Source: Sycon ciliatum
Taxonomy: Eukaryota > Porifera > Calcarea > Leucosolenida > Sycettidae
Length of the DNA stretch: 64,000 nt
Assembly: GCF_964019385.1 (NCBI RefSeq)
Contig: NC_088645.1
Span: forward strand, 33,421,302 to 33,485,301
Direction: 5' to 3'
A program made the position numbers and the translations under genes. This document shows, piece after piece, positions 1 to 64,000 of this stretch; position 1 is the first letter of the stretch, and the number at the start of each line of letters is the position of its first letter. Under the pieces are notes generated by a model. That model was not told the origin of the DNA. It saw only the letters and a program-made list of their open reading frames with translations, and ran no database searches.

Positions 1-26
1 CACATGATCAAGGGCCTGATCAGAGC
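1..26. repeat. Right half of a small inverted-repeat element cut by the window edge
   Basis: The first 26 bases match the right arm of the complete small inverted-repeat element at 47826-47927 (CCTGATCAGAGC end). The homology continues into the flank (to about 235 here, about 48065 there), so this is the same position in an older duplicated segment. Confidence 0.5.
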
Positions 27-3000
27 GGCATGCCCGATGGAACTGAGTAGGATTGTGGTTCAGACAAGGACCACCTCACAAACAACTAGTACCCCTGCCT
101 TGCTAGTACTAGTGCTCAGTAACAAAAAAATAAAAATATTTAGTACTCAGTAAACATCTATTTTTGCTCTAGTTACGTCACTACGTGTATGTTACATTTA
201 CACGTACACGCACAGCATCAGCCGACATGAAGGTGTAGTATGCTCGGTCCGAGGGAAAGAAGGCAACTACCCACAGTCAGTCAACGAACGTACTTGGTCC
301 GCCAAGTTAAAATTGACGCTTATCTTCTCCCTTGGTTTTTCGGTGTTCTGCCTATGTCACACGGCATGGAATCACCGATTCACCATCCGAACATAACCAT
401 TGACCATTTACATCCGACGACATTGCAGCACAAGCCATCACAGAAGTTGCGATCGGTTCGTTTCAGTCTTTTTGACGGAGCTGCCGCCGACGAACACTTC
501 CGTAAGCGCAAGAAAACACTGCAACCTCCGCTCGAGTCCGTAAAATAGGTCAGGGTGTTCGCATTTCAGAGCAATGGAGAATACAGTTTCTGTCTACTTC
601 CAGCTGTCTGATGGCAAGGATTGTGTACCCTGGGGAGGTATAGAAAAGCAGAAAAAAGCGCTTCGCAAGCTTGAATTTCAGTGCTTGTACAGTACAGCGC
701 CTAGTGAAGGGCTATCACCAGCAAATCGCTGACGAAGAAACTGCAGCTCATGTCGACATCTCCAGAAAGTGAGGCCAATCTGGCGGACACACTTTGAAGC
801 TCACAGAGGACAGGGCAAAGGAGCTAATCAAAATAGACACGAAGTCCTGAGTGAGGGAAACACTCGTGCAAAGGACTTTCAAGAAACTAGCCGAAAAGCC
901 TGGTGCACGGCGTTAGTACTAGGTGCAGTACGAACGAGTGCTACATCAAGCGGAAGCTATCACTGCGCTGCATGTAGATCTACAAGCACCACCACGGGCA
1001 CCAGCGGCCAGCTCGCGTGGATGCTGATCAGCAAGTACGACAAGCGCAAGAGGCGATTTGAAAAAAAGGAGTTATTATTATTATCGCGTTGCGTTTTTTT
1101 GCTAAAACAAAGTCGCATTATACTGTTGTGATACCGAATTCAAATAAATCAACACACCACACCATTATTGCGACGAACAGGGATAACACTTACAGCCAAC
1201 ATGCGGGCAGTCTCACTCAGCTTCTCATCGGCAAGGTGACAGGCATGCACTGCCTTTGAGCATGATTCGAGACGAGGAGAAGTGGAACAAGCTATGAAAT
1301 GTGCAGCAGCTGTCCGGATCGAACGTTTTGAGCTCTTCCTCCAGCGACGATAGTGGCGAGGAGGATGTGTAACTTGCTTGAATTTTTTTCCTTACTGAGA
1401 CAAGTGTGAAGAGACAAGTGTGAAGATAAGCGCCAATTGTAGCTGGGCGGACCAAGTATCAGAACTTACTCCGGCACGGCCTGGAGGTTATCTTTTTTTA
1501 AATATTCCTAAGTGAACAGAACTCTCTCTCTTGCTCTCTCTCGCTTCTATCGGATCTCTCCGATCTCTTATCTAATCTGAACGTGACAGAGAAAACACAG
1601 CAGCTTTTATAGGCAAGCAAAGTATATGGATGGCAAAGCAAACAGGCGAACGTAGGAAACTAAAGAAAGGCTGGGAAGCCAGTGATTGCGAAATCATCCT
1701 TCTAGCACAAGTTCTAGAATAGTGGAGAAGGCAAACCTAGATCATCATTGCTATACATGTAGATTAAATGAGCGTTGCGTAACATTAACATAATGACTAA
1801 GCGAGGTACCGGTATTCAAGAAGGTGAGATATCTATATTATGCAATTTAGTCAGCAACATTACTCATCGGGCATATGATGTGGAAGGTCTGGAATCGTAG
1901 GGAACAACATGACATACATGTACATGAGTCATGACTGTACCAACTAGTAACTAAAAGGAAGTGATACTAGAAGTGATGACAGCAGCATGCATGGAAGATC
2001 TATGATCTTCTAGAAGTGATGTAGTCAAGTCGTGTGTGAGGTACCCGATGTAGGACTTGTCCGAAAGTAGTATTACAAGAGTAATTATAAGAGTCATGCA
2101 AAATACGTGTACTACTAGTCATGTGTTAACTATACAGCATGGATACTACAAAGGCATAAAAGGAAGACACGTATAGGGGTGGTGATCAGAAACGTGGTGG
2201 ACTGTGCTTATGAGTTTCAGCTCCGTGCGGTTCTCATGAATGGAATGATCCTTGCTACAGAGCAGGACCATGGTCTGAGGCTAGTTCAAAAGTAACAGAC
2301 AAGTTCCGCAACTCGTCAACTACTTGTTTTTGTTTAGTACAATGTAGAACGAACAGTGTAGAACGAACAGGGAAAACTGACTCCGTTCATTGCCACTTAT
2401 TTCGGCTTGCTTCACGGCAGATACCTACACAGCTGATCGTATCACTTCTCTGCACTTGTGGAGAACTAACACGTTGGCTGTGTTTCTCTTGCGCTTCAAG
2501 ATCATCGTAAGAGTAGGGTTCAAATGAGAGTGCTGAGAAGTTGAAGCCTTACGATGTAGGGTATACAGGTGCATAATGTACTTGTTGAGATCTGCTTCCC
2601 TTATGTACGTTTCGCAGCGAGAAACAGGACCAGCTGAAAGGTCGGTTGGCGTTTCTGGTTTCCCTACAGACTTTCAAGGCAGGAGGGAGAAAATAATTTT
2701 GGAGAAGGGAGACAAATTAATATTTTTAGTCCATGCCGGATATGTTGTCCTAGGCAAGGACTTTGAAAAATGGTAAATGCGCACGTGCGGCGCGATGCTG
2801 TATGACGGTTGTTCTTGACCGGATAAGGGGTCAAGCTTAGGATTGAATGATCTTGACTGCTTTGTCTGGCCGCTCATTGGCCGTCACCTGGCAATAAGCA
2901 CGTGCCATGTATGCACATGCGGTAGCAGAGTGTGGTGCTACGACCAAGTCGCTTACCCAGCGAGCCCACTTGTCCTACGGATCAGCGTCGCTGTCAGTAT

Positions 3001-3188
3001 AATACTTAACACAATACCAACTGACGTACATGTACATGGACTTCGAAGTAGAACTGAACATGAAGCCATGTCAACAACACTATGATTGTACATACATCAA
3101 AGTAACCAGCATAGTACTTTCACGTCCCACAGCTACAACGCTTACATCGAGTAGTCTCCTACCACTACTACTACTGTCAGTACTGAGG
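27..3188. other. Upstream intergenic region of F-box gene A
   Basis: No convincing gene. Parts are paralogous to the upstream region of gene D: about 27-235 with 47928-48065 and 49803-49840; about 2160-2880 with 51870-52600; 2850-3290 with 55480-55918. A 53-codon ATG frame at 574-735 and a broken frame at about 780-1130 look like decayed coding sequence, but I recognise no family. A purine/pyrimidine-rich stretch (CTCTCTCTTG type) lies near 1520-1570. Confidence 0.45.
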
Positions 3189-3194
3189 TATAAG
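3189..3194 (+). promoter_or_regulatory. TATA box of F-box gene A
   Basis: TATAAG about 100 bp before the ATG, inside a block (TATAAGTCAGAGCTCTC) present at the same distance upstream of all four copies. Exact start-site position is inferred. Confidence 0.6.
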
Positions 3195-3292
3195 TCAGAG
3201 CTCTCAAAATTTACAAACAGCCAGTTGACTCGGCAAATCTGCTGCCGGGTTCAATTTTCTTCCTCGAAGACATTGTTTATCTAGAAGAGAAC

Positions 3293-3460
3293 ATGGCGAC
3301 GGAACCAGTCGAGAACGAACTGGATTGTGTTCTAGAGGATGTATGGATTGAAGTTCTGTTACCTTTGCTATCCATTCGCGACATCTTTCAACTCTGTGCT
3401 GTCAACAGGCGCATTCGAGATCTGTTGCTGAATGAGTGCACATTTAGACGTCTCTGTCAG
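3293..3460 (+). CDS. F-box protein gene A, exon 1 (F-box domain)
   Basis: The exon encodes 56 residues, beginning at an ATG in good Kozak context (A at -3, G at +4). After an acidic N-terminus, residues about 14-56 form an F-box: leucine-rich helix (EVLLPLLSIRDIFQLC), an arginine-rich turn (NRRIRDLLLNE) and the closing FRRLC. F-box proteins bind SKP1 and recruit targets to SCF ubiquitin ligases; that role here is inferred from the domain. The exon ends in phase 0 at CAG followed by the strong donor GTGAGT at 3461. It joins exon 2 at 6766 so that the F-box end (FRRLCQ) runs directly into QRYQLSPS, a typical F-box-to-linker junction. The predicted protein is 424 residues. Exon 1 of copy D is identical at protein level; B and C differ by a few residues. 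Reading past the donor adds 44 in-frame codons before a stop, giving a possible 100-residue F-box-only product. Confidence 0.82.
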
Positions 3461-4960
3461 GTGAGTAGTAATGTACAGGATTCGTGTGTTCGTGTGTTTG
3501 GAGAAATTGGGTTTCAAGTAGAGTCAGTATCCTCTAAAGCGTACCGATCACTTCGTGTATATAATTCGATGTATCACATGTGCATATGCATGTAGAAGAT
3601 AGGGTCCTCACTCGTTAGAAAATATCTCTGGCCGCGTATGTCTAGCAGTTATCCATCAGCACTCGACCGAAGGCCGGTGATTTTCTTAGATTGACTTAGA
3701 TTAAGTTGTGGCTGCTGGAGACAATAAAAGTATCGGCAAGTATGTACAGTTGTCCGTTTATTAGATATGGCGATCTTCCGCTGCATACGGAAATTTTACC
3801 TGCACTCAAACCCAGTCATTCCAGGGTACATAGGGGTTTCTGCCTACAGAGTCCGTTTTAGACTCCAGTTGGCGGCAGTCCCGGTGGGTACGACTCGTTG
3901 GTGGCAATAAAACATCATTCAGCTGAAAAGATTGAACAAATTAATACACAGGAAAATGCACAACAGAAGAGCAAGGACACTCAAGGCTTGGTTGCTGCTA
4001 CTTCAGGTTTCATGCTCACGCAATCATCAGGCACCGGCACTCTGGGTACATCCTCCGGTACAAAGCAAAATGTAAAATTCAGGTGGACTTGCAAGGGCAG
4101 TGCGAGAAACTGAACAAATACAATCAAATATTTTTCATGCTAGTCTTCATGGCTGTCAAACTTCGAGTTGTGTAATGTTACGCTCAGTGCCTGATACAAA
4201 ATATGTGTTGGTGCTACAAAATGAAAAGTACATCGGCTGTTAAATGTACTCAAAAGCAGCAGCAATTAGTAGACAGTAGCAACGAGCCACCATAATTAAA
4301 AAATATAAGTGAAAAGACAACCAAATTATTCACATGACATACAATTAGTCGCTTTGTCTGTCTCAAGTGGCGCTGCAGTCAGGATCCATTTGGCAAACGT
4401 GGGGCCATGCATCATATGGCCGTTAAATGTGATGATTGGTAAACAACAGAGAGAAACAGAAAACGTTTTTTAAATATCCATCATAGGAACCACGAGAGGG
4501 TTTGGAGGAAAATGGGACCAAAAGAACTCCAACAGACACCCGAGAAACATTACAAATAAAGGATCTTAGGCTGGATAGCTGCCGAGCCAGGAAAAACAGA
4601 GATGGTATGCTCTGATTCAATACTTTTACGACTACAGCCGATTACCGTTTATACCTTTCTGAGGAAGAGGTTGTTTCGACTTCTGCGATAGTTTAAATTA
4701 TGCGTCGCTACCTACACGGTAGCTGGCAGCCTGGCACGCATCCTGCAGACTTGACTTGCACTGTAGTGACTTACTATTGCCATTCAGAGCACACAAGACG
4801 TCCATCGAAGAGTCCACTCGGAAAATCTGCAAGAACGCACTACCGTCCTTGCTCAATACACAGTGTATGGGGGAGTTCACCCCTCATCAGCTGAGCTTGA
4901 GTAGGCTTATGAAATTTGTGCTTCGTCAGCACTGAATTATGTAATGCTTTCTGCACCGAA

Positions 4961-5617
4961 ACATCTCTAGCGATGCTAACTTCAGCAACACTCCGTGTCA
5001 AGGTTAAAAAACATCTCTTGCGATGCTAACTTCAGCAACACTCCGGTTAAAGGTTAACAAACATCTCTAGCAATGCTAACTTCAGCAACACTCCGTATCA
5101 AGGTTAACAAACATCTCTAGCGATGCTAACTTCAGCAACACTCCGTATCAAGGTTACCAAACATCTCTAGCGATGCTAACTTCAGCAACAAGCCGTATCA
5201 AGGTTAACCAACATCTCTAGCAATGCTAACTTCAGCAACACTCCGTATCAAGGTTAACAAACATCTCTAGCGATGCTAACTTCAGCAACACTCCGTATCA
5301 AGGTTTACAAATATCTCTAGCGGTGCTAACTTCAGCAACACTCCGTATCAAGGTTAACAAACATCTCTAGCGATGCTAACTTCAGCAACACTCCGTATCA
5401 AGGTTAACAAACATCTCTAGCGATGCTAACTTCAGCAACACTCCGTATCAAAGTTAACAAACATCGCTAGCGATCCCAACTTCAGCAACACTCCGTATCA
5501 AGGTTAACAATCATCTCTAGCAATGCTAACTTCAGCAACACTCCGTATCAAGGTTAACAAACATCTCTAGCGATGCTAACTTCAGCAACACTCCGTATCA
5601 AGGTTAACAAACATCTC
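4961..5617 (+). repeat. Intronic 50-bp minisatellite, copy A (about 13 units)
   Basis: Exact 50-bp periodicity. Each unit reads ACATCTCTAGCGATGCTAAC, then TTCAGCAACACTCCGTATCA, then AGGTTAACAA, with scattered single-base variants. The same unit recurs in introns B (about 7), C (one diverged unit) and D (about 11). Confidence 0.92.
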
Positions 5618-5760
5618 GTGAACTCCATACATCACTGTAAGTTAGTGTCGCTCAGTTTGCAGGAAAAATGCGAGTTTCTATGTGGGGCCGCGACACACAA
5701 TTCCCAATGATATTTGTACTGGTAAAATGTATGCTGTAGTAAACATAATGACCAAGAAAC

Positions 5761-6205
5761 TACTCAAATCTGTGGACAGCTGCTGTTTCGCTCTGTTAGA
5801 GCTCCTCAGCACAGCTTAGAGGACCGAAGCGCAGCTCTTCGCAATGAAATACGTTTCCGTGAAGCAAAGCATTATTATAAAGAGCTGCAAACCCCGCCGA
5901 GCGTGCTCGAAATGCTCCAAGAGCAGTGAGCGTTGCACAAAGCGAGTGGCAAGGGTTCGCGCTAAGGAAAGAGTTCTCAACCTAACGACATTGCTGACGC
6001 TAGGGAGCATAATACTCAAATCTGTGGACAGCAACTGTTTCGCTCTGTTAGAGCTCCTCAGCACAGTTCAGTTGACCGAAATGCAGCTCTTCACAATGAA
6101 ATACGTTTCCGTGAAGCAAAGCATTTTATAAAGAGCTGCAAACCCCGCCAAGAGTGCACGAAATGCTCAAAGAGCAGCGAGCGTTGCACAGGGCAAGCCA
6201 GAAAC
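5761..6205 (+). repeat. Roughly 250-bp imperfect direct duplication in intron A
   Basis: A block starting ACTCAAATCTGTGGACAGC and running through AAATACGTTTCCGTGAAGCA appears twice, about 250 bp apart. The same doublet is in intron B (interrupted by an insertion at 16231) and in intron D (58305-58740), so it predates amplification of the genes. Confidence 0.75.
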
Positions 6206-6765
6206 TACAAATTACACCATGATGTCCACTAACACTACCCGTTACTTGACACTCATCTCATGTGATAACATTGCATGACACTGACCCGTATAGTACTGAA
6301 GTTCTCCAACTCACTTGCTATCAGGTCCAGCACTTCGTGGATGCGCACTCCAACAGCCTACAAACTTGTGCTAAGTTGAAGTGATTACCTAGGAGGCGGA
6401 GGGGAGCGCAACCGAGATAATCACGAGCTGAAAGTCTCAGCTATGAAGGAGGTTGGCGGATGTACATGAGTGTCGATAACAATCCTGGCGAGACAATACA
6501 CCTTCAAACTAATATTCAAGGACGCATAGTACCATACCACAAAGGTTTTGTGGCTCTAAAGACTCAAACATTTAATCGGAGAGAAAGCTGAGCGAACATG
6601 AACGATGCAAAGTGGAACACCTCACAGTATTGTTCTTGGACTATGAGACTGATTTAGATGAACAATAAGCAACAAAAACAAGTACCATTCTCAAACGACG
6701 ATCGTTCCGACGCGTATACTTAAGCTTATTTTCCGTTGTTTGGTTGTTTTTGTCCATGCATGCAG

Positions 6766-7872
6766 CAACGTTATCAACTCAGTCCTTCTTTGAACACGTC
6801 CTACATCAGTGCTGCGAAAACCCTCTACATCTCCATTTCCGTAGTTGGTGTGGATACAAACCTTCTGTGGGATATCTGCTGGTTTTCTCCTAGAGATTTT
6901 TGTGGCAAAGGTCTTCTTTCAAGTACATCCCGATTCCAAATCCACCTACACCGATCTCAATTACTTGTCCAACTATCGAGCTTAGCATTAACGCTACATG
7001 AAACGTCGGGTCATGCCATTCATTGGAACAAGGCCGGGTTATTGCTCCATCACCAGGAGCTCACCGCAGATAACGTTACTGCCTGGCTACCGGCTGAAAT
7101 GAAGTCTGTTCTTGGTGGGACACTAGAAAATGTGACGAAATTGCTACACGAACGTTTCGACTTGCATGAACGGTTCCAGCAAGCGCTTTTAGATAGGCTG
7201 GAGCAAGATGTTCAAAAGCTGCTCCCTCACTTGCATTTGGCCTACCGCTGCAGCAGACTTATCGAGCTTGCACACTGCTTTCATAGCGCTGTAGCGAGAG
7301 ACCCAACAATGTACTCAACAATGGTACGGGATACGAGTTACGGAACTGTCTTTCCGCACCCATTGTGCACATGTACCTGGACCGATCACCACGACCTCCA
7401 TTGGAAAAGTGTCTATGAATTCAGGTTTACTCCAGAGCATGACATACATGTACTTGGGACCAGGAGCTGGATTAACGTGACCGGTCAACTTTTACAAGAT
7501 CATTCCGTTATGAAGCTCCTGATCACGGGAGATCTTCGAACCTCCCAGATGAACGATTACTTCGAAGCTGTCACTGAGTACAACAAAATCTGGAAGGATT
7601 TGCCGGTTTCCACTCGCCCCAGTCTTGCAGTTATACACAATGAGTTGGGACTGTTTCTACTGTCATCAACATCAGCTTCGGACTCTAGGAAGGAATATAC
7701 GAAAATGGAATTGGTGAACGCCATGGTAATGTTTGGCAAGAATCTTGCTGACGGAGCCACCAGCAAATGCGACCAGACTGACCAACATGTCACGGCCAAC
7801 GAGGGTAGCCCTCCAAGAAGCAGCAAGGGACGCCACGAGGAGGAAGAGAATGACTTGGATGAAGAAGACTAG
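6766..7872 (+). CDS. F-box protein gene A, exon 2 (C-terminal domain)
   Basis: The 368-residue open frame ends at TAG 7870-7872. I start it at the acceptor GCATGCAG/CAACG because the frame has no suitable upstream ATG and only the spliced product restores an F-box N-terminus. The domain is largely alpha-helical in appearance, with conserved blocks shared with copies B, C and D: LSPSLNTSYISAAK near the start, LLHERFDxHE (near residue 125), TSQMNDYFEAVTEYNKIWK (near residue 260) and DSRKEYTKMELVNAMVM (near residue 305). It ends in a very acidic tail (EEEENDLDEED). I see no WD40, LRR, Kelch or FBA motif, so the family is unassigned. In SCF receptors this region binds substrate; that is an inference. 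A poly(A) signal lies at 8484-8489. Confidence 0.8.
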   Translation, partial: QRYQLSPSLNTSYISAAKTLYISISVVGVDTNLLWDICWFSPRDFCGKGLLSSTSRFQIHLHRSQLLVQLSSLALTLHETSGHAIHWNKAGLLLHHQELTADNVTAWLPAEMKSVLGGTLENVTKLLHERFDLHERFQQALLDRLEQDVQKLLPHLHLAYRCSRLIELAHCFHSAVARDPTMYSTMVRDTSYGTVFPHPLCTCTWTDHHDLHWKSVYEFRFTPEHDIHVLGTRSWINVTGQLLQDHSVMKLLITGDLRTSQMNDYFEAVTEYNKIWKDLPVSTRPSLAVIHNELGLFLLSSTSASDSRKEYTKMELVNAMVMFGKNLADGATSKCDQTDQHVTANEGSPPRSSKGRHEEEENDLDEED

Positions 7873-8834
7873 GAGTCTACCACAGCTGGTGATGGTGCTG
7901 GCATGGTGATGATTGTGACGGTAATTACGACGACGACCAAAACCAGGATGTAGGATGAAAGAATTCGGCGATACACAAGCAGACATTAATTATTTTGTTG
8001 TTCAATATGAAGTGGTGTACAGTCTATGCGGACTCGTAGTTTAGTGTTCTACAGCAAGCGAGCAATTTGAGAAAGCTGCAACTCAAGATAAGTGTTCGAG
8101 GCCAGGGATACATTCACATAGGCAGTCCTGGCCCTGGCTTTTATGTATGTGTACAGATAGGAAATGTTACTGCACACACACACACAGTTCCAAGTACGTC
8201 ACACTTGCTGAAACGTTGTATAATTAGATGTTATTGACAAATAGTAGTATCCCTCGCTGTTGTCTTCAAGTAGAATTTGTTCTTTTGCGCTAATATTGGC
8301 CAGTGGCCACCTTGCGAATTTGATGATTGTGTTACCGACTACCACTGCATACTCTATAATTTTCACACGTACGCTATTATACAATAGTACACTGTGATAT
8401 GTTCTCTATGCGAGGGCCCAGGTTGTTTGTCTGGCTGTTGGCTACGGCTGATTCCCTATTCTTAGGTGCGGAGAATAACCCTCAATAAAGTCACATTCGG
8501 TGAACCCCAATTTCACTTCAATGTACCAGTGCACATAACAGCATGCTGTCTGTACTTGTTCAAGTGATCCCGGGAAATTAGTGTAGGGTGTGCATTATGT
8601 AGCTGCCTATGCCCACCACGATCAGCAGCTCCAGCAGCAACAACTAAATAGTGAGAATCGTATGATTTTTTAGCCCAGTCCTTGACATTTTGTGAACCCA
8701 TTATGACGGTCGCGGCCGCAGGGTCTTGCTCCAGGCACCGTTCCACCCAAGATATACTAATTTTATTGTTAGAATGGGCCAACACATTTTTGACTTCCGG
8801 ATGAACGCATTTATTTGTGCGATTGTTGTACAGT
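7873..8834 (+). other. 3' flank of F-box gene A
   Basis: Presumed 3' UTR and flank, collinear with 23736-25138 (B) and 60409-61400 (D). It contains a short CA repeat (about 8173-8187) and the poly(A) signal. No other gene seen. Confidence 0.6.
8484..8489 (+). terminator. Poly(A) signal of F-box gene A
   Basis: AATAAA about 610 bp after the stop, in CCCTCAATAAAGTC, conserved at the same place in B (24785-24790) and D (61051-61056). Confidence 0.55.
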
Positions 8835-10373
8835 GATGGTAGTATTAATTTTGATGAACAATATTATGATGTCGAGCAACTTACGCTAAGCTCAAAATAT
8901 TTATTTCGGTTTAAGGTAGATCGTGATTCAGCTCCGAGTTCAAATTTAAAACCAATGATTGCACTTAATAGAGACTTAATAGAGACTGAATTGTTTCGAG
9001 ACACTGGTGTAATGATAACGGACGAGGGATCACGATATCTTGGCGCAGCAATCGGAAGGGACAGCTTTCTTCAAAGCTATATCAAAACAAAGGTGGACGA
9101 ATGGATGGGGGAACTGAAGAAGCTAGCAGTATTTGCACAAACCCAGCCGCAGGCTGCGTATTCTGCGTATGTGACGGGCCTCAGGGGTAGATGGGCGTTC
9201 CTCTGTCGTACCATGAAGGTACCCGAACCCATGTTCCAACCGCTGGAGGACATTGTGAAGTCTGAACTGATTCCCGCCTTAACTTGCCGTGCACCCCCAG
9301 GCGACACCCTCCGACGGCTTATGGCTTTGCCGTGTCGTCTGGGTGGGCTCGGTTTGATTAACCCTGTGTCCCTATGCCAACAATACGACTCGTCGGTTCG
9401 GATGACCAACCCTTTGTCTCGGAGAATCTTGTCAGGGGATGGCTCCATCGGTGACTCGGTAGTGTTAATCAGATCGGCCAAGAGAGACGCCAAGGCATCT
9501 TCTCGACGTCATCAGAAACTGGAATTCGACGCGATATCGGGCAGTGCGTCGGAGTCGCTACGACATGTCATAGACGTCGCGAAGGAGAAAGGGTCGTCGA
9601 GCTGGCTGACGTGCCGTCCACTTAAGAAATATCATTTTAATTTAACAAAGGGAGAGTTTTGGGACGGACTCTGCCTCCGTTACGGATGGACACCGGCCAG
9701 GGTACCGTCACACTGCTCTTGCGGCCAAGAGGCAACTGTCGCGCATTCCCTGTCGTGCCCCTATGGAGGGTTTCCCTCCATTAGACACAATGGTATTCGG
9801 GACGTCACGGCCCGGCTGCTGGACGAGGTGTGCACCAGTGTGTCCATCGAGCCCTTGCTGCAACCGCTGACGGGGGAGCGTCTTCGCTACCGGACCGCAA
9901 ATATGGAAGACCGTGCCCGGTTGGATGTCGCTGCCAATGGTTTGTGGGGCAGTCGTTTTGAGCGTACACTTATTGATATACGGGTTTTTAATCCTCACTC
10001 ACGCTCAAATCGATCTGCACCACATACTATTGTGTATCAGCGACATGAAAAAGAAAAGAGAAGGCACTATGAGGAGCGGGTGAGGCAGGTTGAGCAAGCC
10101 TCCTTTGTTCCGGCGGTCATGTCAGCCAGTGGCGGAATGGGTCCAGCATCAACAGCACTGTACAAACGAATTGCTCATCTGTTGGCGGAGAAGAGGGGTG
10201 AGCATTACTCTCATGTTATGGCATTTGTTAGATGCAGGATTTCCTTCAGCCTTCTGAAATCCTGTATCATGTGCATTCGCGGTTGTAGGCGTTTAAATTT
10301 TGGTTTGAAATTTGCACCCTCCTGCGGAGCCCACGCTGCTTTGGCAGTGGCGGAGGCTCGCTTGCCGACGTAA
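8835..10373 (+). pseudogene. C-terminal half of a LINE polyprotein (RT thumb, CCHC, REL endonuclease)
   Basis: The open frame lacks a natural start; it opens at a GTG at 8817 in host sequence. It begins after the RT catalytic motifs, at a block ending GSRYLGAAIG (RT motif E/thumb type). A helical thumb region follows (VDEWMGELKKLAVFAQ). Next is a CCHC knuckle (CSCGQEATVAHSLSC, near residue 305) followed by RHNGIRD. Then comes a restriction-enzyme-like segment with ARLDVAANG (near residue 367) and LIDIRVFNP (near residue 387), and a conserved tail (SASGGMGP, RISFSLL). This order of knuckle then PD-(D/E)XK-like fold is that of site-selective R2/NeSL-type LINEs. Product would be a reverse transcriptase/endonuclease; this copy cannot be functional. 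A related fragment lies at 39026-39320 on the minus strand. Confidence 0.7.
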
Positions 10374-10540
10374 CCGTCGGAGATCATCATGAACAATGGA
10401 CTGACTAATTATTCACTTGTCCTGTCTTTATAAATAACATGTTATTGCATATGTTCTTGGTTTAGTTTTTGGCCTTTTTCGTACTTTGGAGTTGATAACA
10501 TTTTCCTCACAGTTAAAAAAAAAACAAAAAAAAAACTTAA
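8835..10540 (+). mobile_element. 5'-truncated REL-endonuclease LINE fragment
   Basis: Homology to the 3' flanks of B and D breaks off around 8830 and a retroelement fragment begins. An open frame continues to a TAA at 10371-10373, and a short 3' region ends in an A-rich run (about 10516-10537). The catalytic part of the reverse transcriptase is missing, so this is a dead 5'-truncated copy. Exact 5' boundary uncertain. Confidence 0.65.
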
Positions 10541-11784
10541 TAGAGATCAAATGCATGCTGCGCACCCATTCCTTTCCCGCGTGCATAGGTGGCCACACAC
10601 GTACGTACACACACCTAGGTGTGCCTACTAGATTCCCAAGTTAGCAGTGACCATGGCAACAGTACACTTCATCATTGTTGTGTCTCCAAATTGTGGGGCA
10701 AGACAAGGGCCAATCATTAGACAACCAAGTCTTGAAGAGATGATAAACTCCGTTTACAGCCATCCATTCGAAGATGCCGAGACCTCAGGTCGGTTGAGCA
10801 TGCCAGACCTCAACCAGCACCTTATCACGCCATTCTAGCCCCATGTGCCTGCCGTTGAATTGAAGCATATCTAAGACAACTCGGATACTGCGACCATCTG
10901 TCCTGGTCGACCAATGAAACAATGAAAAAGCGCTGCTACTTCTGACAGAGAGCACATTTTGATAGTCCCTTGAGCGGTCGTCTTAGTCAGGTTTCACTGT
11001 ATCAGAACAACCTGATGTTTTTGTGCACTGGTTGCAGGCTCTGTTTCGTAGGTTAAGCATTTTGTAAAGTCAATACCAAGACAGCTTTGTGCAAACGGAC
11101 ACGATTTATACGTAAGAAGCGGTGAATGGTAAAATACAGGTATTTTACGACTCCTTGGTATGGAGATCACCGAGGGTGCTGCCCGTTCACATCTAACTGT
11201 GAAAGACAGGAAACAACACGAGGGCAAGAGGAAAATAGTGTGTGTTTCGGCGACTAAGGGTGTGTTTGGCTAGTATGATCTAGAACAGGATCGAACAGCT
11301 GGTGCACATGGAGGAGCCTCATGCCAACTAAACGGTACTCCAGGAACAGAGCACATTTCTGTGATACGTTTGCCAAACTTGTGGAATTCTTCAAACTGTT
11401 TTACGTGTCAACATGGTCACATTGTTCGGTAGAACGAGTCCAACCTAAAAGCGTACGCAGGTATGCACGTGATCATTTGGGTCCACAATCGATGTTCCAG
11501 CCAGGTTTCAATGTGAAAAGGTGAAACTGCTCGCTCTGCTCTTATCTGGCCTGGAGGCCGGAGCAAGCAGAACAATGTTCAGGTTCTGACCGACCCAGTC
11601 CCAACCAAATGCGCTGTTCTGTTGAATCCTGTTCTAGGTTGTGCCAACCAAGCGCGGCCTAAGTCACTTATTTCTGTATATGATGTACCGGTATGACTGA
11701 TCGCATCGATACTGTATTCAAAACGGCTGCTCCACAACGAGTCCATTTATACTAAGGAGTAGTGCACGTCAGTAGGTAATAAAA
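10541..11784. other. Intergenic region between genes A and B, first part
   Basis: No gene. 10830-11230 is paralogous to 43640-44400 downstream of gene C; 11090-11640 to 26360-26840 and 62600-63110. It holds a weaker copy of the GGTAAAATAC/GTATTTTAC hairpin (about 11130-11150). 11660-11775 resembles the right flank of the Harbinger relic at 29520-29640. Confidence 0.5.
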
Positions 11785-13282
11785 ACGGCGTGCCGTTTCA
11801 GAGTACACGCGGTGCGCTGTTCACACTTCGCTCTGTTACCAGTAGAGTAGGCGGTTCGATACTGGAACGCTTTGACAGCCAAATTTGTATAGACCCAAAC
11901 CGATCATCAGCGTTGATTTTTCACTCGAAATATGTTTGTGGAAGGAAACTGGCATGTTGAAGTTTGCTCTGGTGCCAGAGTCAATCGAGCTGAGCCACTC
12001 CTTTGTGTTGACCCATTGCCTCCAAGTTGCCCAATTTTTCGCTTCAAAAAAGTTCAAATCAGAGGTGGCTCCAAACCGGACATGTTTTAGAGTGCACGTC
12101 CAATTCACTCTGGGTCTGAAATTAGGTACTGAAGTAATTGCTATCGCTCCAAGACGTCCAGTACAGAGTAACAATAAGCCTTGTGTGTGCTTTGATTGGT
12201 TTTGATTGGTATGCGGTGCTTTATTGGCGAGCTGTTTACCTGCGACAAGAAGTTGATTTTTCGAAAGTCGTAAAACTCAAGTCGCAGTGGGAAGCAACAC
12301 GTCAAAAACTCACCTGCTTCGTATGGCGCTTCTGGTCATCGCAGGGCCATGAAATTTTTGCTGGGAGTACAACACATCGTAGTCTCACTGTGACATGTGT
12401 TTTCTAATCATAATACCAAGACAAGAGAGAAAGTGAATATTGAGTCCGTTCCGGTTTGCAACCTGTGTCCTATTTGAAACCGTCGCCTCTACCACTACGT
12501 GTACCTGTTCATTTTTGTCCGTCGATGCATTACTTGCAGTATTGCACAAGTGACAATTACAAGGCGTGTAGCGTGTAGACCAGGCAAGCACTCCCTGGCT
12601 TGGTCTAGACCTACCCAGCTAGCTACAAAAACGAGTGGTGGCCCAGCGATGGCAGTACTGACGCGGAGCTCAAGGAACATCACCCTGAACTCTGTTCCAG
12701 GTACGGAACACAATCTCGCGGCAGCGCAGCGTCAAGGTCGAGGCCCGTTATAGCATCGCTTGATGAACTAGTGGTGGTGGCCGCGGGGTATTTCCAGTAA
12801 AAGTCCCTGGCTTTGGCCTTCAGGTCGTCAATTTTGTTCACCACAACTGAACAGGGTTCTACTTCCTATCCAAACAGTTCGAAATACTCGCTCGTCAGTG
12901 AATTATCTCTCTCTCTCTCTCTCTCTCTCTCTACAACACCTTCCTCTTCACCAGACCCCGAGATTTCTCTGCATGTCCAGCCACGACTGTATCAATGTCG
13001 CCTCAGAGTCGTAGCTGAAACGGACGTGTGGCATTATGAAAACTCCAAAGCAAAAACAAGCTGCAGCAGCTGGAAACAACAAGAAACAATGCGATCCGAA
13101 AACACCACCGATCGACTCTCACACAACAAACACTGCGAAAACGGCACGTAGATGAGAAACTTGCTTTGTACATGGGTCCTCGACTCACGTTCCCCGTTAT
13201 CGGCGATTTTTCGTCACTCACCTTGGCAACAAGCATGTTTACGGCGTGTTTACGTGGTTTTCTACCTAGTCTGGACAGGCCC
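11785..13282 (-). mobile_element. Decayed PIF/Harbinger-like relic, copy A
   Basis: The right end (CTAGTCTGGACAGGCCC, then TAA) matches the right ends of the relics at 27662-29519 and 63120-63954. The interior (12500-13230) is collinear with them, including the antisense block that in the other copies encodes a Myb/SANT-like start. The left end is not recognisable here. A CT microsatellite sits at 12905-12933. Confidence 0.45.
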
Positions 13283-13303
13283 TAAGAGTAGTGCACGTCA
13301 GCA

Positions 13304-13523
13304 GGGAAGTTTAGTTACACATAGTCCGTGTGCACTTTGAGTGTGTTTACCACGTGATCATACACAAAAACCACGTGATACGACTCAGTTTGGACCTTTC
13401 GCTACATACTTTTGTATGTTCCGTGTGACTCAAAACAACATTGCGAACGTGGGTCCATTGCATGCATGAACTTTACGTGTATCACCCACGTTCCCGTATC
13501 CGTTACGTGGGACAAAACCTCTG
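13304..13523. mobile_element. Inverted-repeat element upstream of gene B (short copy)
   Basis: Starts GGGAAGTTTAGT and ends with the inverted counterpart GTGGGACAAAACCTC. It is a shortened, diverged version of 29634-30037, at the same position about 300 bp before the promoter. It contains two CCACGTGAT (E-box-like) motifs. Confidence 0.45.
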
Positions 13524-13823
13524 TACTATACTTGTAAAACGTAGTAGTCCACACACCTGCTACACACTTATCAGTACAAGTACGTTTATTACATCACAAT
13601 CATAATGCAAGCGCACGGACGGGTACAGTACCTGCCCATCGCTGCAGGCAGCATACCGTTTCGGACAAGTCGGCTTCCTCAGTGTAACAACGGGATGAAG
13701 TGAACAGAAAGCCATGTCGACAACACTATGAATTGTACATACATCAATGTAACCGGTGTAGTGCTTACACATCCCACAGCTACAACGCTAACATCTAGTA
13801 GTCTCCTACCGCTACAACTAAGG

Positions 13824-13829
13824 TATAAG
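13824..13829 (+). promoter_or_regulatory. TATA box of F-box gene B
   Basis: TATAAG in the conserved block TATAAGTCAGAGCTCTC, about 100 bp upstream of the ATG. Confidence 0.6.
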
Positions 13830-13926
13830 TCAGAGCTCTCGTACTTACAAACACCTAGTTGACTCTGTAAATCTGTCGCTGAGTTCAGTTTTCTACCTCC
13901 GAGACATTGTTTATCTGAAAGAGAAC

Positions 13927-14094
13927 ATGGCGACGGAACCAGTCGAGAACGAACTGGATTGTGTTCTAGAGGATGTATGGATTGAAGTTCTGTTACCTTT
14001 GCTATCAATTCGCGACATCTTTCAACTCTGTGCTGTCAACAGGCGCATCCAAGAGCTGTTGCTGAATGAGCGCACATTTAGACGTCTCTGTCAG
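13927..14094 (+). CDS. F-box protein gene B, exon 1 (F-box domain)
   Basis: The exon has 56 codons from the same ATG context as copy A to CAG/GTGAGT at 14095. The F-box differs from copies A and D at three residues (RRIQELLLNERTF versus RRIRDLLLNECTF), all in the variable helix. The last residues FRRLCQ and phase 0 are preserved. The gene's intron is 8.5 kb because of a LINE and an inverted-repeat element; splicing across it is assumed from the intact donor and acceptor. Predicted full protein: 424 residues. Read-through past the donor stays open to 14229, again giving a 100-residue F-box-only frame. Role as SKP1-binding part of an SCF receptor is inferred from the domain. Confidence 0.8.
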
Positions 14095-15642
14095 GTGAGT
14101 AGTAATGTACAGGAGTCGTGTGTTCGTGTGTTTGGAGAAATTTGGTTTCAAGTAGAGTCAGTATCCTCTAAAGCGTACCGATCACTTCGTGTATATAATT
14201 CGATGTGTCACATGCGCATATACATGTAGACTATAGGGTCCTCAACCGTTTGAAAATATCTCTGGCCGCGTATCTCTAGCAGTTATCCATCAGCACTCGA
14301 CCGAAGGCCGGTGATTAGCTTAGATTGCCTTAGATTAAGTTGTGGCTGCTGGAGACAATAAAAGTATCGGCAAGTCTGTACAGTTGTCCGTTTATTAGAT
14401 ATGGCGATCTTCCGCTGCATACGGAAATTGTACCTGTACTCAAACCCAGTCATTCCAGGGTATAGTGGGTTTCTGCCTACAGAGTTCGTTTTAGACTCCA
14501 GTTGGCGGCAGTCCCGGCGGGTACGACTCGTTGGTGGCAATAAAACATCATTCAGCTGAATAGATTGAACAAACTAATACATAGCAAAATGCACAACAGA
14601 AGAGCAAGGACACTCAAGGCTTGGTTGCTGCTACTTCAAGTTTCATGCTCACGCAATCATCAGGCAATGGCACTCTGGGTGCATCCTCTGGTACAAAGCA
14701 AAATGTAAAATTCAGGTGGACTTGCAAGGGCGGTGCGAGCAACTGTACAAAATTACAATCAAATATTTTTCATGCTAGTCTTCATGGCTGTCAAACTTCG
14801 AGTTGTGTAATGTTACGCTCAGTGCCTGATACAAATTAAGTGTTGGTGCTACAAGATGAAAAGTACATCGGCTGTTTCATGTACTCAAAAGCAGCAGCAA
14901 TTAGAAGACAGTAGCAACGAGACACCATAATTAAAAATATAAGTGAAAAGACAACCAAATTATTCACATGACATACAATTAGTCGCTTTGTCTGTCTCAA
15001 GTGGCGCTGCAGTCAGGATCCAGTTGGCAAACGTGGGGCCATGCATCATATGGCGGTTAAATGTGATGATTGGTAAACAACAGAGAGAAACAGAAAACAT
15101 TTTTTAAATATCGATCATAGGAACCACGAGAGGGTTTGGAGGAAAATAGGAACGAAATAACTCCAACACACACACGAGAAACATTACAAATCAAGGATCT
15201 TCGGCTGGATAGCTGCCGAGCCAGGAAGAACAGAGATGGTATGCTCTGATTCTAGTATAACATTGTACTATTCAATACTTTTACGACTACAGCCGATTAC
15301 CGTTTATACCTTTCTGAGGAAGAGGTTGTTTCGACTTCTGCGATAGTTTAAATTAAGCGTGGCTCCCTACACGGTACCCGGCACGCATCCTGCAGACTTG
15401 ACTTGCACTATACTGACTTACTACTGCCATCCAGAGCACACAAGGCGTCCATCGAACAGTCCACTCGGAACATTTGCAAGAACGCACTACCGTCCTTGCT
15501 CAATACACAGTGTATGGGGGAGTTCACTCCTCATCAGTTGAGCTTGAGTAGGCTTATGAAATTTGTGCTTCGTCAGCACTGAATTATGTAATGAATTATG
15601 TAATGAATTATGTAATGCTTTCTGCGCGCGGAAACATACATG

Positions 15643-15997
15643 TATCTAGCGATGCTAACTTCAGCAACACTACGTATCAAGGTTAACAAACATCTCTAGC
15701 GATGCTAACTTCAGCAACACTCCGTATCAAGGTTAACAAACATCGCTAGCGATGCTAACTTCAGCAACACTCCGTATCAAGGTTTAACAAACATCTTTGG
15801 CGATGCTAACTTCAGCAACACTCCGTATCAAGGTTAACAAACATCTCTAGCGATGCTAACTTCAGCAACACTCCGTATCAAGGTTAACAAACATCTCTAG
15901 CAATGCTACCTTCAGCAACACTCCGTATCATGGTTAACAAACATCTCTAGCGATGCTAACTTCAGCAACACTTCGTATCAAGGTTAAAAAACATCTC
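15643..15997 (+). repeat. Intronic 50-bp minisatellite, copy B (about 7 units)
   Basis: Same 50-bp unit as in intron A, with fewer copies. It is preceded by a three-fold GTAATGAATTAT microduplication at about 15580-15612. Confidence 0.9.
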
Positions 15998-16230
15998 GTG
16001 AGCTCCATACATCATTGAAGTTAGTGTCGCTCAGTTTGCAGGAAAAATGGGAGTTTCTATGTAGGGCCGCGACACACAATTCCCAATGATATTTGCACTG
16101 GTAAAATGTATGCTGTAGTAAACATAATGACCAAGAAACTACTCAGATCTGTGGAAAGCAGCTGTTTCGCTCTGTTAGAGCTCCTCACCACAGCTTAGAG
16201 GACCGAAGCGCAGCTCTTGGCAATGAAATA

Positions 16231-16835
16231 CCAGGCGCGTCGGAACGACTTTGGAGGTGGGGCGGTGATGGAAGGGGGGTCCGGGGGTCCTCCCGCGGGA
16301 AAAAATTTCAAAAATTAAAGCCAATTGAAAGCATTTCCGGGCATTTGGTGCCATTTCAGTGTACGGTAACTACAATGAAAGACTTTTTGATTCTGCAAAA
16401 AACCAAGAAGATCGGGGACAAACATTACCCTCCCCCGGGAAAAAAATTCAAAAATTGAAGCCAATTGCAAGCATTCCCAGGTATTTGGTGCCATGGACTT
16501 TTGATTCTGCAACAAACCACGATCGGGGACAAGGATTTGCCACGGTATCCCAACTCCTTAATTACCAGATTTTGTATGCCTCGATCTATTTCCTTAACCT
16601 ATCCCGATTAACTGCTCCCTCTACATAAAGTTGTCATTTCATTCTTCTTGCAGGAGATCCCCTCGACAGGCCCAAAGCCTTTGGGAAATCCTTAAATATA
16701 ATAAAATACAAATACAAATACGTTTGCGCTGAGATCATCGCGCTTTGTTGCAGGGTGCTAAAAAAAAAAAAAAAAAACGGCCGAAAAAGTGGGGCGGCCA
16801 TGGTCGCCCCGGCCGGTGCGGTTCCGACGCCCTTG
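16231..16835. mobile_element. 605-bp inverted-repeat DNA element inserted in intron B
   Basis: Absent from introns A and D, where GAAATACGTTTCC is continuous. The ends are inverted: left CCAGGCGCGTCGGAAC, right complementing to CAAGGGCGTCGGAACC. It is flanked by AATA on both sides (16227-16230, 16836-16839), a likely 4-bp target duplication. Inside are two copies of a block of about 130 bp (16297 and 16435 starts, CAAAAATT..AAGCCAATTG), a poly(A) run at 16760-16776 and a GGCCATGG-centred palindrome. No coding frame; superfamily uncertain. Confidence 0.75.
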
Positions 16836-17355
16836 AATACGTTTCCGTGAAGCAAAGCATTATTATAAAGAGCTGCAAACCCCGCCGAGAGTGCTCGAAA
16901 TGCTCCAAGAGCAGTGAGCGTTGCACAAGGCGAGTGGCAAGGGTTCGCGCTAAGGAAAGAGTTCTCAACCTAACGACATTGCTGACGCTAGGGAGCATAA
17001 TACTCAAATCTGTGGACAGCAACTGTTTCGCTTTGTTAGAGCTCCTCAGCAGAGTTCAGTGGACCGAAATGCAGCTCTTCACAATAAAATACGTTTCCGT
17101 GAAGCAAAGCATTTTATAAAGAGCTGAAAACCACCGCCAAGAGTGCTCGAAATGCTCAAAGAGCAGCGAGCGTTGCACAGGGCGAGCCAGAAACTACAAA
17201 TTACACCATGATGTCCACTAACACTACCCGTTACTTGACACTCATCTCATGACGTATGAAACGTTTTAGAGTAGGATGCATGTTTTTCAGCTCCCGTTTT
17301 CGTATCGTTTTTAGGTTACTTTTGGGGTCTCTGGCCCGGATTTTTTGTTGCAAGC

Positions 17356-18423
17356 ATGTCTACAAACAGGGATTCCACGACCATGGCCGCAGTAGAGAGC
17401 GATGAGCACGAACAGCCGTGCGATGTCCCAGATAATCGTTTCCCCACGTCGAACTGCTGCCGCGATTTCCACAACGCTCTGGCGGTGATAATGGATATGC
17501 TTGATGTCGAAAGAAGTGCTGCTGCAGACCGTGAGAAAAGGCTGATAAGCCATATCGACCAGCTATCTAGGACCGTTCAGGAACTATCCAGATCAAGCGC
17601 ACTGAACATTCCAAGTTCAGGAAGTTCCGCCATTACGGTTGGAGATTCTCAGGCTCAGAGCAAGTCGCAAAGAAAGAGGCGCCATGCTACTAACTGCCCA
17701 ACCGTTGAGTCCGAAACCAACCCGAATGCCGTAGTAGATCTACAACTGACTTCATCTGGTCCGGCCCAGCAGGATGCTGCGGCCAAGTGTCACATTCCAG
17801 TCGAGAGCGGACCTACCGTACCAGGACATGACCTCAGTGACCTGGATCATCACCAACGCGTGGGTGTCACGTCGAACGTTCAAACTGCTAGTAATTCGAA
17901 CTCCAAGACTAAGACCAACATTCAAACTTCAGCTAATGCAGCCAGTGCAGTCAGTGAGGCCAATTTGCCAGACGTCGATGACGACAGTGAAGATGCTGCC
18001 TGGCGTTTGGTGACAGCCAGGAAACCTGTCAAGAAAAGTGTTGTGTTTGTTGGCAATCTTCTGCGCGATGCCTCACTGGAGCAGCTAGCACGCTTCGTGG
18101 AGTGTCGCTCGTCGGAGTTGAAGACTCCCCCTATTAAAATTATCGACTGTAAAGTTTTTCAGAAGCAAAAGTCGTCGTCTGCGAGACTGGTAGTCCACGC
18201 ATCGTGCAGCAAGACGCTGTTGGATCGTCGCTTCTGGCCCAGACCACTCTATTCCAGACAGTGGAATTTCGACAAGTACTCTGCCTCTGATGTCAGTGAT
18301 GATACCACAGAAACCACAGCATGTGACGACACGCAAGCAAACTCCGCATCCCTTTCGGAAGTGGAAACAAATGTGCACGCGCCCTCAGTCAGCAATGGCT
18401 CTGAAATCAACCATGCCTGCTGA
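17356..18423 (+). CDS. LINE ORF1 protein (RNA-binding, RRM-like)
   Basis: A 355-residue protein with three regions. An N-terminal segment (residues about 40-80) has a heptad-like pattern (MDMLDVERSAAADREKRL then LSRTVQELSRSS) suggesting a coiled coil. A long low-complexity Ser/Asn/Thr-rich linker follows (about 90-215). A C-terminal globular domain (about 220-305) opens with KKSVVFVGNLL, resembling the RNP2 strand of an RRM, and ends near SRQWNFDKYS. ORF1 proteins of CR1/Jockey-type LINEs coat the element's RNA and form the RNP; here this is inferred from position and architecture. I see no CCHC knuckle. The stop TGA (18421-18423) overlaps the ORF2 ATG by one base (TGATG), an arrangement used in some LINEs for termination-reinitiation. 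Confidence 0.85.
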   Translation: MSTNRDSTTMAAVESDEHEQPCDVPDNRFPTSNCCRDFHNALAVIMDMLDVERSAAADREKRLISHIDQLSRTVQELSRSSALNIPSSGSSAITVGDSQAQSKSQRKRRHATNCPTVESETNPNAVVDLQLTSSGPAQQDAAAKCHIPVESGPTVPGHDLSDLDHHQRVGVTSNVQTASNSNSKTKTNIQTSANAASAVSEANLPDVDDDSEDAAWRLVTARKPVKKSVVFVGNLLRDASLEQLARFVECRSSELKTPPIKIIDCKVFQKQKSSSARLVVHASCSKTLLDRRFWPRPLYSRQWNFDKYSASDVSDDTTETTACDDTQANSASLSEVETNVHAPSVSNGSEINHAC

Positions 18424-21218
18424 TGACCATGCTGCACACTGCCTTCTTGAATGTATGTAGTATCAGGCGCAAGACAGCCGAAGTGCAAAAGTTCTTGTCA
18501 AACAGAGGCATTCATGTCTTTGGTATGGCTGAGACTTGGCTCACTCCAGATATCTTGGACAGTGAACTTACTATCCCACATTTCAAGCTACATCGGAAGG
18601 ATAGATTGCAGCAACGTGGTGGTGGTGTTGGGATATACTGCCATGAATCTGTTCTTGCGCGAAGACGCACTGACTTAGAGCTGCTGTGGATAGAAGTTAG
18701 CGTTTCCGGTGGCATAGTACTGGTTGGATGCTGTTATCGTCCACCAGACAAACCTGTAGCATTCTGGACCTCCCTGGAGTCCAGCCTAGACGCATCAGTT
18801 CATGCACCAGGAAAGAAGGTTCTGGCAACTGTCATGCTGGGTGATTTCAACGTTGATATGAAAATGAACCAGTCACCCATGGCCATACGAGTAACTGACT
18901 TGTTTAACAAATTTGGTATGACAAATTATGTGTCTTCACCAACACGTGCCACCACCCTTACTGAGTCAATCATTGATCTCTTCCTATCAACTTCCCCGCT
19001 GACGGGACCTTGTGAGATAGCCTACCTAGACATTAGTGACCACTTTGCAGTACTTGGGAATCTCTCTGTGGCAGGGTTTGCACCAGGCCGTACTTCCAGC
19101 TACAGACCTACACGCCGCATCCATAAGATAAACTGGGACACCTTCAACAGCGATCTCAGTGCAGAGCAGGCCTCTCTGCTCGCCATAGATGATGTCAACA
19201 CCCTTGCATCATCTTTCATCGCCTCCATAGTGTCAACATTGGATAAGCATGCACCCGTGCGGATGAGGCGAAATCGGGATAGACGTCCCTGCCCGTGGGT
19301 AACAGATGAACTTGTGGCCTGCGTACGGGAGCGAGACAGACTCCATCGACTGCTCATGAAGAACCGCTGCAATGATGATCTCCGCAGTCAACACCGCACT
19401 GCTCGTGCCAAGGCCAGGAAGCTTGACAGGAGCCTGAAGAACACGTATTTCATCCAGCAGTGCCAGACTTCTGACCAACGTAAACTTTGGTCAGTCATCA
19501 ATACTGTGGTTGGCCGGAAGAAACAATCGCACACTGCTCAAGTACCCATATCGGATCTTAGCAAGCTGTTTGGTGACGTTGTCCATGATCCCCAGCGTCC
19601 TCCTCAGCTCTGTTCTCCCTCTGGTCCAATGGCGGAAGGGGCATTTACCGACTTCAGTGTAGTGACAGTCGAGGATGTGGCAAGCAGTTTGAAATCTGTC
19701 AACCCTTTCAAGGCAACAGGCAGTGACCAAGTTCCAAGCATCATCCTGCAAAAGTGTTATCCAACCATTGCCCCCACACTTACACGCATCATTAATATAT
19801 CCCTGTCCTCCGGTGAGTTCCCCCTGTCCTTCAAGTTGTCCCACGTCAGTCCGCTCTTCAAGAGTGGAGACCCAACTTTGCCAAAGAACTACCGCCCTGT
19901 GTCACTGCTCCCAGTTATCTCCCGCATCACAGAAGCATTTGTAAAAAATCAGATCACGCAGTACTTGGACTCCAAGCAACTTCTTCCGCCTACTCAGTTC
20001 GCCTACCGAAAGCTTCACTCCACAGAAGATGCCTTAACGTATGCTGTTGATCGATGGCAAATGGCACGGGCAGAGCGCAAGTATACCGGCATCGTGTTTG
20101 TCGACATGTCAAAGGCCTTTGACCGCGTCAGGCATGAGCGACTCGTTACCGAACTGTTTAAGCTAGGCATCTCGGGAACTGCACTCAACTGGTTCTGCAG
20201 TTACCTGTCCGGCCGGACACAGCAGATCAAATTGCAGGATCAGTTGTCAGGGACTGTTCCTTGCTCTCGCGGTGTTCCGCAGGGCAGTGTCTTAGGCCCA
20301 CTCCTGTTTGTAATTTACACTGCTGACGTCAAGTCAACGATGCCTCCGGATGTGGCAGATCAGGAATTCGCTGATGACATCGCTCTCGATTGCTCCAACG
20401 CGTGTCCCAAGCAAGTCTGCGAGTCTCTGTCGTCTGCAGTGACCAACCTCGCCAAGTGGCTAGATGACATCGGCCTACTTCTGAATGCCCAGAAAACCCA
20501 AGTTCTGTTTGTAAAGCCAAGAGGCGGTGCTGATGTTCAAGAACACGTACGTTGTCGAGGACAATCCCTGGAATCAACAACATCTGCGAAATACCTGGGT
20601 GTTGTAATCGACAATGACCTCTCCTGGCAGCCACACATCAGCCATGTAACACGCAAGATCGGGCCAGTAATTGGACAGCTATGGCGACACGGCAGGTCCC
20701 TGAGCCTAAGAGCACGCCAAGTCTGGTATGTCAGCATGATACAGGCTCATCTGTCCTATGGATCCAACTGTTTCTTCTCCAGTCTTTCCAAGCAGCTCCT
20801 GGATAAACTCCACCGCCTGTCAAAATCCGGTGTCAGAGCGACCCTGCAGCAAAGGACTCTGGTCCCGACTGCCCCCCTTCTCGAGCTACTGGGTGTGCCA
20901 AGCTTGCCACAGCTTCTCTTCCAGAAGCTTGCCATCTTCGTTTTCAAATGTTTAAATGACAAGACAAGTCCCCTGTTAAAGAATCTGTTCGTGCTGATCA
21001 ACGACCCTGCCACACCTCAGCTGAGGACGACACAGGGTCAAGTGTCAAGCCTGCTGAGAGTTCCGTTCCTCCCTGGTCCTGCTGGACGTCGTTCAATTCA
21101 GTTTGTTAGCAGCATTCTGTGGAATGCTCTCCCAGTTGCAGTCCGTACCGAAGGTGATTGGCAGACATTTAAAGCTCTAGCCACGGCTCTCGACTTGCCC
21201 AGCCTTTACCCATATTAA
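18423..21218 (+). CDS. LINE ORF2 protein (AP endonuclease + reverse transcriptase)
   Basis: A 931-residue protein. The N-terminal exonuclease-endonuclease-phosphatase domain shows ETW (near residue 36), GDFNVD (near 140) and SDH (near 204), the metal and catalytic residues of APE-type LINE endonucleases. A linker leads to the reverse transcriptase: KATGSDQVPS (near 429), YRPVSLLP (near 489), motif A FVDMSKAFDRV (near 559), motif B GVPQGSVLGP (near 616), catalytic FADD (near 650) and YLGVVIDNDLSW (near 724). A C-terminal domain of about 190 residues follows. There is no RNase H, no CCHC and no REL domain. It nicks target DNA and primes reverse transcription from the nick. The layout fits the CR1/L2/Jockey group; clade within it unresolved. 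All catalytic residues are present, with no stop or frameshift. Confidence 0.93.
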   Translation: MTMLHTAFLNVCSIRRKTAEVQKFLSNRGIHVFGMAETWLTPDILDSELTIPHFKLHRKDRLQQRGGGVGIYCHESVLARRRTDLELLWIEVSVSGGIVLVGCCYRPPDKPVAFWTSLESSLDASVHAPGKKVLATVMLGDFNVDMKMNQSPMAIRVTDLFNKFGMTNYVSSPTRATTLTESIIDLFLSTSPLTGPCEIAYLDISDHFAVLGNLSVAGFAPGRTSSYRPTRRIHKINWDTFNSDLSAEQASLLAIDDVNTLASSFIASIVSTLDKHAPVRMRRNRDRRPCPWVTDELVACVRERDRLHRLLMKNRCNDDLRSQHRTARAKARKLDRSLKNTYFIQQCQTSDQRKLWSVINTVVGRKKQSHTAQVPISDLSKLFGDVVHDPQRPPQLCSPSGPMAEGAFTDFSVVTVEDVASSLKSVNPFKATGSDQVPSIILQKCYPTIAPTLTRIINISLSSGEFPLSFKLSHVSPLFKSGDPTLPKNYRPVSLLPVISRITEAFVKNQITQYLDSKQLLPPTQFAYRKLHSTEDALTYAVDRWQMARAERKYTGIVFVDMSKAFDRVRHERLVTELFKLGISGTALNWFCSYLSGRTQQIKLQDQLSGTVPCSRGVPQGSVLGPLLFVIYTADVKSTMPPDVADQEFADDIALDCSNACPKQVCESLSSAVTNLAKWLDDIGLLLNAQKTQVLFVKPRGGADVQEHVRCRGQSLESTTSAKYLGVVIDNDLSWQPHISHVTRKIGPVIGQLWRHGRSLSLRARQVWYVSMIQAHLSYGSNCFFSSLSKQLLDKLHRLSKSGVRATLQQRTLVPTAPLLELLGVPSLPQLLFQKLAIFVFKCLNDKTSPLLKNLFVLINDPATPQLRTTQGQVSSLLRVPFLPGPAGRRSIQFVSSILWNALPVAVRTEGDWQTFKALATALDLPSLYPY

Positions 21219-21368
21219 CATTCTCTGTACCTAACTTCATGTCAAAATCCATTTTAACAATCCGCATATCTCTCCTCCTCCCCCCCCCTCTCTTTCTGTC
21301 TCTGACACACACACACACTCTCTCTCTCTCTCTCTCCCTCTATCTCTCTATCTCTCTCTGTTGTTGTT

Positions 21369-21419
<51 letters not shown>

Positions 21420-21480
21420 GGTCATTTTGTGACAGCTTGTACAATTCCCTGTCCAGGTAGTAAAGCGTCTCTCTCCTCTC

Positions 21481-21576
<96 letters not shown>

Positions 21577-21582
21577 CTCTCT

Positions 21583-21621
<39 letters not shown>

Positions 21622-21635
21622 TCTCTCTCTCCCTG

Positions 21636-21692
<57 letters not shown>

Positions 21693-21839
21693 GTTGTTGC
21701 TGCTGCTGTGTTGTTGCCGTTGCTGTTCTTGTTGGTCTGTTGTTGTTGTCGCTGTCGCTTTTGTTGTTGCCGTTGCTGTTGTTGTTGCTGTTGGTCATTT
21801 TGTAAGAGCTTGGACAGCTCACTTGTCCAGGCAATAAAG

Positions 21840-21893
<54 letters not shown>

Positions 21894-22125
21894 ATCTATA
21901 TCTATCTCTCCTCTCTCATCATGCATGCGTCACACTCTCAGTCTCATGGAAATTTTTATTTTATTTTTATTTTATAAGATTGCATGCTTCACACTCTCAT
22001 GTAATATTTCTTTCCTTTCTTCGTCTTTTTGTGAGAGCTTGGACAATCCACTTGTCCAGGCAAGAAGGCAGCAATGCCTGTTCATTCTGGCGAAGTAAAA
22101 TAAAATATACCAACCAACCAACCAA
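21219..22125 (+). repeat. LINE 3' UTR: three hairpin copies separated by microsatellites
   Basis: A 45-bp segment occurs three times (21418-21466, 21789-21840, 22023-22070): TTTTGTGA-GAGCTTGGACA, a short loop, TTGTCCAGGCAATAAAGC. GGACA/TGTCC pair as a stem. Long (CT)n tracts (21466-21687 and 21841-21890) and (TTG)n/(GCTGTT)n tracts (21358-21420, 21690-21800) lie between and before the copies. The last copy precedes the CCAA-type tail. Confidence 0.8.
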
Positions 22126-22628
22126 CATGTGATAACATTGCATGACACTGACCCGTATAGTACTGACGTTCTCCAACTAACTTGCTATCAGGTCCAGTAC
22201 TTCGTGGATGCGTACTCCAACAGCCTACAAACTTGTGCTAAGTTGTAGTGATTACATAGGAGGCGGAGGTGGGCGAAACCGCGATGGTCACGAGCTGAAA
22301 GTCTCAGCTATGAAGGAGGTTGGCGGATGTACATGAGTGTCGATAACAATCCTGGCAAGACAATACACCTTCAAACTAATATTCAAGAACGCATAGTATC
22401 ATACCAAAAAAGTTTTGTGGCTCTGAAGATTCAAAGATTTAATCGGAGAGAAAGCTAAGTGAACATGAACGATGCAAAGTGGAACACTTCACAGTATTGT
22501 TCTTGGACTATGAGAATTTAGATGAACAATAAGCAACAAAAAAAGGACCATTCTCACACAATGATCGTTCCGACGCGTATACTTAAGCTTATTTTCCGTT
22601 GTTTGGTTGTTTTTGTCCATGCATGCAG

Positions 22629-23735
22629 CAACGTTATCAACTCAGTCCTTCTTTGAACACGTCCTACATCAGTGCTGCGAAAACCCTCTACATCTCCATT
22701 TCCGTAGTTGGTGTGGATACATACTTTTTTTGGGATATCTACTGGTTTTCTCCTAGAGATATTTGTGGCGAAGGTCTTCTTTCAAGTCCATCCCGATTCC
22801 ATATCGACCTACACCGATCTCAATTACTTGTCCAACTATCGAGCTTAGCATTAACGCTACATGAAACGTCGGGTCTCGCCATTCATTGGAACAAGGCCGG
22901 GTTATTGCTCCATCACCAGGAGCTCACCGCAGAAAACGTTACTGCCTGGCTACCGGCTGAAATGAAGTCTGTTCTTGGTGGGACACTAGAAAATGTCACG
23001 AAATTGCTACACGAACGTTTCGACTCGCATGAACGGTACCAGCAAGCGCTTTTAGATAGGCTGGAGCAAGATGTTCCAAAGCTGCTCCCTCACTTGCATT
23101 TGGCCTACCGCTGCAGCAGACTTATCGAGCTTGCACACTGCTTTCATAGCGCTGTAGCCAGAGACCCAACAATGTACTCAACAATGGTACGGGATACGAG
23201 TTACGGAACTTTCTTTCCGCACCCATTGTGCACATGTACTTGGACCCATCACCAGCACCTCCATTGGAAAAGTGTCTATGAATTCAGGTTTACTCCAGAG
23301 CATGACATACATGTACTTGGGACCAGGAGCTGGATTAACGTGACCGCTCAACTTTTACAAGATCATTCCGTTATGAAGCTCCTGATCACGGGAGATCTTC
23401 GAACCTCCCAGATGAACGATTACTTCGAAGCTGTCACTGAGTACAACAAAATCTGGAAGGATTTGCCGGAGTCCACTCGCCCCAGTCTTGCAGTTATACA
23501 CAAGGAGTTGGGACTGTTTCTCCTGTCATCAACATCAGCATCAGACTCTAGGAAGGAATATACGAAAATGGAATTGGTGAACGCCATGGTAATGTTTGGC
23601 AAGAATCTTGCTGACGAAGCCACTAGCAAATCCGACCAGACTGACCAACATGTCACGGCCAACGAGGGTAACCCTCCAAGAAGGAGCAAGGGACGCCACG
23701 AGGAGGAAGAGAATGACTTGGATGAAGAAGACTAG
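22629..23735 (+). CDS. F-box protein gene B, exon 2 (C-terminal domain)
   Basis: A 368-residue frame from acceptor GCATGCAG/CAACG to TAG at 23733-23735. Same length and block order as copy A, about 93% identical by eye. Differences cluster early (residues about 22-35, TYFFWDIYW for TNLLWDICW) and in the middle (HHQHLHW for DHHDLHW). B shares PESTRPSL and HKELG with copy C where A and D have PVSTRPSL and HNELG, so B may keep older states. The acidic tail EEEENDLDEED is present. No known domain beyond the F-box supplied by exon 1; target-binding role inferred. Confidence 0.78.
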   Translation, partial: QRYQLSPSLNTSYISAAKTLYISISVVGVDTYFFWDIYWFSPRDICGEGLLSSPSRFHIDLHRSQLLVQLSSLALTLHETSGLAIHWNKAGLLLHHQELTAENVTAWLPAEMKSVLGGTLENVTKLLHERFDSHERYQQALLDRLEQDVPKLLPHLHLAYRCSRLIELAHCFHSAVARDPTMYSTMVRDTSYGTFFPHPLCTCTWTHHQHLHWKSVYEFRFTPEHDIHVLGTRSWINVTAQLLQDHSVMKLLITGDLRTSQMNDYFEAVTEYNKIWKDLPESTRPSLAVIHKELGLFLLSSTSASDSRKEYTKMELVNAMVMFGKNLADEATSKSDQTDQHVTANEGNPPRRSKGRHEEEENDLDEED

Positions 23736-24452
23736 GAATCGACCACAGTTGGTGATGGTGCTGCGCATGGTGATGATTGTGACGGTAATTACGATGACGA
23801 CCAAAACCAGAATGTAGGATGAAAGAATTCGGCGATACGCATGCAGACATTAATTGTTTTTTTGTTCAATATGAAGTGGTGTACAGTCTATGCTGACTCG
23901 TAGTTTAGTGTTGTACAGCATGCGAGCAATTTGAGAAAGCTGCAACTCAAGATAAGTGTTCGAGGCCAGGGATACATTCACTTAGGCGGTCCTGGCCCTG
24001 GCTTTTATGTATGTGTACAGATAGGAAATGTTACTGCACACACACACACACTGTTCCAAGCACGTCACACTTGCTGAAACGTTGTATAATTAGATGTTAT
24101 TGACAAATAGTAGTATCCCTCGCTGTTGGCTTCAAGTAGAATTTGTATTTTTCCGCTGATAATGGCCAGTGGCCACCTTGCGTTACGTTATAATTATTAT
24201 GATTGTGTTACTGACAAGGAGTATCCCTCGCTGTTGGCTTCAAGAAGAATTTGTACTTTTGCGCTGATATCGGCCAGTGGCCAATTTGCGAATTGTATGA
24301 TTGTGTTACCGACTACCACTGCATACTCTATAATTTTGACACGTACCCTATTATACAATAGTACACTGTGATATGTTCTCTATGCGAGGGCCCAGGTTGT
24401 TTGTCTGGCTATTGGCTCCGGCTGATTCCCTATTCTTAGGTGCGGAGAATAA
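23736..24452 (+). other. 3' flank of F-box gene B
   Basis: Collinear with the 3' flanks of A and D. A segment of about 80 bp (TATCCCTCGCTGTTG..GGCCAGTGGCCA) is duplicated here (24111-24180 and 24210-24290) but single in A and D. Confidence 0.6.
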
Positions 24453-24767
24453 AGTAAAAGTAAAAAAGTAAATTATCGTATCCGTTCCCGAAGGGAACTC
24501 ACGACGGCCGCTAACACCCGATAAACCCTAGCGGCAGATGCAGCGCCTAACGGTGGGGGTGAGTGGGTAAGTCTCACAACCACTGGCACAAGTGCCGAAA
24601 GCGACCCCATTAGCTGCATCCATGTACCCCTTGTGCCTGGCCACAAGTTCCCAGTTGACTGTGGGTAGCAGCACGGCTGGAAAAACCGCTCCCAGGCAGG
24701 ACTTGAACCAGGTACCTCTCGTATCTCAATCATGGTCTTTGACCAACCCACTGTGCCTGCCTGGTCG
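24453..24767 (-). mobile_element. tRNA-derived SINE, copy 1
   Basis: Inserted in gene B's 3' flank; copies A and D are empty here. On the minus strand it starts ACCAGGCAGGCACAGTGG, which contains a Pol III A-box-like GGCACAGTGG. A perfect B box GGTTCAAGTCC follows about 50 bp on, then a 240-bp body and a tail of TTTACTT-like repeats. The target duplication TGCGGAGAATA(A) is present at 24441-24452 and 24768-24779. Practically identical to copy 2 at 49051-49357, so recently active. It contains no gene; long frames through it are incidental. Confidence 0.88.
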
Positions 24768-24784
24768 TGCGGAGAATAACCCTC

Positions 24785-24790
24785 AATAAA
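24785..24790 (+). terminator. Poly(A) signal of F-box gene B
   Basis: AATAAA conserved with A and D, now pushed about 320 bp downstream by the SINE. Confidence 0.5.
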
Positions 24791-25138
24791 GTCACATTCG
24801 GTGAACTCCAATTTCACGTCAATGTACCAGTGCACATAACAGCATTCTTTCTGTACTTATTCAAGTGATCCCAGGAAATTGGTGTAGGGTGTGCATTATG
24901 TAGCTGCCTATGCCTATCACGATCAGCAGCTCCAGCAGCAACAACTAAATAGTGAGAATCGTATGATTTTTTAGCCCAGTCCTTGACATTTTGTGAACCA
25001 ATTATTATGACGGTCGCGGCCGTAGAGTCTTGCTCCAGGCACCATTCCACCCAAGATAAACTAATTATATTGTTAGAATGGGCCAAAACATTTTTGACTT
25101 CCGGATGAACGCATTTATTTGTGCGATGGTGGTAAGGT

Positions 25139-25464
25139 TGTAACAGGAAGCCGAGTGGAGACGCGGTGCAATCAACACGACTTAGATTTTATTCTTCTAC
25201 TTTCAGGTACACACCTTGGATATAATATAAGTAAAAGAAGAAGCGGCAAGTAAATAACTTTCTCTCCGCTGCACACCTAGAGGTTGAATACTTTTTCTTC
25301 TCAGCTTTGTCGTTGCTATAAAATCTCATCAAAGCAGAAATGCGCAGCAGCTTTTATGCATCAGACGCCGTACGCTTACATACGGAGATACACTAAATAT
25401 ACATCAGGTAAAGTTCCGTATTACTTCCGTATTACTTCCGTATTAGCCAGGCAGGGATACTACA
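25139..25464 (-). mobile_element. LTR (solo), gene B flank
   Basis: On the minus strand it reads TGTAGTATCCCTGCC...CTTCCTGTTACA: TG..CA ends, a TATA-like GCATAAAAGC, and a polyadenylation motif AATAAAATC about 50 bp before the end. This is the layout of a retrotransposon LTR. Matching copies: 61403-61725 (same orientation) and 40840-41157 (opposite). No internal region or clear target duplication here. Three tandem ATTACTTCCGT units near the right edge. Confidence 0.65.
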
Positions 25465-26844
25465 CCCTCTCTTCCTACAGATAATGCCGCCCTCGTAATT
25501 TCAAAAATTAGCGAAGAGTTATGAATACAACGTCAACCGGAAGATGGCAAATTATATCGGAAATGATAACATTTAGAGTAGACAGAAGAAATTAACTGAT
25601 AACAAATCATAACATAGAAGTAAAAGCACACCAGGTTCACACGGTCTCTCGGGATCAAAAGGGAAAGAATGGTACTCCAAGCAGGATGTGAAAGACAGCA
25701 AAATTTCTGCACATCGCTGGCTCAAACTGCCAGGAAATTCACAATTTCAAAAAAATGCACTGCGTCGTGGGAACTTATTCCGGTACACACCTGGAGTGTA
25801 AAAGGGGATTCTCACACAATTCTCTCACAAGGTTTGTTAGGTAAACGTGGCTCACCATGATCAGACGCCTACCAAACTAAACTGGATTCACACATTTGCA
25901 TAAAGGAAGACTGAAGAGAACAGGGAGGCTGAAGGAAGACAGGAAAGAAAATGCCATACCTGGAATCAGCGTTAGTAACCACGCCGGCGGTTGGAGCTAC
26001 GGCGGCGAGCGAGCCGGGTTTTGTCTTCATCTTGGTTGAGCCGGTCACGCAGAGCCGCTAGCTCGGTGTCAGACAAATCACCCCCCTCCTCGTCTTGAAT
26101 CGTGGTCTTCACATTGTCGATAGCATCGCTTGGCGCGACGTAAAGAGTGATGGTCTGAAAATCTGCATTCCAGCACGGAAACGAAGTACCAAGTGAAGAG
26201 TGGACTCCTGCTGAATGTTGTAGTCACTCAGTGCTCCGCTGTCTGCCAACTGCGTGCCAGCGAAAATCAAAAGCTGCTGGTCGTGGGGGGATACCCTCCT
26301 TGTCTTGGTCAGCAGCCTGCCCGTCGTCGTCTCTCATCAGCTTCGCCATCACCACTGGTAGTATACTACGTAAGAAGCGGGGAGTGGTAAAATACAGGTA
26401 TTTTACCACTCCTTGGTATGGAGATCACCGAGGGTGCTGCCCGTTCACATCTGTAACAATCTAGAACAGGATCGAACAGCTGGTGCACATGGAGGAGCCT
26501 CATGTCAACTAAACGGTACTCCAGGAACAGAGCACTTTTCGGTGAAACGTTTGCCAAACTTGGGGAATTCTTCAAAATGTGTACATGTCCACATGGTCAC
26601 TTTGTTTGGTAGAACGAGTCCAACCTAAAAGCGTACGCACGTATGCACGTGATCACTTTGGTCCACAATCCACAATCGATGTTCCAGCCAGGTTTCAATG
26701 TGGAAAGGTGAAACTGCTCGCTCTGCTCTGGCCTGGAGGCAGGAGCAAGCAGAACATTGTTCAGGTTCTGGCCGACCCCGTCTCAACCAAACGCGCTGTT
26801 CTGGTGAATCCTGTTCTATGTTGTGCCAAGCAAACGCGGCCTAA
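25465..26844. other. Intergenic region downstream of gene B, shared with D
   Basis: Collinear with 61726-63117. No gene found. A stretch at 25990-26340 (GCCGCTAGCTCGGTGTCAGA; TCATCAGCTTCGCCATCACC) has an antisense coding look: small hydrophilic frames with short stops. I recognise nothing in it. 26390-26840 is also related to 11130-11640. Confidence 0.45.
26384..26409. repeat. Hairpin GTGGTAAAATAC / GTATTTTACCAC
   Basis: 12-bp perfect arms with a 2-bp spacer, preceded by TACGTAAGAAGCGGGGA. Related hairpins occur near 11128, 44313 and 62644, one per duplicated unit. Function unknown. Confidence 0.7.
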
Positions 26845-27654
26845 GGCTGTACTCACACTACTTGAAAAACCGCATACAAGTGACTTACGTGTGAATGTTG
26901 CCACGGTGACGGTTGCGAAAATGAAAAAAAGCCCTTGAAAGCCGCTTGAAAGGTTTCAGCGGAAACGGAACCCCCTTCTACGAGGTTTTTTGCCTTCAAG
27001 CCGTTTGGAAAGCTGTGTGAGGTCAGGAGGCCGGAGTACTATTGTACGTTGAAAGGCTCCAGAATATTTTTCATGCTTTGTTTCCTCGTGGTCGTACTGC
27101 TCCTGTTCATATACTTGTAGTTTCCTTTTTTTGCCTGTCATTTCTGAATTCTGTGGTGTTTTTTCCGAGTATTTTCCGTCTTCTTTCTTCCAGTAGCTTC
27201 CCGTTGTTTTGATTGCCGTTTCTGTCTCATTTCTTTTGTACCATTGCTTTTGTACCGACATCATGCCTCGCGTAGTGTTTTCTGACGACTTGGAGAAGAA
27301 GCTCATCGAGCTGTGGAGAGAAACCTCGTCATCCGTCGACGTCGACGATGTGCTACTTCTTCGCGAGGCATGGCGAATGAACTCCACGATCCTAGCAAGA
27401 TATAATTGTTTCCATTTTTCTCATGAACTGAAAATTTCAAATAAGTTCATCGAGCGCAAAAAAATTGAAGCAACGCAGCCTCGGGATTTGCAAAACTACC
27501 ACATGACAATCATGTTTCTCCATGGTAATTTGCTGACAAAAATGTTTCAAGTCGTCACTGGAGTGCAGTGTGCCTGGAAAGGCTTTTTCAAGTACTTTTG
27601 TCTAGTTTTGAACGCGACATTTGCGTCAAACTTTCAAGTAGTGTGAGTACAGCC
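26845..27654 (+). mobile_element. PIF/Harbinger-like DNA transposon (non-autonomous)
   Basis: In D the site reads GCGGCCTAAGCC without interruption. Here TAA is duplicated around the element (26842-26844, 27655-27657). Inverted repeats are 23 bp, starting GGCTGTACTCACACTACTTG. A 3-bp TAA duplication and GG-starting repeats fit PIF/Harbinger. No DDE transposase; only a Myb/SANT-like fragment remains. Confidence 0.82.
27263..27649 (+). pseudogene. Myb/SANT-like DNA-binding protein fragment of Harbinger element
   Basis: An ATG at 27263 opens with MPRVVFSDDLEKKLIELWRE, a first helix of the Myb/SANT/MADF type (F-S-D-D then L-I-x-x-W). PIF/Harbinger elements normally encode such a protein beside the transposase. 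It binds the element ends and brings the transposase to the nucleus. Homology fades after about 45 residues, although the frame stays open to 27646, so this is a truncated remnant, perhaps keeping only the first exon. The older relics at 29184-29270 and 63620-63705 carry a similar start on the minus strand (RFSDDSEATLIQSWLDMQR). Confidence 0.5.
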
Positions 27655-27661
27655 TAAGCCA

Positions 27662-29519
27662 AGGCCCTCTTCAGACTAGGTACAAAACAGTCTATAAGTA
27701 TAAGTCACATTTACAGAGAAGTTTCCTAGGCAACAGCAAGAACCTAGCGGGAAGCCTAAACATCAGCCCTATCCTTTCAGGCCGGGTGCGAACCCCTGTA
27801 CAAGGCAGCTTCCCTGCATTTATCGTACTTTCACCAAGCAGTCGAACAAACTTTGTACCCGGGTACGACTGTCCTCTGCTTTCATGCATCCCATGCCCAT
27901 TGCGCAATTGCGTAGGGTCAAAGGTTGCCTGTATATTGCATGTAAAATGTGTAGTCTGAATGTAGGCTTGGAAAAGTGTTGCCTTTTAGGTTTTATGTGA
28001 TTTTGTACTGGATGTTCTATGTACGTAGTCTGATGAGGGCCTTAGGGCCTATCCACACTCAGCGTCTGCTCTAGGATTGTAGGACAGCCGGGTACACGTG
28101 TACCTGGCGTAACCATTTCAACCGGGTCGGAGCCGAGTACACATGTACCTGGCGCTGTCTCACCACGACGACCTGTTTTCCTAGGCTAGAGTCTTGGAAG
28201 CAGGGCCTTTGTATTCGCCTCTTTGCTGGATGCTCCATTTTCCAAAAACAACACCTCAACGATCAAGCTTGAATTGAGCAAGTGCACACACCGGATAATA
28301 GAGAGGTTTCACTTCACGTTGTTCTGCACTACACTGTGAAATTTCACGTCGGTGTGGCACATTTTGGCGTTGAAACTCCCGTTCATGACGTGAACCCGAG
28401 TTTCACGGTGTAGTGTAGACCAATGGCAATGTGAAGCGAAACCTCTCTACTGACTACTTTCACTTCGATGCGCGCCTCTGCATGATCTGTCACACATACA
28501 AGCCATGTAGTCAGTCCTTTCAAAGTTCGAACGTGTAAAGTACCAACCGGGTCACAGGTGACCCGGTACTATTTTCAGCCGGGTCCAAGCGCCGCCCAAC
28601 CGGGTGGATTACCCCGCTCACCCGGCTCTGGAGCAAACACTGCACACTATGTAATAAAAACGGCGTGCCGTTTCAGAGTACGCGACGTACACGCGATGCT
28701 CTCTCCACACTGCACTCTGTCACCAGTGTAACCATGGTAACTACGTCGTGTACCTGTTCATATTTTGTCTAGATGCCGCGATTGCACAATGTTTGTAGGG
28801 CGTAGACCAGGAAAGGACTCCCTGGCTTGGTCTAGACCTACCCATCTAGCCACAAAAACAAGTGGCGGCCCAGCGATGGCAGCACTGACGCCGAGCTCAA
28901 GGAATATCACCCTGAACTCTGTTCCAGGTGCGGAAATTTGGCCACCGTGTGACTCTCGCGGCAGCGCAGCGCCAAGGTCGAGGCCGGCTGTAGCATCGCT
29001 TGACGAACCAGTGTTGGTGGCCGCCGTGTATTTCCAGTAAAAGTCCCTGGCTTTGGCCTTCATCTTGTCAATTTGGGTCACAAGAGGGTTCTGCTTCCTC
29101 TCCAAACAATTCTTTCAAATAAGTACTAGATCAAATCAGTTTCAGTGAATTCTCCGAGTCTCGCTACTACACCTTCCTCTTCATCAGACCCCGGGATTTC
29201 TCTGCATGTCCAGCCATGACTGTATCAATGTCGCCTCCGAGTCGTCACTGAAACGGACGTGTGGCAACTCCAAAGCGAAAACAAGCGGCAGCTGGAAACG
29301 GCAAGAAAAAACTTCGATCCGCAAACTCCATCGACTCCCACACAACAAACACTGCGAAAACGGCACGTAGATGAGAAACGTGCTTTGTACAGGGGTCCGC
29401 GACTCACGTTCCGCGTGAATCCCACGTTCCCTGTTTTCGGCCATTTTTCGTCACTCACCTTGGCAACAAGCATGTTAACGGCGTGTTTACGTGGTTTTCT
29501 ACCTAGTCTGGACAGGCCC
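27662..29519 (-). mobile_element. Decayed PIF/Harbinger-like relic, copy B-C
   Basis: The left end AAGGCCCTCTTCAGACTAGG and right end CCTAGTCTGGACAGGCCC are inverted counterparts; TTA follows the right end. The minus strand carries scattered coding remnants: RFSDDSEATLIQSWLDMQR near 29190-29260 and a KARDFYWKYTAATNTGSSSD block near 29000-29060, broken by stops. Copy D (63120-63954) is shorter, lacking 27712-28735. Target duplication not clean. Confidence 0.55.
28301..28447. mobile_element. 147-bp MITE with TA target (Tc1/mariner type)
   Basis: Ends are inverted repeats GAGAGGTTTCACTTCAC and GAGAGGTTTCGCTTCAC, continuing imperfectly for about 45 bp (CTACACTGTGAAA). Flanked by TA on both sides (28299-28300, 28448-28449). 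Nested in the Harbinger relic, within a part missing from copy D. Confidence 0.7.
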
Positions 29520-29633
29520 TTAACTTATTCCTGTATACGATGTACCGGTATGACTGATCGCATCGATATTGTATTCAAAATGGCTGATCCACAACGAGTC
29601 CATTTATACTAAGGAGTAGTGGTGCTGTCAGTA

Positions 29634-30037
29634 GGGAAGTTTAGTCCCACGTGGTCCGTGTGCACTTTGGGTGTGTTTACCACGTCATCACTCAAAAAAC
29701 CCACGTGATACTCAGTGACCCGCGTACAGCCGTTTTCTGATTCACGATATACCGCGTATGGAGGCTCACGCGGTACCCGCAGCACCTGTTGAAAATCAGA
29801 ATGCAACGCATTGTGCAAGCTGTGAGTGTGCTCAGTTGAAGAAGTTTCCGATGAACGAAATCAAAATATTCAATGAGCCACGAAGCCTCAGTTTCGACTC
29901 TGTTTGGACCTTTCGCTATAATTATGCTTTTGTTTGTTCCGTGTGACTCAAAACAACATTGCGAACGTGGGTCCATTGCATGAACTTTACGTGTATCACC
30001 CACGTTCCCGTTTCCGTTACGTGGGACTAAACCTCCC
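29634..30037. mobile_element. 404-bp inverted-repeat element upstream of gene C
   Basis: Starts GGGAAGTTTAGTCCCACGTG; the right end complements to GGGAGGTTTAGTCCCACGTA. The interior contains several CCCACGT motifs. Ends about 290 bp before the TATA box of gene C. Related short copy before gene B at 13304-13523. Target duplication not resolved. Confidence 0.6.
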
Positions 30038-30325
30038 TCTTATACTTCACACGCGTAGTAGTCCAAAGTACAAGTATGTGCATTACATCACAATCATAAT
30101 GCACACGCACGGACTGGCACAGTACCGGCACATTGCTGCAGGCAGCATACTGTTTCGGACTAGTAGGCCTCGTCAGTGTAACAACGGGATCACGTACATG
30201 TTGAGCAGAACAAGAAGCCATGTCGACAACTAAATTGTACATACATCAAAGTAACCGGCGTAGTGCTTTCACGTCCCACAGCTACAACGCTAACATCGAG
30301 TAGTCTCCTACCGCTACAACTAAGG

Positions 30326-30331
30326 TATAAA
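30326..30331 (+). promoter_or_regulatory. TATA box of F-box gene C
   Basis: TATAAA in AAGGTATAAATCAGAGCTCT, about 100 bp before the ATG; the best TATA consensus of the four copies. Confidence 0.6.
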
Positions 30332-30429
30332 TCAGAGCTCTCAAAACTTACAAACAGCCAGTTTACTCTGCATATCTGTCGCTGAGTTCAGTTTTCTTCC
30401 TCCAAGACATTGTTTATCTGGAAGAGAAC

Positions 30430-30597
30430 ATGGCGACGGAACCAGTCGAGAACGAACTGGATTGTGTTCTAGAGGATGTGTGGATTGAAGTTCTGTTACC
30501 TTTGCTATCCATTCGCGACATCTTTCAGCTCTGTGCAGTAAACGGGCGCATCCGAGATCTGTTGCTGAAGGAGTGCATATTTAGACGTCTCTGTCAG
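30430..30597 (+). CDS. F-box protein gene C, exon 1 (F-box domain)
   Basis: The exon has 56 codons, ATG to CAG/GTGAGT at 30598. The F-box is intact, with GRIRDLLLKECIF where A and D have RRIRDLLLNECTF. Upstream sequence, including the TATA block, matches the other copies. The partner exon 2 lies 10.8 kb downstream (41361-42416) behind an intron full of transposons. The donor and the far acceptor are both intact, but continuity across this intron is inferred. Predicted protein: 407 residues. Read-through past the donor stays open to 30762 (110-residue frame), with a different tail from the other copies, so the intron start has diverged. Confidence 0.75.
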
Positions 30598-30856
30598 GTG
30601 AGTAGTAATGTACAGAGCTCATGCGTTTGTGTGTTTGGAAAAGCTTGGTTTCATTTATTTGAATCAGTATCTTCTAAGGCGCACCGATTTTATTACTTTG
30701 TGTATATACATGTAATCCGATGGACTACAAGCGATACCACACGAGTGTATGCATTTACATGATAAGGTCCTCACTCATTTGAGCAAAATCTCTGGCCCAT
30801 AGAAACAGTAATCTCATGATGAGAACTAGCACTCAATTTGTGCTTCAAGAGCACTG

Positions 30857-31330
30857 AATTTTTTTTGATTGATTGATTTTTATTTCACGGATCCTCCAGA
30901 GGCAAATAGATGCCTATCGAAGGGAGTCTCCTAAGTAAGTATGGAAAATGAGAAAGTATGTTCGTAAGGGAGAAGAGGTAGAAGATACATTAGAATATAG
31001 AGTACAGAAGAAGTAAATTCAGTACTTCGGGTAGTACATTGCATGCTAATCATAATGAGAATTAGAAAAGCAGCATTGCGGACTACTATAACTGACATAT
31101 ACACAAACTATTGAAACTATCATAGATGTGGTTAGCCTAGACACAAAAGTCAGGAATACCTTTCAAAGAAAACATAGATTGCGAATGATACCGACGAACA
31201 GCAATACTAAATTTCGCTGTTGTAGAGAGTGAACGAATATCTTCAGGAAGTTTTTTCCAGGCAACACTCAAAGAAAAAAGGGTTGATTTACGAAAGAAGG
31301 TGCCAGCTTTAGGAAGAATTATGGATGAAG
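30857..31330 (-). mobile_element. 3' end of a CR1/L2-like LINE (5'-truncated)
   Basis: On the minus strand the last codons of an ORF2 are visible (about 31320 to stop 31137-31139), with the typical tail WKKLPEDIRSLSTTAKF. A 3' UTR of about 280 bp follows, ending in an (AATC)n tail at 30857-30876. A different family from the full LINE in intron B. Confidence 0.65.
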
Positions 31331-31374
31331 GGTGACGACTGCTTTGGGAAGAGGGTAGCTGGAAGTGAGATTAT

Positions 31375-31669
31375 GGTGGCTGGGGCGGTACAACTTTTTA
31401 GGGGTAATTTGGATAACAGTTTGACTACTTTTTGAGTCTGCCAGCAAAGTGGAGATGAAATTTGAAAACGTTTTATGAAAGGTCCGTGTTATTTTTCCAC
31501 GGATCTTTTATAAAACGTTTCCAAATTTTGTTCAAAAGTACAACTAAGATAGAGAAGGCTATTCTCCGGGGATTCACCGGAAAATATTTTCAAATTTCAT
31601 CTCCACTTGACGATTAACTCAAAAACGCAGTCAAATATTTCCCGAAAATGTTGTACAGCCCCAGCCACC
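31375..31669. mobile_element. 295-bp foldback element
   Basis: Ends GGTGGCTGGGGC and its inverted counterpart. Similarity between the arms extends over about 110 bp each, including AAGTGGAGATGAAATTTGAA on both. A central inner hairpin (AACGTTTTAT..ATAAAACGTT) completes a near whole-length palindrome. No coding. Confidence 0.65.
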
Positions 31670-31673
31670 TTCC

Positions 31674-31726
31674 CAAACATTTCTAGTGATGCCAATTTAC
31701 AGCAGCACTCCATGTCAAGGTTAACA
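31674..31726 (+). repeat. Single diverged unit of the F-box intronic minisatellite
   Basis: CATTTCTAGTGATGCCAATT..ACTCCATGTCAAGGTTAACA aligns to one 50-bp unit of introns A, B and D. There is no array here, suggesting the arrays expanded later in the A/B/D lineage. Confidence 0.65.
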
Positions 31727-31955
31727 GACACCTCGATAACTCCAGACCTCACCGTAAGTCAGTGTCGCTCAGTCGACAGGAAAAATGCGAGCTGCCACGT
31801 AGGCCCGCGTCACAAAATTCCCAATGATATCTTTGCTGTCAATATGTACATAATTTATGTAAAAAATTGGTTGTGAGCAACACTGGCTCACACTCAAATC
31901 ACTGCTTTTCACCATCATCAGGAATGAAGTGGGCACACCGGTTAGGATGGGTTAA

Positions 31956-33001
31956 GGGGGCACATCACCCAAAAATTTCATATGGCATTCAATTGACCGT
32001 AACTTTGGTGTTTCTCAGTGGATTTGAGTGAAATTTTGACCACACACTCCTGCCACTATGCTGGCCCTCAGGACATGATTTACAAGTTCTTGCGCCTCAC
32101 TGACAGGCTTTCCAGGCCGGAAAAACTCAAATTTCCGGCATAGTGCCACGGTGTGCGAGCCACCCAGGAGCCAAACAAATGCATTTACATTTTTTTCACA
32201 TTTTCGTGCCCATTCTGTCCGTGCGCGGGACCCAAACCTAAAACAAGTCCAGAAGCAGCCATGGGTGGTGGGGTAGGGCCCCTCTACGTGGCCCTGGAAT
32301 CTGTCACAACGGAACGAGTGGGCGTTCTCTCGCGGACTCCCACAGGCCCAAGTCAATTTTTGAATTTTTTTAGGTTTAGCACTTGCTACGAGGTCGTACC
32401 TTTGATACAACATCCAGTGCTGGGACCTCCACAGCAAGCCATTTCCACAGCGCTGCACACCAAATCCAGGATGCCCTCAGAAACCGGCAAAGACTGCCAC
32501 TCACGTTTCACTACTGCCTAGTACTGAATCCTACCTGACTTCTTGACACGACTCAAACTTGCCAAAGTCACTAAATCAACGTCAACTACAATAATCAAGC
32601 CACATATCTGCAACGTCACGAGGGTGCTGGCAAAAGTCCTGCTGCACAGCGGCGGGCTTCGCCCGCCGCCGTGCAGCCCAATACGTGGTTTTTTAACGTG
32701 ATTTTTTGGACTTTTTTGGACTTGGGGCAAAATTCTGCACACTTTCGCGTGTTTCCATAATACGACAAGTTGCGCACGGTCTGCTCACATTCAAATACAG
32801 TGCTGCCAACAAATGACAGCATGCAACAAAAAAATCTTTCCTTGCAAGGGCACATTTTCGGCCATAACTCTTGAACGGCTGGTCAGATAGGGACACAGTT
32901 TTCAGAGAATTTGCAGCTATTCATGCTCTTTCAACTGACGTAGCACTCAATATGAATTTACAAATTCGATTTTTCAGCGAATTTTTGGGTGATGTGCCCC
33001 C
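31956..33001. mobile_element. TTAA-flanked non-autonomous element, unit 1 (1046 bp)
   Basis: Starts GGGGGCACATCACCCAAAAA; its end is the inverted counterpart (GGGTGATGTGCCCCC). TTAA lies on both sides (31952-31955, 33002-33005). The interior has a GC-rich hairpin at about 32639-32678 (GCGGCGGGC/GCCCGCCGC). Frames of 122 and 147 codons on opposite strands show no known domain. Nearly identical to unit 2. Confidence 0.88.
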
Positions 33002-33005
33002 TTAA

Positions 33006-34051
33006 GGGGGCACATCACCCAAAAATTTCATATGGCATTCAATTGACCGTAACTTTGGTGTTTCTCAGTGGATTTGAGTGAAATTTTGACCACACACTCC
33101 TGCCACTATGCTGGCCCCCAGGACATAATTTACAAGTTCTTGCGCCTCACTGACAGGCTTTCCAGGCCGGAAAAACTCAAATTTCCGGCATAGTGCCACG
33201 GTGTGCGAGCCACCCAGGAGCCAAACAAATGCATTTACATTTTTTTCACATTTTCGTGCCCATTCTGTCCGTGCGCGGGACCCAAACCTAAAACAAGTCC
33301 AGAAGCAGCCATGGGTGGTGGGGTAGGGCCCCTCTACGTGGCCCTGGAATCTGTCACAACGGAACGAGTGGGCGTTCTCTCGCGGACTCCCACAGGCCCA
33401 AGTCAATTTTTGAATTTTTTTAGGTTTAGCACTTGCTACGAGGTCGTACCTTTGATACAACATCCAGTGCTGGGACCTCCACAGCAAGCCATTTCCACAG
33501 CGCTGCACACCAAATCCAGGATGCCCTCAGAAACCGGCAAAGACTGCCACTCACGTTTCACTACTGCCTAGTACTGAATCCTACCTGACTTCTTGACACG
33601 ACTCAAACTTGCCAAAGTCACTAAATCAACGTCAACTACAATAATCAAGCCACATATCTGCAACGTCACGAGGGTGCTGGCAAAAGTCCTGCTGCACAGC
33701 GGCGGGCTTCGCCCGCCGCCGTGCAGCCCAATACGTGGTTTTTTAACGTGATTTTTTGGACTTTTTTGGACTTGGGGCAAAATTCTGCACACTTTCGCGT
33801 GTTTCCATAATACGACAAGTTGCGCACGGTCTGCTCACATTCAAATACAGTGCTGCCAACAAATGACAGCATGCAACAAAAAAATCTTTCCTTGCAAGGG
33901 CACATTTTCGGCCATAACTCTTGAACGGCTGGTCAGATAGGGACACAGTTTTCAGAGAATTTGCAGCTATTCATGCTCTTTCAACTGACGTAGCACTCAA
34001 TATGAATTTACAAATTCGATTTTTCAGCGAATTTTTGGGTGATGTGCCCCC
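33006..34051. mobile_element. TTAA-flanked non-autonomous element, unit 2 (1046 bp)
   Basis: Direct tandem copy of unit 1, with only a handful of differences noticed (for example GGCCCCCAGGACATAATT). It shares the central TTAA with unit 1. Its right-hand TTAA appears as CAA (34052-34054), where the next transposon begins. Confidence 0.88.
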
Positions 34052-34054
34052 CAA

Positions 34055-37000
34055 GGTGGCAGTCTGGGTTCGCGGCCCGACCGCATGAACACAGCCGTAA
34101 CTTCCATAATAATTGATGAATTTTGCTCAAATCTTGACCACATACCCAGTGTATTTCACTAAGTCCAATGAAGTATAAATCAAGCTCACACATGGGAATC
34201 TGCAGACACAATAGTCAAATCTGCGATTATGCCGTACCACCAATACCTTAGACGCAATATGCAAACGCAGAAAGAAGCTGGGTAGAAACTGAGTGCTCCA
34301 CAGGATTTCCTTCACATATACCTAGGTGCTAAGTGGAGCGGAATTTTGAAATCATATTCAGAACAAAGTACTCAAGCTGTCAAACAAAAATCATGCAATC
34401 GCGCAAAATTTAGGTCCTCGATCAGTAGCACTTTACTCAAAGCTACTAGACAAATATAAAAATCCATGACACTTAGCACCTTGATAAATGCTCACAGTTT
34501 CCAAAAATGTATGGTTTATGGGGTCTGTGACTTACAGGTTCTTCGCTACGCTGTCTAAGAGGTACGGGACTCAGTGGAAAATGGAGAAAAAAGTGCTCTG
34601 TGCAAGTACAGATGGAGGTATGTCTGTCCAACTAGAACTTACTAGAACTTAGTCGAAGCCACCAGCTTCATATGTCAAACCTTCTTCCTCTTGCTGCTCA
34701 TCCTGGATGCCCTTCCTGATCCTCCTTCGCTTCTTTCGTGACCTCTTCCCTTCTTCTGACTTCTTTCTGGCAGCATGTGCCTGTCTCTCACGGTCTAGCA
34801 GCTTGATGAGACGTGTCGTATGGTGTCCAGTAGGGAGGCCCATCTCGTCCAGAACGCGTTTCACTGCCACACCTCCATCATTGAACCAGGCCACGGCCAG
34901 GTAGACGCACATCTGGACAGTGGGAGCGGATGCAAAGCCTGTCTTTGGACACAACTGCCACACGAGTCCATTGAACGCTTCGTTGCGATTCTGCGTAGCA
35001 CCCTTCTGGCAGCGCTCGAGCAAACTCCGGTCGGACAACCGAATGTAGACCGGCTTCAGTTCCTTCCATACTGCCTCTGGCAGGATATTGTGGTGGGCGT
35101 AGACATCACCACCTGCCTGTTGCTGCTGCCATCTACACCAGCTGTTAATTCCAGGCGGACAATACTGGTGCTGAGGTTTACTGTCGCTGGATGCACGATG
35201 CATGAGGGATGCCCATATGGCCCTGGCCATGGCTTGCAAGTCTCCGCTGTTGTTCCGCACAGCCATGCCATAGTAGGCTTGCAGCTTGTCGATCATGGCA
35301 TCCGTGAGGCGACCACGTCCGCCTATAGTGCGCCCATCAGCAAGCTTCTTGCCCGCAAGGTTTTTCTTCAGCTTTCTTAGGCTGGTACCGATGCGTTTTT
35401 GAACGTGGCCGACACATTCCTCCTTGACTACAGGCACCTCGGGCCCATACGGACAAGCGTCACGCACAGCCTTAAAACTCTTGGTATCTCCATCACCAAT
35501 GTAGGTGGTGTACCTCAGCTTGCGGCTCTCAAAGGACCTGGCCCACAGAGTCTTGGCGGCTGCACTCTCCATGGCAGGAGCTGATACAGTGGTGTTGACT
35601 GAGCAATCGTGTTCGGCAATCTGTCGATCATAGTCATCTTTGGTTAGCTCTCCCTTCTCTTTTCTAGACGCCAAGTGCGTGCACTTGTGGCAAAACTTTG
35701 AAAGCACTTCGCAGTCCACCACTTTGCCGACATCATATGCAATTATAGTGAAGGCTCCGAAGAGCGATGCGAATCCTCGGCGCATCCAGGTACCGTCATA
35801 GGAAGCAGCGATATCGCTACCCCCATCTGCTGCGGACACTGCTTTCTCAGCTGCCTCAGTCATGCTACGCTCAGCGACGCTCTTGGACGCGGAATGCAGG
35901 CCTTTAGCATGGCTGTAAAATGTCGACCGACTCATAGGTGATGGCATATTCAGTGCACCCGCCAGCTTTACCATTGATTGACGTCCACGGCCAATCAGTC
36001 GCATTCCGAATACTGCTCGTCTGTTCACCTCCCAGACCCGATTGAACTTCTTGGACATAAATTCGCTTGCTATGTCGCCGCAGTTAACACAGGAAAGCTC
36101 CAGGCATGATGCAAGGCCTCCCCGTTGCGATTCGCTGATCGTGACTGCGCCATTACAGCCACTGCAACAAACTGCAGCTGACAAAAGCTGCTGAAGGCAC
36201 TCGAGATCAATCAGGCGAAATCCATGCGCCCCTTCCTCACACTCTTCATCCAAGTCACTGTCGGAGGAACTGCTGTCGACTTCACCGCCACTTCCATCAC
36301 TATCGCTGTTTGAAGACGTGGCTTCAGCTGGCACTTCAAGGTCGTCATCAGACAGTGGCAAGTCAGGAATTTGTTCTGCAGGCGAAATTTCACCAGAGGG
36401 AGCCTTCGGCGCCTGAGACACTCCATAGAACGTTCTTTTCCTTTTCTTAGATCGTCCGGGCTTTCCCTTGGCTCTAGACTTCCCCATAGTAGCCAACGAA
36501 GGGGTTAGCTCCAAGAAACAATTACTCCAAAACAATTACTCCAAAAGTAACTAGTTTCAACAGCAGAGCGATCAGCTGAGATCATGAGAGTCGAAATTTG
36601 AATTTTTTTGAATTTGCGCATGCGCAAAAGTTATCTTGGTTGCCATGGTGACAAACATCGTGCGCGGCTGTCAGTCTGCAGCGCAGAGGAGTACCAGGAG
36701 TCGCTCCAGAAAATTTTAATGAAATCGCTCAAAGATTGACGGTAAAAATCGGAATAGTGTGCAAACCTAAATTTTGTAGAAATTTGCTGATATTTCAGTA
36801 TTTCAAAAACAATTGTGCAGACTTTGCGCGGCTATATCTCCGGAAGGAAGCACCCGATTACGCTCAAATTTTCAGGATAAACCCTTTGGACCATACACAA
36901 GACGCTGCCAGTGAAAAAATACAGAAAATCGAAACTTTGTTTTTTGACCCTCTGAACCCAGACTGCCACCTTTCTACCCAGCTTCTTTCTGCGTTTGCAT

Positions 37001-37204
37001 ATTGCGTCTAAGGTATTGGTGGTACGGCATAATCGCAGATTTGACTATTGTGTCTGCAGATTCCCATGTGTGAGCTTGATTTATACTTCATTGGACTTAG
37101 TGAAATACACTGGGTATGTGGTCAAGATTTGAGCAAAATTCATCAATTATTATGGAAGTTACGGCTGTGTTCATGCGGTCGGGCCGCGAACCCAGACTGC
37201 CACC
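34055..37204 (-). mobile_element. Intact TTAA-class DDE transposon (Kolobok/Mutator-like)
   Basis: Terminal inverted repeats of 234 bp (34055-34288, 36971-37204) match base for base in my comparison and start GGTGGCAGTCTGGGTTCGCG. TTAA follows the right end (37205-37208); the left has CAA, a probable decayed TTAA. One intact transposase gene lies inside on the minus strand. A second, shorter terminus (GGTGGCAGTCTGGGTTC, complement of 36954-36970) lies directly inside the right repeat. Young and possibly active. Confidence 0.88.
34649..36487 (-). CDS. DDE transposase, PF20700 'Mutator'-like domain
   Basis: A 612-residue protein. I start at the ATG at 36487 (MGKSRAKGK); the frame extends upstream only to non-ATG codons. 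A basic N-terminus (GRSKKRKR) is probably a nuclear signal, followed by an acidic Ser/Asp-rich stretch (about 45-85). A cysteine-rich region has CSGC and CVNC pairs (about 105-145). The core reads YDGTWMRRG (near 228), CHKCTHL (near 266), YIGDGDTKSF (near 327), ECVGHVQKR, and QNRNEAFN (near 505). The D of YDGTW, D of GDGD and E of RNE are plausible DDE catalytic residues. A lysine/arginine-rich tail follows near 575-595. The fold matches the Mutator-like transposase domain common in cnidarian and sponge genomes. The TTAA target points to the Kolobok superfamily. Transposase cutting and joining is the family role; assignment is from memory of the motifs. Confidence 0.85.
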   Translation of the reverse strand: MGKSRAKGKPGRSKKRKRTFYGVSQAPKAPSGEISPAEQIPDLPLSDDDLEVPAEATSSNSDSDGSGGEVDSSSSDSDLDEECEEGAHGFRLIDLECLQQLLSAAVCCSGCNGAVTISESQRGGLASCLELSCVNCGDIASEFMSKKFNRVWEVNRRAVFGMRLIGRGRQSMVKLAGALNMPSPMSRSTFYSHAKGLHSASKSVAERSMTEAAEKAVSAADGGSDIAASYDGTWMRRGFASLFGAFTIIAYDVGKVVDCEVLSKFCHKCTHLASRKEKGELTKDDYDRQIAEHDCSVNTTVSAPAMESAAAKTLWARSFESRKLRYTTYIGDGDTKSFKAVRDACPYGPEVPVVKEECVGHVQKRIGTSLRKLKKNLAGKKLADGRTIGGRGRLTDAMIDKLQAYYGMAVRNNSGDLQAMARAIWASLMHRASSDSKPQHQYCPPGINSWCRWQQQQAGGDVYAHHNILPEAVWKELKPVYIRLSDRSLLERCQKGATQNRNEAFNGLVWQLCPKTGFASAPTVQMCVYLAVAWFNDGGVAVKRVLDEMGLPTGHHTTRLIKLLDRERQAHAARKKSEEGKRSRKKRRRIRKGIQDEQQEEEGLTYEAGGFD

Positions 37205-37208
37205 TTAA

Positions 37209-38570
37209 TTAATAAATGAGGAGCGCAGCGAACTGATAACAAATCACACCTGCATGCACAATTACGAGAGGCCAAAACAAAAGGCCAAAACATCACCAAA
37301 AAAACCTGGTATAGAAATAACGCAATACGCGACAACTCTAAATATGGCACAGGTACAGGCAACAAATAGAATGTTCATGTGCACTAGGTGCGTGCAGACA
37401 TGTAATTGCAGGCGCTAGCAACAACAGTAGTAGTAACAGTGCACTAGTGCAAGGGGTGCAAAACCACCACTATCCAGGAAGAGCGAGTATCAGGGCCAGA
37501 AATATGTACAAGGCAGTACTTCACCAGAGACTTCACAGGAGGTCCCACCCTGCGTTATTGCTTATGCTGGGGCTCGTGTCGCGAATTTGTATTGCTTCGC
37601 GTATTCTCCTCCTGGCCCGATCCGACTCAGTGGCAAGGACGCGAACCTCTGTGAATGCTGACTCACCAAGCGGCAGTACCTCGCCGCCATGGTGAAGTCG
37701 GTAGCGCTCGCCCAGGGCTTTTCCAGACGTCTTGTTGCGTGCGTTATCATTGTGTTCTTTTTGTTCGCGTTGCTACACTACGGCCAGTCTCTCCAACATA
37801 CTTCTACCATGGTCTACAATCATCTTTCTTGCTCAGCTACCTTTAGCATCATGCATGGGATGTTGTTGTACTGACCTGTGCGCTTTGCCGGCATTAAATA
37901 CAGCTGTTATTTACTGCGAATGGCGCGGGGCTCTACACACCTCACTGGTGGTGTGAGACTGGAACTGCGCTTGTATCACTGCTGTAGTGTAGCGCAGTAT
38001 CTACTTTCCTCGCCGTTTGTGCTTGTATTGTCCTGTACATGTAGCAATGCACACCCGCCATGACGTGCTTTGCACTCCTCTACGCGCGCTGTCACTATGC
38101 ACCGCGCTTTGCTTGCTTGCCTCCCTCTTTTACACTGCTGTTCTTTCCATGTCCACTTCATTCCTGATGATGGTCATAAAGACGGAAACGTTGTAACGAT
38201 ACCTCTGATGGATTTGTGTCAAATGCAGTGCTCTCTTTCTTGACTGTAGGCAGGTTGCCTGCAAACGATTCAAGTATAATGAAGCTGCGGGAAGCGTCCT
38301 TCAAAATTTTCAGTAAATACTAAACAATTTTAAAAGAAAGAGTCTACGTCGGAACTCGCGCTTCCTGCTGACTGACATGACAGTTGACTGACTCACGATT
38401 ATGTCTGGAGCACACGAGAAGCCCGTCGAACCTTCCATTGACAAACCTGCGAGAAAGCACCATTCCCGGCGCAATACACAGTATTTCGGGGAATTCAGCC
38501 CCATTTGTGGAGCTGGAGTAGGCTAATGAAATTGCTGCTCCGAGAGCACTGCATGATGTAGTGTTCTCCG
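37209..38570. other. Intron C stretch without recognised gene
   Basis: No coding sequence supported. CACTTCATTCCTGATGATGG (38154-38173) is the inverse of CCATCATCAGGAATGAAGTG at 31912-31931, on the far side of the TTAA elements. The two may be ends of an older element that the TTAA elements later entered. 38440-38570 resembles the sequence before the minisatellite in other introns. Confidence 0.4.
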
Positions 38571-38695
38571 AGCTAAAACATCACTGGGGATACCAACTTA
38601 CAGTGACGCTCCGCAGTTCCAGCGTAATAAACACGTCGTGAGCAGCGTGAGTCAGTGTCACACATGGAGTTGTGAGAACTGACGTTTAGGGCCAT
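38571..38695 (+). repeat. Degenerate minisatellite unit and flank in intron C
   Basis: ACATCACTGGGGATACCAAC then TTACAGTGACGCTCCGCAG aligns loosely with one minisatellite unit and is followed by the GTGAGTCAGTGTCACAC block seen after the arrays in other introns. Confidence 0.4.
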
Positions 38696-39025
38696 TTACC
38701 ATACGCAACGCTGTCCCCTCCGACCATTTAGTCGCATTCGCGCGCTAGGGACAACAGTACGATGGTTGTGATGTCGGAGGTGATTAGTGAAGAAAGATTA
38801 CTTCGGAACGTGCAAAACCATAACTAAAAATTGGCCCTGGCGCCCATGAGATCTTTTACTTTGGTTTGAGTTTGACTCAACATGGCTATTAGGTGCACTT
38901 GGTTTGCGGAAACATAGTTTTCTGCACGTGAACCATAAATTCCGTGAAAAAAAGTGAGTAAAAAATGTTCCAAAAGTATCCAGAGTCTCAGAACACAGAA
39001 TTTTGTGTCTTTTTTCACAAAATTG

Positions 39026-39320
39026 TCAAAGGGGAGGACAAAGGATCCTCTTCTCAGCCCGCTCCGTCCTTTGGTCGTACCAGTTACCATGCCCCTCGTG
39101 TGGCAGGGTTTCCGCCAGAGTGTAGAGAGTACCGACCTCCCTGCACCATACGGAAACATGACGACATAAGCTCTCCTGTACGAATTCCCTCTCACCAATG
39201 GCCCCACCAAGATAGCGAACACCACTGGTCAGCACACGTATACCCGTAGAGTCGAACAGCTCTTGGGCTTCAGACTCCAGGGTGGGTTTCATCAGCAGAA
39301 CTGTCTTAGCTGCATTAGGG
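39026..39320 (-). pseudogene. Fragment of a REL-type LINE polyprotein
   Basis: The minus-strand frame contains SGVRYLGGAIGEREFVQE, clearly homologous to GSRYLGAAIGRDSFLQS in the 8835-10373 element and in the same RT-thumb position. Both edges are lost and the downstream frame (HEGHGNWYDQRTER) has shifted. A dead fragment of a second subfamily. Confidence 0.6.
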
Positions 39321-39626
39321 TAATAGCCATTATCATCATTATCACTACGTTCAAACCACTACTCAACCACGCATAGTACCGTAACACAGAAGTGGTGTGG
39401 ATCTGAAGATTCAAAGATCAATTGGAGGGAGAGCTAAGTGAACAAGAACGTTGCAAAGTCGAACACTTCCCAGCACTGTTTTTCGACAATGAGAATTTAG
39501 ATGGAATATAAACAGCAGTAACAAGTAGCATTTTCACACGACGATTGTTTCGACACATATACTTATATGGACGGCATATCAGCTTGGCTCTCCATCCGAA
39601 TCTATCCTTATCTATTCTATTCTTAA

Positions 39627-40662
39627 GCAGGTAGCAGCCTACCCATTAATTTCATATGGCATTCAATTGACCGCAACTTTGGTGTCTCTCAATGGATTTG
39701 AGTGACATTTTCACCACACAAGCCTGCCACTATGTTGGCCCTCTGGACATGATTTGAAAGTTCTTGCGCCTCACTGACAGGCTTTCAAGGCCGGAAAAAC
39801 TCAAAATTCCGGTAGAGTGCCACGGTGTGCGAGCCACCCAGGAGCCAACAAAATGCATTCACAATTTTTTTCACATCTTCTTACTCATTCTGTCGGTGCG
39901 CGGGACCCAAACCTAAAAAAAGTCCAGAAGCAGCCATGGGTGGTGGGATAGGGCCCCTCAACATGGCCCTGGAATCTGTCACTACAGCACGAGTGGGCGT
40001 TCTCTCACAGACTCCCACAGACCCAAGTCATATTTTGAGTTTTTTTAGGTTTAAGGTGTGCTACGAAATCGTACCTTTGATACAACATCCAGTGCTGGGC
40101 CCTCCACAACAAGCCATTTCCACAGCGCTTCACACCAAATCTAGGTTATCCTCTAAAATCGGCAAAGACTACCACTCACGTTCCACTACTGCCTAGTACT
40201 GACTCCTACCTTACTTCTTGACACGACTCAAACTTGTCAAAGTCACTAAATCAACGTCAACTACAGTAATCAAGCCACATATCTGCAACGTCACGAGGGT
40301 GCTGGCAAACGTCCTGCTGCACGGCGACGGGCGAAGTCGCCGTGCAGCCCAATACGTGGCTGAAAACGTGATTTTTTGGACTTGGAGCAAAATTCTGCAC
40401 ACTTTCGCGTGTTTCCATGATACGTCAAGTTGCGCACGGTCTGCTCACATTAAAATACAGTGCTGTAAAAAAATGACAGCGTGCAACAAAAAATTCTTTC
40501 CTAGTAAGGGAACATTTTCGGCCCTAGCTCTTGGACGGCTGGTCAGATGGAGACAAAATTATCAGAGATTTTGCAGCTATTCATGCTCTTTCAACTGACG
40601 TAGCACTCGATATGAATTTACAAATCCAATTTTTCAGCGAATTTTTGGGTAGTCTACCACCA
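39627..40662. mobile_element. TTAA-flanked non-autonomous element, unit 3 (diverged, 1036 bp)
   Basis: TTAA at 39623-39626 and 40663-40666. The interior is collinear with units 1 and 2 at roughly 85-90%. The termini differ: left GCAGGTAGCAGCCTACCCA; right complementing to TGGTGGTAGACTACCCAAA. The internal hairpin at about 40315-40350 keeps pairing with different bases (GGCGAC/GTCGCC). Confidence 0.8.
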
Positions 40663-40839
40663 TTAAGCACCTGGTGAACATGTGTTTTGCTTTTTATACC
40701 ACTTTGGTCGATATTATCCTTCCACCGGGTCACTCTATAGCCGAGACGCACTCTACATCGCCCCAATGGGTTCAAAATGAACTCTTTTGTGCTGGCCAAT
40801 TCTAAGTTCTTCTCTTGAGGCTACTTTCTCTTGTAATAG

Positions 40840-41157
40840 TGTAGTATCCCTGCCCGACCAATACGGAAGCAGTACGGAACTAATACGGAGCTTTGCCTAG
40901 TGTATCTCCGTATGTAAGCGTACGGCGTCTGCTGCATATAAGCGGCTGCGCATTTCTGTTTAGATGAAGATGAGAGATTTTGATAATAGCGAAGTATTCA
41001 ACCTCCAGGTTTGCACCGGAGAGAAAGTTATTTTGCCGCTTCTTCTTTCACGAACGATTATATCTCAGGTGTGTACCTGAAAGTAGAATAAAAGTAATTA
41101 TTGTTAATTGCACCGCGCCTACCACTCGCCGCGCCTACCACTCGGCTACCTATTACA
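40840..41157 (+). mobile_element. Solo LTR in intron C
   Basis: TGTAGTATCCCTGCC...CTACCTATTACA, 318 bp, with ATAG on both sides (40836-40839, 41158-41161), a 4-bp target duplication. A TATA-like GCATATAAGC (40934-40943) and AATAAAAGT near 41087 mark promoter and polyadenylation. Same family as the LTRs at 25139 and 61403 but older and in opposite orientation. Confidence 0.72.
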
Positions 41158-41360
41158 ATAGGCAAAAACATGTTACTTGAACTTACTTCCCTTTCAAGTT
41201 AGCGTGAACTACACTTAAAATATTGAATAGTTCTTATGATTAGAGGAAGGTGAGTAAGAGGTACTCTACTGTTCTGATGCAGGTCTGCGAAAACGCACAA
41301 GGTAATCGTATACTTTAAAAGTGATTTTCCGTTGTCTTGTTCGTTTGTCCATGCATGCAG

Positions 41361-42416
41361 CAACGCTATCAGCTAAGTCCTTCTTTGAACACGTCCTACA
41401 TCAGTGCTGCGAAAAATATCTACATCTCCATTTGCATAGTTAGCATGGATTCAAACCTGATTTGGGATAACTACAGGCTTGCTACCAGTGATTTATCCGA
41501 ACAAGACCTTCTATGGTATGCGTCCAAAAGGAAAAAACTCCGGTGGAGATCTCGATGGCCTGCCCAAGAAAGGTTCTTAGCTCGGACTCTACTTGATACG
41601 TCGGATTCCAGTCAGAGATTACTTGTTCAAGGTCAGAAGCTGACCTTAGAAGAAGTTAGCGCCCAATGGACATATGTTGTTGGTGGGACACTAGAAAAAG
41701 TGGGCGAAATCCTACATGAACGTTTCGATTCGCATGAAGGGTACCAGCAAGCTTTTTTAGAAAAGCTGGAGCAAGATGTTCCAACGCTGGTGACTTACTT
41801 GCCCCTGGCGTACCGCTCATGGAGACTTAGAGAGCTTGCACACTGCCTTCACAGCATTGTAGCCAGAGACCCAACCATGACCTCACGGATTCAACAGATC
41901 ATATGCAACTTACCTAGCCGTCCAGTTCAAACGTCCACGTGGGCCCATCAGCAGGCCCTGTACGACCTTCATTGGAAAGATGCGGATGAACTCACGTCTG
42001 CTGCACCAGCTGACGGTATACTATGGACCAGGATCTGTATTGATATCATTGCTCGACTTGCAAGAGATCGTTCATTTATTAGGCTCCTGATCACCGGAAA
42101 GCTTCGGACATCGCAGATGGACGATTATTTCAAGGCTGTCACTGAGTACAAACAAATCTGGAAGTATTTGCCGGAGTCCACTCGCCCTAGTCTTGCAGCT
42201 ATACACCAGGAATTGGGAACGTTTCTCCTGTCATCAACATCAGCTTCGGACTCTAGGAAGGAATTTACGAAAATGGAATTGGTGAACGCCATGGTAATGA
42301 TTGGCAAGAAACTGGTTGACGAAACAACTCACAAATCCGGTACGGCCCTGACCGTCCAATCTCCCGCGGCTTATTTCATGGATCACTCTGCCATCCTACG
42401 TGTATGTATGCTATAA
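41361..42416 (+). CDS. F-box protein gene C, exon 2 (diverged C-terminal domain)
   Basis: A 351-residue frame from GCATGCAG/CAACG to TAA 42414-42416. The first 25 residues and the last conserved blocks (TSQMDDYFKAVTEYKQIWK, PESTRPSL, DSRKEFTKMELVNAMVM) match copies A, B and D closely. The middle differs much more (for example ASKRKKLRWRSRWPAQERF has no counterpart), overall perhaps 55-60% identity. The acidic tail is replaced by a short hydrophobic end (HSAILRVCML), so the C-terminus has been rewritten. With exon 1 the protein would be 407 residues. The open frame over 1 kb despite divergence argues the gene is functional. It is the outlier of the cluster and may recognise a different target; that is speculative. 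Confidence 0.75.
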   Translation, partial: QRYQLSPSLNTSYISAAKNIYISICIVSMDSNLIWDNYRLATSDLSEQDLLWYASKRKKLRWRSRWPAQERFLARTLLDTSDSSQRLLVQGQKLTLEEVSAQWTYVVGGTLEKVGEILHERFDSHEGYQQAFLEKLEQDVPTLVTYLPLAYRSWRLRELAHCLHSIVARDPTMTSRIQQIICNLPSRPVQTSTWAHQQALYDLHWKDADELTSAAPADGILWTRICIDIIARLARDRSFIRLLITGKLRTSQMDDYFKAVTEYKQIWKYLPESTRPSLAAIHQELGTFLLSSTSASDSRKEFTKMELVNAMVMIGKKLVDETTHKSGTALTVQSPAAYFMDHSAILRVCML

Positions 42417-43200
42417 CCGAGTACCACCATCACAAACATGCCTGCCCACCATATTCTCATGCTAGCTCCCATTACTCATTTCATGTCTGGGCATTTCGTC
42501 TGTTTTAAATTCATGGTATCTCTGTTTTTGCTGACACCTACATGACTTTATCTTACCGTATTACGGGAGATTTTTATCTGGGTAACGGACTCTTTTACGG
42601 TAAAAGAGTCCGTTACCGCGATAAAAATCTATCCTGCTGGGCCCTGTTTTTAGTTTTTTTTACTAGCAAACACATCCCTACTAATAATCAGGTAAAATGG
42701 GCAACTGAAGTGACCCTGGACAACACGACAAAGGGGAGTAGGGGCAATGTGCCAATGTGATCGGCAAGGATCATACGACCATAGCCTACAACCAGGCATC
42801 GATAGGAATGCAAAATTTTCAAAAAGGACCGGTCATCCTCAGCACGCCTTGTTGTGGATGCCAAGAGGTCAGGACTAGAAAACTCAAGAGAATTCTGGCC
42901 TAGACCTCTGTACTCTACTTCTTCACCAACCCGATCACCTGAGAGTCATGATGAATCACATGGTGCCATCAAGGGATCATTTAGCAAGCCCATTGTTGTT
43001 GTTGTTGTTGTTCTTTGGCTTTATTTATAGTGGAGTTCCAAAACAAGCCTAAACCAAATAAAATGGTCCCACTGATAATAAGAGAAAATAAATATATATA
43101 AAAATAAGCGGACAAGCAGAACAGAGAAGAGGATTACCGGTAGTTACATTATGAGCACGGCAGCAGGGAAACAATGTCACAAGCACGGCTACCGGGAAGA
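42417..43200 (+). other. 3' flank of F-box gene C
   Basis: Not collinear with the 3' flanks of A, B and D. Contains the palindrome at 42568-42630, a short (TTG)n at about 42994-43012, and a sequence at 43013-43100 resembling a LINE 3' end on the minus strand (TTTATTTATAGTGGAGTTCC). No gene seen. No clear AATAAA close to the stop. Confidence 0.4.
42568..42630. repeat. 30-bp-arm palindrome after gene C
   Basis: AGATTTTTATC, 2-bp mismatch, GGTAACGGACTCTTTTA, spacer CGG, then the exact inverse. 28 of 30 positions pair. Located about 150 bp after the stop codon of copy C only. Confidence 0.88.
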
Positions 43201-43203
43201 AAG

Positions 43204-43490
<287 letters not shown>

Positions 43491-43499
43491 TAGCTGGAC

Positions 43500-44582
43500 A
43501 GATGAGTTCATCCTGGTTGAGGGTACTGCCTAACAGAAAGGCTAGGTTTTGCGATTTGAAAGTGGAGCGCTTTCTTTCGAGGCGTGCTGTGTCTGGGAGC
43601 TGGTTCCACAGAAAAGCTTACTTGAGGATGCAGTGGTGGACCTTATCACGACCTCCTACCCACATGTGCCTGCCGTTGAATTGTGTTAACAAAACCAAGA
43701 GTGAAGCCTGTCTAAGACGACAACTCGGATACTGCGACCATCTGTCCTGGGCGATCACTGAAACCATGACCAAGGGTGCTACTTGAAGTTCTTCCAGTCA
43801 AATGACCCTTTATTAATTATAAAGTAAATAAGGAAACCCCATGGTAACAGAGAAAACATTTCTATTTTTAATTAATTTTTATTCGGTTATACTTATACAA
43901 AGTCCAGCAGAGAACGGAATGGTAAGACAGAACAAGAGAGAAGACATGACAACACAGCGGGAAGCCGGAGCAGCGTACTGGTGAATTGGGCCTACCTCCC
44001 CCGACCATGGGTCTCGGGATCAGCGGCAGAATCAAGCACCACATACAAATTAAATTTTAGTAGAGCGGAGAAATGGAAATGAGAAAGTAGCATGGTGTGG
44101 TGTAAGGAAACAGAAATTATTGAGATGGCGACCACATTTTGAAAGTCCCTTGAGCCGTCGTCTCAGACATGGTTCACTGTGCTAGTACTTGAACAACCTA
44201 ATGTTCTTGTGCACTTGTTGCAGACTCTGTTTCGTAGGTTAAGCATTTTGGAAAGTCAATGCCAAAACTGCTTTGTGCAAACGGATACGATTATACGTAA
44301 GAAGCGGGGAAGTGGTAAATTACAGGTATTTTACGACTCCCTGGCAAGGAGATCACATCGTGTGCTGCCCGTTCGCATCTGACTGTGAACGACAGCAAAC
44401 ATCACAGACGTCAATGCTGCCTGGCGGCATGCTGTTGGAAGCCAATTCCACATGTCAGCAGCCAGGTATGGCAAAGCGTAGAAACCGTACCGTGACGAAG
44501 CATTAGGCTGGGCTAAAGCAAGGGTGGACTGTCCCCTTATCAAGGTATACGTATGGTCTCTATTTGATGTAAGTACAAAAAA
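43500..44582. other. Intergenic region downstream of gene C
   Basis: 43640-43790 matches 10830-10950, and 44125-44400 matches 10950-11200, so this is the unit-C version of the A-B spacer. In between, 43860-44110 (TTTTTATTCGGTTATACTTA onward) resembles a 3' LINE or SINE end on the minus strand. No gene. Confidence 0.45.
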
Positions 44583-44856
44583 GTTTGGCAGGTATGGGCG
44601 AAGCCCGCCGCCGGGCAGCCTGATACATGGCTAAAAAACGTTATTCAAATAAAGTGCTGCCAAAAAAATGCCAGCGTGCAACAAAAAAATCTTTCCTAGC
44701 AAGGGCACATTTTCGGCCATAACTCTTTAACGGCTTTTCAGATCGACACAGAAGTTTCAGAGATTTTGCAGCTATTTATGCTCTTTCAATTGATGTAGCA
44801 CTGGTTAACAATTTACAATTTCGATGTTGTAGGGAATTTCGGGGTAATCTGCCACC
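44583..44856. mobile_element. Right-end fragment of a TTAA non-autonomous element
   Basis: Collinear with the last 270 bp of units 1-3, from the GC hairpin onward. The terminus complements to GGTGGCAGATTACCCCGAAA and is followed by TTAA (44857-44860). Its terminal GGTGGCAG is the same as that of the autonomous element at 34055. Confidence 0.7.
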
Positions 44857-44894
44857 TTAAAGGAACGTTGTGCCTGGGTAGTGATGTGATGTCG

Positions 44895-45975
44895 TGTTGA
44901 TTGATTGATTGATTTTATTTGGATTCGCGAGACCAAACGAGCAGGAGTGCTCAATAACAGGGTAGCGAATGGTTGAGTTGTGCTATGTGACAATGTAGTG
45001 TGTGCGTTGGGTGGTGGCGGGGGGGGGGGAGAGCTGCGGAGGCCCAATACAATGTAAGGGGATGGGAGGAGAGAAGGCCAGCGGAGAGTCAAATTCAGAA
45101 AAGGGAGGAGAGAATAGCTGAAGTACACGGTTACTGTGCGAATTCAAATAAACCAAACAAACAGCAAAACAAGTACACAGCTCACGAGAATAAAGAGGAC
45201 TGGAGCGCAGAATTGAACTGCTGAAGTACACAGCCGACGAGAATAAAGACAGGAGTACAGAAATGAACGGGAGGCAGTCTACGAAGTGGTGGTACCATCG
45301 GTGCATGCACCACGGTACGTCATTATCATATTATCGGCTTTGCAAAGTTCGTGGGTACTGAATACCATGGTATGGCCAACTGTGTAGCAGTCTACAGCGT
45401 GTAGGGAATGGCAGCTCGGCGGAATACTGTGATGTTGCCTATGGCTCGCACCGTGTCAGGTATATGGTTCCATAACAGGCAACCGCGAGTGTTCTGCGGC
45501 ATGCGGCCAGATTACGGTTGACGTCAGCAACAACTTTCCCGACCAGCTCAATGAAGGCGAGATGCTGGTCGACTAACACTCCAAGGTAACGGACACACTG
45601 GGAAGGAGACACTGGGAAGGGGACACTAGAAAGTTACCACAGAGGACGGTGAAGGTAGGTGGAACTGGGGTTGCTATGCGATGGACGATTAATAATTGCG
45701 TTTTGTCGGGGTTCATTAGGAAGTTCAGTTCCGTGAGATGTGATTTAAACGCATCGAAGCTCTCTGATAGTCGGTTCTGTATCGTGTTGATGCAGCTGCT
45801 CGATGTGTAGAGTCCTATATCAGCTGGGAAAGAGTTTGATAGATGTGTGAGTTGGTGTGAAGTCTATTACGTGTCTTGTGTAGATCGTGAAATAACGGGT
45901 TCCAGGACAGAGCCTTGAGGTACCCCTCCCCCCCCCCCCCTCCACTACAGGTCACGGGTCGCCAGAAGCTTTAGT
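44895..45975 (-). pseudogene. CR1/L2-like LINE relic, ORF2 C-terminal half
   Basis: On the minus strand the decayed reverse transcriptase is recognisable in order: VPQGSVLEPV near 45915-45945, SFDAFKSHLTELNFLMNPDK near 45690-45760, RYLGVLVDQHLAFIELVGK near 45530-45600. A 3' region follows, ending in (TCAA)n at 44898-44915. Many frameshifts. Confidence 0.6.
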
Positions 45976-46440
45976 GGATGGATTTGCCACTGTGCGGCGG
46001 TTTGGTTGTGTTTATTTTAATTCGCAAACCAAACGGACTGAACATGTCCAATGACAAGGAAGCGAATGAAGTCCAAGTAACCCAGGAATGGGAAACTCGG
46101 CAGCAGACACAGATGAAAAGGAAATATGGGAACAGAATGTGTGCCGACGAGCGCTTAGATAGGAAGCGAACCAAGATTGTGCTGTGCCACAAATGCGGCA
46201 GGAGTGTAGTTCGTTCATGAGTGGCTGGTGCTTGACCCGGTCGAAAGACTTGCTCATATCCAAAAATAATATTCCGGTGTACGTGACCGTCATCCAAGCG
46301 TTGTTGTCACTTTGATATAGCCAGTGAAAGGACATCCTCTGTGGAGTGATCGAAGCAGTAGGCGAAACAAGAATATTAATATAATATAACAATGTTAATT
46401 GAATACTGAACGCCCTCAGCTTGACAGAACAGTCATAATA
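45976..46440 (-). pseudogene. Second CR1/L2-like LINE relic, RT motif A fragment
   Basis: The minus-strand frame reads YTGILFLDMSKSFDRVKHQP, RT motif A with its catalytic aspartate, followed by SWFASYLSARRH. It then runs into a 3'-end-like sequence (TTTATTTTAATTCGCAAACC, similar to 44915-44940), so a deletion has joined an RT fragment to a 3' end. Probably related to the copy immediately below it. Confidence 0.6.
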
Positions 46441-46565
46441 ATTATAACATATCATGCACGGCCCACGACGACAGTAACTGCAGAGTTCCCTCTAGCGACT
46501 GACCGCCGATCAGCATTGTATTTTTGCCAGGACAAGAGGCTTGACACATTTGACAGACGCTGTTA

Positions 46566-47464
46566 CAATGCGGATCGGCTATAGCGTTGGTGTTTGATTT
46601 TCGTGAAAATATCACTAAAGGCGATATAATAGGCGATATGCATACTTAGGTATGCCTGACACATGCATGTATCGTGTCATTCGAATCAGTGCAGCTTGCA
46701 GAAGCGTGCATACTGTGCATGTGACTGTGCAGTACGCGCAGTGCAGAGCTACATGTACTTCCTGCGGAAACAAAAACTTCGCGACTTTTTGAAATGAGCT
46801 TTCAAGGAGTTGCTGTGCTCAACAAAATGTGTTCTTTTGGAAGAGAAACACTTCAACACATTCAACCGACATATCAACAATATCTGCAGGATCGATTAGT
46901 GGGAGTAGAGTCTCAGTCTGGGTCGCCATCGCTCGACTCATCACCGCTGAAAACCGTTCCAAGTGGCAGGTCCATCGACACGTGATGTCGTATGTCACGG
47001 AGAAGCTTCTCTGCGTACCTGATCGTCTTCGCTGTTACCTAAATGCCTTCTCCAACATCTCGGCAGAGACCACGGTAGCGCTTCAGCGATGGTACTCATT
47101 CCTGCCTCCGCTCTCGCTCGAGGATGCTCCGGAACAACAAGCACAGCCAACGCCAAACATTTCCGAGGGATATCATAGTCGTACCAGCGCTTCCTGACTG
47201 CCGCGATCAGATCTCGCCGTGTACGATGTATAATTTTTTTGGATCATCACTATAGCCGATGAAAAATGTATGCAATAAAATCCTTTTGACAAAGAAATCG
47301 TATCATTATAGCCGATATATTACCATAGCCGATTATTACTATAGCAGATCCGATATGTATAGAAAGGGGTGGTTAACGAAAATGAATTTGAGAATACGAT
47401 CACTATAAGTATAAGAGGTATATTACTATAGCCGACAACCCTATACTACAGCCGATCCGCACTG
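46566..47464 (+). mobile_element. Pogo/Tc1-like DNA element with TA target
   Basis: Ends CAATGCGGATCGGCTATAG and (complement) CAGTGCGGATCGGCTGTAG, flanked by TA on both sides (46564-46565, 47465-47466). The right half has at least four further copies of CTATAGCCGAT-like sequence (47250-47440), resembling sub-terminal transposase binding sites. The interior holds a short unrecognised frame. Confidence 0.75.
46794..47196 (+). pseudogene. Unrecognised broken frame inside pogo-like element
   Basis: MSFQGVAVLNKMCSFGRETL opens at 46794 and stops at 46985. The overlapping frame at 46829-47197 continues with SYVTEKLLCVPDRLRCYLNA and ends at 47197. Together they could be one coding segment broken by a frameshift or an intron. 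I see neither a CENP-B-type helix-turn-helix nor a DDE triad, so it is not obviously a pogo transposase. It may be captured host sequence. Confidence 0.35.
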
Positions 47465-47825
47465 TACATCTGTCGTCACGTGACAGAGGCTGTTACATCA
47501 CATGACAGAGGCTGTTACATCACGCTCACGGAGGACTGACTTCCAGCACCCGCTAGGAGGAGCTTGGCGAAGCAAAAAATACCTTTGGTGACGAATCGAG
47601 AGAGGAGCGGTGGTGACAGCGGGCTACTTCCCCCAGTTGGGACTCCCATTTCTGTCCGCCGCTAGCGCCACGCTTGGTTTGTGTCCACGGTCAATGGCAG
47701 TGAGCCACTAATAGAATTCGTCCTTGCGCACAGCGTGTTTTGGCCATGCAAATTCTGTGCACAACAGCGAACAACACAGAGAGCAAGGCGAAATACACAA
47801 TCCTACACAGTTGCTAAGGCAAGAC

Positions 47826-47927
47826 GCTCTGATTAGTCCGAGGTCTGTGAGTGATCTAGCCCTAGGTCGCGAAGCCCGAGGGGCGTAACCGCAAAATCAC
47901 TCACATGACCAAGGGCCTGATCAGAGC
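47826..47927. mobile_element. 102-bp inverted-repeat element
   Basis: Arms GCTCTGATTAGTCCGAGG..GTGAGTGAT and complement GCTCTGATCAGGCCCTTGG..GTGAGTGAT pair over about 30 bp. Its right half reappears at 1-26. Confidence 0.55.
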
Positions 47928-48067
47928 AGCATGGCAGACGCAACTGTGTAGGATTGTGGTTCATACAAGGACCACCTCCCGAACAACTAGTAGTACATGT
48001 ATCCCTGAATTTCTAGTACTAGTACTCAATAAACATCTATTTTTGCTCTAGTTACGTGTACGTTACA

Positions 48068-49694
48068 TATAGACCACCCTTTTCAGGTGATCTACGGATA
48101 TCTCCCCTAGTTTGAGGAGATTATGGCTCATAATCCCTTCAAACGAGGGGATATCATATCCACAGGAAATCCTGTGGATCCCCTCGGACGGTGGGTCGGA
48201 CCCAGTCCTTCTACCAGCATAACCAAGAGAGCTAGCTCCCTTGGCTGCTGTTTGAATATGCAAGAATGGGCCTTCCAGATAAGGTCTAAAAAGGGGAAGT
48301 GGCTATAGTTGTCAAAAGAAAAGCATATTGGTGAAACAAAAACAAGGGAAGTGGCAATCTTTCGATCAGCACCAAACAAGAGCATATTATTTTACAACAT
48401 ACTACATGAACCGGATGTGCCGAGCACCGGTAACCATAGAGACAGACCACACCCGCATATAGATGCTGGTGATACTGGTCATAAATAGATCGGATAAGGA
48501 AAATAATCCGATAGCCTATGAAGAGTAAAAGAAATTGAACCAATCACAACAAAAATGCTCGTCCAGCACACGAGTTGTCATAGAAACATTGCACGAAATG
48601 ACAAAGACCCATAGTAATGAGCATCGCCGTTCAATGCAAAATTGGTTTCTAGTACAGTAGTTGGAAATTTCCTTCTTTCACAGACCTGAAAGACAAACCG
48701 TTGCAGCAGTTACTGTAGCCTACTACTAACTCAATGTCATTGGGTCTACATGTGGCATTCACGCTTTACTGGTCTTGTCAAATTTGTTCCACGCGATCAC
48801 AAACAATCCATCTCAGGGCCGTAGCAGGCGGTCCGGCAGGACCAATATTCGGCCAAAAAAAAAAGAAAAAAAAAGAAGCTCAAACATGTAAGCAGCTCAG
48901 GATGTCCACCCATGATATGTGCAATAACTTGAATAAGTAGAGGTAGTGAGGTATAATAGAGGTACTGTAGTAGTAGATGGTAATAGCACTAACTAAGCAA
49001 GAGTATAATTATTTCGAAACTGAAGTTTGAACTCTAGTATACATGTATGTACCAGGCAGGCACAGTGGGTTGGTCAAAGACCATGATTGAGATACGAGAG
49101 GTACCTGGTTCAAGTCCTGCCTGGGAGCGGTTTTTCCAGCCGTGCTGCTACCCACAGTCAACTGGGAACTTGTGGCCAGGCACAAGGGGTACATGGATGC
49201 AGCTAATGGGGTCGCTTTCGGCACTTGTGCCAGTGGTTGTGAGACTTACCCACTCACCCCCACCGTTAGGCGCTGCATCTGCCGCTAGGGTTTATCGGGT
49301 GTTAGCGGCCGTCGTGAGTTCCCTTCGGGAACGGATACGATAATTTACTTTATTTGATACATGTATGTCATGTACATGTTGTTGCGAATACCATGTACAT
49401 AAATCTATGGGGTGTTGTCCTGTACTTTATGACCTCCCGCCATTCCTCCATTGCAATGTCCTTTCTCCTCCTCCAAGGAACCAAAGGTCCATTTTTGGTT
49501 CTTTTATCACATGCGTTTAGACTATGCCTTCCGCACTCGCCTCAGTCAAACCAACAAGTGGATCTACATGTAAACCCGGAGAGGCGACGAGCGAATGACT
49601 CTGTCAGAACTAATACTTACTTCAGTGTTCTGTTCGCACTGCACATGTACTAGTTCATGCTGCGCTGCTCATCACCCGAAAAGTGTGGTCTATA
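48068..49694. other. Inserted block upstream of gene D with short inverted ends
   Basis: Relative to the A upstream region (continuous across about 190-200), this block is extra. It begins TATAGACCAC and ends GTGGTCTATA. It contains a dyad-rich start (48080-48200: GGATATCTCCCCT..AGGGGATATC and CCACAGGAAATCCTGTGG), an A-rich run near 48850 and the SINE at 49051. No gene. Confidence 0.4.
49051..49357 (+). mobile_element. tRNA-derived SINE, copy 2
   Basis: Target duplication TACATGTATGT at 49040-49050 and 49358-49368. A-box-like GGCACAGTGG near the start, perfect B box GGTTCAAGTCC at about 49108-49118, body, then TTTACTTTATTTGA tail. The body appears identical to copy 1 over about 290 bp. Transcription would be by RNA polymerase III; mobilisation by a partner LINE, identity unknown. 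Confidence 0.88.
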
Positions 49695-49804
49695 CAGGAT
49701 ATTGCATAGTGTCCGCGAGGCTTATTTTTCATAATCCCCGCGGCGCTGCGCGCCTTGGGGATTTGAAAAATAATCCCCTCCGAACCGTGCAATATCCTAT
49801 ACAT
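49691..49804. repeat. 114-bp foldback with nested hairpins
   Basis: The outer arms TATACAGGATATTGCA and its inverse pair imperfectly. An inner stem pairs ATTTTTCATAATCCCC with GGGGATTTGAAAAAT around a GCGC-rich loop. Confidence 0.6.
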
Positions 49805-50101
49805 ACACGCACAGCATCAGCCGACATGAAGGTATAAAAGCAAGCAAAAAAATGGTGGTGGTGAGAAGGAGAGCTCTGTACCAGAACTTTGCAGCCTAGA
49901 GAGCGTGTGTGGGCAGGCGTGTGTTTACCGCCATACTGCCAGGTGTGTCTTTACCACCATATTTTATCAACCATAAGTACAGCTGCAGTGATGTCTTCAA
50001 CTTCATTCTCCCGAGTCAAGCTCCGTATGAAGACATCCAAGAAGAAGATTACGTCGCAATCGAGCTATGTCGTTGCTGTGTCATCATCTATGTGCCATGC
50101 G
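49805..50101. other. Intergenic segment, first copy of a local duplication
   Basis: GGTGGTGAGAAGGAGAGCTC..ACTGCCAGGTGTGTC (49855-50010) is repeated at 51678-51840 on the far side of the hAT-like element. No gene. Confidence 0.5.
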
Positions 50102-50109
50102 CTACTTGA

Positions 50110-51599
50110 TAGGCCTCCACGGAATGTGCCGGCATAATTTCGGGAATTATCGGTGTGATTTTTAAAACGGGAATTATTGGCAATTTTTGTGCCATGGCAC
50201 CCTTAAAAACTCATAACAACCATTCTATAATAATATTACTATTTGAATCTTTTAATAATTATCTGGCAACTCAACCTCATACGTATAATTTTCTGGCCAC
50301 CCATTGACCATGATGCTACATGAGGAGACAATAGTGATGACATTTTTCCAATGAGACCAATTTTATGACGCTCCATGTTACTGAAGGACTAACTTCGATC
50401 ATTGGTTTTGTAGAGCCCCATTCTCTAGGAGCTGTCTACATCTGCTTTGTTTCAATGTCCAGCATAAGCGAACGTGTGGATCAAGCATAACTGCTTGGTT
50501 GACGCTGCCGCGGGAATGCGTATAATAGATATCCTTAGCTAAAAAAACGCTAACGTAAACGCAAACCTTTCCGTACTTCAGATCGTTCAAGCTGACTTTT
50601 CCCTTAGCACAAAGTACGTTATAGTTGAGACGAAGTAGTCGTGACAACCATGGCGATATGAATTTTCGTGAAGACAGGTGCGGGAAATTCAAAATTTTGA
50701 ACCAGGGATTAGTTTGCTGTCGTTCCGAAAGAATACCTTGGCGAGGTCTTTTACTCTGGAATAGCAAAAGCACGGGGAAAATGAGTTTTCGCTGTTCCCA
50801 AGTCCTTGGAAACCCTTTCCTAAACGCAGCACCGAAGACTGTAAGGGTTCACCAGCTCTAGCACGTCTGGGAGAGGCCGATGAATTTCTTCCTCAGGAGT
50901 GCCGTGGAACTGGTCCTTTGTTTTCCAGATGGGATAGAGGGAGAAAGGCACGAAGCAGAAAACGCAGAAATTGTCAACTGAAAGGCAAAACTCGCCAAAA
51001 AAGCTAAATGTCACAAGAGGAAGCAATCTCGACTCTCGATCTCATCTCGATCTGCACGACGTGCTTTTTATCTCCCGCCAGTTACAAAACAATGCGAGTT
51101 TTTGCACTTTTTGCAGAATTTCCATAACGAACGTCGGCCCGTTATTTTGAGCTCTGTAACGTTTTTCCGTTATCCGATAACGTCTTTTGTCACGGCTGGG
51201 AGTGAGTACCGTAAAAATTAGCGTTATCGTTCTTTTGCTAAGGATGTCTAATAATAATAATAATCGGTAAATTTTGAGCAATGCCCCCCTTTTTTCAATT
51301 TTTTTCCATTTATGACACCCTGATTTGTACCAAAAAGCTCATGACCCTGAAGTTGATCGCCTGGTATTACAAAAAAGAAAGAAAAAAAAGCTTCCAGCCG
51401 AGTTTCACGCGAACCGTGATTTTTTTGTCCGTACAAGTGGTAAAAACCCCGTACGCGGTACGGTATCTTCAAAAAAAGGGAAGGAAAAAAGAATTGCTGT
51501 GAGAATTATTGGTGGAATTACGGGAATAATCGGTCGAAATTTTGAGCAATGCTCAAAAGAATTATCGGTAAAAATACGAGCATATTCCGCGGAGGCCTA
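50110..51599. mobile_element. hAT-like non-autonomous DNA transposon
   Basis: Perfect 8-bp target duplication CTACTTGA (50102-50109, 51600-51607), typical of hAT. Ends TAGGCCTCCACGGAATGTGC and complement TAGGCCTCCGCGGAATATGC. Sub-terminal AATTATCGGT-like repeats occur near both ends. The interior has no recognised transposase; a 124-codon minus-strand frame (50399-50773) shows no domain. Confidence 0.82.
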
Positions 51600-51607
51600 C
51601 TACTTGA

Positions 51608-52598
51608 CGTACCAGCCTGCTATGCCGGATACCGCCAGCCATGCATCGACCAGGCGCTAACGTTAGGCGCGAACTGATGGTGGTGGTGGTGGTGAGAAGG
51701 AGAGCTCTGTGCCAGACCTTTGCAGCCTAGGGAGCGTGTGTGGGCAGGCGTGTGTTTACCGCCATACTGCCAGGTGTGTCTTTACCACCATATTTATCAA
51801 CCATAAGTACAGCTGCAGTGGTGTCTTCAACTTCATTCTCCCAAAAGCAAGGCACGTATACATGTAACTATAGGGCTAGGGGTGGTGATCGGGAACGTGG
51901 TGGACTGTGCTTGTGAGTTTCAGCTCCGTGCGTTTCTCATGAATGGAATGGTCCTTGCTACAGAGCAGGACAATGGTCTTTAGCTTATTCAAAAGAATCA
52001 GAGAAGTTCGGCAACGCGTCAACTACTTGTTTTTGTTTAGTACAATGTAGAACGAACAGGGAAAACTGAACCCGGTGATTGCAACTTATTTCGGCTTGCT
52101 TCAGAGCAGATATCAACATAGCTGATCGTATCACTTCTCAGCACTTGTGGAGAACTAACAAGTTAGCTGTGTTTCCCTTGCGCTTCAAGATGATCGTAAG
52201 AGTAAGGTCCAAATGCGAGTGCTGAGAAGTTGCAGCCTTACGATGTAGGGCATGCAGGTACGAAAAGTACTTGCTGAGGTCAGCTCCCCTTGTGTATGTT
52301 TCGCCGCGAGAAACAGGACGAGCCGCAAGGTCGGTTGGCGTTTCTGGTCTCCCTGCATACGTTCAAGGCAGCAGTGAGAAAATGATTTTGGAGAAGGGAG
52401 ACAAATTATTATTTTTAGTCCACGCCGGAGATGTCCAACGCAAAAAAAAAAAAAAAAAATTTCACGGTTCGCGTGAGACTCGGCCAAAGGCCCAGTTTTC
52501 CGCATCCGCAGGAACGCCACCACCCTCTTGGATCAAGGCAAGGACTTTGAAAAATGGTAAATGCGCATGATGCTGTACGACTGCTGTTCTTGACCGGC
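51608..52598. other. Upstream region of gene D, shared with A
   Basis: 51870-52598 is collinear with 2165-2835 upstream of gene A. Compared with A, an extra stretch of about 95 bp at 52439-52535 carries an A-run and TCACGGTTCGCGTGAGACTC. Its inverse (GAGTTTCACGCGAACCGTGA) is inside the hAT-like element at 51400-51420. Confidence 0.5.
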
Positions 52599-52610
52599 TA
52601 AGGGGTCAAG

Positions 52611-55469
52611 TAGTAGTAGGTTTTTCATTTTGACGCGACGAGACCATACGACGCTTGCAGATCACAGCACGAACAGTTCACCAGCCACACTCCACGAAAG
52701 CAAGTAGTAGTACTCCTGACAAGTCTTGTTTCGTTCCATAGAGATAATAACGGGGAACTCATCAGAGGAGAAGCAGTTGTTGAATGAAGGGGTTTGGCTG
52801 AATAATGCTATTTTATAGACAATATATTGGCGCACTGAGGTGTAAACACTCAACTAACTCACATATGTGACATATCAACACAAAAGGAATAGTGCAGAAT
52901 GGAGGTGTTCTGAACCCTACCAGACACAACTATCACAAGTGCTAAATCATTCACAATGAGAAGGAGAGGTACTACTACTGTATTTGACGGACCTATTGAA
53001 GATGGCACAAAGAATTATGACTTCTCCTGGACCAGGAAATCTGCCATTGACCAAAGGAAGGATTTGATCTGCTGCTCGGATTTTAGCGTTAGACGCCAAC
53101 CTTGCAGTCAAGATCAGGATGGATACGTCGCCTCAGCAGCCCACGTTTCTATGTCACACCCAGCAGCCTTCCTTTCACTATACCGCTGGCTGAATTTCAA
53201 TTATCGAGGTTTGTGAAGTATTTGTCTTGTGCCGCTAGCAATCTTCAGATGTGACGTTAGACGTTCGTGATGATTTGTTGGCTTTCACTTGGCGTCTACT
53301 TTTCACCTATCTTTGTCACTACCTCAATACCATTTGTGACGTGTAAACTAGCGCAACCTATTCCTGTGTACCTCTCCTTCTCATTGTGAATGATTTAGCA
53401 CTTGTGATAGTTGTGTCTGGTAGGGTTCAGAACACCTCCATTCTGCACTATTCCTTTTGTGTTGATATGTCACATATGTGAGTTAGTTGAGTGTTTACAC
53501 CTCAGTGCGCCAATATCTTGTCTATAAAATAGCATTATTCAGCTAAACCCCTTCATTCAACAACTGCTTCTCCTCTGATGAGTTCCCCGTTATTATCTCT
53601 ATGGAACGAAACAAGACATGTCAGGAGTACTACTACTTGCTTTCGTGGAGTGTGGCTGGTGAACTGTTCGTGCTGTGATCTGCAAGCGCCGTATGGTCTC
53701 GTCGGGTCAAAATGAAAAACCTACTACATTGTAGTAAGTAATTAGTTTGAAAGGCACTTCAGTCACGTGACAGGACCTGTCAAAATTTGCTAAGGTGAGA
53801 GTGCGTACGCGTACTTACGTGGCACCAGTCAAGTGCATGCGCAAAACTGCACAGGTACGCGCTAGCGCTATGCTTCGTTGTACGGGCTGATAGTTGGGCG
53901 CATCGTGTTGCTCTGACGTTCAGCTTTCGGTAGATCCCGCATACGTCATAGTGCGTACATTTTTGCGAGTTGTAGATCACGTACACTTCCAGCAAAGTGT
54001 TTTTTCACAAAGAACTGTTGTTTGCTCGCGTTTGAAACGTTGCTTATCGTCATCAGCGTCGTCTTTCCATTCGGAAACAGTAGAGTTCTTGTTTACCAGG
54101 GTTTGCGCATCGCTGCGCAAGGAGACATTATGGACGTAGGCACTGAGAAGTATGCGCTTTAGGCGGAGGAGAACGACGATGCGTCGTCCTACCTGGGCAA
54201 ATTCTCAAAGCGTACTGAGAGCCAAATTTTGACACGGTTGCGCTGGAAGGCCTATGTTTACGAACAATCAAAAGGCACAGTGGCTGCCGGAGAAACCCTC
54301 CGATGAGGGGATGCTTTGATATACGCAGCCAGGCACGCTTCACCGAAATTTCAAAGCTCACCAGCAGGCAATTCATGACTGCTGCATGGAGCAGTTGAAA
54401 GAGAGGGAGGCAGATATCACACCATGGAAAGAAGCTACCAACAGAGGTCCTGAAGAACTTCTTGCCAACTTGGAATCACTTGAAGTGGCATGACTGTGGG
54501 CACGAATGTCCTGTGCAGTAATTCGCGCGCGCGCGTACTTACCCTCCACTTTGCTGTGTAGGGCGTACAACGTGGAAGTTCTCTGTTGTTTTTGTGCCAG
54601 AAGAATGTCTTTATAGCTCTTACGCTTTAGTACCCGCAGGAGCCTGCCAGTATGTCGTTATCAGTTCATTTCACAGCAAACTGAAGCTGTTACTATGGGT
54701 TCCTATGGCGTTGCTATGGGTTGCTATGGAGTTGCTATAGTGATTGCGGTCACAATTGCCGTATTCTTGACTATTCTGAACTTTGATCTGTATTGTTTCG
54801 GTCCATACATGGTTGTTGGTGTAAGTGAGTGATGTGTGCTTGAAAAAAAACACTCTGATGTTTTGTGACTATATCCACTGAGAATACTTCGGAGATGCTG
54901 TTGGTGCCACAAATTGTATTGATTTCGCCTTATGCAACTGCCTATCTTCAACCCTTCATATCTGAGTAGTATCACTGTGTATTTCAATAAAATTTTCTGT
55001 GTGACTTTGTGATACCCACCACCATCGATTACCGATGATAAACCTGGAAAAAACGCGATTTCAAAAAATGGGGTGAAGTTCTCATTGTGAATGATTTAGC
55101 ACTTGTGATAGTTGTGTCTGGTACTGGTTCAGAACACCTCCATTCTGCACTATTCCTTTTGTGTTGATATGTCACATATGTGAGTTAGTTGAGTGTTTAC
55201 ACCTCAGTGCGCCAATATCTTGTCTATAAAATAGCATTATTCAGCTAAACCCCTTCATTCAACAACTGCTTCTCCTCTGATGAGTTCCCCGTTATTATCT
55301 CTATGGAACGAAACAAGACATGTCAGGAGTACTACTACTTGCTTTCGTGGAGCGTGGCTGGTGAACTGTTCGTGCTGTGATCTGCAAGCGCCGTATGGTC
55401 TCGTCGGGTCAAAATGAAAAACCTACTACTACTGTATTTTACGGACCCATTGAAGATGGCACAAAGAAT
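52611..55469. mobile_element. Unclassified 2.86-kb insertion made of three ~350-bp arms
   Basis: Flanked by the 12-bp direct repeat TAAGGGGTCAAG (52599-52610, 55470-55481); the A locus has only one copy (about 2824-2835). Arm 1 (52616-52965) is inverted relative to arm 2 (53384-53731) and arm 3 (55081-55430). All are over 95% alike and end in AAAAACCTACTA. A second short direct repeat (ACTACTACTGTATTT..GGACC..ATTGAAGATGGCACAAAG) lies inside arm 1 and after arm 3. No transposase found. Confidence 0.7.
54131..54493 (+). pseudogene. Decayed coding-like segment inside the three-arm insertion
   Basis: From an ATG at 54131 the plus strand reads MDVGTEKYAL, stop, AEENDDASSYLGKFSKRTES and so on, with further in-frame stops at 54299 and beyond and no intact frame. 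The composition (acidic, then SKRTESQILTRLRWKAYVYE) looks coding rather than random, but I recognise no family. Could be remains of the element's own gene or captured host sequence. Confidence 0.3.
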
Positions 55470-55814
55470 TAAGGGGTCAAGATCGACTGATCTTGACCGC
55501 TTATTCTGGCCTCTCATTGGCCGTCACCTGGCAACAAGCACGTGCCATGTATGCACAAGCGATAGTAGCGTGTGGTGCTACGACCAAGTCGCTTACACAG
55601 CGAGCCCACTTATCCTACGGATCAGCGGCGCTGTCAGTATACATGTACCTTAACACAATACCAACTGACGTACATGGACTTCAAAGTAGAACTGAACATG
55701 AAGCCATGTCGACAACACTATGATTGTACATACATCAAAGTAACCAGCATAGTACTTTCACGTCCCACAGCTACAACGCTTCCATCAAGTAGTCTCCTAC
55801 CAATACTACTGAGG

Positions 55815-55820
55815 TATAAG
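55815..55820 (+). promoter_or_regulatory. TATA box of F-box gene D
   Basis: TATAAG in the same block as in A (TATAAGTCAGAGCTCTCAAA), about 100 bp before the ATG. Confidence 0.6.
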
Positions 55821-55918
55821 TCAGAGCTCTCAAAATTTACAAACAGCCAGTTGACTCGCCAAATCTGCGGCCGGGTTCAGTTTTCTTCCTCCGAGACATT
55901 GTTTATCTGAAAGAGAAC

Positions 55919-56086
55919 ATGGCGACGGAACCAGTCGAGAACGAACTGGATTGTGTTCTAGAGGATGTATGGATTGAAGTTCTGTTACCTTTGCTATCCA
56001 TTCGCGACATCTTTCAACTCTGTGCTGTCAACAGGCGCATCCGAGATCTGTTGCTGAATGAGTGCACATTTAGACGTCTCTGTCAG
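55919..56086 (+). CDS. F-box protein gene D, exon 1 (F-box domain)
   Basis: The exon has 56 codons, encoding the same peptide as copy A (one silent base difference noted, CATCCGAGA for CATTCGAGA). It ends at CAG/GTGAGT (56087) in phase 0. The upstream 450 bp, including the TATA block, is also nearly the same as A. D is therefore the closest relative of A, although A and D are the outermost copies of the array in this window. This fits duplication of a multi-gene block or gene conversion. Read-through past the donor gives a 100-residue frame, as in A and B. SKP1 binding inferred from the F-box. Confidence 0.82.
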
Positions 56087-59000
56087 GTGAGTAGTAATGT
56101 ACAGGATTCGTGTGTTCGTGTGTTTGGAGAAATTTGGTTTCAAGTAGAGTCAGTATCCTCTAAAGCATACCGATCACTTCGTGTATATAATTCGATGTAT
56201 CACATGCGCTTGTACATGTAGAAGATAGGGTCCTCACTCGTTAGAAAACATCTCTGGCCGCGTATGTCTAGCAGCTATCCATCAGCACTCGACCGAAGGC
56301 CGGTAATTTTCTTAGATTGACTTAGATTAAGTTGTGGCTGCTGGAGACAATAAAAGTATCGGCAAGTATGTACAGTTGTCCGTTTATTAGATATGGCGAT
56401 CTTCCGCTGCATACGGAAATTGTACCTGAACTCAAACCCAGTCATTCCAGGGTACATAGGGGTTTCTTTATACAGAGTCCGTTTTAGACTCCAGTTGGCG
56501 GCAGTCCCGGTGGGAACGACTCGTTGGTGGCAATAAAACATCATTCGGCTGAAAAGATTGAACAAATAAATACACAGGAAAATGCACAACAGAAGAGCAA
56601 GGACACTCAAGGCTTGGTTGCTGCTACTTCAAGTTTCATGCTCACGCAATCATCAGGCACCGGCACTCTGGGTACATCCTCCGGTACAAAGCAAAATGTA
56701 AAATTCAGGTGGACTTGCAAGGGCAGTGCGAGCAACTGAACAAATACAATCAAATATTTTTCATGCTAGTCTTCATGGCTGTCAAACTTCGAGTTTTGTA
56801 ATGTTACGCTCAGTGCCTGATACAAATTAAGTGTTGGTGCTACAAGATGAAAAGTACATTGGCTGTTTCATGTACGCAAAAGCAGCAGCAAATTGAATAC
56901 AGTAGCAACGAGCCACCCTAATTAAAATTATAAGTGAAAAGACAACCAAATTATTCACATGACATACAATTAGTCCCTTTGTCAGTCTCAAGTGGCGCAG
57001 CAGTTCGGATCCAGTTGGCCAACGTGGGGCCATGCATCATATGGATGTTAAATGTGATGATTGGTAAACAACAGAGAGAAACAGAAAACATTTTTTAAAT
57101 ATCGATCATAGGAACCACGAGAGGGTTTGGAGGAAAATAGGAACGAAATAACTCCAACACACACCCGAGAAACCTTACAAATCAAGGATCTTAGGCTGGA
57201 TAGCTGCCGAGCCAGGAAGAACAGAGATGGTATGCTCTGATTCTAGTATAACATTGTATTATTCAATACTTTTGCGACTACAGCCGATTACCATTTATAC
57301 CTTTCGGAGGAAGAGGTTGTTTCGACTTCTGCGATAGTTTAAATTATGCGTGGCTACCTACACGGTAGCTGGCACGCATCCTGCAGACTTGACTTGCACT
57401 AAACTGACTTACTATTGCCATCCAGAGCACACAAGACGTCCAGCAAACAGTCCACTCAGAGAACTTAAAAGAATGCACTACCGTACTTGCTCAATACACA
57501 GTGTATGGGGGAGTTCACACCTCATCAGCTGAGCTTGAGTAGGCTTATGGAATTTGTGCTTCGTCAGCACTGAATAATGTAATGCTTTCTGCACCGAACC
57601 ATCTCTAGCAATGCTAACTTCAGCATCACTCCGTATCAAGGTTAACAAACCTCTCTAGCGATGCTAACTTCAGCAACACTCCGTATCAAGGTTAACAAAC
57701 ATCTCTAGCAATGCTAACTTCAGCAACACTCCGTATCAAGGTTAACAAACATCTCTAGCGATGCGAACTTCAGCAACACGCCGTATCAAGGTTAACCAAC
57801 ATCTCTAGCAATGCAAACTTCAGCAACACTCCGTATCAAGGTTAACAAACATCTCTAGCGATGCTAACTTCAGCAACACTCCGTATCAAGGTTAACAAAC
57901 ATCTCTAGCGGTGTTTGCTTCAGCAACACTCCGTATCAAGGTTAACAAACATCTCTCGCGATGCTAACTTCAGCAACACTCCGTATCAAGGTTAACAAAC
58001 ATCGCTAGCGATGCTAACTTTAGCAACACTCCGTATCAAGGTTAACAATCATCTCTAGCAATGCTAACTTCAGCAACACTCCGTATCATGGTTAACAAAC
58101 ATCTCTAGCGATGCTAACTTCAGCAACACTCCGTATCAAGGTTAACAAACCTCTCGTGAACTCCATATATCACGGTAAGTTAGTGTCGCTCAGTTTGCAG
58201 GAAAAATGCGAGTTTCTATGTAGGGCCGCGACACACAATTCCCAATGATATTTGTACTGGTAAAAATGTATGCTGTAATAAACATAATGACCAAGAAACT
58301 GCTCAAATCTGTGGACAGCAGCTGTTTCGCTCTGCTAGAGCTCCTCAGCACAGATTAGAGGACCGAAGCGCAGCTCTTCGCAATGAAATACGTTTCCGTG
58401 AAGCAAAGCATTATTATAAAGAGCTGCAAACCCCGCCGAGAATGCTCGAAATGCTCCAAGAGCAGTGAGCGTTGCACAAGGCGAGTGGCAAGGGTTCGCG
58501 CTAAGGAGAGAGTTCTCAACCTAACGACATTGCTGAGGCTGGGGAGCATAATACTCAAATCTGTGGACAGCAACTGTTTCGCTCTGTTAGAGCTCCTCAG
58601 CACAGTTCAGTGGACCGAAATGCAGCTCTTCACAATAAAATACGTTTCCGTGAAGCAACGCATTTTATAAAGAGCTGAAAACCCCGCCAAGAGTGCTCAA
58701 AATGCTCCAAGAGCAGTGAGCGTTGCACAGGGCGAGCCAGAAACTACAAATTACACCATGATGTCCACTAACACTACCCGTTACTTGACACCCATCTCAT
58801 GTGATAACATTGCATGACACTGACCCGTATAGTACTGACGTTCTCCAAATAACTTGCTATCAGGTCCAGTACTTCGTGGATGCGTACTCCAACAGCCTAC
58901 AAACTTGTGCTAAGTTGTAGTGATTACATAGGAGGCGGAGGTGAGAGAAACCGCGATGGTCACGAGCTGAAAGTCTCAGCTATGAAGGAGGTTGGCGGAT

Positions 59001-59301
59001 GTACATGATTGTCGATAACAATCCTTGCGAGACAATACACCTTCAAACTAATATTCAAGGACGCATAGTACCATACCACAAAGGGTTTGTGGCTCTGAAG
59101 ATTCAAAGATTTAATCGGAGAGAAAGCTAAGCGAACATGAACGATGCAAAGTGGAACACCTCACAGTATTGTTCTTGGACTATGAGAATTTAGATGAACA
59201 ATAAGCAACAAAAACAAGCACCATTCTCAAACGACGATCGTTCCGACGCGCATACTTAAGCTTATTTTCCGTTGTTTGGTTGTTTTTGTCCATGCATGCA
59301 G
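56087..59301 (+). other. Intron of F-box gene D
   Basis: A 3.2-kb GT-AG intron collinear with intron A over its full length, without insertions. It provides the empty site for the LINE (CCATCTCATGTGATAAC near 58790-58806) and for the 605-bp element (GAAATACGTTTCC near 58385). Confidence 0.75.
57598..58155 (+). repeat. Intronic 50-bp minisatellite, copy D (about 11 units)
   Basis: Same 50-bp unit and phase as in intron A. One unit has GTGTTTGCTT in place of GATGCTAACT, breaking the branch-site-like motif. Confidence 0.9.
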
Positions 59302-60408
59302 CAACGTTATCAACTCAGTCCTTCTTTGAACTCGTCCTACATCAGTGCTGCGAAAACCCTCTACATCTCCATTTCCGTAGTTGCTGTGGATACAAACCTT
59401 CTTTGGGATATCTGCTGGTTTTCTCCTAGAGATTTTTGTGGCGAAGGTCTCCTTTCAAGTACATCCCGATTCCATATCCACCTACACCGATCTCAATTGC
59501 TTGTCCAACTATCGAGCTTAGCATTAACGCTACATGAAACGTCGGGTCATGCCATTCATTGGAACAAGGCTGGGTTATTGCTCCATCGCCAGGAGCTCAC
59601 CGCAGATAACGTTACTGCCTGGCTACCGGCTGAAATGAAGTCTGTTTCTGGTGGGACACTAGAAAATGTCACGAAATTGCTACACGAACGTTTCGACTCG
59701 CATGAACGGTACCAGCAAGCGCTTTTAGATAGGCTGGAGCAAGATGTTCAAAAGCTGCTCCCTCACTTGTATTTGGTCTACCGCTGCAGCAGATTTATGG
59801 AGCTTGCACACTGCTTTCATAGCGCTGTAGCCAGAGACCCAACAATGTACTCAACAATGGTACGGGATACGAGTTACGGAACTTTCTTTCCGCACCCATT
59901 GTGCACATGTACCTGGACCCATCACCACGACCTCCATTGGAAAAGTGTCTATGAATTCAGGTTTACTCCAGAGCATGACATACATGTACTTGGGACCAGG
60001 AGCTGGATTATCGTGACCGCTCAACTTTTACAAGATCATTCAGTTATGAAGCTCCTGATCACGGGAGATCTTCGATCCTCCCAGATGAACGATTACTTCG
60101 AAGCTGTCACTGAGTACAACAAAATCTGGAAGGATTTGCCGGTTTCCACTCGCCCCAGTCTTGCAGTTATACACAATGAGTTGGGACTGTTTCTACTGTC
60201 ATCAACATCCGCTTTGGACTCTAGGAAGGAATATACGAAAATGGAATTGGTGAACGCCATGGTAATGTTTGGCAAGAATCTTGCTGACGGAGCCACCAGC
60301 AAATGCGACCAGACTGACCAACATGTCACGGCCAACGAGGGTAGCCCTCCAAGAAGCAGCAAGGGACGCCACGAGGAGGAAGAGAATGACTTGGATGAAG
60401 AAGACTAG
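59302..60408 (+). CDS. F-box protein gene D, exon 2 (C-terminal domain)
   Basis: A 368-residue frame from GCATGCAG/CAACG to TAG 60406-60408, with the same acidic tail as A and B. About 17 amino-acid differences from A are scattered along the protein (for example SVSGG for SVLGG, LYLVY for LHLAY, FMEL for LIEL). Shares PVSTRPSL, HNELG and SKCDQTDQ with A against B. With exon 1 the protein is 424 residues. Function of the domain is unknown; target recognition inferred. Confidence 0.8.
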   Translation, partial: QRYQLSPSLNSSYISAAKTLYISISVVAVDTNLLWDICWFSPRDFCGEGLLSSTSRFHIHLHRSQLLVQLSSLALTLHETSGHAIHWNKAGLLLHRQELTADNVTAWLPAEMKSVSGGTLENVTKLLHERFDSHERYQQALLDRLEQDVQKLLPHLYLVYRCSRFMELAHCFHSAVARDPTMYSTMVRDTSYGTFFPHPLCTCTWTHHHDLHWKSVYEFRFTPEHDIHVLGTRSWIIVTAQLLQDHSVMKLLITGDLRSSQMNDYFEAVTEYNKIWKDLPVSTRPSLAVIHNELGLFLLSSTSALDSRKEYTKMELVNAMVMFGKNLADGATSKCDQTDQHVTANEGSPPRSSKGRHEEEENDLDEED

Positions 60409-60704
60409 GAATCTACCACAGCTGGTGATGGTGTTGCGCATGGTGATGATTGTGACGGTAATTACGATGACGACCAAAACCAGGATGTAGGATGAAAGAA
60501 TTCGGCGATACACAAGCAGACATTAATTATTTTGTTGTTCAATATGAAGTGGTGTACAGTCTATGCTGACTCGTAGTTTAGTGTTCTACATCATGCGAGC
60601 AATTTGAGAAAGCTGCAACTCAAGATAAGTGTTCGAGGCCAGGGATACATTCACATAGGCGGTCCTGGTCCTGGCTTTTATGTATGTGTACAGATAGGAA
60701 ATGT

Positions 60705-60752
<48 letters not shown>

Positions 60753-61402
60753 TGTTCCAAGTACGTCACACTTGCTGAAACGTTGTATAATTAGATGTTA
60801 TTGACAAATAGTAGTATCCCTCGCTGTTGTCTTCAAGTAGAATTTGTTCTTTTGCGCTAATATTGGCCAGTAGCCACCTTGCGAATTTGATGATTGTGTT
60901 ACCGACTACCACTGCATACTCTATAATTTTCACACGTACCCTATTATACAATAGTACACTGTGATATGTTCTCTATGCGAGGGCCCAGGTTGTTTGTCTG
61001 TCTATTGGCACCGGCTGATTCCCTATTCTTAGGTGCAGAGAATAACCCTCAATAAAGTCCCATTCGGTGAACCCCAATTTCACTTCAATGTACCAGTGCA
61101 CATAACAGCATGCTGTCTGTACTTGTTCAAGTGATCCCGGGAAATTAGTGTAGGGTGTGCATTATGTAGCTGCCTATGCCCACCACGATCAGCAGCTCCA
61201 GCAGCTACAACTAAATAGTGAGAATCGTATGATTTTTTAGCCCAGTCCTTGACATTTTGTGAACCAATATATGATTGTCGCGGCCGCAGGGTCTTGCTCC
61301 AGGCACCATTCCACCCAAGATATACTAATTATCTTGTTAGAATGGGCCAAAACATTTTTGACTTCCGGATGAACGCATTTATTTGTGCGATGGTTGTACA
61401 GT
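60409..61402 (+). other. 3' flank of F-box gene D
   Basis: Collinear with the flanks of A and B. It has an expanded (CA)n of about 20 units at 60711-60751 where A has about 7 and B about 9. Provides the empty site for SINE copy 1. Confidence 0.6.
61051..61056 (+). terminator. Poly(A) signal of F-box gene D
   Basis: AATAAA in CCCTCAATAAAGTCC, same position as in A and B. Confidence 0.55.
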
Positions 61403-61725
61403 TGTAACAGGAAGCCGAGTGGAGACGCTGTGCAATCAACACGACTTAGCTTTTATTATTCTTCTCTCAGGTACACACCTTGGATATACTATAAGTAAAA
61501 GAAGAAGCGGCAAGTAAATAACTTTCTCTCCGCTGCACACCTAGAGGTTGAATACTTCTTCTCAGCTTTGTCGTTGCTATAAAATCTCATCAAAACAGAA
61601 ATGTGCAGCAGCTTTTATGCAACAGACGCCGTACGCTTACATACGGAGATACACTAAATATACATCAGGTAAAGTTCCGTATTACTTCCGTATTACTTCC
61701 GTATTAGCCAGGCAGGGATACTACA
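61403..61725 (-). mobile_element. LTR (solo), gene D flank
   Basis: Orthologous to the LTR at 25139-25464, at the same place after the gene, so inserted before these units duplicated. TG..CA ends on the minus strand. The AATAAA-type signal is partly altered (TTTTATTATTC). Confidence 0.62.
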
Positions 61726-63119
61726 CCCTCTCTTCCTTCAGATAATGACGCCCGCGTTATTTTCAAAAATTAGCGAAGAGTTATGAATACAACGTCAACC
61801 GGAAGATGGCAAATTATATCGGAAATGATAACGTTTAGAGTAGACAGAAGAAATTAACTGATAACAAATCATAACTTAGAAGTAAAAGCACACCAGGTTC
61901 ACACGGTCTCTCGGGATCAAAAGGGAAAGAATGGTACTCCAAACAGGACGTGAAAGACAGCCAAATTTCTGCACATCGCGGGCTCAAACTGCCAGCAAAT
62001 TCACAATTTCAAAAAAATGCGCTGCGTCGTGGGAACTTACTCCGGTACACACCTGGAGTGTAAAAGGGGATTCTCACACACTTCTCTCACAAGGTTTGTT
62101 AGGTAAACGTGGCTCACCATGATCAGACGCCTACGAAACTAAACTGGATTCACACATTCGCATAAAGGAAGACTGAAGAGAACAGGGAGGCTGAAGGAAG
62201 ACAGGAAAGAAAATGCCATACCTGGAATCAGCGTTAGTAACCACGCCGGCGGTTGGAGCTACGGCGGCGGGCGAGCCAGGTTTTGTCTTCATCTTGGTTG
62301 AGCCGGTCACGCAGAGCCGCTAGCTCGGTGTCAGACAAATCACCCCCCTCCTCGTCTTGAATCGTGGTCTTCACATTGTCGATAGCATCACTTGGCGCGA
62401 CGTGAAGAGTGATGGTCTGAAAATCTGCATTCCACCACGGAGACGAAGTACCAAGTGAAGAGTGGACTCCTGCTGAATGTTGTAGTCACTCAGGGCTCGG
62501 CTGTCTGCCAACTGCGTGCCAGCGAAAATCGAACGCTGCTGGTCTTGGGGGATACCCTCCTTGTCTTGGTCAGCAGCCTGCCTGTCGTCGTCTCTCATCA
62601 GCTTCGCCATCACCACCAGTAGTATACTACGTAAGAAGCGGGGAGTGGTAAAATACCGGTATTTTACGACTCCTTGGTATGGAGTCTATTGGAGATCACC
62701 GAGGGTGCTGCCCGTTCACATCTGTAACAATCTAGAACAGGATCGAACAGCTGGTGCACATGGAGGAGCCTCATGCCAACTAAACGGTTCTCCAGGAACA
62801 GAGCACATTTCTGTGAAACGTTTGCCAAACTTGGGGAATTCTTCAAAATGTGTACATGTTAACTTGGTCACTTTGTTTGGTAGAACGAGTCCAACCTAAA
62901 AGCGTACGCACGTATGCACGTGATCACTTGGGTCCACATTCCACAATCGATGTTCCAGCCAGGTTTCAATGTGAAAAGGTGAAACTGCTCGCTCTGCTCT
63001 GGCATGGAGGCAGGAGCAAGCAGAACATTGTTCAGGTTCTGGCCGACCCAGTCTCAACCAAGCGCGCTGCTCTGGTGAATCCTGTTCTATGTTGTGCCAA
63101 ACCAACGCGGCCTAAGCCA
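61726..63119. other. Intergenic region downstream of gene D, shared with B
   Basis: Collinear with 25465-26844. Carries the GTGGTAAAATAC hairpin (62645-62670). It is the empty site for the Harbinger element (GCGGCCTAAGCC near 63107). No gene identified. Confidence 0.45.
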
Positions 63120-63954
63120 GGGCCCTCTTCAGACTAGGTACAAAACAGTCTATAAGTATAAGTCACATTTACATAACTACGTCGTGTACCTGTTCATATT
63201 TTCTCTAGATGCCGCGATTGCACAATGTTTGTAGGGCGTAGACCAGGAAAGGACTCCCTGGCTTGGTCTAGACCTACCCAGCTAGCTACAAAAACAAGTG
63301 GCGGCCCAGCGATGGCAGCACTGACGCCGAGCTCAAGGAATATCACCCTGAACTCTGTTCCAGGTGCGGAAATTTGGCCACCGTGTGACTCTCGGGGCAG
63401 CGCAGCGCCAATGTCGAGGCCGGCTGTGGCATCGCTTGACGAACCAGTGTTGGTGGCCGCCGTGTATTTCCAGTAAAAGTCCCTGGCTATGGCCTTCATC
63501 TTGTCAATTTTGGTCACAAGAGGGTTCTGCTTCCTCTCCAAACAATTCTTTCAAATCAGTACTAGATCAAATCAGTTTCAGTGAATTCTCCGAGTCTCGC
63601 TACTACACCTTCCTCTTCATCAGACCCCGGGATTTCTCTGCATGTCAAGCCATGACTGTATCAATGTCGCCTCCGAGTCGACACTGAAACGGACGTGTGG
63701 CAACTCCAAAGCGAAAACAAGCGGCAGCTGGAAACAGCAAGAAAAAACTTCGATCCGCAAACTCCATCGACTCCCACACAACAAACACTGCGAAAACGGC
63801 ACGTAGATGAGAAACGTGCTTTGTACAGGGGTCCGCGACTCACCTTCCGCGTGAATCCCACGTTCCCCGTTTTCGGCCATTTTCGTCACTCACCTTGGCA
63901 ACAAGCATGTTAAAGGCGTGTTTACGTGGTTTCCTACCTAGTCTGGACAGGCCC
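63120..63954 (-). mobile_element. Decayed PIF/Harbinger-like relic, copy D
   Basis: Left end GGGCCCTCTTCAGACTAGGT, right end CCTAGTCTGGACAGGCCC followed by TTA. The minus strand keeps RFSVDSEATLIQSWLDMQR near 63632-63690 and KARDFYWKYTAATNT-like sequence near 63450-63500. A shorter version of 27662-29519. Confidence 0.55.
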
Positions 63955-63958
63955 TTAA

Positions 63959-64000
63959 GGGGGCACATCACCCAAAAATTCGCTGAAAAATCGAATTTGT
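63959..64000. mobile_element. End of a fifth TTAA non-autonomous element, cut by window edge
   Basis: TTAA (63955-63958) then GGGGGCACATCACCC followed by the inverse of the right end of units 1 and 2 (ATTCGCTGAAAAATCGAA). It is therefore inverted relative to units 1-3 and continues beyond the window. Confidence 0.8.

Follow-up and report, generated by a model that had tools for sequence, protein, structure and literature searches.

Two-exon genes with an F-box-like first exon and an unassigned helical second exon form a large family in the sponge Sycon ciliatum

The F-box is a handle by which a protein docks on the protein-destruction machinery of the cell; it docks on SKP1 and thereby on CUL1. 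In Caenorhabditis, the A1 (F-box and FTH) and B (F-box and FBA2) families are described as having an N-terminal F-box and a divergent C-terminal domain of about 300 residues. Many of their genes are attributed to species-specific tandem duplication and lie in tandem arrays, purifying selection on the F-box and signals of positive selection in the C-terminal domain are reported, and a role in immune recognition has been proposed (PMC8665587, PMC12062965). SKP1 is reported to be expanded in C. elegans too (PMC1257465), and plants are described as having a large number of F-box genes together with amplified SKP1 (PMC3511428, PMC1257465). Among the best literature matches, judged by title and abstract opening, none described the family reported here.

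Gene anatomy and family size

The window is a stretch of 64,000 nucleotides of the Sycon ciliatum genome (C3:33421302-33485301). A preliminary description had claimed four same-strand two-exon copies with a 56-codon exon 1 and phase-0 splice sites, and both coordinates and splice motifs confirm this. All exons lie on the plus strand. In copy 1, the F-box-like exon 1 (3293..3460, 56 codons) starts with ATGGCGACGGAACC and ends in CAG, followed by the donor GTGAGT at 3461; exon 2 (6766..7872, 368 codons and a stop), recognised by its frame, splice site and predicted structure, encodes a helical domain without a family match. Comparison with copy 1 and the splice sites place exons 1 and 2 of copy 2 at 13927..14094 (56 codons) and 22629..23735 (368 codons and a stop), those of copy 4 at 55919..56086 (56 codons) and 59302..60408 (368 codons and a stop), and exon 1 of copy 3 at 30430..30597 (56 codons). 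Exon 2 of copy 3 (41361..42416, 351 codons and a stop) is a diverged subtype, recognised by sequence comparison and its indel pattern. The four lengths agree with the 350-368 residues given earlier. In all four copies the donor is CAG followed by GTGAGTAGTAAT, the acceptor is CATGCATGCAG followed by CAACG, and the predicted junction is in phase 0. Exon 2 starts with CAACG(T/C)TATCA, preceded by an acceptor ending in ATGCATGCAG, and its frame is open up to the stop. The introns of copies 1 to 4 measure 3305, 8534, 10763 and 3215 bases.

The exon-1 proteins are 95-100% identical to that of copy 1. For exon 2 the protein identity to copy 1 is 93-95% in copies 2 and 4 and 53% in copy 3, whose DNA is 95% identical to copy 1 in exon 1 and 72% in exon 2. 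The indels of copy 3 in exon 2 are multiples of three up to the C-terminal tail, so its reading frame has been kept. The plus-strand 5' flank of copy 1 (2824..3292), a possible promoter or 5' UTR, recurs in the other copies (copy 4 from 2824, 93%; copy 2 from 3051, 91%; copy 3 from 3048, 83%, each alignment continuing through exon 1). A common promoter block had been noted before. Copies 1 and 4 with their flanks (2824-8834 and 55470-61402) match at 93%.

Transposons and other repeats abound in the window. A minisatellite of 13 units of 50 bp lies in the intron of copy 1 (4959..5617), with further occurrences in copy 2 (15645-15997) and copy 4 (57600-58155). The intron of copy 2 holds, outside the gene proper, a plus-strand LINE-type retrotransposon (17275..21218) with an endonuclease and reverse transcriptase ORF at 18405-21218 (reverse transcriptase E 2.3e-36). 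The intron of copy 3 holds, likewise outside the gene proper, a minus-strand Mutator-like DNA transposon (34053..37206) with identical 236-bp terminal inverted repeats and a transposase match at E 2.2e-67; no exact target-site duplication was seen around it. At 31952-34061 lies a tandem repeat of a block of about 1050 bases (99.5% identity), and a third copy is at 39641-40650 (89%). A 304-base element, perhaps a recently moved non-autonomous transposon, occurs at 24462-24765 and 49051-49354 in opposite orientations (99.7% identity), and immediately before copy 4 a repeat of about 355 bases occurs three times, not always in the same orientation (52609-52972, 53368-53727 and 55079-55433; 98-99% identity). 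A 522-codon ORF at 8805-10373 resembles by eye the C-terminal portion of a retroelement polymerase and had no Pfam match at E up to 10.

Copies outside the window, whose counting had been suggested, are numerous. In a genome of 538 Mb in 313 contigs, the exon-2 protein of copy 1 had at least 117 matches, an exon-2 protein from contig C1 at least 112, and the exon-1 protein at least 150. Merging gave 125 exon-2 places (C10 85, C1 18, C3 18, C11 3 and C5 1), counts which, coming from the matches, are lower bounds; 109 of the 125 are at least 850 bases long. Counted separately, 109 pairs of exon 1 and exon 2 stand in the right order and strand on four contigs; the gaps between them have a median of 2782 bases and reach up to 18 kb. 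At 114 of 150 exon-1 places an exon 2 follows downstream on the same strand within 20 kb, vs. 21 of 150 in a strand-flipped control, so the association is not due to chance. Seventeen paired genes lie at 33.16-33.56 Mb of C3, the contig of the window, and the array is therefore larger than four genes. The local tandem expansion proposed earlier is real but was understated, since exon-2 places occur on at least five contigs. Altogether the family comprises about a hundred or more genes.

Splice sites were read in the better matches, leaving out the fragmentary loci L019 and L025-L029. An AG acceptor was present in 44 of 44 exon-2 copies read, and a GT[A/G]AG donor one codon past the last conserved Cys in 30 of 30 exon-1 copies (GTGAGT in 26, GTAAGT in 2, GTGAGA in 2). 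Pairing and splice sites are good evidence that the two exons form one gene, in which exon 1 would be spliced to exon 2. By manual count, 22 of the 117 exon-2 matches of copy 1 contain stop codons; some members are therefore probably dead or end earlier. No recognised exon-2 partner was present at 41 of the 150 exon-1 places, and in four unpaired places that we read (frames of at least 110 codons) no exon-2-like frame was seen. Two of the four (L093 and L095) contain retrotransposon frames. At L093 (C11:23079500-23084500) the exon-1 relative stands beside what by eye is an LTR-retrotransposon polyprotein, which perhaps separates it from its second exon.

The F-box-like exon and the SKP1 genes

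Exon 1 is F-box-like, and probably a divergent F-box. The exon-1 alignment comprised 26 fetched and the 4 window copies, the fetched ones being the best-scoring of the 150 places. PF12937 matched 22 of these 30 copies at E up to 1 (best E 7.1e-5), and copy 1 scored 18.2 bits, below the Pfam cut-off of 24.3. The predicted fold of exon 1 matched that of FBXO31 as solved together with Skp1 (PDB 5vzt), with a weak score that carries no E-value; the other match in this comparison, 9xrl_A, may be an F-box chain too. A genome search with PF12937 found 31 places, none of them inside the studied clusters. A second clustered F-box family, apart from the studied one, is represented by 10 F-box-like matches at C13:6319364-6477160 and 3 at C8:3246586-3267507, which exceed the Pfam cut-off and have open frames of 308-503 codons.

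SKP1 is amplified in the same genome. PF01466 had 18 matches, of which 16 lie at 23.09-23.59 Mb of C10 and one each on C14 and C4. We count 12 SKP1 genes in the C10 stretch, because 4 of its 16 matches start 3 positions past the end of another. These four copies (C10:23093272-23093531 and three similar places), with the second Skp1-domain match in another frame, look as if their last exon had been duplicated in tandem. PF03931, the N-terminal half of SKP1, had 22 matches (one on C14, two on C4 and 19 in the C10 stretch); by manual reading, 12 of the 19 are strong and each lies on the same strand next to one of the 12 genes recognised by PF01466. One manually spliced copy (L090) matched the PDB SKP1 chain, which we take to be human, over residues 5-165 of 165 (E 1.4e-61), and the C14 exon differs from this chain at 5 of 50 positions by manual reading. 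The nearest F-box family member that we found lies about 0.3 Mb from the C10 cluster, at 23.88 Mb. In an SCF-based system one would expect amplified receptors to be accompanied by an amplified adaptor; this is a correlation rather than a proof.

The second-exon domain and its rate of change

Among 43 fetched loci tried for exon-2 frames, 41 gave at least 300 codons; L019 has an early stop and in L027 another frame was taken, and the fragmentary L025, L026, L028 and L029 were left out of the set. The alignment joined 35 of the 41 to the 4 window copies, leaving out near-duplicates or repeats (L011, L021, L022, L031, L032 and L035). The other members of this set of 39 are 29-98% identical to copy 1. 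Y3, Y13, W205, S247, Y265 and P285 are invariant, and the least variable 16-residue blocks up to residue 336 are 1-16 and 257-272. The most variable are 33-48, 49-64 and 209-224, which overlap with low-confidence parts (42-50, 193-195 and 209-225) of a predicted structure that is helical with only short strands (pLDDT 73, pTM 0.71).

The domain was said to carry no assignable motif, and so we find. A Pfam copy with the newest models of 2025 gave 15 families matched by the 39 members at E up to 1; WD40, LRR, Kelch and FBA were absent, as were, by sequence profiles only, FTH and FBA2. Fold searches recognised no family or fold, the second look barely probing beyond about residue 162. A match to a transposon-encoded protein, which the preliminary description had named as contrary to its reading, was looked for. 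No transposase, reverse transcriptase, integrase or capsid domain was found, only isolated weak matches, each in a single member of the 39 (rve_2, E 0.14; TTRAP, E 0.011; a podovirus protein, E 0.032), and scanning viral contigs with one motif (37 pattern matches) gave no relative. Because the weak matches are isolated and exon-2 copies occur in clusters, each next to an exon 1 as a rule, a transposon-encoded product seems very unlikely.

Fifteen of the 17 C3 pairs were used to estimate rates; 33388996 (stop) and 33410879 (partial) were left out. Columns with more than 20% gaps were cut in this set, and columns with any gap in seven subfamily sets. Omega was 0.47 for exon 1 vs. 0.75 for exon 2, and within exon 2 it was 0.18 (residues 1-24), 1.40 (25-72) and then 0.56-0.79, with wide bootstrap ranges (0.01-1.00 for residues 1-24). 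Our site-model code gave a one-omega lnL of -5553.5, equal to that of IQ-TREE. In exon 2, M2a was preferred over M1a (2dlnL 8.40, p about 0.015) and placed about 9% of sites at omega 2.3; in exon 1 it was not preferred (2dlnL 0.68). P(omega>1) was above 0.5 at 14 sites and above 0.9 at none. In the subfamily sets, whole exon-2 omega was 0.63-1.02. For residues 25-75 it was above 1 in four (A 1.23, C3b 2.11, E 1.22, F 1.22) and below 1 in three (B 0.84, C 0.94, D 0.38), and significantly above 1 in none of the seven. For residues 1-24 it was 0.05-0.31 in sets A, B, C, C3b and D and 0.72 in E; in set F, with 3 sequences, it ran to a meaningless 50. Positive selection on exon 2 is thus suggested, short of proof. 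The site test is weakened by recombination, since exon 1 and exon 2 favour conflicting topologies (by 42 and 896 lnL units, respectively). Between copy 3 and copies 1, 2 and 4, exon 1 has a dS (NG86) of 0.11-0.14 and exon 2 one of 0.45-0.46. From the topology clash and the low exon-1 dS, exon 1 seems to have been exchanged or homogenised between genes with differing exon 2.

Proposed function and comparison with known F-box systems

The product of each gene probably serves as substrate receptor in an SCF ubiquitin ligase, with exon 1 docking on SKP1 and exon 2 picking the target. The exon-1 F-box would bind SKP1 and thus CUL1, and exon 2, as a helical receptor domain of about 340 residues, would present the target to be ubiquitylated and degraded. 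Tandem duplication would make the family grow. Exchange between paralogues would keep exon 1 uniform, and exon 2 would diverge, most strongly in two poorly modelled stretches at about residues 33-64 and 193-224. A constant docking exon joined across an intron to a diverging receptor exon could supply many receptors that share one interface. Fast-changing proteins, whether of pathogens, of mobile elements or in self/non-self recognition, are the probable targets. This part of the preliminary description fits the low constraint on exon 2 and the preference for M2a, but relaxed constraint could give much of the same pattern.

Indeed, genomic drift stands not far below an even chance in our estimate. 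In this reading real F-box genes were multiplied by unequal crossing-over in a region rich in repeats, and their copy number and sequence drifted under weak constraint without an arms race. The whole exon-2 omega of up to 1.02, residues 25-75 never significantly above 1 and copies that carry stops (22 of 117) or are fragmentary would all fit it, and plant F-box families are described in such terms (PMC3030570, PMC7829749). However, drift does not lead one to expect that M2a is preferred for exon 2 and not for exon 1, that exon-2 residues 1-24 are constrained in five sets (though less so in E), or that SKP1 is amplified too. It is improbable that the exons belong to separate genes or that exon 1 is no F-box, in which case the SCF reading would fail. 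The sub-threshold score of copy 1, the weak profile and fold scores, the gaps of up to 18 kb and a splice junction that is a prediction leave room for it, but order and strand are kept in 109 pairs on four contigs (114/150 vs. 21/150 when flipped), every copy read has phase-0 splice sites, the fold resembles the FBXO31 chain, and SKP1 is amplified.

We consider it very unlikely that exon 2 was captured from a transposon or virus and that mobile elements produced the array. The window is full of transposons, F-box genes elsewhere are reported to have captured transposon domains (PMC12062965), and single members weakly match rve_2, TTRAP and the podovirus protein. However, these matches occur in one of 39 members each, the motif scan found no viral relative, and the copies form clusters in which they pair with exon 1.

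If the SCF receptor reading holds, a lineage outside the nematodes may, as we suggest only tentatively, have built its own intracellular SCF recognition system, with about 100 or more receptors, a uniform exchanged F-box exon, an undescribed helical domain with two hypervariable stretches and a private, co-amplified SKP1 set. It would be a further case of F-box and SKP1 amplification with a different receptor domain, and so a test of repeated recruitment of SCF for fast-changing proteins. It would also add a substrate-receptor domain without a convincing match in current Pfam models.

FBXO31, a single gene in human, has a C-terminal domain unlike Sycon exon 2. Kelch, LRR and FBA domains are typical of plant F-box proteins. 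The Sycon family resembles the plant FBX superfamily with its SKP1-like (ASK) family in its many F-box genes and amplified SKP1, but unlike plant FBX it lacks these three domains among its exon-2 Pfam matches. The closest parallel is with Caenorhabditis A1 and B, which share tandem growth, a constrained F-box, a fast C-terminal domain and SKP1 expansion. Unlike them, Sycon exon 2 has neither FTH nor FBA2 by Pfam sequence profiles (39 members, E up to 1), a single long phase-0 intron separates its F-box exon from the receptor exon, and its SKP1 copies are clustered on C10, the contig with most paired F-box genes. The Sycon family would work like the A1 and B families, yet by sequence it is a member of neither.
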